A stretch of DNA of 31,233 nucleotides, taken from positions 1-31,233 of the IMG/VR virus record IMGVR_UViG_3300025138_000201. One strand, given 5' to 3'. Of this stretch, positions 1 to 31,233 are shown piece by piece. The translations under genes were made by a program, and so were the position numbers. Under the pieces are notes generated by a model. The model saw only the letters and a program-made list of their open reading frames with translations, was not told the origin of the DNA and did no database searches. Position 1 is the stretch's first letter; every line of letters begins with the position of its first letter. Origin of the DNA: a virus.

Positions 1-80
1 ACTGTACTCTTTGTAAGATTGAGCTGCCGAGATAGTATACCAAAAAGCTCAATTGCTCTCTTGACTTGAGGGGATGAAAT

Positions 81-113
81 AAAAAAAGCTCTGAAAATTA
101 TTTCAGAGCTTTT
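81..113 (-). terminator. Ancestral tRNA-Arg terminator, copy 1
   Basis: A 13-bp perfect stem (AAAAGCTCTGAAA with TTTCAGAGCTTTT) encloses the loop ATTA. Read on the minus strand it ends in a T-run. It sits immediately beyond the tRNA 3'-end core, so it fits the original terminator of the minus-strand tRNA. Confidence 0.8.
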
Positions 114-127
114 GTGACCTCGACAGG
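114..127 (-). other. Residual att core (third copy)
   Basis: GTGACCTCGACAGG is also present at both prophage ends (1868 and 29638). After base 127 it departs from the tRNA sequence, so no tRNA is present here. It marks the outer end of an earlier insertion at this tRNA gene. Confidence 0.75.
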
Positions 128-197
128 GCTCAATTAATTGCCATATACAGGACTCAAGATGTATTTTTAGAAAATTTTAGACGAAATTGGGACAAAA

Positions 198-1277
198 TCA
201 CTTTAGAAATAAGTCAACCAAGCGATTATTGACGTAATATTTGCCTGTACCAATTTTTTGTTCTACCAGTAGTCCGTCTTTAGCCAATTTGTTGAGATAA
301 TTGGATGCAGTTATCCTTGACACACCCAAGTCCTCTACCACAAATTCTATTTTAGTATAGGGGTGTTTGAATAAGTTATTGAGCAGATCCTGACTATAAA
401 ACTTATATCTATTCCGAAGAATATTTTTGTATTCTTGCATTAGAGCTTTGATATCAATGATGAGAGAAAGCACTTCTTTAGAAGTTGTCTCAATAGCTTC
501 CAACATATAGAGTACCCATTCCTCCCATTCTCCCTGATCTCTGACTTGTTGTAACAACTTATAGTATTCAGGCTTATGATTGATAATGTACCTACTCAAA
601 TAGAGTATAGGTAGATTGAGCAATTGCTTTTGTACCAGGTACAGAATATTAATAATCCTTCCAGTTCTTCCATTGCCATCATAAAACGGATGAATACTTT
701 CAAATTGAAAATGTATGACAGCCATCTTTATGAGCGGATCAACATCCAGAATTTCATCATCATTGATGAATTGCTCCAGATTGGACATTAATCCTTCGAT
801 TTCAGCACTATCTTGAGGTGGTGTATAAATTGTTTCGCCTGTTTCAGAATTGGAAAGTACTGTGCCGGGTACTTTTCGAAACCCAGCTTTGTTCTTCTCA
901 AGTACCTCTTGAATTTTCACAATGTCATTACACCTCAACAGCCCGTTTTCTGATACTAAACCAAATCCTGTTTTTAGTGCTTCGGAGTAACTTTGAACCT
1001 CTTTTGCTTCTAGTGATTTGATATTTTCGAATTGAAGCTCAGCCTTGAAAAGATCATCATGTGTCGTAATGATGTTTTCAATTGCAGAACTATCTTTCGC
1101 TTCTTGCAGCAAAAGTGTATTAAGGAGGATGATCTGATTAGGGATAGTTTGTGCCATCCCTTTTAACTCTGCTAGTGCTCTATGCACTGAAGGAAGTTTT
1201 TTCAAGATGCGCTTAGTCTCCAAATCTGCCTCATAGGGTAAGTTTTGAAGTGTCCAATTAGTATTTGCCTCACTCAT
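198..1277 (-). CDS. Fic-domain protein, class II, predicted adenylyltransferase
   Basis: Fic enzymes usually transfer AMP from ATP to a hydroxyl side chain of a target protein. The 359-aa protein has a Fic_N-type helical N-terminus, an inhibitory helix SSAIEN at residues 63-68 that fits [S/T]xxxE[G/N], an intact catalytic motif HPFYDGNGRTGR at 196-207, and a winged-helix-like C-terminus (about 305-359). The inhibitory motif lies N-terminal to the Fic core in the same chain (class II), so activity should be self-restrained by its Glu. Length and motifs are those of a full, active member. It stands alone between the 127-bp repeats with no antitoxin partner, consistent with a self-inhibited enzyme. 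The target is unknown. The start ATG at 1277 is the first plausible one, with the hydrophilic N-terminus usual for the family. Confidence 0.93.
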   Translation of the reverse strand: MSEANTNWTLQNLPYEADLETKRILKKLPSVHRALAELKGMAQTIPNQIILLNTLLLQEAKDSSAIENIITTHDDLFKAELQFENIKSLEAKEVQSYSEALKTGFGLVSENGLLRCNDIVKIQEVLEKNKAGFRKVPGTVLSNSETGETIYTPPQDSAEIEGLMSNLEQFINDDEILDVDPLIKMAVIHFQFESIHPFYDGNGRTGRIINILYLVQKQLLNLPILYLSRYIINHKPEYYKLLQQVRDQGEWEEWVLYMLEAIETTSKEVLSLIIDIKALMQEYKNILRNRYKFYSQDLLNNLFKHPYTKIEFVVEDLGVSRITASNYLNKLAKDGLLVEQKIGTGKYYVNNRLVDLFLK

Positions 1278-1319
1278 ATGTAAAGCTTTTCCTTTTTTCT
1301 TTACAAAGCAAGTGTCAAG

Positions 1320-1346
1320 TGTATAGTTTTTTAGCTTTTCTATACA
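1320..1346. promoter_or_regulatory. Inverted repeat upstream of fic
   Basis: TGTATAG and CTATACA form a perfect 7-bp inverted repeat with a 13-bp spacer, 43-69 bp upstream of the fic start codon. The Fic protein has a C-terminal winged helix, so this could be an autoregulatory operator. That role is inference only. Confidence 0.35.
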
Positions 1347-1390
1347 TAAGGGCGGTGATATGCAAAGAAAAGTGCTTTAAGTGAATATAA

Positions 1391-1556
1391 CTAGTGTTAA
1401 GTTAAGTGTACTGTGTCGTATAAGTTGCCGATATTTTTGTTCTAGACAATGCGAAAAACATGAGCCTAGCCGTAGCTAAGGGAGTGTTTTTCAAAGAAGT
1501 ATAGGGCAAAAAGATCAAAGCTTGGTTCGGCTAAAGTATGCTTAACTTAACACTAG
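1391..1556. mobile_element. MITE-like palindromic element
   Basis: The termini are a 21-bp inverted repeat: CTAGTGTTAAGTTAAG is perfect, then two mismatches, then TAC/GTA. Further nested complementary blocks inside (GCCGA/TCGGC, TTTTTG/CAAAAA, GAAAAACA/TGTTTTTC, CCTAGC/GCTAAGG) let the whole 166 bp fold into one long hairpin. There is no coding capacity. The element sits between fic and the second direct repeat. I see no clear target-site duplication. A structured RNA is the alternative. Confidence 0.55.
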
Positions 1557-1754
1557 ATATTGAATCTGTAACAGATACAGGGTTAATTTGAGTCATTTTT
1601 GTAACGAATCAAGGGTAATTTTGATGAATAGTGTAAAAGGTAAAACCGCCTACCTAAACAAATTCCTGTCGTATTTAAGAAATAAGAACCCCTGATCAAT
1701 AATAGTTTGTTTGTAGCGATCATCTGGGCAAATGATTAGGTATATACCTATAGT
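1557..1754. other. Non-coding stretch, nothing recognised
   Basis: About 200 bp between the MITE-like element and the second 127-bp repeat. I see no ORF, RNA gene or strong hairpin here. With 1278-1390 and the palindromic element it makes up the gene-free part upstream of fic. Confidence 0.6.
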
Positions 1755-1881
1755 ACTGTACTCTTTGTAAGATTGAGCTGCCGAGATAGTATACCAAAAA
1801 GCTCAATTGCTCTCTTGACTTGAGGGGATGAAATAAAAAAAGCTCTGAAAATTATTTCAGAGCTTTTGTGACCTCGACAGG
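1755..1881. repeat. 127-bp direct repeat, copy 2
   Basis: Identical to 1-127. Its last 14 bases are the start of the prophage attL core, so this copy is the DNA that stood directly downstream of tRNA-Arg before the phage integrated. Perfect identity implies a recent duplication or gene conversion. Confidence 0.95.
1835..1867 (-). terminator. Ancestral tRNA-Arg terminator, copy 2
   Basis: Same 13-bp stem, ATTA loop and minus-strand T-run as at 81-113. It is now separated from the tRNA by the whole prophage. Confidence 0.8.
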
Positions 1882-1884
1882 ATT
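1868..1884. other. attL core, 17 bp
   Basis: GTGACCTCGACAGGATT matches the right end exactly; flanking bases differ on both sides. It equals the terminal T-stem and acceptor part of the tRNA-Arg 3' end. Confidence 0.9.
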
Positions 1885-1937
1885 TAGAGATAGCTAAATA
1901 TATAGCCCTATTTGCTTTAAATACACTACAAATGACA

Positions 1938-1972
1938 ATGTTGTACCAAATATATCCGATGTTGTACCAAAT
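1938..1972. promoter_or_regulatory. Left arm-type integrase sites (two repeats)
   Basis: ATGTTGTACCAAAT occurs twice, at 1938-1951 and 1959-1972, exactly 21 bp apart (two helical turns). The same core recurs near the right end. The sites lie between attL and the integrase start, so they probably overlap the integrase promoter and could give autoregulation. Confidence 0.75.
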
Positions 1973-2007
1973 TTCCCTATATTTACAGTTCATTAATCAT
2001 TCAAATA

Positions 2008-3402
2008 ATGGACTTTACAATCAAAGCAGTCATCAAGAATAAATATCTCTATCTCAGATACACTTACAACCGAAAGCCCACCTTCATTAAAATCTCTACA
2101 CTAGAAGAAGAAGACATAAAAACATTTGATTCTAAAAAAGGAACTTTCAAAAATAACCTGCTTCATAACTCATTAATCAGACAGCAAATAGATTATCTAG
2201 AAGTCTTTGCAACCAAGGCTTCTGATAAATCTTCTGATTACATAAAAGAAAACTTTCACACCTACATTGACAAGAAAGCAACCATAACTAAGCAAGTTCA
2301 AACAGCTACTAAGGTCATGCATTTTGTCGGTAAACTTGACTTTGATAGTCTACTAAAAGAGAAAAAAGAATTAGAAGAAAGATTAATAGAGATTCAAAAA
2401 GAGATATTCAAATTCAATCAGTCTGGACATCAAACAGAATCAGAACTTCAATTTAAAATGTTATTAGATGATTATCCGAATGCATCAAAATTCACAAAGA
2501 AAGCCAACGCAAACAGGACTATTAGTCAGATAAAAACATGGGCAAAGACTCTAAAAGAATTTTCAAATGATACTGGTACACAGTTAAGCTTTGAAAATAT
2601 GAATGATGAATTTGAAAGTGCATATGGAAATTATTTGATGTATGACAGTCATCATAAATTCTTTAATTCTACTTATGGTAGCCATCTAAGAAAGCTTAAA
2701 ACATTCTTAACATATAGTAGTAAAAATAATAATGTCGAAATCAAAAAGAATTATCTGAATTGGTCTACAAAAAATCCTGCTAAACAGATTGTAATTCTTA
2801 CTAACATAGAATTAGAAATGATATGGAACTACAAAAACAACCTAACAGACTCACAACAAAAGATAGTTGATATAACATGGTTTCAATCTTGGACTGGTCT
2901 AAGGATAAGCGATGTTTTAAATTCTGCATGGGAACTCAATCAAGCAAAGCAAAAGAATATATTAGAAGGTACTTGTTTGAAAAATAAAGGTAGCTATGTT
3001 ATTGACTTGAATTACGATACAACTGGTAGAACTATTGACATACTAAAAGAGTATAATTACAAAATGGACTTCTTTACCGACAAGCATTACAACGAGACAA
3101 TAAAGAAGGTCTTGAAAATAGTCTTTGATGCCAATAATCACATCAAAGAAGATATCATTGTTAGCAGGTATAAAGTAGATAAAGAGTTTAAGATAACTAA
3201 ACCATGGATTTCTTTATTCTCTTCACATTGTAACAGGAAATACTTTATCAATTATCTAATTAAGATTGGTGTAACAGAAAAACATATTCTTTCTATTATA
3301 GGTAGTGCATCCGCCAGTGAGTTGCAGAGTAGTTATATTTCTAGCAATAAAGAAGACATCATTGAAGCAGGTAGAAAGCGAATTGAAGCATCTAAAAAAT
3401 AA
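2008..3402 (+). CDS. int: Tyrosine recombinase, phage integrase
   Basis: Catalyses site-specific integration and excision between the tRNA-Arg attB and the phage attP. The 464-aa protein has a beta-rich N-terminal arm-binding region with the basic YTYNRKPTFIK stretch, a coiled segment near 115-135, a core-binding region (about 145-245) and the C-terminal catalytic domain. The active-site set is R299 (WTGLRISDV), H407 and R410 (HCNR) and the nucleophile Y443 (SSYIS). The usual LGH box is a divergent IIGSAS, common in Bacteroidetes integrases. The gene is transcribed away from attL, directly downstream of two arm sites. Length is normal and there is no frame disruption. ATG at 2008 is the first start after the arm sites. 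Confidence 0.95.
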   Translation: MDFTIKAVIKNKYLYLRYTYNRKPTFIKISTLEEEDIKTFDSKKGTFKNNLLHNSLIRQQIDYLEVFATKASDKSSDYIKENFHTYIDKKATITKQVQTATKVMHFVGKLDFDSLLKEKKELEERLIEIQKEIFKFNQSGHQTESELQFKMLLDDYPNASKFTKKANANRTISQIKTWAKTLKEFSNDTGTQLSFENMNDEFESAYGNYLMYDSHHKFFNSTYGSHLRKLKTFLTYSSKNNNVEIKKNYLNWSTKNPAKQIVILTNIELEMIWNYKNNLTDSQQKIVDITWFQSWTGLRISDVLNSAWELNQAKQKNILEGTCLKNKGSYVIDLNYDTTGRTIDILKEYNYKMDFFTDKHYNETIKKVLKIVFDANNHIKEDIIVSRYKVDKEFKITKPWISLFSSHCNRKYFINYLIKIGVTEKHILSIIGSASASELQSSYISSNKEDIIEAGRKRIEASKK

Positions 3403-3466
3403 ATGTGTCGAATGTCAAAACAATTCCCTGACTTTTTGGGTTCTGTAATAAATAATATAAATAACA

Positions 3467-3703
3467 ATGAATTACAATGAATTACAACATGCAAAATTTA
3501 AACTAGTAGATAATGAAATGCTAAAACAGGTGCTAAAAAATAACAATACTGAAACAATAGATGATATTTTTGAACATGAACTTTTTTCAATAGTTGAAGG
3601 TGATAGTGTATTAATAGGTACAATTGATTATACTTTAAATGAATCATCATTTGATTTCAGTACTAATCTAAATGTCTATTATGAAATCAAATTAGGGGAA
3701 TAG
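3467..3703 (+). CDS. Small acidic hypothetical protein
   Basis: A 78-aa acidic protein with no signal peptide, membrane segment or motif that I recognise. It follows the integrase by 64 bp on the same strand. The start region holds a duplicated ATGAATTACA; only the first ATG is in frame. A weak hairpin (GGAATA/TATTCC, 3697-3714) overlaps its stop and may attenuate transcription into the next gene. Its position next to int would suit an excisionase or lysogeny regulator, but nothing in the sequence proves that. Confidence 0.6.
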   Translation: MNYNELQHAKFKLVDNEMLKQVLKNNNTETIDDIFEHELFSIVEGDSVLIGTIDYTLNESSFDFSTNLNVYYEIKLGE

Positions 3704-3767
3704 ATTAATATTCCTTTACTTTAAGATATCAAAATAAATCAAATTTATCACTTAAATAAAAATAATT

Positions 3768-4082
3768 ATGTCAGTTGAAAAGAACTTATTAGACACGCTT
3801 AAAGCTTACAACAAATCTACCACTACTTTTAAACTGAAAGATGCAAAAGGTAATTTACACACTATCAAAGAAGGCATCACAGGTGAAATAGTTGAAGTCA
3901 AAGCAACATCATTAGATGCTGAAAAAGCAGATGAAATATTAACACATGTATTCGGTCATAATAAAAGAATTGGTGTGTCTCAATTGACTGATTTACAGGA
4001 TATGGTAAACGGTGTCAAAGAATTAGTTAAAGCTAACGTATCAGCTTCTGCTAGAAAGAAGATTGAAGAAGCACTGGGATAA
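3768..4082 (+). CDS. Hypothetical phage protein
   Basis: 104 aa, mixed charge, likely soluble. A short beta-rich segment (about 20-48, including KLKDAKGNLHTIKEG) is followed by helices, ending in a basic-acidic helix (SARKKIEEALG). I do not recognise the family. It starts 64 bp after the 78-aa gene and ends 20 bp before a strong terminator, so it closes the integrase-side transcription unit. Codon use and AT content match the prophage. Confidence 0.7.
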   Translation: MSVEKNLLDTLKAYNKSTTTFKLKDAKGNLHTIKEGITGEIVEVKATSLDAEKADEILTHVFGHNKRIGVSQLTDLQDMVNGVKELVKANVSASARKKIEEALG

Positions 4083-4102
4083 GAAGTCACAATTATCAAA
4101 AC

Positions 4103-4135
4103 AAAAAGGATAGATTAATAGTCTATCCTTTTTTT
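4103..4135 (+). terminator. Terminator of the integrase-side unit
   Basis: The stem GGATAGA/TCTATCC is extended by A5/T5 and ends in a run of seven T on the plus strand. It lies 20 bp after the stop of the 104-aa gene. Confidence 0.88.
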
Positions 4136-4181
4136 ATGTCTTTTCTACTCTTCTATAAGTTATCAATTACAATACTTACCA

Positions 4182-4230
4182 ACACTATATAATTCAATCC
4201 TAAGAACACTTCTAGCTATTCATTACAACT
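4182..4230. repeat. Imperfect direct repeat, copy 1
   Basis: About 49 bp closely matching 5061-5112. Shared blocks include AATTCAATCCTAAG and TTCTAGCTATTCA. Each copy lies 35-90 bp beyond the 3' end of a small minus-strand gene. Confidence 0.75.
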
Positions 4231-4264
4231 TAACAGTATCAATTTATAGACACTGTTAAAACGC

Positions 4265-4498
4265 TTATAATGAATCAAATAGATTTACTAGACTTCTTAG
4301 AGTTCCTAGACTTCTATTCCTCAAATTAGCCTTGTTATATTCCCACTCTTTAAATAATAAATCTTCATCTATTACTTCCACCGATGAAGCATTGATTTCA
4401 ACAAATTTACAATTAATCTCATTACGCAATCTTTGTAATTCGGTTGACATGGTTAATTCTTCTTTCATCTCGTTTAATTCTTTTTTTTTATATATCAA
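4265..4498 (-). CDS. Small hypothetical protein
   Basis: Up to 77 aa, charged and predicted helical, with no recognised domain. The ATG at 4498 gives a lysine-rich N-terminus; an internal ATG at residue 17 (MSTELQRL) is an equally good start. It is the only decent ORF between the plus-strand terminator and the gene-free stretch, and a copy of the 50-bp repeat lies downstream. A plus-strand ORF overlapping it (4332-4616) looks like a shadow. Moderate to low certainty that it is expressed. Confidence 0.45.
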   Translation of the reverse strand: MIYKKKELNEMKEELTMSTELQRLRNEINCKFVEINASSVEVIDEDLLFKEWEYNKANLRNRSLGTLRSLVNLFDSL

Positions 4499-5198
4499 GG
4501 CTGATAATCAAAAAAGTAGCTTACTGATATATTTCTTCAGAATGAATAACGAATTGATAACAAGCTTATCCAGTTGCTACCTAACAAGACTTCTCTTCTG
4601 CGATGTTAAATCATAACAGATATCAATGATGACAGCTTAGAACTCATTAAATCAGCTAGTGAATTGGTAATTATTGTATTTTTTCCATATGTTTGAAATG
4701 AAGATGAAAAAAGGTAACATTATAAGAAACTCAAAAGCATCACCCAGATTGCATTATTAAGAGATTTTCACTTTCTATTTAACATATACATTCTTATATA
4801 ACACATTCGCATTGTATTATTTCAAGATATTGAACTTTAAGAAGAGGTATTTTGGGTTATTCGGTGATGCTTAATTTGATTCTTGAAATAGCCCAATAAA
4901 AAAGAATTCAAATAGTCCTAGGTTGTCAGAAATAGATGTGGAGGATTCAAACTTATGAAGGCTGAATCCGTGGAAATCTTTTGCTAAATCAATTCCTTCG
5001 GCACTACGTTCTTTCTATAATTTATCAGTAGTTTAAAACGCACCTCAATTCTTCTACTGGACACTATTTAATTCAATCCTAAGCGACTTTCTAGCTATTC
5101 ACTACTACAACTATCAACCAACTTTAACAGCGCAGAAAAACAACATTCTAATAGAAAATCACTATAATTTTTAGAATAACATCAGTTGGGTCTATCAC
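4499..5198. other. Gene-free stretch with inverted repeats
   Basis: About 700 bp with no credible ORF on either strand. It holds a 10-bp perfect inverted repeat (AAGCATCACC near 4737, GGTGATGCTT near 4863). It also has a partly matching pair TTTCAAGA/TCTTGAAA near 4818 and 4883, and a small hairpin GGATTCA/TGAATCC at 4943-4969. It might encode a structured RNA or be decayed coding DNA. Confidence 0.5.
5061..5112. repeat. Imperfect direct repeat, copy 2
   Basis: Matches 4182-4230 with a 3-bp insertion and a few substitutions. It lies in the same position relative to the next small minus-strand gene, so the pair may mark a duplicated 3' module. Confidence 0.75.
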
Positions 5199-5474
5199 TC
5201 AAAAATCACTGGATAGTAACAGCTTCTGGGTGAACTTGATAAATAGGTATTTGTAGAATACATTATCTACTGCCATTGGAAAGTTATCATTGAGATGCTT
5301 GTAATAATTAATAGCTGTATTTGGAAGGTAGTCCAGGACATAGACAAGATTATCAAAGCTTTCCATGATTCTATACCTATCAGCATATACTTCTAATTTC
5401 AATTCATTGGAAATGGGACGATTAAATAATCCTTCTATTTCATCCAGTAATTCACTATCATCTAACATCATCAT
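5199..5474 (-). CDS. Small acidic hypothetical protein
   Basis: 91 aa with three consecutive ATG codons at the start, an acidic N-terminus (LDDSELLDEIEGLF) and a helical remainder. No domain recognised. It begins beside the putative replication origin and points away from the polymerase-like gene. It is the best candidate for a leftward early regulator by position, but no DNA-binding motif is visible. Confidence 0.55.
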   Translation of the reverse strand: MMMLDDSELLDEIEGLFNRPISNELKLEVYADRYRIMESFDNLVYVLDYLPNTAINYYKHLNDNFPMAVDNVFYKYLFIKFTQKLLLSSDF

Positions 5475-5563
5475 TTATCACTTTCTATTATAAAGTCTTG
5501 AATATTGTTTGTGCTAAAAGGAGTTGATTAATTAATTCTTTTTGATTGGATAAATCTTCATTA

Positions 5564-5891
5564 AAAATTTGGGGGGGAAATCATTTCAATTACTAAAACA
5601 GGACAAAAAAATGGGACACATTATTGATAGTATATTATATAATTATAATTAATATATTTTACCAAATTTAAATAGTTAAGTAGTTAAAAGAGTTTATAAT
5701 AATTTCAATGGTTAAAGACTATTCCCCCCGAATTTTATATTAATAACAATACTTCTACCAACCCAAAAGAGTAATTAATCTAATCCTTTTACGACAATCT
5801 ATAATTTCAATCATTCTACTTTCTACCAACATTTCTACCTAAGTTTTTTTAAACAAAAAAAACACCTATTCCTTTAAACTTATTCTCCTAC
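5564..5891. other. Putative phage replication origin
   Basis: In very AT-rich DNA there is an inverted repeat with long G/C runs: G7 flanked by AAAATTT and AAAT (5564-5581), and ATTCCCCCCGAATTTT (5721-5736). Between them lie about 140 bp of nearly pure A/T (5620-5665 is extreme) suitable for unwinding, and AGTTAA-type repeats. Beyond the right arm are TTCTACC-like repeats at 5753, 5814, 5821 and 5833. The polymerase-like gene follows at 5967. No canonical DnaA box cluster is evident. The whole intergenic gap is 5475-5966 and holds no gene. Confidence 0.45.
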
Positions 5892-5966
5892 CCTCCTATA
5901 ATAATTAATCAAATAGAGTTTTTTGATTTTGAAGAATGATATATAAAAAGAAAGAATAACTAAATA

Positions 5967-7451
5967 ATGTTGTATGAGTCAGTAAATATTAAACATGGTA
6001 CAAAGGATAATTTAACAGGTCTCTTTTATAATTCAATTACTAATAAATGGGTTGTCAGACTCAGAACATCTTCAAAGGGAATATCAAAAAATAAGACATA
6101 CAATGAAAAATTATCTATCATCAAAAAAGAGTCAAAGGATTACGAAAGCTTTGGATGGCTACCTATTAATATTTCTATTGATGATATATCCATTAGTGCC
6201 CATCATAACTTTAATAGCAGAGTATTTTTTGATATTGATAGGGCTATTTCTCTATTCACATTATTAATAATTAAAAGAACACATTCCATTCAAAAGAACA
6301 CATTCGGATTAAAAAATGGATATATTAATATCCATTCAAAAGATTTAAGAAAATATGTAGGTAATAATTATAAAGAATATCTTCTATTTTTTGAAAAGAG
6401 TGAATATATAGTAAATTATAAAAGTGGTCGCAAAGGTTATTTATCAAATGATTATTCAAAACAATATAAGCTACATCCTAGCCTATTAAAGTCTACATCT
6501 ATAACAGAACATAGAAAGTATTACAAAGTATCTTACACTTCACCTAGAACACTAGTAAAGCTATATGAAGCAAAGCAAAAGAAGAAGTTGGAAATTCTCA
6601 AATCAGAAACGAGAATTGAATTAAAGCAAAATGTTTATAAGCTTGTTGAGTCCATAGATATTGAAGCCTTTACTAGTTACTGTTTATCCAATGCAGCTAC
6701 TTTTAAAAATGATGATATTCTTAATGATACATTAGTGAGAATATCAGAAATTAAGAGTGGTAATATAACATTCAATTCAAAGGATGAATATGGTAATCGT
6801 TTTCATTCTCCATTTACAAACACCACTAAAATATTAAGAAACTTTATTAAAATAAATAATTCTACTATCAGTGAAATTGATATCAAAAATTCTCAATTCT
6901 ATTTTCTTTCTTGTTTGACTTTGTTTTCAAAAGCTTCTATTGAGTTATTAAAAGAGACTGGAATTCCAGTCATAAGACTAAAAGAAACGTGTCATCTATT
7001 AGATTACTATTATAACAATTATTCAGATTTTAAAGAATTTATAGATTTATGCTTGTCGGGTAATATTTACAATTACTTAATAGAGAATCTACCATTTAAC
7101 AATCTCACTAAATCAAAGGTGAAAGACTTATGTTTCAAGGCTTTATTTTCTTCTTCAAAACAATGCGCATCATCAAAGAAGAAACTTAAAGTTGTATTTC
7201 CTAGTCTTGTTAGAGTTTGTGAAATAATCAATAGTACGGAAACTCCAATACCTCTATTATTACAACGCTTAGAGTCATCTATATTAATTGATAGGATTGC
7301 TTTAAAAGGCTGTGATAATTCAATTCATCCTTTTACTACAATACATGATTCAATTATATGTAGTGTTGAAGATGTTGATTTATTTGGGTATCTATTTGAA
7401 ACTACATTTGAAGATGTAGGATTACCTTTACCTATACTTACTAAAAAATAA
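5967..7451 (+). CDS. Predicted replication protein with family A/T7-type polymerase palm
   Basis: Probable phage replicase, 494 aa. The C-terminal half has single-subunit polymerase signatures in the right order. These are YGNRFHSPFTNTTKILRNFI (275-294), like the Pol I segment before the palm; D305 in EIDIKNSQFYF (motif A); an O-helix K382-xxx-K386-xxx-F390-xxx-F394, the same spacing as R754/K758/F762/Y766 of E. coli Pol I; and H460-D461-S462 in TTIHDSII (motif C). HDS resembles T7-like RNA polymerases, whereas HDE is usual in DNA polymerases. The N-terminal 220 residues may contain a winged helix (about 118-180) and replace the exonuclease domain. It directly follows the putative origin and is 10 bp upstream of the next gene. 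DNA polymerase, RNA polymerase or primase are all possible. Confidence 0.6.
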   Translation: MLYESVNIKHGTKDNLTGLFYNSITNKWVVRLRTSSKGISKNKTYNEKLSIIKKESKDYESFGWLPINISIDDISISAHHNFNSRVFFDIDRAISLFTLLIIKRTHSIQKNTFGLKNGYINIHSKDLRKYVGNNYKEYLLFFEKSEYIVNYKSGRKGYLSNDYSKQYKLHPSLLKSTSITEHRKYYKVSYTSPRTLVKLYEAKQKKKLEILKSETRIELKQNVYKLVESIDIEAFTSYCLSNAATFKNDDILNDTLVRISEIKSGNITFNSKDEYGNRFHSPFTNTTKILRNFIKINNSTISEIDIKNSQFYFLSCLTLFSKASIELLKETGIPVIRLKETCHLLDYYYNNYSDFKEFIDLCLSGNIYNYLIENLPFNNLTKSKVKDLCFKALFSSSKQCASSKKKLKVVFPSLVRVCEIINSTETPIPLLLQRLESSILIDRIALKGCDNSIHPFTTIHDSIICSVEDVDLFGYLFETTFEDVGLPLPILTKK

Positions 7452-7461
7452 CTCAAAAGAA

Positions 7462-7920
7462 ATGGATACTAAATTGTGTAAAAAATATTATGAACTAAAA
7501 GAAAAACATGGGTCAGACTTTCAAAAATTTTGGTTGGAATATCGTATAAAAGAATACGGTTTATACTATCATCCAGCTTTTATAAAAGCTAGGAGTTACA
7601 AAGAAAAAAATACACATGTTGTATTCGCTTTAATAGATAACTCAACTGTAATTAAAATTGGTGAATCAAGAAAACTCTATAATTATCTATTGGAATTTTA
7701 TGAAAGATGGGACAATAAATATTATCAAAAAACAAAAACATTTCCAACACTATATATCTTAGCGGATGAATTAGAAACTATTCAGGAAACCAACCTAATA
7801 AAAAAGAAACATACTAAACAATCTATTATCAGAAAATATAAACTTGATAATATAATTCATTCAGAACATTTATCTATTCCAATTATTAGCACAGAAGACT
7901 TTTTTAAAGAAATAAATTAA
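7462..7920 (+). CDS. Hypothetical protein, possible divergent GIY-YIG-like fold
   Basis: 152 aa, starting 10 bp after the polymerase-like gene, so co-transcribed and probably linked to replication. The segment HVVFALIDNSTVIKIGESRKLYNYLLEFY (about 50-78) recalls the strand-strand-KIG-helix pattern of T5orf172/Mug113 members of the GIY-YIG superfamily, but the usual Arg after the motif is absent. The rest is Lys/Tyr-rich. I would not assign a function beyond a possible nuclease or nucleic-acid-binding accessory. The ATG is the only nearby start. Confidence 0.6.
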   Translation: MDTKLCKKYYELKEKHGSDFQKFWLEYRIKEYGLYYHPAFIKARSYKEKNTHVVFALIDNSTVIKIGESRKLYNYLLEFYERWDNKYYQKTKTFPTLYILADELETIQETNLIKKKHTKQSIIRKYKLDNIIHSEHLSIPIISTEDFFKEIN

Positions 7921-8053
7921 AAATATTTCTTGAAAACGATAAAACAAAGATTGAACTTTGATATATAATACTTGAAAGAACGTTATTAGTTTTTTAGTTA
8001 TTCTCTAATTTTGTTTCTTTTAATATTCGTTTTTGACAAACAATATATTTTTA

Positions 8054-8087
8054 AATAAGAAGATGATTTAATAGTCATCTTCTTATT
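8054..8087. terminator. Bidirectional terminator between convergent units
   Basis: A 13-bp stem AATAAGAAGATGA/TCATCTTCTTATT with an 8-base loop, flanked by A/T runs on both sides. It separates the plus-strand replication unit from the minus-strand late unit and overlaps the holin stop codon. Confidence 0.85.
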
Positions 8088-8667
8088 TTATGTCCTTTTC
8101 TAATTCCTCTTTTTCTTTCTCATTTTCATCATCAAATTCAGTGTTAATCTTTGGATTTCTTATTTTGAATAATTCAGGTATAAGTAAATCTATACTAACC
8201 ATTTTTTTAATATAGAAATACATTTTTTTAGGTATAATATGTTTATCTATTTCATGTATGTTTTCCAATATTGAAAAGAAGTAAGTAACAGCAAAACCAC
8301 CGAATATAAACTCAGGTAATTTAACCCAAGATATTAATGGTAATACAATTGATAATTGATAAGCCAATGTAATTATGATAATTGTAAAGGTTATATTTAT
8401 TAGCATCCTTTGAAATGTAAAACTATTGAAGCTTTTGTTTTTGACTGATTTAATAATACCTGTAATCCAATCTATTATCATTAGAACCAATAATAAAACA
8501 ATGGCTGATTTAGAAGAGTAGATAAATCCTAGAATAGTAGATAACACTGTGACAATTCCACCTATTGTAGATAGTGTTGGAGTTTTCGCACAAATTACCG
8601 TGGTTACAAAATCAGTGAAACTCATAAAACCAAACATCCATTTTCTATTTCTACTATTATAAATCAC
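8083..8667 (-). CDS. Phage holin (phage_holin_4 / toxin-secretion-lysis holin type)
   Basis: Membrane protein of 194 aa that should permeabilise the inner membrane at lysis. Hydrophobic segments lie near residues 33-50, 53-70, 84-106 and 117-133. The segment MIIDWITGIIKSVKNKSFNS is the family's hallmark loop after a transmembrane helix. The C-terminus is highly charged (FDDENEKEKEELEKD). It is the last gene of the late unit. The listed start is GTG at 8667; ATG at residue 11 (8637) is an alternative. No endolysin is adjacent; the DUF5675 protein at the other end is the only lysis-linked candidate. Confidence 0.85.
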   Translation of the reverse strand: MIYNSRNRKWMFGFMSFTDFVTTVICAKTPTLSTIGGIVTVLSTILGFIYSSKSAIVLLLVLMIIDWITGIIKSVKNKSFNSFTFQRMLINITFTIIIITLAYQLSIVLPLISWVKLPEFIFGGFAVTYFFSILENIHEIDKHIIPKKMYFYIKKMVSIDLLIPELFKIRNPKINTEFDDENEKEKEELEKDIK

Positions 8668-8686
8668 TTACTATTATTATTCATTT

Positions 8687-9775
8687 TTAAACCAAAACAC
8701 CTAAAAATTGCAGTGGATTATCAAGCACATCTTTTGTTATGTCAGATTCATCCCTAGGAATTAATTCAGTTTCATTATAGATGGAGTAACCTACTGCATT
8801 TTGAAATGAATATGGTATATCTTCGCCTTCATAATAGAAGGTAGAATTACCATTTTCCAATATTCCTTGATGACCGTTACCACTACTATCGTAAACTATA
8901 TTTCCATTTGTACCGTTAACTTCATCACTTTTAAGCCACAAGATTTCACTATCCAAAATAAAGACACTATCACCAAATCCTGTTTCAAAAATCTCGTTTT
9001 CTGATAATTCCCTAGAATGTATTCTAACATCAAATATTTTTCCATTTGAATGAATAGATGTGTTACTACCTATATACATTCTTGTTAATAAAGTAGACAT
9101 ACTAACATACACACCACCTACATCCGTGTAAGATGAATCCTGAAAAATTAAATTTGCTTGATTATCATAAACATAGACTTTCAAAGAGTTTCCCGAAGGA
9201 CTACTATTACCATCATATGTAGCGGCTATAAAAAGCCATTGACCTTCATAAGCTGTAAGCGGTAACGTTTGTGATTGTAGTCTACTGCTATTAACAGAAT
9301 CAAATATTGCAAATCTCAATCTATCTTGTCCGTTAGTAGTTAAAATATATTGGGAACTAATATCTAATATTATAAAATTAGTAGAATCAGACATATTTAT
9401 CCATGCAGTAATACTAAAAGGTTTATCCGTTACACCATTAGAAAAATTAAAACTACCATCATTATCAAAATATAAATTATCATCTATACCGTCAAAAGTA
9501 AAACATCTCTTTGGCTGTGCAATAGTTGGTATTTGAGGTACAAAAACCTCATCAAATACAACCAATTCCGAACCTGAATAAATTTCATATTTATTCAGGT
9601 TCCTAGTCACAAAATTATCTTCTGGGTTAACTAGTATTCCTGTTACAAAATTATCTAAATCCGTAATTTGGTTGAGGTCAACGATATCAATTAAAGCTTC
9701 AACATTTCCATATTTTGATAACGCAACATCATAAATATTTTGACCCTCTTTTATATTATATAATTCGTTCGGCAT
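8687..9775 (-). CDS. LysM-like tail protein fused to LamG-type lectin domain
   Basis: Residues about 4-52 (YNIKEGQNIYDVALSKYGN onward) form a LysM/gpX-like module as found at phage tail baseplates. Residues about 88-265 form a concanavalin-like LamG domain (CFTFDGIDDNLYF, FSITAWINM, WLFIAATYDG, MYIGSN, GKIFDVRIHSRELSENEI). The C-terminal part has another jelly-roll-like stretch (VYDSSGNGHQG). It should sit at the tail tip and bind a surface glycan. It overlaps the wedge gene upstream by 20 bp, so the two are translationally coupled, and it precedes holin. 362 aa, intact. Confidence 0.8.
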   Translation of the reverse strand: MPNELYNIKEGQNIYDVALSKYGNVEALIDIVDLNQITDLDNFVTGILVNPEDNFVTRNLNKYEIYSGSELVVFDEVFVPQIPTIAQPKRCFTFDGIDDNLYFDNDGSFNFSNGVTDKPFSITAWINMSDSTNFIILDISSQYILTTNGQDRLRFAIFDSVNSSRLQSQTLPLTAYEGQWLFIAATYDGNSSPSGNSLKVYVYDNQANLIFQDSSYTDVGGVYVSMSTLLTRMYIGSNTSIHSNGKIFDVRIHSRELSENEIFETGFGDSVFILDSEILWLKSDEVNGTNGNIVYDSSGNGHQGILENGNSTFYYEGEDIPYSFQNAVGYSIYNETELIPRDESDITKDVLDNPLQFLGVLV

Positions 9776-10061
9776 CTATCTCTATTTCCATTTTTTCTAA
9801 ATCAATTATATTGATTTTATTTACTCTAAATCCATCAGATTCTAATTGTAGTTTAATGAGGTTTTTCATTTCTAATACTCTACCAGTAGACCGAATATAT
9901 GAGAATATACCCACACCCAAAAAAGGAAATTCTTTATAATATCCTTTGTAGCTATTTAAGATATCTTCTATATTTTGATTACTTGAATCTTCAATTACAA
10001 AGTCACCATTAATAATCAAAAGGTCACCATTCTCATCTAATGCAAAATCTTTATTATTCAT
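9756..10061 (-). CDS. gp25/gpW-like baseplate wedge protein
   Basis: 101 aa. The pattern DFALDENGDLLIINGDFVIED, then NIEDILNSYKGYYKEFPFLGVGI, is typical of the T4 gp25/P2 gpW lysozyme-like wedge family in Bacteroidetes phages, sometimes annotated only as hypothetical. The protein helps join the wedge ring to the tail tube and sheath. ATG at 10061 lies one base after the -10-like box of promoter A, so its mRNA may be nearly leaderless. It overlaps the LysM-LamG gene by 20 bp. Confidence 0.7.
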   Translation of the reverse strand: MNNKDFALDENGDLLIINGDFVIEDSSNQNIEDILNSYKGYYKEFPFLGVGIFSYIRSTGRVLEMKNLIKLQLESDGFRVNKINIIDLEKMEIEIDAERII

Positions 10062-10062
10062 A

Positions 10063-10092
10063 CCTTATAAAGAAATTACTAGAAGTATGTTT
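10063..10092 (-). promoter_or_regulatory. Late-promoter module A (before wedge gene)
   Basis: AAACATA, then 14 bases, then TTTATAAGG. The first A is exactly 21 bases from the first T. The gene's ATG starts almost at once after the box. Confidence 0.6.
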
Positions 10093-10101
10093 AATATAAT
10101 C

Positions 10102-10320
10102 TTAGGATAATGTACCTGTTCCAGTGCCTGTCACAGGTCCGGCTGGACTCGTTCCAATTATAGTTGTGGTTACTGTGGCAGTCTTTATATATGCATCAAT
10201 AGCATCAGCTAAGCCCGAAGCCATATCACTATTAGAAGCATCTTGGTTATCTTCTCTGGTCTTCAAATCGTTTATAAGATTTAATATTTGGGCTTGCAAT
10301 GTTGGTTTAACTAATGGCAT
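10102..10320 (-). CDS. Small phage baseplate-region protein
   Basis: 72 aa. An N-terminal helical part (PTLQAQILNLINDLKTRE) and an alanine-rich middle lead to a Gly/Thr/Pro-rich tail (GPVTGTGTGTL). Similar small proteins with a helical body and a V-G-x-G tail are common between spike and wedge genes in Bacteroidetes Mu-like clusters; I know no defined activity. ATG at 10320 lies 10 bp after the spike gene stop. Confidence 0.7.
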   Translation of the reverse strand: MPLVKPTLQAQILNLINDLKTREDNQDASNSDMASGLADAIDAYIKTATVTTTIIGTSPAGPVTGTGTGTLS

Positions 10321-10329
10321 TTTGAATAA

Positions 10330-10755
10330 TTAATTTTTTAGCAAAGAATCTAATCTCATTTTGATATCTGTGAAAGAACTAAAATTAACAGGTGTACCAC
10401 TCACACCTATTGGCGTTGTTACAGTCATCTGTGTAATAGCATCAAGCAAGTCAGATAGTATAAGCTTTAAAGATTCATTTTCAGTCTGAATAGTGATTAA
10501 TTCAAGCGCAGACGTTTGACTGATAAAAGCATTATATTTATCCAAAAATGTCACAATCACAAAGCTATCTATTACAGGTTCTAATAGAATACCTACACCA
10601 TCCGAAGCTGATAATCTCACATCAAATAATTCAAGCCCTGACTTCACTAATACTACATCACAAGTATTTTCATTTACTACTGATACAGTTGCTAATTCAG
10701 AAAAATATTGTTTTGAATCGGCTATTTTTTTTATACTATCTCTTATAGAAGACAA
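10330..10755 (-). CDS. Probable baseplate spike (gpV-like) protein
   Basis: 141 aa. The N-terminal half has the strand pattern of an OB-fold (FSELATVSVVNENTCDVVLVKSG, then DGVGILLEPVIDSFVIVTFLDKY), as in P2 gpV/Mu gp45 spikes. A helical segment and a short C-terminus follow, without the long spike helix, so this may be a reduced spike. It lies directly after the hub gene, the usual order. The only in-frame start in a suitable place is TTG at 10755, about 20 bp downstream of promoter module B. Confidence 0.65.
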   Translation of the reverse strand: MSSIRDSIKKIADSKQYFSELATVSVVNENTCDVVLVKSGLELFDVRLSASDGVGILLEPVIDSFVIVTFLDKYNAFISQTSALELITIQTENESLKLILSDLLDAITQMTVTTPIGVSGTPVNFSSFTDIKMRLDSLLKN

Positions 10756-10775
10756 TGATTTATATTCTTTTTATA

Positions 10776-10805
10776 CCTTATAAACTTGATAAAATGGTTA
10801 TGTTT
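10776..10805 (-). promoter_or_regulatory. Late-promoter module B (before spike gene)
   Basis: AAACATA-N14-TTTATAAGG with the same 21-base phase as module A; the two boxes are identical in sequence while the spacer differs. Confidence 0.65.
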
Positions 10806-10806
10806 A

Positions 10807-11778
10807 TTAATTCAATTTCTGACTTATAAAGATTTCCTGTCTGAATCCGTTTAGTCCAAAAGTTGTTTTAACTGACTTAACTATATAAGTACCATTTCTC
10901 TCAGGGTATTTTAAATCTATTAATTTTACTTTATCACCATGTCTGACAAGTGGATTTCCAAACGTTATAAAAGACCCTTCAAAACCACTAAATCTATTTT
11001 TAACTATACTAGCTTCTGCAAAGGTTTTTAAATCATCTTCGGTTAAATCATAAGCAAATATTTCCACCGTTTCGCCTGCGCTATCTCCCATTGTGTATTC
11101 AATTTTTTCATTCTTATCATTAATAGAAGTTGCTTTAAGTTTTACCTTTCTTTCTTCTTCTGACTTATAAACCAGTGAATCTGATATAATTTGGTTTTGA
11201 AATACAAATTCTTTTTCTACTGCATAATCAACATCACCCGAATATGAAAGACCTACAAATAATTCACCATCTCTAACAAATGAATTTATTCCATAAGTAT
11301 CTTTTAATTCTTCAAAGACTTGTGTTCCTGTTGCAGAGTCAATATAAAATTTACCTAGTTCTACATCTATTGTAATATTCAATTTTATTTCTGAAGAAAT
11401 ATCTGCTAACATAAAATCTATCAAATCAGATAGATTAACAGACTTAAAAGATTTTGAATAGGTCGCCCTTTTGAACAAATACATAGCATCCTCACAATGC
11501 AACTCTATCGTATTTGAAGTATTTACCTTTGCAAGATATCCTTCAAAAACAACTTGATAATTAAAATCATATCCAAGACTAATAGAAACTTTATCACCTA
11601 ACTTAAAGATTGTTGAATTGCTACCAATAACTATACTCTTACCTTCATACTTTATGTTATTAGGTATCTTAATAATTGCTGTATCTGTGTAGGTTTCATA
11701 AGATGTATTAACTTCTACTTTATTTACATAATTAAATTTCAAATCACCGATTTCTATTATACTTGTTAATCTCTTCAA
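10807..11778 (-). CDS. Baseplate hub protein, gpD/VgrG N-terminal type
   Basis: 323 aa, matching the late-control gene D/hub fold. It has paired beta-barrel domains (VSISLGYDFNYQVVFEGYLAKV near 63-84, IELHCEDAMYLFKR near 91-104), a middle alpha/beta part, and a C-terminal strand region ending NGTYIVKSVKTTFGLNGFRQEI. The hub joins the tail tube to the spike and is assembled as a trimer in this family. It follows the DUF6046 gene by 9 bp and precedes the spike. Intact and normal in length. Confidence 0.78.
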   Translation of the reverse strand: MKRLTSIIEIGDLKFNYVNKVEVNTSYETYTDTAIIKIPNNIKYEGKSIVIGSNSTIFKLGDKVSISLGYDFNYQVVFEGYLAKVNTSNTIELHCEDAMYLFKRATYSKSFKSVNLSDLIDFMLADISSEIKLNITIDVELGKFYIDSATGTQVFEELKDTYGINSFVRDGELFVGLSYSGDVDYAVEKEFVFQNQIISDSLVYKSEEERKVKLKATSINDKNEKIEYTMGDSAGETVEIFAYDLTEDDLKTFAEASIVKNRFSGFEGSFITFGNPLVRHGDKVKLIDLKYPERNGTYIVKSVKTTFGLNGFRQEIFISQKLN

Positions 11779-11787
11779 TTCATTTAT

Positions 11788-12432
11788 TTATAATTTTAGT
11801 TCAATGCTTTCATTTTCCGATGCTGTAAATGAAAATAATTGCGTGTTTGTGAAACCTTCTCTTTGTGGTAATACCTCTGATTTTACTCTAATTTCATAAA
11901 TTGAAAATAGTGCTAGAAATTCAGATTCTACTTTAATTGAAACAGGTGCAGAAGTGATTTTATTAAATGCCTCTATTTCTTCAAAAGGATAACCTTTGTT
12001 CTCCGCTGTTATTACACCCGATACTCTAATTTCATAATCACCATTATTAATAAATTCAGCTACACTACCATTTCTACCATTGATTTGAGTTTCAATAATA
12101 TTCTTAGTTCTACTTATTTCAAATAGCACAACATCTAATATTAATTCACTTCCAGTAATTGTTACAGATTCATATTTTTGAGTATTCTTATTAAATACTT
12201 CTTCTTGATAATCATCAACGGTAAATTTTGCATCTGTTAATATTTGTTGCCCTATAAAAGCCGAACTATCTCCAAATTGACTTTTATAAATTAGTGGTCT
12301 TAGTAGTGAAGTAGTGAAATTCTTTATCAGTAATTCAGTTTTCTTTGTTTTAAAATCACCAGTTTTATTTATTACATAATCTTTTTTATTTGGTTGAATT
12401 AAAGGGTTACTGGGTATATTGAAAATTGCCAT
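11788..12432 (-). CDS. DUF6046 tail protein
   Basis: 214 aa. The order KFTVDDYQEEV, SVTITGSELILDVVLFEISR, ETQINGRNGSVAEFI, GDYEIRVSGVI and a C-terminal LFSFTASENESIELKL fits DUF6046. That family is found between tape measure and hub genes in Bacteroidetes contractile-tail phages. By position it is probably a tail-tube initiator or LysM-gp53-like hub adaptor; that role is inferred. It starts 16 bp after the tape measure gene. Confidence 0.75.
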   Translation of the reverse strand: MAIFNIPSNPLIQPNKKDYVINKTGDFKTKKTELLIKNFTTSLLRPLIYKSQFGDSSAFIGQQILTDAKFTVDDYQEEVFNKNTQKYESVTITGSELILDVVLFEISRTKNIIETQINGRNGSVAEFINNGDYEIRVSGVITAENKGYPFEEIEAFNKITSAPVSIKVESEFLALFSIYEIRVKSEVLPQREGFTNTQLFSFTASENESIELKL

Positions 12433-12448
12433 TCATAGTTTTTATTTT

Positions 12449-14152
12449 TTAAGTGTTCAAATTCATAGACACATCAGAAACAGCACTTAAAAGAGTTTCT
12501 TTTATCATCTTTTCTATATCTTCTTTCGCCTCTGAAATGTTTGTAAAATGATTAGTATATGTTTCTATAAGCTTATTAATTGTAATGTTATTCACAATAG
12601 ATTTAGAACCGCTTACACTTCCAATAGCAGAACCCAATTTATTATCAGCTTCTTTTGATTCATTTTGTTTTGATATATCTAGATTTTTAGCGGTATCTAA
12701 TGCAGATATTTTTGATAAATCATTTGACTTATCATCTTTCTTTATACCATCATAATTTTCAGCAAAAGCATTTCTTCCTTCATCCCTTCTCCTAATCTTT
12801 TCAAATTCACTTATTGATTCGCTTTCAGGTTCTTCATAATCTAATTTCACTTTTTGTACAAAATCACCTGCTTCTTCGGGTGTAGTTGTTACACCATCCC
12901 ACATTGATAAAAATCCTTCTTTTATCTTGTCTGTATCCAGTGTGAAAATTCCGATTATGAAATCACCTAGACCACCTAAAATCTGCTTCGCATTACTCAC
13001 TAATTCAATGAATGTGTTCTTTATAACAGCACTAAATAATTTGATAGCCTTTTGCACCCATTCAGTTTTTTCAATCCAATTGGCTATAACAGATACTACT
13101 TCACTGATTTTAACAATTACAAATCCAACTACTTCCGCTAAACCTGCTATAAAAGGAGATACAAATTCAATTACACTACCAATTCTAGAAAATACTGATT
13201 CTAAAAAACTCCCACTATCAGATGTTAATCCAATCTTTTCAATGACGGAATTAAATGCTACTTGTATAGGTTTAAAAGCAGTCATCAGAGGTCTAAACAT
13301 GTTACCTATTGCCTCACTATTAGTTTTAATAAAAGTCACTAGTGTAATACCTGCATCAACTAATTTTCCTAAAAATGGTAACATCATTTCACCTAGTCCA
13401 ACACCTAATGCCGATGATAAACCGCTTAGAGTAGATAATCTACCTCCAAATGTTTTAGATTGTTTATCCATTAAATCACCCCATTTTCCTGTCTTTCCAC
13501 CGATTGCTTCTAATGATTTATCAAGAATATCAAAGCTTATTTTTCCTTCACTTGCAAGCTTTTTAACTTGTGAAGGTGGTACACCTAATGCATCACTAAG
13601 ATTATCTACAATCGGCACACCTGCCTCTACTAGTTGATTAATATCTTCTGCATAAATAGTACCTGCCATTTTAGCCTTACCATAGATAGTAGTAAGTTCA
13701 TTGAAGTCTTTTCCAGTTGCAGAAGATATGTTACCTAGTGTAGACATCTTCTCTGAAAGCTTGTCATTATCAACACCCATAGCTTTCATTGATGCACCTG
13801 CTTTAATAGCTTGCGCTTCGGTAAATGGTGTGACCATTGACCAATTTTTCATCTCTTCTATCTTTGCATTACCTGCATCTACACTACCGAAGAAAGTTTC
13901 ATATCTCACACGGGTCTGTTCCATTTCCATTCCCATCGTAGCAAGCTTTTTAATACCTGCCGCAATTGCGAAACCTGCGAAAGCTTTGCCCATTAATCCA
14001 ACCATACTACCGAGTCCACCAGTTGATTTAGTGGCGGTCTTGTTAGTTCTGTTTATCTTCTTTTCAAAACCCTCTACATTAGACCCTGCCTTGCTTAGTG
14101 GCGAAGAAAGTTGGTCTTTTAACTTTAAGGTGTATTCTACTAATTTTGACAT
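12449..14152 (-). CDS. Tail tape measure protein
   Basis: Sets tail length and passes through the tube during DNA injection. The 567-aa protein has a helical N-terminus (YTLKLKDQLSSPLSKAG), a Gly/Ala hydrophobic stretch (about 50-72), and the conserved region MEMEQTRVRYETFFGS ... AQAIKAGASMKAMGV ... INQLVEAGVPIVDNLSDALG, typical of Bacteroidetes tape measures. Hydrophobic helices (330-350) and a coiled, charged C-terminus follow. It sits after the frameshifted chaperone gene, as expected. At about 1.5 A per residue the tail would be near 85 nm. It has its own promoter module (C). Confidence 0.92.
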   Translation of the reverse strand: MSKLVEYTLKLKDQLSSPLSKAGSNVEGFEKKINRTNKTATKSTGGLGSMVGLMGKAFAGFAIAAGIKKLATMGMEMEQTRVRYETFFGSVDAGNAKIEEMKNWSMVTPFTEAQAIKAGASMKAMGVDNDKLSEKMSTLGNISSATGKDFNELTTIYGKAKMAGTIYAEDINQLVEAGVPIVDNLSDALGVPPSQVKKLASEGKISFDILDKSLEAIGGKTGKWGDLMDKQSKTFGGRLSTLSGLSSALGVGLGEMMLPFLGKLVDAGITLVTFIKTNSEAIGNMFRPLMTAFKPIQVAFNSVIEKIGLTSDSGSFLESVFSRIGSVIEFVSPFIAGLAEVVGFVIVKISEVVSVIANWIEKTEWVQKAIKLFSAVIKNTFIELVSNAKQILGGLGDFIIGIFTLDTDKIKEGFLSMWDGVTTTPEEAGDFVQKVKLDYEEPESESISEFEKIRRRDEGRNAFAENYDGIKKDDKSNDLSKISALDTAKNLDISKQNESKEADNKLGSAIGSVSGSKSIVNNITINKLIETYTNHFTNISEAKEDIEKMIKETLLSAVSDVSMNLNT

Positions 14153-14170
14153 CTAGTATTAATTTTATAC

Positions 14171-14200
14171 ACTTATAAAGTCTATTTATTGTACATGTTT
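14171..14200 (-). promoter_or_regulatory. Late-promoter module C (before tape measure gene)
   Basis: AAACATG-N14-TTTATAAGT, 21-base phase. It lies directly after the terminator at 14215-14241, so it gives an independent transcript start. Confidence 0.65.
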
Positions 14201-14214
14201 ATTTCAATTTTGAC

Positions 14215-14241
14215 ACAAAAAAAGGTGAAGTTAATCACCTA
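14215..14241 (-). terminator. Terminator after tail chaperone
   Basis: Minus strand AGGTGA-TTAACT-TCACCT followed by a run of seven T. The -1 frame stop codon of the chaperone lies at its edge (14239-14241). Confidence 0.8.
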
Positions 14242-14406
14242 TTTAATTGTTCCTTTTTGTTCTAAAACCCACTTCAATTCATACCATGTATTATAATATT
14301 CTTCTTCCTCTAAATCTTCTGGATTAATATGTAAATGATATCTAATGAGTGCGTTTACTTGTCTGATATAATCACCTTTTTTAATATGATGTGATTCATC
14401 GCTTAG
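14239..14406 (-). CDS. Tail chaperone -1 frame extension (55 codons)
   Basis: The chaperone ORF ends ATA AAA AAA AAC TAA. A -1 slip at A AAA AAC moves the ribosome into a frame reading CTA AGC GAT onwards. That frame stays open for 55 codons (LSDESHHIKKGDYIRQVNAL to the end EQKGTIK) and stops just before the terminator and the tape measure gene. There is no good independent start. The fusion would be about 239 aa. This is the classic G/GT arrangement of tailed phages. It has not been tested here whether the slip occurs. Confidence 0.7.
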   Translation of the reverse strand, partial: LSDESHHIKKGDYIRQVNALIRYHLHINPEDLEEEEYYNTWYELKWVLEQKGTIK

Positions 14407-14957
14407 TTTTTTTTTATAACTACATCATCTAAATCAGCTTGCTTTGAAGCCAATAATGAAGCACTAGCAAAAATATTTTCATCTATTGTTAAATCATCAC
14501 CGCTTACAAAAGCTTCATGTATAATTATTTCACCTAAAACAAATCCGTCTGTAATACCCCTTGTGACTAATTTGAAAAGTTTCTTTTTAACAGCAACATC
14601 TATTTTAAAATAAGCCTTGAAATCACCCGATTCTATACCGAATCCAGCATCTAAATCTTTGGGAACTTTAATCAATTTAGCAGCATCAAAAGAAAACAAA
14701 TCTTTGAACTGGGTACAAATTGAAAACAAAGCTTCATCATCTTCAATAATATTATCACCACCCACAAAATTTTCTTTAATATAATCTTCCGCTAAATCAA
14801 AATAATTATCATCTCCAACACTCGCAAAGATTTCTTTCTTCTTCTTTACGTTACCATTTTTAATATAACTTGTTAGCGATTTACCTGTTTTGTTTGTAAT
14901 GTCAACTGTGAAAATATCACCATGTATTTTCTGTAATTCTTGTAATTCATTTTTCAT
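14403..14957 (-). CDS. Tail assembly chaperone, zero-frame product
   Basis: 184 aa, placed between tail tube and tape measure. No strong sequence motif, but it has the acidic helical character of G-type chaperones (DLAEDYIKENFVGGDNIIEDDEALF) and ends in IKKN encoded by a slippery A-run. Such proteins coat the tape measure and recruit tube subunits; function here is inferred mainly from position and the frameshift site. Its start lies about 33 bp downstream of promoter module D. Confidence 0.72.
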   Translation of the reverse strand: MKNELQELQKIHGDIFTVDITNKTGKSLTSYIKNGNVKKKKEIFASVGDDNYFDLAEDYIKENFVGGDNIIEDDEALFSICTQFKDLFSFDAAKLIKVPKDLDAGFGIESGDFKAYFKIDVAVKKKLFKLVTRGITDGFVLGEIIIHEAFVSGDDLTIDENIFASASLLASKQADLDDVVIKKN

Positions 14958-14987
14958 CTATTTATATACTATTTTTTTATTACCTAT

Positions 14988-15016
14988 ATATATAAACAGA
15001 AATAGGGAATATGTTT
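14988..15016 (-). promoter_or_regulatory. Late-promoter module D (before chaperone gene)
   Basis: AAACATA then TTTATATAT with a spacer one base shorter (20-base phase). The AAACAT half lies in the loop of the preceding hairpin. Confidence 0.5.
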
Positions 15017-15033
15017 TTACACACATTCCCTAT
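15002..15033 (-). terminator. Hairpin after tail tube gene
   Basis: A perfect 9-bp stem ATAGGGAAT/ATTCCCTAT with a 14-base loop, about 20 bp after the tube stop. The downstream U-run is poor (TTTCTGTTT), so it may be a partial terminator or mRNA stabiliser. Confidence 0.5.
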
Positions 15034-15053
15034 CTATTTAAGTTATTTATTAC

Positions 15054-15470
15054 TTAATTATTCCATTGTATCTCTGACATAATCAAGTCATATTCAACTT
15101 GAATACCTTCTGTATCTCCTTGTGCTACATCACGACCATTTCCAACAAATTCACAATTAATTAACTTGTCAGTTGCTGTGCCTGTTCCATCAGGTTTAGC
15201 GTAAGTAACTGTAATTGTAAAAGGTGGTATATCTGTTAAATTACCAGTATCCGAAGCTGCTTGAATTGCTAGTACTTCACTTAAATAAAGTTTTACTTTT
15301 CCTTCTGCTTCATATTTACCGTAACTTCTTGAAATAACCTTATCACCAGCACCCCAATTATTCATCTTTTCTTGTGAATCAGAGTAACTAATTGCAGTTA
15401 TTCCGATTATCGGAATACCTGCAATTGTAGTTACCATTTTAGACCAAGAATATTCTATTCCATTTATCAT
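15054..15470 (-). CDS. Tail tube protein
   Basis: 138 aa. Beta-rich, with INGIEYSWSKMVTTIAGIPIIGITAISYSD at the N-terminus and the features DKVISRSYGKYEAEGKVKLYLSE and FTITVTYAKPDG, as in tube subunits of contractile phages. It follows the sheath gene by 19 bp, the usual sheath-tube order. It should form the inner tube of stacked hexamers. Confidence 0.78.
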   Translation of the reverse strand: MINGIEYSWSKMVTTIAGIPIIGITAISYSDSQEKMNNWGAGDKVISRSYGKYEAEGKVKLYLSEVLAIQAASDTGNLTDIPPFTITVTYAKPDGTGTATDKLINCEFVGNGRDVAQGDTEGIQVEYDLIMSEIQWNN

Positions 15471-15489
15471 TATACATTTTCTATTTTTT

Positions 15490-16641
15490 TTATTTAGTGA
15501 ATCCTATATTAATTTCTATCATTCTAGCTACTGCTTTTGGTTGTAGTTTTAAAGTAATTTGTAGTTTAGAAGAAGCCAAAACATCTTGCTTTGGGTCAAT
15601 CAAAACTTCATACTTAGATAACTCTTCATCAAAAATCATTGAATCTAATGCTTGTGAACAAAGCACTTCAAACTTCGCTATTGATGGCGCTGTTAACTGC
15701 CCATCTATTTGTTCAAGCGGAGACATCAACTCAGGTAATACTACATTCCTAGTATTAAGAATTGCCTTGTGAATTGTTCTTACATTTTCAATCGTAGAAT
15801 AATCAGATGTAGCTATATCAGATGTTAGAGAATCAGTAAAGTAACTACCACCTATTCCAGTGTATTTTCTCGCTATCAAATAACCTTTGTCTTTAAGATT
15901 ACCCAATGCTGTATCAGTTAAATTCTTAGTCAATTCACCAGTACAAAGTGCAGGTGATTCTAATTCTATTCCATTTGAAATATTGAATTTCTTAATCCAT
16001 CCAATACATTCTGAAACTTTTGCAGAACTCAAAATACCTAGTGATAATCCTACACTTGGAATTGATTTACTTAGACTTGTAAAAAGTGTAAGTCCAACAC
16101 CGCTACCTGATTGAACAAATACAGGTGTTACATAAGGCGCGGAAACTAATGCAGTGGGAATAGTTGTATAGTCCAACGCTGTATAGTCAGCACCGTAAAG
16201 AATTGAAACAGGTTTAAATTGATTATAAAGTTCTGTTGCAACACTATTTAAAGTTGTTATTTGTGCAACATCAAAAACCAAAGCATCAGCAAAGACACCG
16301 ACTAACTTTACTTCACTATTTGAAAAGTTTACAACTGTTGTTACTTCTTCAAAATCATAAGCTGCTACTGGTACATCTGCAATTAAGATGTATAATTTTT
16401 GTTCACTATTACCACGGAAAAATTCATCTACTTGGTAATGTATCAAAGGAAATGATGCTGCAATTATTCCCAATTCTTCGGCTTGTCCTAGTGAAAAAAC
16501 CGCTTTGATATTATCAGTTGTAGAAAATCCACTAGGTAATGTATCATTGTAAAAAACTAATGCACTAATTCCATCATTTGAAATATTTTGTTTACCAAGC
16601 CCATTTGTTGATTTATTAAATTTTAATTCATTTAAAGGCAT
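15490..16641 (-). CDS. Contractile tail sheath protein, DUF2586 type
   Basis: 383 aa. The order MPLNELKFNKSTNGLGKQNISNDGISALVFY, a middle domain with an ATP-free alpha/beta insertion, and the C-terminal VRTIHKAILNTRNVVLPELMSPLEQ ... LQPKAVARMIEINIGF fits DUF2586, a Bacteroidetes sheath family. It polymerises around the tube and contracts on infection, which defines this virion as myovirus-like. It starts 92 bp after the capsid stop; a terminator lies between. Confidence 0.85.
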   Translation of the reverse strand: MPLNELKFNKSTNGLGKQNISNDGISALVFYNDTLPSGFSTTDNIKAVFSLGQAEELGIIAASFPLIHYQVDEFFRGNSEQKLYILIADVPVAAYDFEEVTTVVNFSNSEVKLVGVFADALVFDVAQITTLNSVATELYNQFKPVSILYGADYTALDYTTIPTALVSAPYVTPVFVQSGSGVGLTLFTSLSKSIPSVGLSLGILSSAKVSECIGWIKKFNISNGIELESPALCTGELTKNLTDTALGNLKDKGYLIARKYTGIGGSYFTDSLTSDIATSDYSTIENVRTIHKAILNTRNVVLPELMSPLEQIDGQLTAPSIAKFEVLCSQALDSMIFDEELSKYEVLIDPKQDVLASSKLQITLKLQPKAVARMIEINIGFTK

Positions 16642-16674
16642 ATTTTTATATTATTTTTATATCTATTTTTTTGT

Positions 16675-16708
16675 AAAAAAGCCAACCAAAATTTCTCTGA
16701 TTGGCTTT
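16675..16708 (-). terminator. Terminator after major capsid gene
   Basis: AAAGCCAA/TTGGCTTT stem with a T6 run on the minus strand, 26 bp after the capsid stop. It would isolate the abundant capsid transcript. Confidence 0.8.
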
Positions 16709-16733
16709 ATTTAAGTATCTATTTAAAGTGATT

Positions 16734-17678
16734 TTAGACTGCTTGTCTTAGAACTACTACACCTCTATTATCTGTTCTAAGTCTTGAAAAGCCAGCCCAT
16801 ACGATAGCTGAAAAGATTGAACCGTAGTAACTAGGGTCATTCTCGTTATACATCACATCAGGAGTTTTTACAGCTTTTGCAACAAATGCAGGATGCCAAG
16901 CAACGCAAACTAAATGGTCGGTTGCAGCACCAGTATCACCATATGCTTTCAATGTTCCACCTGCTGATACTACACCTACATGATTTCTAATCATGATATC
17001 AAAACCAAATAGTCTTGCTATCATACCAGTCTCCAAAGTGTTTTTAGAAAACTCAGTATAACTAGCATTTAGTAAATCTGAATCAGACAATAGTTGATAA
17101 AACATGTCTACATTCATCATTAATTTTCTTCCGCTTTGTGGTACATTTTGTTTATCTAATTCCCTAGCCATTGACTTTATATCGTCAATTGAAACAGCTT
17201 TTCTGTTACCAGTTGCAGAAGGCGCAAGTGCCTCAGGAGAATCTAGACCAGTTGTAGTAATTGGAGTCAATCCGTTACAGTAAGCAAACAATGCTTCATT
17301 GCCGATAGTCTCAGTCAACGAATCAAAAGCTTCACCCATTATTGACCTTCGTTTATCGTAATTGATTTGAAAGTCTTCTAGATTGCTTACTAATACTGGA
17401 TTAGTTGAATATTGATTTGTAGTATAAATCAAATCTAAATCCGTTCTTTGGTCAACAACCGCAGGCAATACAACCCTATCTTTTGTTGCACCTATAATTG
17501 AACCTGCTTGTGGTACGTGTACTGTTTGGTTTACTACATAACCATCATGATTTGTTACATTTGCTAAGAAACTAGCATTCATTTTTAGGTTTTCTTGAAT
17601 ATCTGATATCCATAATTCTTTATTTAATCCCATTCTAAATTTTATATTTTTTTCTATTTTTGTGGTAGAATATTTCAT
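16734..17678 (-). CDS. Major capsid protein, HK97 fold
   Basis: Forms the icosahedral shell. The sequence has LNKELWISDIQENL, a typical N-terminus of Bacteroidetes and P22-like coat proteins, then SIIGATKDRVVLPAVVDQRTDLDLIYTTNQYSTNP and a C-terminal SRLRTDNRGVVVLRQ. The longest reading is 314 aa from ATG at 17678; the family usually begins at MxLNKE, so ATG at 17633 (residue 16) is more likely, giving 299 aa. Promoter module E lies just upstream and a terminator follows, so this gene is probably expressed from a dedicated transcript. Confidence 0.88.
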   Translation of the reverse strand: MKYSTTKIEKNIKFRMGLNKELWISDIQENLKMNASFLANVTNHDGYVVNQTVHVPQAGSIIGATKDRVVLPAVVDQRTDLDLIYTTNQYSTNPVLVSNLEDFQINYDKRRSIMGEAFDSLTETIGNEALFAYCNGLTPITTTGLDSPEALAPSATGNRKAVSIDDIKSMARELDKQNVPQSGRKLMMNVDMFYQLLSDSDLLNASYTEFSKNTLETGMIARLFGFDIMIRNHVGVVSAGGTLKAYGDTGAATDHLVCVAWHPAFVAKAVKTPDVMYNENDPSYYGSIFSAIVWAGFSRLRTDNRGVVVLRQAV

Positions 17679-17685
17679 CCTACAA

Positions 17686-17714
17686 CTCTATAAACAGAAA
17701 TCTAAAATTTGTTT
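17686..17714 (-). promoter_or_regulatory. Late-promoter module E (before capsid gene)
   Basis: AAACAAA then TTTATAGAG at 20-base phase. It falls between the protease terminator and the capsid start. Confidence 0.55.
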
Positions 17715-17731
17715 ATTTGGGAATTAGACAT

Positions 17732-17756
17732 AAAAAAAGCCCGTATTTCTACGGGC
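17732..17756 (-). terminator. Terminator after protease-scaffold gene
   Basis: Minus strand GCCCGTA-GAAA-TACGGGC followed by T7. GC-rich and very clear in this AT-rich DNA. Confidence 0.9.
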
Positions 17757-17805
17757 ATTTACAACACTTCTAAGGAAGGTAAAATAGTATAATAAGCGTT
17801 GTTAC

Positions 17806-18954
17806 TTAGGAAGGATAAACACCATATTCATCAAAATATAATTGATTATAATATTCTTTATTATTCTTGTAAATGTTTTCTACTTCATCACTATTTTCTT
17901 TTTCCATCTGTCTTAGAGAAACAGGTTTTTTATTTGATACTTCTGAAATACTATCAACTAATCCCATAACATCAACACCTTTTTGATTTACTATAATAGC
18001 ATCCAAAGCTTTAACACCTCCATCAAAATCAATGCTTAAAAAATTCTTCCATGTATCTTTAATATCATCTGAAATCTTTCCATCATTTACCGCTGATTCT
18101 ATAACCTTATCTTCTTTATCAGAAACTTCTTTATTCATTTTATCAGTAGCTTCTTTCTCTAATTCTTCAATTCTTTTAGCTAATTCCTGATTCTGTCTTT
18201 TTAAGATATCTAATTCTGATTCTTCTTCTTCAACAACCTCTTCTTCATCTTTAACAGATTCATCTTCATTCACTATTTCTTTAATAGTTTCATCAATAAC
18301 TTCTTCTTTTGTTTCAATTGTTTCTTCAACAATCACTTCATCTTTAATTTCACTCTTATTATCCATTAGATTAATATTTATTTTTTGATAGATATTTAAA
18401 ATATCTTCGTACCCGTATTCATTAATATTTTCAATTATTCTTTCTTTTACTTCAATCTCTTCATCAATAAAACCTGCATCTTTCGCTTCATCAGAAGTAT
18501 AAAATGTTTCTTTCTTCATCAACTCATTTAATGAGATTTCTGTAATATTTGTTCTATTCTTAAATATATTTATTAGCGTATGATTGAATTTATCATTGAT
18601 TGTAGTAGAACCACCAGTTGCTGAATGAATCATAAATAGACCCATTTTAGACATCTTTATAACATCACCTGTCATTGCAATTACACCTGCCATTGAAGCG
18701 GCTAGACCTGCAATTATAGTCGTAACAATTACATCTTTATCTTTATCTAGTATTGCATCAACAATATCATAACCTGATACAATACTACCACCACCCGAAT
18801 TGATTCTAATTTCAATATCTTTAATATTATTCTTTACTAAGCTTCTAAATTCGTTTGCAAAGATGATTCCATCAGTATCTTTTCCAATGATACCTTTAAT
18901 ATACATTGTAGCTGAATCATCATTATTTATTGTAGTATACCTATATTCATTCAT
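17806..18954 (-). CDS. Head maturation protease (ClpP type) fused to scaffold
   Basis: Cleaves the scaffold and itself during head assembly. The N-terminal 170 residues are ClpP-like: IRINSGGGSIVSGYDIVDAI (49-68), nucleophile S87 in GLAASMAG, H110 in MGLFMIHS, and D164 in GFIDE as the likely third residue. Residues about 200-280 are a strongly acidic coiled coil (VEEEESELDILKRQNQELAKRIEELEKE), the scaffold. M197 (ATG ending at 18366) could start scaffold alone, as in Mu I/Z. ATG at 18954 lies two bases after promoter module F. 382 aa. Confidence 0.85.
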   Translation of the reverse strand: MNEYRYTTINNDDSATMYIKGIIGKDTDGIIFANEFRSLVKNNIKDIEIRINSGGGSIVSGYDIVDAILDKDKDVIVTTIIAGLAASMAGVIAMTGDVIKMSKMGLFMIHSATGGSTTINDKFNHTLINIFKNRTNITEISLNELMKKETFYTSDEAKDAGFIDEEIEVKERIIENINEYGYEDILNIYQKININLMDNKSEIKDEVIVEETIETKEEVIDETIKEIVNEDESVKDEEEVVEEEESELDILKRQNQELAKRIEELEKEATDKMNKEVSDKEDKVIESAVNDGKISDDIKDTWKNFLSIDFDGGVKALDAIIVNQKGVDVMGLVDSISEVSNKKPVSLRQMEKENSDEVENIYKNNKEYYNQLYFDEYGVYPS

Positions 18955-18956
18955 AT

Positions 18957-18986
18957 CTATTTAAAGACATTTATGAATATTTGTTT
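18957..18986 (-). promoter_or_regulatory. Late-promoter module F (before protease gene)
   Basis: AAACAAA-N14-TTTAAATAG, 21-base phase. It overlaps the last bases of the fibre gene, and the protease ATG follows by two bases. Confidence 0.5.
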
Positions 18987-19851
18987 ATAGTACGTGGGAG
19001 AATGTAATATAACCCCTGTTAGATATTGGTTCATCAAATTTAGTTGAAGAACCAATATAAGTTAGAATCAATTGTGTAGATGATATATTAGAATACCATT
19101 GAACAATAAAATCGTTATGATTAAATAGTACGCTACCATCATCAGTATAAATGGTAATATTTAGTCCTCTTATTTTATTTTTATCAACACTTGTATTGAT
19201 AGTAATTTCATAAAAAGTATTAGCCATTGGACTAAATGAACCAATATTAACAGTCTTATGATATAGGGTAGAAGCTTGATTTTGTAGCGTTGTAATATCG
19301 CTTTCAATTGCTACAATATCGCTTTCCGAGTTAGCTATTTTTACACTATTAGATGTTACATCAGCTTGAATTGTTGTTACATCAGCTTGAATTGTTGTTA
19401 CATCACCTTCTATTGTTGTTATATCAGCTTCAACATTTTGTGTAATAACATCCTTCATCGTATTTGGTTGTGTAACACCGTTAAATAAAATAGTACCACC
19501 AACACCAGTAGATGTATCAGCAATTGCACTGATATCATTAATGACATCCTTTGTAAAACCATCTGCAAAAACACGTGATTCAGTCACAGTATTTTTTTGT
19601 ATATAGGCAGGATATACACCCAAATAACCATTAAATTTTAAGACTTCACCATCAATATAAACATAACCAGAAGTGATAAAGATATCGTCAGCCACTATTG
19701 AAAATTGACATCCATTGATGACAAAATTACTACCAATACCTTCACAAATTGCTTCAATTCCATTCAATGATTCATCTTGTATCATCAAAAAATCTTCATT
19801 CGTAATTGGTATTCCACCAGTTGGCAAAGGATTAATAAACTTTCTACTCAT
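18985..19851 (-). CDS. Tail fibre-like protein with coiled-coil stalk
   Basis: 288 aa. The N-terminal 95 residues (LPTGGIPITNEDFLMIQDESLNGIEAI onward) look like the particle-binding end of Bacteroidetes fibres. A run of heptads (TTIQADVTTIQADV, about 145-195) predicts a trimeric coiled coil, and a beta-rich head follows. The DNA under the stalk has near-exact 21-bp tandem repeats (about 19358-19435) that can slip by whole heptads. Likely host-receptor binding or a spacer for a receptor-binding domain. It is adjacent to the gpI-position gene, as fibres usually are. Confidence 0.75.
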   Translation of the reverse strand: MSRKFINPLPTGGIPITNEDFLMIQDESLNGIEAICEGIGSNFVINGCQFSIVADDIFITSGYVYIDGEVLKFNGYLGVYPAYIQKNTVTESRVFADGFTKDVINDISAIADTSTGVGGTILFNGVTQPNTMKDVITQNVEADITTIEGDVTTIQADVTTIQADVTSNSVKIANSESDIVAIESDITTLQNQASTLYHKTVNIGSFSPMANTFYEITINTSVDKNKIRGLNITIYTDDGSVLFNHNDFIVQWYSNISSTQLILTYIGSSTKFDEPISNRGYITFSHVL

Positions 19852-19871
19852 TTCATATTATAATTTTTTAT

Positions 19872-20357
19872 TTAGAAGGAAATCATTTCGAAATTTCTAT
19901 CCACTCTTCTATATTGATTTACTGTTGATTCAATTAAATCTTTTATAGATTCTAATTGAATCGGGTAATACACCTTAAAATCAAATTCCTGTATATACTC
20001 CACCTCATTATGAAAATAAATTGCCATCGCTTCTACCTCATTGTGAAAATAAATTGATTTATTTTCTACTTCATTAAAGAAGTAATAGATAATTAAATCC
20101 TCAATACCTCCATCTACGTATATATCACTATATAATCTAAATGGATTATGTAGGTCATTTAAAAGCTTTGTAAATAAGACCACTTGTGAATTCCATTTAG
20201 CATTTCTTTCTGTTTCCTTGTAAAATGTAGTAACCAAATAATCATTCAAACTTTGTAATGGACTAACTAATATTTTCAAAAAAGACACAAGTTTAAACAC
20301 TCGCTTATGAGGTGGTAATAAGTTTTGTGTAATATTTATAAAGTTTAATTTTCTCAT
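19872..20357 (-). CDS. Probable baseplate protein in the gpI position
   Basis: 161 aa. No clear motif, but it directly follows the gpJ-like gene (ATGA overlap) and precedes the fibre gene, the place of the P2/Mu gpI-type wedge protein. The middle has three 11-residue tandem units (YFFNEVENKSI, YFHNEVEAMAI, YFHNEVEYIQE; DNA 19986-20084), an unusual internal expansion. Function is inferred from context only. Confidence 0.6.
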   Translation of the reverse strand: MRKLNFINITQNLLPPHKRVFKLVSFLKILVSPLQSLNDYLVTTFYKETERNAKWNSQVVLFTKLLNDLHNPFRLYSDIYVDGGIEDLIIYYFFNEVENKSIYFHNEVEAMAIYFHNEVEYIQEFDFKVYYPIQLESIKDLIESTVNQYRRVDRNFEMISF

Positions 20358-21184
20358 AAAACAAATGGTATCATATTTAATGTATCTTCAATCTTAAAAG
20401 TATCTGTATCCTCGGTAACTACATACCCTGACTGTGTTTCATACTTTCGTTCCACAATTTGTGAACTTGTTACTAATTGACTAGACTCACGTGTTTTAAG
20501 AGTAGTAAAATCAACATCTCTTACACCTTCTGCTGATTGTATTGCATTTTCAATTTGTGATTTATAAATACTACCGCTAAAATCTAAATTTTGAAAATAC
20601 TCGTTAATCTTCTCAATGATAGAAGCTTTTACAATATCGGGAAGTATGGACGTATCATAATATATATCCGCTATAATTTGAACCCTATCAGCATCAAAAG
20701 AACTTACTAACAGTTTACTACCAGCCATTTTAATCTCATTCAAGTAACCTTTTAAACCATTTATTTCATCCAAATTCAATTTTTCCAGAGTATTATCTAT
20801 ACCATCTTTTGCCACTTTTATAAGTACATTTCTATTGATTGTATTTTCCTTAATAGAACATCTAGAAATTATCTGTGAAGTGTCATCTATTGTTTCATAA
20901 ACTATTACATCATCAATAATAGATAGTGTGCTACCATATTGAAATTCTAAAACTTTCTTCTGTAACCATCTAGCAGTTCCCACTGTTGATGAATCAATTA
21001 TCTCTTCTAAATCAACTTTAAATAATTCCCATGTTCTTTCATGGAAATGTGTAGCAACTGCGATAACGTATGAAAAGAGTCTATATATAGCAGTTTGAGA
21101 AGAAGAGTTTAAATTTATAAGTCCATCTTCTGCATTCTTAGCATCTAATATTTGTGTGTGAATTTCTTGAACCGAACGTGCCAT
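20354..21184 (-). CDS. Baseplate J-like protein
   Basis: 276 aa. The segment RVQIIADIYYDTSIL ... FQNLDFSGSIYKSQIENAIQSAEGVRDVDF near 168-230 matches the conserved C-terminal half of gpJ/gp47 wedge proteins. The N-terminus (SVQEIHTQILDAKNAEDGLINLNSSSQ) is typical of the reduced Bacteroidetes form. It builds the baseplate periphery. Promoter module G lies 20 bp upstream of its ATG, and its stop overlaps the next start (ATGA). Confidence 0.75.
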   Translation of the reverse strand: MARSVQEIHTQILDAKNAEDGLINLNSSSQTAIYRLFSYVIAVATHFHERTWELFKVDLEEIIDSSTVGTARWLQKKVLEFQYGSTLSIIDDVIVYETIDDTSQIISRCSIKENTINRNVLIKVAKDGIDNTLEKLNLDEINGLKGYLNEIKMAGSKLLVSSFDADRVQIIADIYYDTSILPDIVKASIIEKINEYFQNLDFSGSIYKSQIENAIQSAEGVRDVDFTTLKTRESSQLVTSSQIVERKYETQSGYVVTEDTDTFKIEDTLNMIPFVL

Positions 21185-21201
21185 AAATAAGTATTTTATT
21201 A

Positions 21202-21232
21202 CTTATATAAAGCAGTATATAAATCTGTGTTT
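21202..21232 (-). promoter_or_regulatory. Late-promoter module G (before gpJ-like gene)
   Basis: AAACACA-N14-TTTATATAAG, 21-base phase, 20 bp from the ATG. It overlaps the stop codon of the gp37-like gene. Confidence 0.6.
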
Positions 21233-21692
21233 ATTCTGTTTCGGTTGTTAAATCTAAGTCTAATAATATATCATCACCTGCATCTTTATCCACAACGTAA
21301 TCAACAAAATGCAATTCAAATGTTAGAATTGAAACGATTACATTATCATAATCTGAATCAACTTCTTGACTTACTTTTAAAAGAGGTTCAAAATTGATTC
21401 CATCAGAATATTTATCAAGTAAATTATTTACCTCTTCTTCTAAATCATAAAGCTTTTCACCATCATCAAAATCTTCTGTAACAATATGAATGTTCAAATC
21501 TGCTATTCCTTTGTGATATTTAACCGACCTAAAAGTATATTCTATATTAGAAATCTCAATCAATATAGAAGGTAAATAAAGTGTTGATTTACCAGTTGAA
21601 AGCCTAGATACTTGATTGTTATATCTCCTTATATCATTAACATTAATATTAGTGGATATCAATGATTTTATACTGGTAAATACTTCTTTCAT
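21231..21692 (-). CDS. Neck/tail-terminator-like protein (Mu gp37 position)
   Basis: 153 aa with an alpha/beta pattern (LYLPSILIEISNIEYTFRS, ADLNIHIVTEDFDDG) and an acidic C-terminus (DDILLDLDLTTETE). The shape and the position directly after the gpG-like gene, with an ATGA overlap, suit a DUF1834/gp37-like tail terminator. Motif support is weak, so the function is mostly contextual. Confidence 0.6.
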   Translation of the reverse strand: MKEVFTSIKSLISTNINVNDIRRYNNQVSRLSTGKSTLYLPSILIEISNIEYTFRSVKYHKGIADLNIHIVTEDFDDGEKLYDLEEEVNNLLDKYSDGINFEPLLKVSQEVDSDYDNVIVSILTFELHFVDYVVDKDAGDDILLDLDLTTETE

Positions 21693-22093
21693 AACTTAAA
21701 TAAACTATCTATTTTTTCTTCTATAATATTTTCAATTTGTTTATCAAGTTTAACCGATTCATAAAACATTTCTCTTTTGTCAATTGTAGTAGTACCTTCT
21801 TGATGATAAATTGCATAATCAGAATCCATTCTTATCTTAACTTTTGAAGAAGAAGATGCCTTTACTTTCATACTATCCCTCATCGTACCAGACTTAACTA
21901 ATATCTTTGTATTATACTTACCCTTTCTTTCTTTCCATTTCTGAAAACCACTCTTTTCTGTACCTTCTTTCTTGAATTGTAGTCTAAAAAATAAAAGAGT
22001 ATGTTGACCCATATCTTTTGTCAACTTCTTTTTGAAGCTTCTATTGAGTTTGCTAATTAGTCCATCAAATTTAAATTTATTCTTCTGTATCAC
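21689..22093 (-). CDS. Virion morphogenesis protein, Mu gpG / P2 gpS type
   Basis: 134 aa, a tail completion or head-tail joining protein. The motif FQKWKERKGKYNTKILVKSGTMRDSMKV ... YAIYHQEGT is characteristic of the gpG/gpS family. The first start is GTG at 22093, with an overlapping out-of-frame ATG. Promoter module H ends two bases upstream, so a transcript from it would begin inside the listed start. A shorter product starting at M28 is possible. It follows the inserted HNH gene. Confidence 0.8.
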   Translation of the reverse strand: MIQKNKFKFDGLISKLNRSFKKKLTKDMGQHTLLFFRLQFKKEGTEKSGFQKWKERKGKYNTKILVKSGTMRDSMKVKASSSSKVKIRMDSDYAIYHQEGTTTIDKREMFYESVKLDKQIENIIEEKIDSLFKL

Positions 22094-22095
22094 AT

Positions 22096-22125
22096 ATTTA
22101 TAAAGACTAAGTATGTGATTTGTTT
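22096..22125 (-). promoter_or_regulatory. Late-promoter module H (before gpG-like gene)
   Basis: AAACAAA-N14-TTTATAAAT, 21-base phase. The AAAC end overlaps the HNH gene stop codon. Confidence 0.55.
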
Positions 22126-22624
22126 AATTGAAATTAAATGGTTCTAAACCAATCTCAATTAACTTCTTATCATATGTATGGGCTGCTTCTACTTCATCTT
22201 TATAGCATCCCAAATGTAATTGGCTACCTTTAATTGTTATTTGTACTTGCCACTTTCCGTTCCGTACATTCCAACAAACACCCTTGTATATACTGGAAGA
22301 TTTTTTATCTGAATTATTGTATATTCTTTTTATCTCTTTAACTATCTCTATATTCTCAACACTATTGTTTGTCTTAACCAAATCTCTATGTTTTACTAAT
22401 CTATTATCACCGTCTATTTTGTGACTTAAAAAAGTATTCGCTACCAGTTGATGAATATAAAAGGACTTCTTTCTTCCATTTTTATTCAATGTGAAAACAT
22501 AATAATCAAAGAGTGTTACATGTATTTTACAAGCTTCAATAACACCTTTCTTGAATACTCTAAGATTACCTAAATTTGATATTTCATAATTTTCAAACTC
22601 TTTAATTTCTTTCCATACTTCCAT
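22124..22624 (-). CDS. NUMOD4-HNH-AP2 homing endonuclease
   Basis: Free-standing mobile endonuclease, 166 aa. Residues 4-23 (WKEIKEFENYEISNLGNLRV) are NUMOD4. The HNH core has H58 (YIHQLVANTFL), H79 (VKHRD) and N86/N87/N91 (TNNSVENIEIV). Residues about 110-160 are an AP2 DNA-binding domain (IYKGVCWNVRNGKWQVQITIKGSQLHLG, EAAHTYD). It separates the Mu F-like and G-like genes, which are normally neighbours, and fits exactly into the gap. Such enzymes cut intron-free or gene-free alleles and copy themselves across. All key residues are present. Confidence 0.9.
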   Translation of the reverse strand: MEVWKEIKEFENYEISNLGNLRVFKKGVIEACKIHVTLFDYYVFTLNKNGRKKSFYIHQLVANTFLSHKIDGDNRLVKHRDLVKTNNSVENIEIVKEIKRIYNNSDKKSSSIYKGVCWNVRNGKWQVQITIKGSQLHLGCYKDEVEAAHTYDKKLIEIGLEPFNFN

Positions 22625-22655
22625 ATAATATATATCATCTGAAAATCAAAAAGTT

Positions 22656-23438
22656 TTACCACCGCTTCTTTTCTTTTGCCGAAACTTCCGCATATTCATT
22701 TAATAGTTTTTGTGTTTCGGTTGGTATATCTTTAAAGTAATTATGATTTTCTCCAAATATTTTCTGTTCTTTCCCTGCATTAAAATTGAACTTAGAAGAA
22801 TATGTTTCAATATTTTTTTTCTTAGTTATACCAATCTTTTCAGCTTGCTTTTTAGTTAATTGTCTAACTGTGCATCTACAATTAAAACCGTTCACAGGAA
22901 AATTTGTATTCCAAAATGAATGAGATACAGGTAAGACTAAACCGTTAAATTCTTGATGTTCTTGTCTAACCTTATTATCATCCCTTGTAATATATTGTAG
23001 ATATGGATAACGCTTCTTCTGCCTGTCAATCTTATTCCAATAAGCTGTTAATTTAGCTTGTTCGGTGACTGTATTAAATTCAGCTTTCAACCAATTTCTA
23101 TTATAATTAACAGAAATTTTTAAAGCTGCTTTTTCAAATTCTTTGTAGGCTATTATCTTACCATTCTTAGTAAGTAGTGAAGCAATTTCTTTTTGTTCAT
23201 TATGATTCTTAAATAGAGAAAATATATTAACATTCTTCTGTAATGCAAATAGAACTTCTTTATCATTTGAATACTTTTGAATGAAATTCTTTTTCAAATT
23301 CTTATTCAAATAATCAAATGTTTTTACTACTAATTCATCGTTAAAAAGTTCAACCGTCTTACCTTTTAAATCATAAATATTTTTGTACCACCTTTTCAAT
23401 GAAGAAATTTTTGAAGAAAAGAAATCAGCATTTACCAT
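22656..23438 (-). CDS. Head morphogenesis protein, Mu gpF-like
   Basis: 260 aa, minor capsid/ejection-type protein near the portal. The signature is RYPYLQYITRDDNKVRQEHQEFNGLVLPV ... FPVNGFNCRCTVRQL (about 162-212), which matches Phage_Mu_F. The reading frame stays open upstream of ATG 23438 towards the portal stop, but no ATG, GTG or TTG is available there. Follows the portal gene, as in Mu. Confidence 0.9.
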   Translation of the reverse strand: MVNADFFSSKISSLKRWYKNIYDLKGKTVELFNDELVVKTFDYLNKNLKKNFIQKYSNDKEVLFALQKNVNIFSLFKNHNEQKEIASLLTKNGKIIAYKEFEKAALKISVNYNRNWLKAEFNTVTEQAKLTAYWNKIDRQKKRYPYLQYITRDDNKVRQEHQEFNGLVLPVSHSFWNTNFPVNGFNCRCTVRQLTKKQAEKIGITKKKNIETYSSKFNFNAGKEQKIFGENHNYFKDIPTETQKLLNEYAEVSAKEKKRW

Positions 23439-23488
23439 TTCTTCCGTTACATGTCCACCGCTACATGTATAAACTTTATTCTCAGTGG

Positions 23489-24682
23489 CTAAGAAAAATT
23501 TACAGAATCTTCTTCAATTGGAGGTTGTAATGTTTTGTTCTTAACTGGGATTCCAAATTCATCAATGATAAAATCTAATTCAACTTCTAAACCATTCTTT
23601 TGAAGCTTATCTACCATTTCAAATTTATCCTTTAATGAAAGAAATTCTGAAGTATCAAATTTGAATTTATATCCATTCAATTTGAAACCATGCTTTATCA
23701 TTTTAGGTATTAGTAAATCATTAATAGTAAATTGAATCATCTTCATATCAGCCTCAATTATTTGGTCAAAAGTGTTTTCATGTACTTCTGCCTGACTCTT
23801 AGAAGAACCATTATCTGATGTCATCGTTTGCCCTGCAATAGCCTTAGAAATTGACTTATCTATATAATTCAAAAACTGTTCAAATACATCTCCATTTGTA
23901 CCAGTCATCTGCAATACTTCGATAGAATCGTCTTTATCAAACACACCCCATGAAGCAGAACCCATGTTTTTCAACATGTTGACCATATCACTTTTATTCT
24001 GTGTATTGGAGACTTTACCGACTCTAATAGGCACACCGAATAATTCGGTGAATTGTGCAAAAGCCGACAAACACATTTTTTTGAATAGTACTAAGTCAGC
24101 TACTTTAAGCAGTACACCTAAATCCAACCTACTACCAACTGGCACAATCCAATCTATAATCTTAGGGTCATTAAAATTTACACCTTCTAATGAAGAAGGA
24201 TAAGGCACAACCATTGATTTATCGGGTATTACATGTCTTCGGTCAACTATTGAAATATCAAATTTACCATCAATAATATTACCTAATTGAATCAGTGAAA
24301 ATCCGTAGAATATTGAATCTAATGAATAAGAAATAAAATCATAAAACCACTTTGATTCAAAAATTTCTGTTTTTGTTTTGTCCTCTTTAAAGTCAACTGT
24401 ATTAACTATTTTAAATTCTTTTGAAAGTACTTTATGTTTTCTACTTTGAATAATACTTGAAAGGTGTGCATCTGTAATGATATTTTCATAGACTTCTATT
24501 AGTCCACTTCTATTAGGATGGTATTTAGATTCAGCCATCATTAAAGCATTTTTAAGATTAGATAAATCTTGTCTGCTTCTTGTTAGGCTTTGTTCGTTTA
24601 TATCTACTTTTAAAGAAGCATGTGTAGGCTGTTTCTTACTAAATTGATTCTTTATTTCTGTTATAAATTGATTTATATTCAC
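23489..24682 (-). CDS. Portal protein, DUF935 (Mu gp29-like)
   Basis: 397 aa; forms the dodecameric DNA channel at one vertex. YHPNRSGLIEVYENIITDAHLSSIIQSRKHKVL, FDISIVDRRHVIPD, SAFAQFTELFGVPIRVGK and AIAGQTMTSDNGSSKSQAEVHENTF are in the family's order. The start is GTG at 24682. It follows the gp36-like gene by 19 bp. Length is somewhat below Mu gp29 but all conserved blocks are present. Confidence 0.92.
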   Translation of the reverse strand: MNINQFITEIKNQFSKKQPTHASLKVDINEQSLTRSRQDLSNLKNALMMAESKYHPNRSGLIEVYENIITDAHLSSIIQSRKHKVLSKEFKIVNTVDFKEDKTKTEIFESKWFYDFISYSLDSIFYGFSLIQLGNIIDGKFDISIVDRRHVIPDKSMVVPYPSSLEGVNFNDPKIIDWIVPVGSRLDLGVLLKVADLVLFKKMCLSAFAQFTELFGVPIRVGKVSNTQNKSDMVNMLKNMGSASWGVFDKDDSIEVLQMTGTNGDVFEQFLNYIDKSISKAIAGQTMTSDNGSSKSQAEVHENTFDQIIEADMKMIQFTINDLLIPKMIKHGFKLNGYKFKFDTSEFLSLKDKFEMVDKLQKNGLEVELDFIIDEFGIPVKNKTLQPPIEEDSVNFS

Positions 24683-24701
24683 TTATCATTTCATTCTTTT
24701 T

Positions 24702-25127
24702 TTAATCGTAATAGAATTTTGATACACTTCCATATACAATCCCGTTATTATTAGATTCAGTTTGTTTTAATGGTAAATCAGGCAAAAGACTACCTTTATT
24801 CACCATCTTTAAAAATGTGATTGCTTGTTCGTATCGCGCCAATCTTGACTCTGGAAGACTTCTTGGGCTTACCCTCGCATGTACATGATATAAAGCTATA
24901 TCAACACCATACATAACTAATTGTTGATTTCTAGTGTCACCCGAAGTAGAAGCAGTTGCAATATTAAATATTTCATTCACATCATATCTAGTTCTTAAAT
25001 ATGAAGTCATTTCACTAATTGAAGCCAAAACAGCCGCTTCTAATAAACCATCATTAGATTCAATAATCTGTGTTAAATTTTCAGCTTTTATTAATGTGTC
25101 GAAATCACTTACAGTTAGAAATATCAT
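24702..25127 (-). CDS. Mu gp36-like protein (DUF1320)
   Basis: 141 aa, helical head-tail adaptor-type protein. FLTVSDFDTLIKAENLTQII, AVLASISEMTSYLRTRYDV and VDIALYHVHARVSPRSLPESRLARYEQAITFLKMVNKG are the DUF1320 pattern. In Mu the gene lies after the capsid; here it lies between terminase and portal. A weak module (AAACAAA at 25172-25178) is upstream, but its -10-like box (TTTACACAG) is poor. Confidence 0.88.
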   Translation of the reverse strand: MIFLTVSDFDTLIKAENLTQIIESNDGLLEAAVLASISEMTSYLRTRYDVNEIFNIATASTSGDTRNQQLVMYGVDIALYHVHARVSPRSLPESRLARYEQAITFLKMVNKGSLLPDLPLKQTESNNNGIVYGSVSKFYYD

Positions 25128-25185
25128 GTACTTTATTCTCTTTTATAACTGTGTAAAAAAGAATAGTCGTTTTTGTTTATTTCAC

Positions 25186-26571
25186 TTAAAAACTATATCT
25201 ACCATTAATTTCTTTTGTACCAAAATCATATTTGAATACTTCTTTTCCTCTTTTAAATATTTCAAATTCTACTGAAAATATTAAGTTTACCATATAATCA
25301 AAAGCATCGGAACAATGACCGTATCTTTCCCAACTAAGACCACTAGCTTTATCTTTAACCTTTGATTTATCTTTACCTGTATTTGTCATTTTCTGAAAGC
25401 TTAAATCTTCAATAAGTTTCTTACAAGTCTTATTCATTTGAATGTGTAGGTGTTGATAATTTGACTCAAAAATTGAATTAATAAAAAGTCCTCTTTGCTG
25501 GACAGGTGGGTTAATAGTCGGATACCTCATAATAGAATTGAAATCTCTTAACTCTTCTTCAATGATTGTATAATTATTAAAACCTGCTTCATTTGTAGAA
25601 TCTTGTTTCTTTCCAGTGGCATCTCCTGTAATCGTAATACCATTTATATGAGTTGAATATCTTCTTCTAAATTCTTGACAGATATGAAGCGTATTATTAT
25701 TTGGATATTTTAATTGTATTTCATCAATGATATTAATTGTCTTTTCGTCATCAGAAAGCTGCGCTATTAAACAAGTTGTGGACGGTAATACGTTAAAATC
25801 CCAACTTAAATAGAGATGCTTATCAGGGTCATAATCAATGTCTTCTTTTACGTTCTTATCTAAATCAAATTGATTATAAAATAATCCTGTTTGGTCGGGA
25901 ACACCCCATTCATTGAGTGCATATACTCTATAAAATGCCTTAGAATGTTTCATCTTAGATTCAAGTACTTTCTTAGATGATTCATCTAAAAAGGCATTAT
26001 CTTTAAATGTAGATTCTACTACATCAGCTTCTGAATCTACTGTATCAAAGAATCTTTTCTTTAACCATAAATCTTCTGAAATTGGATTGAATGCTAGTAT
26101 GATTTGTTTGTAATAACTTGATTTATCTCTTAGTCTTAAATCTAATTGGTCAAAATCATTTTCATCTATTTCAGAAGCTTCTTCTACCATGATAGAAGTA
26201 ATTCCCTTAACTGATTTTATCTTTTCAACATCATCAAGACCAGCAAATAAGATTTCATTACCATTAAATTGTTCAACTATTCTTAGAGGTTGTGTATAGG
26301 TTTTAATTCTATACATAAGACCCATGTCAGAAAAATGGGCTATAATATCCTGATAACAAGATTCTTTTAATGATGAATATGTTTTTCTAACTACTAAAAT
26401 TCGTTGCTTTTCAACTGAAAGTAACCTAAGAACTATCTTTAAAAATGCACCGTTTGATTTTCCCGATGAACCACCTCCTTTGAGTACTAGATATCTCTTT
26501 TCTGAATTTAAAACTTTATCAATTACCCACTGATTACATTTTACTGTAACCTCCTTTATTTTATAAGCCAT
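25186..26571 (-). CDS. terL: Large terminase subunit
   Basis: DNA-packaging motor, 461 aa. The ATPase domain has Walker A GGGSSGKS (32-39), Walker B IMVEEA (127-132) and a coupling AFNP (160-163). The RNase H-like nuclease has D258 (YLSWDFN), D317 (ITGDATG) and D422/D425 (CSDAFDYM). All catalytic residues are intact. It is preceded by promoter module K, 22 bp before the ATG, and by the 55-aa ORF. Confidence 0.96.
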   Translation of the reverse strand: MAYKIKEVTVKCNQWVIDKVLNSEKRYLVLKGGGSSGKSNGAFLKIVLRLLSVEKQRILVVRKTYSSLKESCYQDIIAHFSDMGLMYRIKTYTQPLRIVEQFNGNEILFAGLDDVEKIKSVKGITSIMVEEASEIDENDFDQLDLRLRDKSSYYKQIILAFNPISEDLWLKKRFFDTVDSEADVVESTFKDNAFLDESSKKVLESKMKHSKAFYRVYALNEWGVPDQTGLFYNQFDLDKNVKEDIDYDPDKHLYLSWDFNVLPSTTCLIAQLSDDEKTINIIDEIQLKYPNNNTLHICQEFRRRYSTHINGITITGDATGKKQDSTNEAGFNNYTIIEEELRDFNSIMRYPTINPPVQQRGLFINSIFESNYQHLHIQMNKTCKKLIEDLSFQKMTNTGKDKSKVKDKASGLSWERYGHCSDAFDYMVNLIFSVEFEIFKRGKEVFKYDFGTKEINGRYSF

Positions 26572-26589
26572 TTATTACTACTTCCTTTG

Positions 26590-26619
26590 TAGTATAAATT
26601 GACTTTGATAGTTCTGTTT
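26590..26619 (-). promoter_or_regulatory. Late-promoter module K (before terL)
   Basis: AAACAGA-N14-TTTATACTA, 21-base phase, 22 bp from the terL ATG. It overlaps the stop of the 55-aa ORF. Confidence 0.55.
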
Positions 26620-26785
26620 AGAACCAGTAAATAAATCTTTTTGCTAGTCTGAAAGGTAGAGTATCTACTACTTCTCTTTTGAACTTCATAAGAGAAATTT
26701 TTAACCTTAAACTCTTAGAATAATCACTACTAAAATGGTTCATTACATAGCGGTCAACTTCATTAAATAGTAATTTCTTTCTCAT
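26618..26785 (-). CDS. Small basic protein, 55 aa
   Basis: An uninterrupted ORF starting with ATG inside the stop of the preceding gene (TAATG), so translationally coupled to it. The sequence MRKKLLFNEVDRYVMNHFSS ... VVDTLPFRLAKRFIYWF is basic and helical, with an aromatic C-terminus. No known family. It fills the gap between the small and large terminase genes, and coupling plus position suggest a packaging or regulatory accessory. Confidence 0.6.
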   Translation of the reverse strand: MRKKLLFNEVDRYVMNHFSSDYSKSLRLKISLMKFKREVVDTLPFRLAKRFIYWF

Positions 26786-27219
26786 TATTTACTTCTTCTT
26801 TTTTCTTCATCATTTATATCATCATCAGGATTATAACCTTTAATATAGATTTTAACTAATCTTAAAGCTTCTGGGGTCTCTTTCTTATCCTCCATCTTCT
26901 TAGGAGTCACATATGGTAATAAGTCTCTTAAAAGAGTCATTTTATCCTTCTCTGATAAGTCTTTACTTTTCAATGCTTTACTTATTTGAAGCTTAAAATT
27001 TGACTCCAATACATCTGTTATTTCATCATTTAATTTCTTCTTCGGTGCTACTGTACCTTTCGGTCTACCTGCCTTTGGATTTGATTTTCCAAACATTCCA
27101 TTCTTTTCACCTGTCCTAACCTTCTCAGAATAAAGAGGGTCTTTTTCTTTTTTCTTTTCAACTAATTTTTTAGCTTTTTCTATTCTTTTATTGTCTTCTT
27201 CTTCTGAATTTTCTTTCAT
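26785..27219 (-). CDS. Probable small terminase subunit
   Basis: 144 aa. A lysine/glutamate-rich N-terminus, the segment GMFGKSNPKAGRPKGTVAPKKKLNDEI typical of phage DNA-binding small terminase-like proteins of Bacteroidetes, then a helical C-terminal half (MTLLRDLLPYVTPKKME). It lies two genes before terL and starts directly after the sigma factor stop (TAAATG). A regulator is the alternative. Confidence 0.55.
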   Translation of the reverse strand: MKENSEEEDNKRIEKAKKLVEKKKEKDPLYSEKVRTGEKNGMFGKSNPKAGRPKGTVAPKKKLNDEITDVLESNFKLQISKALKSKDLSEKDKMTLLRDLLPYVTPKKMEDKKETPEALRLVKIYIKGYNPDDDINDEEKRRSK

Positions 27220-27777
27220 TTATTTCTTTAATATTTGTCTAGCTTTGTATAGTCTATTTCTTACCACATTAAAAGTTACATTCAATACTTTTGAAATATC
27301 TTTGTAACTCTTCTTATCATAATAATGCAGAAGTACACATTCTCTCAAATCATCATCCAACAATAATAACCTTGATTTAATAAGTTTACTATTATAAAGT
27401 TCTTCGGTAACAAAGGTTTTTTCTTCTTCCTTTTCTTCTTCGGATGTTAAAAATTCATCACTAATTAGATTTGAATTATGTAATTCATCATAGGTGCTAA
27501 TTGGTTCAATAAATTTTCTTCTTTTTGAAGCTGAAAAATTAAAATAAGTATTCTTTAAAGCTTCATAGAAGTAGCCTTTGTAGCTGCTTCTAAATGGAAA
27601 TGTACCACCATTCTTTTTAATTGTATTTGCACAAATAATAAATACATCATGAAATATGTCTTCACCAGTTTCTTTATCCAGTTTGAATTTATTTACAAAA
27701 TGATTCATTATTTTTTTATAATCATCTACAATAATTGATGTAAATAAATTTGATTTTTCTTCATTATTAATTCCCAA
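27220..27777 (-). CDS. ECF-like RNA polymerase sigma factor
   Basis: 185 aa. Region 2 is seen at about 15-90 (DDYKKIMNHFVNKFKLDKETGEDIFHDVF ... YEALKNTYFNFSASKRRK). Region 4 is at about 133-185, with a helix-turn-helix KSYKDISKVLNVTFNVVRNRLYKAR. There is no sigma-1.1 or region 3, as in ECF factors. The start is TTG; no in-frame ATG is near, and the upstream 42-aa ORF stops just before it, so coupling is likely. It stands directly upstream of packaging and late genes that carry repeated AAAC-N17-TTTATA modules, which I infer are its targets. Confidence 0.82.
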   Translation of the reverse strand: MGINNEEKSNLFTSIIVDDYKKIMNHFVNKFKLDKETGEDIFHDVFIICANTIKKNGGTFPFRSSYKGYFYEALKNTYFNFSASKRRKFIEPISTYDELHNSNLISDEFLTSEEEKEEEKTFVTEELYNSKLIKSRLLLLDDDLRECVLLHYYDKKSYKDISKVLNVTFNVVRNRLYKARQILKK

Positions 27778-27778
27778 T

Positions 27779-27907
27779 TCATGCTTTATTATTTTTTAGT
27801 GTGTTGATTATTTTACCTATCTTATTTCTTCTAATAAGTTTTTGATTAATCATTTCAAAATATAGGAATGTCTCTAATACTGTTTTCGCTTTGTAATGTT
27901 TATCCAT
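27779..27907 (-). CDS. Small basic protein, 42 aa
   Basis: MDKHYKAKTVLETFLYFEMINQKLIRRNKIGKIINTLKNNKA, read as an intact ORF filling the gap between the nuclease-like gene and the sigma factor. It is basic and helical. Its TGA lies one base before the sigma factor TTG, which suggests reinitiation. It could be a leader peptide or sigma modulator; no family known. Confidence 0.45.
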   Translation of the reverse strand: MDKHYKAKTVLETFLYFEMINQKLIRRNKIGKIINTLKNNKA

Positions 27908-27908
27908 T

Positions 27909-28643
27909 TTAAATATTATTTTTATAAACCTGTTTCATCATATTGTTATTAAAATCATTCAGTTTTTCAACCTGTAAAAACTTAGCTTTTATAAATGGAG
28001 GTAGAGTATAGATTGGATTTAATTCAGAGTAATGTTTTACATATCTGTTTCCATCATCTCCATATTTATTAATACCTTTTCCGAAATTCATAATTTTAGA
28101 TTCACAAAGTTCCTCACCCGTACACCAACCAACCAGAATTACTTCTTCAGAATTTATATCAAGATTAGCTTTAACATAGTATTTTGTGATTTGTCCTTTT
28201 TCTTTCTTATAACAGCTTTCTATTAATGTTGCATCAGTTGTATTTTTAAACCTATTAGTCCATGTAGCTTTTACATCTATATCTTTAAAATCTTCATTTC
28301 CATCACCGAAAGAAAGTAGTTCTACATTTGGATTTAGACCTGTTTCCAAGGCATATGCAATTTCACCTAAGATGCCAACATGAAAGCTTTTCCAGTCACC
28401 GTAATTCCATTTTGATTTTGCTTTATCCTTAAAAGAAAATTCAGAATCTGATTGAGAAAACTCTTTATAACCTGCTGTTCCTTTCTTTGATAATATCATT
28501 TCAGACCCTGCATATTGTGCCAATCTTATCCAACCTTTTACAGATACTTTTATCATTTTAGATTCATCAAATTCAAAAGGTAGCGGTGGTAAATACTTAT
28601 CTTCTTCTTCAATTAGTTCTTCTTTTGTCAATACATTTTTCAT
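27909..28643 (-). CDS. PD-(D/E)XK-like phage nuclease
   Basis: 244 aa. The middle has HVGILGEIAYALETG (E94) followed by DFKDIDVKATW (D121/D123, K125), the pattern of a restriction-endonuclease-fold catalytic core (E ... D-x-K). This is the first gene of the minus-strand unit and is divergent from the RusA-like gene, from which it is separated by 97 bp. Possible roles are junction processing, host DNA breakdown or recombination. The family is not pinned down. Confidence 0.6.
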   Translation of the reverse strand: MKNVLTKEELIEEEDKYLPPLPFEFDESKMIKVSVKGWIRLAQYAGSEMILSKKGTAGYKEFSQSDSEFSFKDKAKSKWNYGDWKSFHVGILGEIAYALETGLNPNVELLSFGDGNEDFKDIDVKATWTNRFKNTTDATLIESCYKKEKGQITKYYVKANLDINSEEVILVGWCTGEELCESKIMNFGKGINKYGDDGNRYVKHYSELNPIYTLPPFIKAKFLQVEKLNDFNNNMMKQVYKNNI

Positions 28644-28740
28644 TTTATTTAGTTATTTTTTTCTAAGATTATATATCCAATCTGAAAAACTAAAAAACAG
28701 TATTTATAAAACTTTTTCAGTTTATCACTTTATAAATTTG

Positions 28741-29121
28741 ATGGTATATGAAGTGTTATTTATTGGAAAATGGTTATCTATTAATGAAGCATATTCTTCT
28801 AATAGATGGAAAAGAACAGCGGTTAAGAATGACTATAAAACCACTTTTAAAAATCTAATAAGAGATTTAAACATTAAAAGAAAAATCAATACCTATACAA
28901 TAGATGTTGAATATTGGTCACGTTTAGATTCTTTAAATCTCTGCGCTGGAATTAAAATATTTGAGGATTGTCTAAAAGAAGAGGAATGTATAATAGACGA
29001 TGATAAAAGATATCAGAAAGGAATAAGCATTACACCTAATGAAGATTTAAAGCATAATACATATATCATCAGAATCAATGTGATAAGCTTTGAAGAAGAA
29101 AAAATTAAAATGAAAAAATGA
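28741..29121 (+). CDS. RusA-like Holliday junction resolvase
   Basis: 126 aa. INEAYSSNRWKRTAVKNDYKTTF, then SRLDSLNLCAGIKIFEDCLKEEECIIDDDKRY, follow the RusA order: early N-x-x-Y, an Asp in the D-x-x-N region, and acidic residues in the DDD motif. The family resolves four-way junctions before packaging. The ATG at 28741 is preferred to a TTG one codon earlier. The stop overlaps the next start (ATGA). Confidence 0.75.
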   Translation: MVYEVLFIGKWLSINEAYSSNRWKRTAVKNDYKTTFKNLIRDLNIKRKINTYTIDVEYWSRLDSLNLCAGIKIFEDCLKEEECIIDDDKRYQKGISITPNEDLKHNTYIIRINVISFEEEKIKMKK

Positions 29122-29510
29122 AAGGAATATTAAAACGAATTGAAAGCAACAAAATACAAACGACTGGAATACTAACAATTATTGATGAAGTAGGTAAAGT
29201 AGTTTTCAAGTGTAAAACTTTGGAACTTCCTTGGCTAGATAATCATAAATCAAAAAGCTGTATAGTAAAAGATACTTATTCGGTAAAACAAAAGACCAGT
29301 AAGAAGTATGGCAAACATTTCCATATAACCGAAGTTGAGGACAGAACAAATATATCGATAACCTCAGGAGATTTAAACACAAAAATAAAAGGTGATGTCT
29401 TAATAGGTGATAGCTTCAAAGATGATGTTTTGAATGTTGAAGATTCAAAGAAAACACTGGACAAGCTGCTGGAAATCCTTCCTAACGAGTGGCAATTGCA
29501 CATAATTTGA
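29118..29510 (+). CDS. DUF5675 protein lacking the conserved His and Cys
   Basis: 130 aa. LELPWLDN (35-42), SCIV (47-50), a KYGKHFHI strand and a terminal helix (EILPNEWQLHI) identify DUF5675, often next to phage lysis genes. The family usually has an IH-x-x-N segment and a following GCI; here they read ITSGD (81-85) and GDV (92-94), so the putative catalytic His and Cys are absent. It may be a structural or regulatory relative, not an enzyme. It is coupled to rusA by ATGA and is the last phage gene before the right arm sites. Confidence 0.7.
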   Translation: MKGILKRIESNKIQTTGILTIIDEVGKVVFKCKTLELPWLDNHKSKSCIVKDTYSVKQKTSKKYGKHFHITEVEDRTNISITSGDLNTKIKGDVLIGDSFKDDVLNVEDSKKTLDKLLEILPNEWQLHII

Positions 29511-29583
29511 TGGTACAACAAAGAAAACCGTTAGTACAACAACATTCTAATTTGGTACAACATTTAGTACTTTTGTTGTACCA
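29511..29583. promoter_or_regulatory. Right arm-type integrase sites
   Basis: TGGTACAACA at 29511-29520, a one-mismatch TAGTACAACA at 29532-29541 and TGGTACAACA at 29553-29562 are followed by the inverted TGTTGTACCA at 29574-29583. All start exactly 21 bp apart. The core equals that of the two left sites. Confidence 0.8.
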
Positions 29584-29590
29584 ATTCATA

Positions 29591-29627
29591 AAAAAACCCT
29601 TCTAAAATCAATTTAGAAGGGTTTTTT
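29591..29627. terminator. Phage-supplied bidirectional terminator
   Basis: A perfect 16-bp stem AAAAAACCCTTCTAAA/TTTAGAAGGGTTTTTT with a 5-base loop. It serves the phage rusA-DUF5675 unit on plus, and replaces the native tRNA terminator on minus. Confidence 0.9.
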
Positions 29628-29637
29628 ACTCATTCTC

Positions 29638-29654
29638 GTGACCTCGACAGGATT
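29638..29654. other. attR core, 17 bp
   Basis: GTGACCTCGACAGGATT, identical to attL. It lies within the tRNA-Arg 3' half, and the tRNA is complete after integration. Confidence 0.9.
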
Positions 29655-29712
29655 CAAACCTGTAATCTCTTGAGCCGTAATCAAGTGCATTATTCAGTTG
29701 TGCTACGAGGCC
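29639..29712 (-). tRNA. tRNA-Arg (anticodon ACG)
   Basis: 74 bases on minus. Acceptor GGCCTCG/CGAGGTC (one G-U), D stem GCA/TGC, anticodon stem CTTGA/TCAAG with loop TTACGGC giving ACG, T stem ACAGG/CCTGT with loop TTTGAAT, discriminator A. CCA is not encoded. It reads CGN Arg codons after A34-to-inosine editing. It is the phage integration target. Confidence 0.93.
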
Positions 29713-29945
29713 AGTATTGTCTTTAAATATTCTCTTCCAATACCAGATTTTAAATACTTCTCTCTTTGTCTAGCTTCTTTTCTATTCTGACAACTTTCAT
29801 GGTAAACCATCCTCCAGGAACGTCCATGCTTAGTTGATGTATTACTTCCGGCATTATGTTCTTTAAGCCTTCTGCTTAAATTATTTATCACGCCTTTGTA
29901 TAGTTGATGTGAAATTTCACTTCTTATGACATATACAAAATACAT
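29703..29945 (-). CDS. GIY-YIG family endonuclease-like protein
   Basis: 80 aa, single-domain UvrC/YhbQ-like. YFVYVIRSEISHQLYKGVINNLSRRLKEHNAGS, then RSWRMVYHESCQNRKEARQREKYLKSGIGREYLK, is the full motif set including Tyr, Arg and Glu positions. These small host genes are of unknown biological role. The last codons GCC TCG TAG coincide with the tRNA-Arg 5' end, so the gene and the tRNA share 10 bases and must be co-transcribed or overlapping. Confidence 0.9.
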   Translation of the reverse strand: MYFVYVIRSEISHQLYKGVINNLSRRLKEHNAGSNTSTKHGRSWRMVYHESCQNRKEARQREKYLKSGIGREYLKTILAS

Positions 29946-30007
29946 AATCCGAACTGTATTGTGCCCTCCCTGTCAGCAGACAGGTACGAGACCATTCCGT
30001 TTTCGGA

Positions 30008-30018
30008 GTGCAAAGTAA
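30008..30018 (-). promoter_or_regulatory. Probable host promoter for GIY-YIG/tRNA
   Basis: Minus-strand TTACTTTGCAC resembles the Bacteroidetes -7 element (TAnnTTTG). It lies about 60 bp before the GIY-YIG start, followed by a small CTGTC/GACAG hairpin in the leader. Confidence 0.4.
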
Positions 30019-30072
30019 ATAATAATAATTCCTAAAAGAAAGGTTTAATATTTATACTTCTTCAAAAAAGAT

Positions 30073-30080
30073 TATCTTTG
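30073..30080 (+). promoter_or_regulatory. Host-type -7 element
   Basis: TATCTTTG fits TAnnTTTG exactly, about 40 bp upstream of the barrel gene. The -33 TTTG is degenerate (TTTA). Confidence 0.6.
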
Positions 30081-30121
30081 TGCGCTACAATAATTTAGCA
30101 ACCATACTTGTTATAGTCATT

Positions 30122-30832
30122 ATGAAGAAAATACTAGGGGTTTTATTAGTTGTATTGATAAGCAATGTGCTCATCGCCCAAGAAGATAGTAAAAAAGGTA
30201 AACCAGATATTCCTGGGACACTCTTAATAGATTTAGGCTTCAACTTCCTCAATAGTGCTCCAACATCTATGGATACGAAGTTTTTTGGATCTAAAACATT
30301 CAATCTTTACTATCAATATGATCTCCCTTTTGGCGATTCAAAGTTTTCATTTCACCCAGGAATTGGAGTGGGAATCGACAAGTATAGCTTTGACAATGAT
30401 GTTATATTCAGCATTGATGCTGACTCCAGTGTTACATTAGACGACTTTGCCACCGTCTTTCCTGAAGGGACTTTAAAAAAGTCAAAATTAACAACTACTT
30501 ATTTAGACATTCCATTAGAATTTAGATTCCATACAAACCCTCATGATAAATCTAGGAGCTTCAAAGTAGGTTTAGGCGGAAGACTTGGATTATTATTAAG
30601 TTCACAGAGTAAAATCAAATACACTGAAAATGGAAATACAATCAAGCTAAAAAACAAGCAGAATTTTGATATGAGCACCATACGGTACGGGGCGACTGCT
30701 CGTATCGGTATTGGTTGGTTCAATCTATTCTATTACCACAATTTATCTGATTTGTTTAAATCAGATAAAGGCCCAGTATTAGGGACGGCTATCACTAACT
30801 ACACTATTGGATTAACTATTGCTGGTTTCTAA
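30122..30832 (+). CDS. PorT-like outer-membrane beta-barrel protein
   Basis: 236 aa from ATG 30122. An upstream in-frame TTG/ATG region would extend the protein by 14 residues, but signal peptide MKKILGVLLVVLISNVLIAQ begins at 30122. After it come alternating amphipathic strands (FKVGLGGRLGLLL, YGATARIGIGWFNLFYYHNLS, TNYTIGLTIAGF), and the protein ends in aromatic Phe, as outer-membrane proteins do. Host gene, function unknown; PorT-like families include secretion components and general barrels. Confidence 0.8.
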   Translation: MKKILGVLLVVLISNVLIAQEDSKKGKPDIPGTLLIDLGFNFLNSAPTSMDTKFFGSKTFNLYYQYDLPFGDSKFSFHPGIGVGIDKYSFDNDVIFSIDADSSVTLDDFATVFPEGTLKKSKLTTTYLDIPLEFRFHTNPHDKSRSFKVGLGGRLGLLLSSQSKIKYTENGNTIKLKNKQNFDMSTIRYGATARIGIGWFNLFYYHNLSDLFKSDKGPVLGTAITNYTIGLTIAGF

Positions 30833-30851
30833 AGAACTTACACCTCTAAAT

Positions 30852-30877
30852 AAAAAAGGAGGCTTACCTCCTTTTTT
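30852..30877. terminator. Terminator after barrel gene
   Basis: An 11-bp stem AAAAAAGGAGG/CCTCCTTTTTT with loop CTTA, 19 bp after the stop codon. Confidence 0.9.
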
Positions 30878-30894
30878 CGTTTCATCGAAAAAGC

Positions 30895-30926
30895 ATTGAT
30901 TGCATACATCTTATATAATACATTTG
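30895..30926 (+). promoter_or_regulatory. Host promoter of gldA
   Basis: ATTG, 20 bases, then TACATTTG. The second is an exact TAnnTTTG -7 element, 17 bp upstream of the gldA ATG. The -33 box has one mismatch to TTTG. Confidence 0.6.
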
Positions 30927-30943
30927 TCGTTCATAGGTAGATT

Positions 30944-31233
30944 ATGTCAGTAGTAGTCAGTCAACTCACAAAAGAATTCGGAGAGCAAAAAGCCATCGAT
31001 AATATTTCCTTCGAAGCAAAGAAAGGGGAAATTATCGGTTTTTTGGGACCCAATGGAGCTGGTAAATCTACTACAATGAAAATTGCTACTTGCTATATTC
31101 CCCCTACTTCTGGTACGGTGACTGTATGCGGCTACGACATCCACACATCTCCTATTGAAGTGCGAAAGAAAATCGGATATCTTCCCGAGCACAACCCTTT
31201 GTATGTTGATATGTATGTTCATGAGTATTTGAA
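30944..31233 (+). CDS. gldA: Gliding-type ABC transporter ATPase GldA (cut by window end)
   Basis: Only the first 96 or so residues are in the window. Walker A GPNGAGKST and the segment IGYLPEHNPLYVDMYVHEYL, characteristic of GldA, are present. In Flavobacterium, GldA works with GldF and GldG in gliding motility. An ATP-binding subunit with other cargo cannot be excluded, but the YLPEHNPLY block is strongly indicative. The ATG at 30944 has a host promoter upstream. Confidence 0.85.
   Translation, partial: MSVVVSQLTKEFGEQKAIDNISFEAKKGEIIGFLGPNGAGKSTTMKIATCYIPPTSGTVTVCGYDIHTSPIEVRKKIGYLPEHNPLYVDMYVHEYL

Follow-up and report, generated by a model that had tools for sequence, protein, structure and literature searches.

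A TV-Pol/divPolA2-like minimal family A polymerase shared by a small Bacteroidota prophage and huge phages: a putative primase or primase-polymerase

Primase-polymerase activity was predicted for the TV-Pols by Iyer et al. (2008; PMC2579912), who list Bacteroidetes members from Cytophaga, Polaribacter and Psychroflexus and count Microcystis phage Ma-LMM01 among the carriers, with the gene not given. De novo synthesis of primers was reported for CCPol-MP of the SCCmec elements, where CCPol alone is capable of extension only (Bebel et al., 2020; PMC7581432). The PolA-SSB primases, to which this pair belongs, are perhaps a subset of TV-Pols, as suggested in a later work (Rice, 2023; PMC10061031). 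The divPolA2 proteins of Vibrio, Rheinheimera and Aeromonas phages (e.g., AUR84708) are polymerases of about 430 aa that lack an exonuclease, and their authors leave repair or RNA synthesis possible as their function (PMC11348598).

The polymerase described here is encoded in the window, i.e., the whole 31,233-base stretch of DNA that was analysed, which is a complete IMG/VR virus record (a virus contig that may be a fragment). Its features are collected in Table 1. The assignment of the gene product to the TV-Pol/divPolA2-like minimal family A polymerases is well supported. The single protein matched no Pfam family, gave weak matches in PHROGs (best 0.0039, residues 18-58) and nothing convincing by sequence in PDB. 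A profile of 52 family members likewise gave no match among PDB sequences, and those 52 members showed no consistent family in Pfam and PHROGs.

Table 1. Features of the polymerase gene and of its surroundings in the window
Feature	Position	Strand	Remarks
TV-Pol/divPolA2-like minimal family A polymerase	5967..7451	+	494 aa; catalytic domain ~residues 206-494
R278	6798..6800	+	conserved Arg N-terminal of motif A, 98/98 rows; counterpart is the TV-Pol hairpin Arg
Motif A D305-I-K-N-S-Q310	6879..6896	+	D305 = Pol I D705; Q310 at the place of steric gate E710
Fingers (O-helix) K382-xxx-K386-xxx-F390-xxx-F394	7110..7148	+	= Pol I R754, K758, F762, Y766
Q433-R-L-E436 motif	7263..7274	+	Q433 = Pol I Q849; E436 in 98/98 rows
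Motif C H460-D461-S462	7344..7352	+	D461 = Pol I D882
Divergent tyrosine integrase	2008..3402	+	named from cluster; homologues adjoin the polymerase in 7/21 genome loci
ORFan, 152 aa	7462..7920	+	starts 11 nt past the polymerase stop; possible partner; model pLDDT 43.6, fold not resolved
AT-rich, mostly non-coding gap	4083..5966	.	1.9 kb, upstream; candidate origin or regulatory region

A tblastn search for relatives gave a Hymenobacter plasmid and six uncultured-phage records of 595-735 kb (E 0.02 to 7e-10), two of which are identical in coordinates and scores, and an alignment of seven sequences yielded 101 relatives in IMG/VR, of which 80 loci were retained, one being identical to the window. 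The huge-phage proteins and most of the IMG/VR contigs are derived from metagenomes. The single protein found nothing in genome contigs, and a two-sequence profile found 21 loci when one genome was taken for each of 84,980 species; by genome title, 18 of these loci come from Bacteroidota taxa, one is from Opitutaceae, another from Pirellula, and the last is termed just 'bacterium.' Of 395 genomes sampled from the phylum to which one Flavobacterium relative belongs, 16 contained the polymerase family and two matched the TV-Pol-type profile, while among eight genomes already known as carriers up to four family matches per genome were counted. Closest to the window protein are two proteins of Pontibacter, which are 40 and 39% identical to it across residues 8-489.

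The initial annotation proposed a cryptic family A core in this 494-aa ORF, citing KxxxKxxxFxxxF at the spacing of the O-helix, a motif A aspartate (D305) and a motif C HDS, and each of these is present where it was placed. A profile alignment of 98 family rows pairs D305 and D461 with D705 and D882 of E. coli Pol I, so that both aspartates were chosen correctly; the same alignment sets H460-D461-S462 against H881-D882-E883 and gives the remaining correspondences listed in Table 1. The suspicion that such a pattern goes beyond chance was also borne out: KxxxKxxxFxxxF occurs once in the protein, from K382, the helix pattern appeared in 353 and the complete ordered pattern in 23 of 20,000 composition-preserving shuffles, and, when the 81 open frames of the window that reach 60 aa are compared, one has the ordered pattern. 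The decisive evidence is, nevertheless, the conservation over 98 rows (an alignment into which at least four loci entered twice), in which R278, D305, K386, E436 and D461 are each invariant. Position 460 is His in 94 rows and Phe in four, S462 is kept in 93, and motif C reads HDA or FDS in some relatives. Arg (68/98) or Lys (25/98) stands at position 382, thus the RxxxK-type fingers motif of TV-Pols is present, and R278 is aligned, by sequence, with the TV-type Arg in 98/98 rows. E710 and Y766, the steric-gate pair of Pol I (their letters, like those of D705 and D882, were checked in the alignment), are both replaced: position 310 is Gln in 97 rows and His in one, and at position 394 there is Phe in 81 rows, with Tyr in 15. 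Two pairs of relatives place the family under purifying selection (dN 0.022 and dS 0.151 for L110/L111; dN 0.107 and dS 1.03 for L116/L118).

The AlphaFold2 model, built with a 52-row alignment (mean pLDDT 73.3), has ten-residue pLDDT means of 78-96 from residue 281 onward and is poor at residues 1-60. It shows the palm and fingers domain of family A, and fold searches fell on the Pol A side, in agreement with the proposed core. With model residues 206-494, VIA-align gave a best Z of 14.2 (249 residues, rmsd 3.6, 12% identity), and all 50 matches listed are family A DNA polymerases that lie within about one Z unit of each other. Foldseek against PDB placed family A polymerases on top, weakly (best E 3.8e-3), and the plain search found nothing below E 0.001. 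The best matches in BFVD are two phage proteins of 403-409 aa, one of them titled 'Putative DNA polymerase I,' and the sixth is a 'DNA polymerase' of Rheinheimera phage Barba31A (Barbavirus). N-terminally to the palm the model has helices at residues 193-211 and 214-227 (pLDDT ~50-87); the thumb of TV-Pols is a bi-helical coiled coil. No exonuclease family was detected by Pfam on the 494-aa ORF, and the fold matches barely cover residues 1-205. The first 60 residues (5967-6146) form a segment common to the Pontibacter relatives, with a weak match to phrog_31988, an AP2-like DNA-binding look by eye and low model confidence.

The relation to described polymerases was computed with hhalign, using the 98 family rows as a query against sets of divPolA2 (six rows), Pol I (six), TV-Pol-type proteins (seven) and a single T7 RNA polymerase sequence. 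The strongest match was to divPolA2 (P 8.5e-17, 203 columns), and the Pol I set followed with P 1.2e-7 over 173 columns, which again is in line with the family A core; 27 unrelated neighbour families, taken as controls, gave P of at least 0.055. The TV-Pol-type set matched at near full length (P 1e-7, 337 columns, residues 58-467), a match that became strong only once 21 genome rows on the family side and two rows found with the TV profile were added: without the two extra rows, i.e., against five TV-type rows, P was 2.5e-4, the 77-row family against five TV-type sequences gave P 0.0082, and the earliest comparisons with single sequences were weak. This reference set consists of our own stand-ins and not of accessions named by Iyer et al.; MAP_030 of Ma-LMM01 was chosen for its motifs and for the transposase next to it, and the Polaromonas and MaMV proteins were included because they resemble MAP_030. 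Gene 1 of immuto_3-5A was assumed to be divPolA1 on its annotation. With the 52-member family profile, MG592441, MW353176 and AB231700 were missed at E<=10, and the first 50 kb of Ma-LMM01 gave no useful score. In a quick tree of 111 rows, with several long branches and one doubtful join, the window family (98 rows, support 84), the TV-Pol-type proteins (seven, support 94) and divPolA2 (six, support 97) are separate, so that the window family lies outside both the divPolA2 clade and the stand-in TV-Pol set; the window protein groups with Pontibacter (support 97). Vibrio phage ICP1 has two divPolA2-type proteins, of which ORF100 (555 aa; L165 47-1714) is longer than the other (L162 101-1405).

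With divPolA2 (PMC11348598) the window family shares the small size, the catalytic palm, no exonuclease being found, an N-terminal domain unlike that of Pol I and, in huge phages, the coexistence with a regular polymerase. It differs in its separate branch and in motif C, which is FDE in AUR84708 and HDS in the window, and the window record, in contrast to the divPolA2 phages, has no regular polymerase. The features shared with TV-Pols (PMC2579912) are the conserved Arg, motif A of the form D-x-x-x-x-Q/H, the fingers Lys, Q-x-x-E and HD, as well as the occurrence in integrase-bearing mobile elements with no nuclease found; the sampled TV-Pol-type sequences, however, read HDG and form their own branch, and the surroundings of the window gene contain no D5-like helicase. 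CCPol-MP and PolA-SSB, compared by their published description, resemble the window protein in having a family A catalytic domain, which there primes in a mobile element, and CCPol-MP also in a small ORF directly downstream (PMC7581432; PMC10061031). By the same description CCPol has an OB-fold SSB partner, a D5-type helicase and in part an exonuclease, whereas none of these was found at the window. The palm and fingers fold and the equivalents of D705, D882, K758 and Q849 are common to DNA polymerase I and T7 DNA polymerase, from which the window protein differs by having no detected 3′-5′ exonuclease, Gln for the steric-gate Glu and mostly Phe, across the family, for Y766. A survey, not exhaustive, of the TV-Pol, divPolA2 and huge-phage polymerase literature gave no name for this branch. 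The Bacteroidetes TV-Pols of Iyer et al. may belong to the same branch.

The gene content of the window is that of a prophage-like unit, including terminase, Mu-like portal and head genes, tail sheath, holin and a sigma-factor-like gene (27220-27777). Pfam recognized 22 families at E<=0.001 in the 39 other ORFs, none of them a helicase (D5/DUF927-type included), primase or polymerase, and DnaB_C, DNAG_N, Zn_ribbon_DnaG, Toprim_2, DNA_pol3_alpha and DNA_pol_B had no match in the record, so that the phage is indeed without a visible helicase or primase, as the initial annotation had noted. Neighbour clustering, which covered 80 of 107 loci, revealed one integrase cluster common to the window and seven of the 21 genome loci, thus the mobile-element linkage of the TV-Pol type is present. 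Pfam integrase-type domains exceeded the cut-off in the four of those seven loci that were scanned, Phage_integrase itself in two of the four; the integrase of the window gave no significant match in its own Pfam scan, and locus L112 has an integrase from a different cluster. Copies of TTGTTGTACCAA with at most one mismatch lie at 1938-1970 (two) and 29510-29584 (four), close to where the block of phage genes starts and stops between a Fic gene and the side of a GIY-YIG/outer-membrane gene; they are probably arm or attachment sites of the integrase, and the prophage that they delimit would measure about 27.6 kb. An ORF of the NUMOD4-AP2 homing-type endonuclease (22124-22624) is placed within the head gene block. 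The origin that the initial annotation supposed beside the polymerase gained no support from the gap upstream, which has no iteron array and contains two-copy repeats only. A seven-G run and a six-C run at 5562-5579 and 5722-5739 pair as an inverted repeat that encloses 142 AT-rich bases, possibly an origin or regulatory element. A 48-base repeat, 83% alike (4182-4229 and 5061-5108), is located just beyond the stops of two small minus-strand ORFs, which suggests an old duplication.

The huge phages that carry the family are differently equipped. Each of the eight records (436-735 kb) encodes a DnaB-type helicase; a family B polymerase is present in seven, and Pol III alpha together with Pol A in the remaining one. 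A role of the family as the sole replicase of huge phages was discarded on these grounds. DNAG_N was found in none of the eight; a Toprim_2 protein of 329-339 aa is nevertheless present in three, and the idea that huge phages are devoid of any primase was rejected. Since regular polymerases coexist with the family enzyme, the latter would often be auxiliary, as a primase would be, and, with the Toprim protein of three records also in view, it need not be the primase there. LR756511, a phage of 595 kb, has two family A polymerases side by side, since the end of the family gene (L006 4446-5609) overlaps the Pol A gene that comes next (5606-6892; PF00476, 428 aa). At loci L003, L004, L005, L028 and L041 the DNA_pol_B matches fall in two distant ORFs (model positions ~18-165 and ~123-452), a pattern resembling a family B polymerase split in two.

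We consider it fairly probable that the window protein is a catalytically intact, exonuclease-free minimal polymerase, homologous to TV-Pol and divPolA2, which acts as a primase or primase-polymerase for the DNA of the element. The priming step is inferred from the literature and the genomic context, as it draws on the prediction of Iyer et al. for TV-Pols, on the de novo priming by CCPol-MP and on the link to TV-Pols made by Rice (2023). Against it count, among other points, that CCPol primes only with MP (PMC7581432), while the ORF downstream of the window gene was not resolved as an OB-fold (pLDDT 43.6), and that no D5-type helicase is encoded nearby. The enzyme could instead be an accessory, primer-dependent DNA polymerase for gap filling, repair or lesion bypass, a credible reading if on the unlikely side, with which the regular replicase of the huge phages, the resemblance of the core to DNA polymerases in VIA-align and the repair function left possible for divPolA2 by its authors (PMC11348598) are all consistent. 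It is, on the other hand, the sole replication-type enzyme found in the window prophage. A repair polymerase as the lone replication gene of a 30 kb phage would, to our knowledge, be rare, which speaks against an accessory role.

A single-subunit RNA polymerase, transcribing the element or making RNA primers, was suggested by HDS, which the initial annotation regarded as typical of such enzymes, and is in accord with the loss of the steric-gate Glu (Q310 in 97/98 rows) and with the discussion of this possibility for divPolA2 (PMC11348598). The reading of HDS was not upheld, because DNA polymerases match far better (P 1.2e-7 for Pol I vs. 0.12 for T7 RNA polymerase, the latter a weak negative since just one sequence was compared) and HDS changes to HDA or FDS among relatives; it is thus a family feature and no evidence of an RNA polymerase. 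As all 50 VIA-align matches listed are DNA polymerases, no promoter-recognition domain was identified and the sigma-factor-like gene suggests that the prophage uses the host RNA polymerase, an RNA polymerase is improbable, and it was rejected as first choice on the fold and profile results. FDS in some relatives would agree with a remnant that is catalytically dead or in decay, or with an architectural role. Such an outcome is hardly to be expected, in view of the catalytic aspartates and the fingers Lys kept in 98/98 rows, the intact frame and the low dN/dS in two pairs of relatives.

If the window protein is a primase or primase-polymerase, D305 and D461 would be the metal-binding aspartates of the palm, the fingers helix with K382, K386, F390 and F394 would meet the incoming nucleotide, and R278 would lie near the template. 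Short strands would be made on the exposed template of the element and then extended by the same enzyme or by the host replicase; helicase and clamp would come from the host in the small prophage, and the huge phages would employ their own DnaB. Polymerization of nucleotides, de novo initiation and a role in replication are predicted activities, and what the computation itself shows is the homology, the fold, the conserved catalytic residues, the purifying selection among relatives and the linkage to integrases. A bolder version, which we hold to be doubtful, is a self-sufficient priming polymerase of family A, i.e., one polypeptide that initiates de novo with both NTPs and dNTPs and without an SSB or helicase partner. 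In a 28 kb prophage it would be the only enzyme of replication, and the largest known phages would use it as a dedicated initiator. The acceptance of both kinds of nucleotides would follow from the family-wide change of the gate pair Glu710/Tyr766 to Gln and mostly Phe.

The protein probably serves in starting or copying the DNA of the element, an idea of a kind that has been proposed already. Its family matched no model of Pfam or PHROGs here and links a small Bacteroidota prophage with chromosomal elements next to integrases and with phages of 436-735 kb. It becomes directly testable whether DNA priming extends to TV-Pol-like enzymes besides CCPol, and the nearly invariant Gln at the steric-gate position offers a specific handle on sugar selectivity.

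Follow-up and report, generated by a model that had tools for sequence, protein, structure and literature searches.

A phage-encoded ECF sigma factor and a conserved two-box motif upstream of late genes in a Bacteroidota phage

Genome organization and relatives

The stretch of DNA analyzed here (the window) is an IMG/VR record of 31,233 bases with 30% G+C, and it belongs to a bacterial virus of Bacteroidota. A series of genes on the minus strand extends from 28.6 to 8.1 kb. The series starts with genes for a nuclease-like protein, a sigma factor, a putative TerS, TerL, a gp36-like protein, the portal, a gpF-like protein, and an HNH homing endonuclease. These are followed by a gpG-like gene, the gene at 21231–21692, a gpJ-like gene, two more genes, and the protease, capsid, sheath, and tube genes, and then by the tail chaperone, tape measure, baseplate hub, spike-like, wedge, and holin genes. 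Winoviridae of Flavobacterium and Winogradskyella have a homologous contractile-tail head-tail module in which the gene order is conserved relative to the window. A search with TerL identified two related phages. G001 is a prophage of Pontibacter aydingkolensis KACC 19255 (TerL identity 69%, approximately 42% G+C), and G002 has a TerL identity of 71% and approximately 31% G+C.

A SoFic-like Fic protein is encoded at the edge of the record (198–1277, minus strand). The HNH/NUMOD4 homing endonuclease gene (22124–22624, minus strand) is located between the gpF-like and gpG-like genes, and it is absent from this place in G001 and G002. The nuclease-like protein (27909–28643, minus strand) is conserved and carries a D-x-D-(I/V)-K-(S/A) motif; it is possibly a PD-(D/E)XK nuclease. 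Its gene is upstream of the sigma factor gene in all three sigma-bearing phages, and a VRR-NUC gene is upstream of terS in phages pippi8 and FPSV-S1. The nuclease-like gene and a RusA-like gene are separated by a divergent gap (28644–28737). The inverted repeat in this gap (CTGAAAAA...TTTTTCAG) may be an operator for the sigma operon. The tail assembly chaperone gene (14403–14957, minus strand) has a run of A at its end (TATAAAAAAAAACTAA), and the open −1 frame at its 3′ end (IRQVNALIRYHLHINPEDLEEEEYYNTWYELKWVLEQKGTIK, then a stop) is kept in G001 and G002. By analogy with other tail chaperones, a programmed −1 frameshift involving 14160–14402 is likely.

A phage-encoded sigma factor

The first-pass annotation had described the product of the gene directly upstream of the putative terS as an ECF-like sigma factor, and sequence profile and fold both place it among ECF factors over its whole length. 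It matches TIGR02937 with 55.5 bits (cut-off 42.9) across residues 17–185, and it is similar to TIGR02985, a Bacteroidota ECF subfamily, with a score below the cut-off of that model. In the Pfam profile search it matched Sigma70_r4_2 and did not reach Sigma70_r2. SigW, SigH, SigE, and AlgU were matched in the PDB by sequence and fold. The best fold matches are ECF sigma factors, and the SigW alignment covers nearly the full length of the protein. The structure model (mean pLDDT 70.6 from a three-sequence alignment) consists of two helical domains with a low-confidence stretch at residues 86–132 between them, as expected for a factor that has regions 2 and 4 only and a flexible linker.

In the window, the neighbors of the sigma factor gene are the nuclease-like gene and the putative terS. 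Homologues with 39–43% identity are encoded in G001 and G002, where their genes likewise precede terS-terL. ECF sigma factors commonly, though not always, have a cognate anti-sigma factor. In G002 only, the sigma factor gene lies between two small ORFs with apparent membrane segments (L014:2273–2483 and 3109–3393); they are candidates for anti-sigma factors or other membrane proteins.

A two-box motif in front of late genes

The pattern AAAC-N16/17-TTTATA has eight exact matches on the minus strand between positions 8000 and 26800 and none on the plus strand. In 1,000 dinucleotide-preserving shuffles, the mean was 0.36 matches and the maximum was four. All eight exact sites are in gaps directly upstream of genes, namely those for TerL, the gpG-like protein, the gpJ-like protein, capsid, tail chaperone, tape measure, the product of 10330–10755 (“spike”), and wedge (Table 1). 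The motif is located on the coding strand upstream of structural genes, and it is absent from early genes.

Table 1. Sigma factor gene, putative promoters, and predicted terminators in the window
Feature	Coordinates	Strand	Pattern	Distance to start	Remarks
Phage ECF (group IV) sigma factor	27220..27777	-			185 aa, regions 2 and 4; directly upstream of putative terS
TerL promoter (putative)	26593..26619	-	AAAC-N17-TTTATA	21 nt to ATG	Orthologous in both relatives
gp36-like adaptor promoter (putative)	25152..25178	-	AAAC-N17-TTTACA	24 nt to ATG	Orthologous in both relatives
gpG-like neck gene promoter (putative)	22099..22125	-	AAAC-N17-TTTATA	5 nt to GTG	Orthologous in G001
Promoter of gpJ-like baseplate gene 20354–21184 (putative)	21206..21232	-	N17	21 nt to ATG	Orthologous in both relatives
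Head maturation protease promoter (putative)	18960..18986	-	AAAC-N17-TTTAAA	5 nt to ATG	Orthologous in both relatives
Intrinsic terminator (predicted)	17739..17756	-			Directly upstream of capsid promoter; same position in both relatives
Capsid promoter (putative)	17689..17714	-	AAAC-N16-TTTATA	10 nt to ORF start	N16 in relatives
15-bp hairpin	15000..15035	-			Overlaps chaperone promoter, then weak T tract
Tail assembly chaperone promoter (putative)	14991..15016	-	N16		N16 in all three phages
Intrinsic terminator (predicted)	14223..14240	-			Directly upstream of tape-measure promoter; same position in both relatives
Tape measure promoter (putative)	14174..14200	-	N17	21 nt to ATG	Orthologous in both relatives
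Promoter of spike-like gene 10330–10755 (putative)	10779..10805	-	N17		Counterpart in G001/G002 not detected
Baseplate wedge promoter (putative)	10066..10092	-	N17	4 nt to ATG	5 nt in relatives

The pair AAACAWA...TTTATAWR had initially been listed in front of nine genes. Eight of these sites are exact, and the ninth, in front of the protease gene, departs from the pattern in its second box. A phase, measured from the start of one box to the start of the other, of 21 bp (N17), with 20 bp (N16) at two sites, was read correctly; the positions first given are approximately 3 bp off. A weak site before the gp36-like gene is real, as it is orthologous in two relatives. A possible site before the HNH gene had no support in a weight-matrix scan and was rejected. 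A weight matrix trained without the window gave site scores that overlap background, and the tape-measure, chaperone, and spike sites scored low, which counts against the promoter model. Because the matrix scan alone overlaps background, our argument rests on orthologous position.

Two exact copies lie outside the counted late region, one inside the sigma factor gene (27393–27419) and one on the plus strand (28709–28734), and both lack the A after AAAC. Weak AAAC-N17-TATAT copies precede the sigma factor gene in the window and G001. Autoregulation of the sigma factor was considered from these copies; it is not claimed, because no copy precedes the gene in G002.

Conservation in sigma-bearing relatives

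G001 and G002 played no part in motif definition. The unmodified exact pattern has five matches on the late coding strand and none on the other strand in G001, and six and one, respectively, in G002. A reversed control pattern has no match in G001 and one in G002. A motif search over related phages with homologous sigma factors had been suggested in the first-pass annotation, and the motif is present in both. The sites in G001 read A[AG]ACA/TTTATA.

Eight positions are occupied in all three phages: TerL, gp36, gpJ-like, protease, capsid, tail chaperone, tape measure, and wedge. At orthologous sites the boxes are 94% identical and the spacers 38% identical, compared to 34% for spacers of non-orthologous sites, indicating that the sites are conserved and not the surrounding DNA. 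The spacers are therefore unrelated, as had been noted from the window. Spacer length is kept by position in the three phages (16 at capsid and chaperone; 17 at TerL, gp36, gpJ-like, and tape measure) and varies at protease and wedge.

A relaxed pattern (A[AG]AC, TTTA[TAC]A) was set after the sites had been seen. In the three phages, 28 of its 33 late-strand matches end no more than 60 nt upstream of a gene, a space that makes up 7.3% of positions, and four relaxed matches are on the opposite strand. The binomial figure for this placement (2e-27) overstates the case because the pattern was relaxed post hoc; the exact-pattern counts are free of this fault. Abundance of the motif in coding DNA or on the opposite strand had been named beforehand as evidence against promoters. 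In the shuffles and the three-phage site map the motif is rare in both, so the computational half of that test speaks for promoters. Chance matches might be suspected in A+T-rich DNA, as the window has 30% G+C. The shuffles, the strand bias, and orthologous conservation that includes a phage of approximately 42% G+C argue against this explanation; comparison with the relatives refutes it, and we give it practically no weight.

An extra site in G002 (L015:6427–6453) precedes a gene group downstream of a gene for a long tail-like protein. The genes behind it may have tail and lysis functions, and no counterpart of this site was found in the window.

Relatives without the sigma factor gene

Viral scans (queries: sigma factor, TerL, the gpJ-like protein, and the nuclease-like protein), a contig scan, and searches of 390 and 395 Bacteroidota genomes yielded no further sigma-bearing phages beyond G001 and G002. 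Co-occurrence of sigma factor and motif therefore rests on three independent sigma-bearing phages (the window, G001, and G002). The same scans otherwise returned relatives without a sigma factor gene and a 9.8-kb contig (L051) from metagenome 3300001589 that is 100% identical to positions 13631–23407 of the window.

A sigma profile search had no match in pippi8, FPSV-S1, fF4, and Peternella, and no sigma factor gene was found in the prophage neighborhoods of other relatives, which are partial stretches. In the searched relatives without the sigma factor gene, the motif is absent from the late gaps that correspond to those of the window. These relatives have zero to four exact motifs per strand and record. 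Inspection of the matches in pippi8, FPSV-S1, fF4, Peternella, and others placed nearly all of them inside genes or on the wrong strand. One match in pippi8 (13664–13689) adjoins a host-type TATATTTG box. Three phages thus have the sigma factor gene along with the motif, and the searched relatives have neither the gene nor a motif in these gaps.

This distribution bears on whether the boxes could be promoters of a host sigma factor, such as a host ECF factor, with the phage factor acting elsewhere or merely assisting. Bacteroidota hosts do have several ECF sigma factors, seven in F. psychrophilum (PMC9723704). However, the late gaps of related Bacteroidota phages without the sigma factor gene do not carry the motif, and the −10 box is CGT in the host ECF motif described for F. 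psychrophilum (PMC9723704). Directly upstream of the late genes there is no host sigmaA box TAnnTTTG; the first-pass annotation had likewise found no resemblance to the host promoter, and no TTTG...TAnnTTTG occurs at these places. In addition, the motif is kept at 30% and approximately 42% G+C, and phages of such different base composition probably have different hosts. We consider promoters of a host factor very unlikely.

Another regulator could bind the motif if the two boxes formed a two-part operator for an activator or repressor that acts as a dimer. Some ends are partly mirrored, as in AAACA...TGTTT at the capsid site. However, most sites, and those of G001, do not have inverted-repeat halves, and the spacing is 16 at some sites and 17 at others, so a dyad operator was judged very unlikely. 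Apart from the late region and the sigma factor, only a DUF5675 protein, one weakly similar large protein, and the nuclease-like gene are common to the three phages that bear the motif. No second recognizable transcription regulator common to the window, G001, and G002 was found, which also argues against an operator; the shared proteins of unknown family could include an unrecognized regulator.

Terminators and distances to start codons

In each of the three phages, terminator-like hairpins with T tracts directly precede the promoters of capsid and tape measure. The hairpin at the chaperone promoter is weaker in G001 and missing in G002. The conserved hairpin-promoter pairs suggest a late region that is partly split into units, with a sigma promoter restarting transcription in each. 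This pairing and the closeness of some sites to start codons both add to the first-pass annotation.

In the three phages, the motif ends 4, 5, and 5 nt from the wedge start codon and 5, 5, and 7 nt from the protease start codon. The gpG-like site is as close in G001 as in the window (5 nt) if translation in G001 begins at the ATG that immediately follows it. The window capsid ORF was started 15 codons too early, as G001 and G002 both begin at the position of Met16; the capsid site is 55 nt from this conserved start, compared to 56 and 57 nt in the relatives.

The start codons of wedge, protease, and gpG-like are located where transcription should begin, which predicts leaderless mRNAs. Otherwise, most translation of these genes should come from transcripts that start farther upstream. 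In F. psychrophilum, approximately 5.5% of the mRNAs mapped are leaderless (PMC9723704), and 5′ UTRs below 10 nt account for approximately 3.7% in B. thetaiotaomicron (PMC7366714). The three sites at 4–5 nt count against the promoter model, as they require a type of mRNA that is uncommon in Bacteroidota. Closeness to start codons could also mean that the module works in the mRNA, as a translation or processing signal. However, the distance to the start codon ranges from 4 to 57 nt across genes, and box spacing is rigid, as in DNA recognition; a signal in mRNA is highly improbable.

Proposed late regulon

Sites with an AAC-type −35 and a −10 box 16–17 bp apart exist in the window, and we infer their assignment to the phage sigma factor from co-occurrence and architecture. 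The description of the −35 box and spacing as ECF-like holds for the box order and 16–17 bp spacing of the sites. ECF sigma factors recognize −35 boxes of the AAC type at a strict spacing; Mycobacterium tuberculosis SigH reads GGAAYA at −34 to −29, with an optimal spacer of 17 bp (PMC6411747). On the SigH frame, (T)AAACA would set TTTATA at approximately −12 to −7 and the start site approximately 7 nt after it. The TTTATA −10 box counts against the assignment, as the host ECF motif known from Flavobacterium has CGT in this box (PMC9723704).

The module is very probably the promoter of the phage ECF sigma factor, which would drive about ten dispersed, partly terminator-insulated late promoters. 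A dispersed late regulon directed by this factor had been proposed from the window, and all computationally testable parts are in its favor. Site positions, strand bias, orthologous conservation, sigma factor identity, co-occurrence, and terminator-like hairpins were computed directly; recognition of the sites, timing, and start sites are predictions. The sigma factor would be made during lytic growth or induction from its gene just upstream of the terminase genes, and it would load host core RNA polymerase. As expected from ECF architecture, region 4 would read the −35 box (T)A(A/G)ACA and region 2 the −10 box TTTATA 16–17 bp away. About ten promoters would then fire (terL, gp36-like, gpG-like, gpJ-like, protease, capsid, tail chaperone, tape measure, spike-like, and wedge). 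The terminators before the capsid and tape-measure promoters would divide the late region into units that can be tuned independently, and wedge, protease, and gpG-like start codons at the transcription start would give leaderless mRNAs.

A further reading is offered tentatively and may well prove wrong. In this lineage of Bacteroidota phages, about ten ECF-sigma promoters with partial insulation by terminators would replace a single late operon, and several would start on the start codon to give leaderless structural mRNAs. Dosage would be set promoter by promoter, with 16 bp kept at capsid and tail chaperone and 17 bp at most others.

Comparison with known systems

T4 gp55 and SPO1 gp28 and gp33-34 are phage sigma-like factors that drive many dispersed late promoters. 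They belong to large virulent phages and are not ECF sigma factors, and T4 late promoters have a −10 box only and need the sliding clamp. The window system is like T4 and SPO1 in its many dispersed late promoters and unlike them in that its factor is an ECF sigma. In phages phiEco32 and 7-11, a phage-encoded sigma factor switches on middle and structural genes through the host core polymerase (PMC4331800). The window system is similar in its phage sigma factor for structural genes, and in both cases the promoters were found by comparing intergenic gaps (PMC4331800).

Xpf of the Bacillus subtilis prophage PBSX is classed as a group IV sigma factor (PMC10141391). The likeness to Xpf is that of a prophage-encoded factor in the size range of ECF sigmas, with a link to prophage induction; unlike the window system, PBSX is from another phylum and has one late operon and no dispersed set. 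Work by McDonnell et al. in 1994 reportedly showed that Xpf controls this late operon.

Among Winoviridae, phages pippi8 and FPSV-S1 of Flavobacterium and Peternella of Winogradskyella have the homologous head-tail module but lack the sigma factor gene and the gap motif. Our search of open-access papers turned up no account of a phage sigma factor controlling late genes in Bacteroidota. Leaderless late mRNAs are predicted here in a phylum where such mRNAs are uncommon, and the sigma factor and its sites offer a possible orthogonal promoter system for Bacteroidota genetics.

Reported phage ECF promoters have an extended −10 and no recognizable −35 (PMC5333181) and are few in number. In contrast, the window and its two relatives have both boxes at a strict 16–17 bp and about ten dispersed sites, in Bacteroidota phages. 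This makes a concrete, conserved, putative sigma-promoter pair with full −35 and −10 boxes, compared to phage ECF promoters without a −35. Phage sigma factors for late genes are already known, and the window system is a variant with both boxes, dispersed, in Bacteroidota phages.
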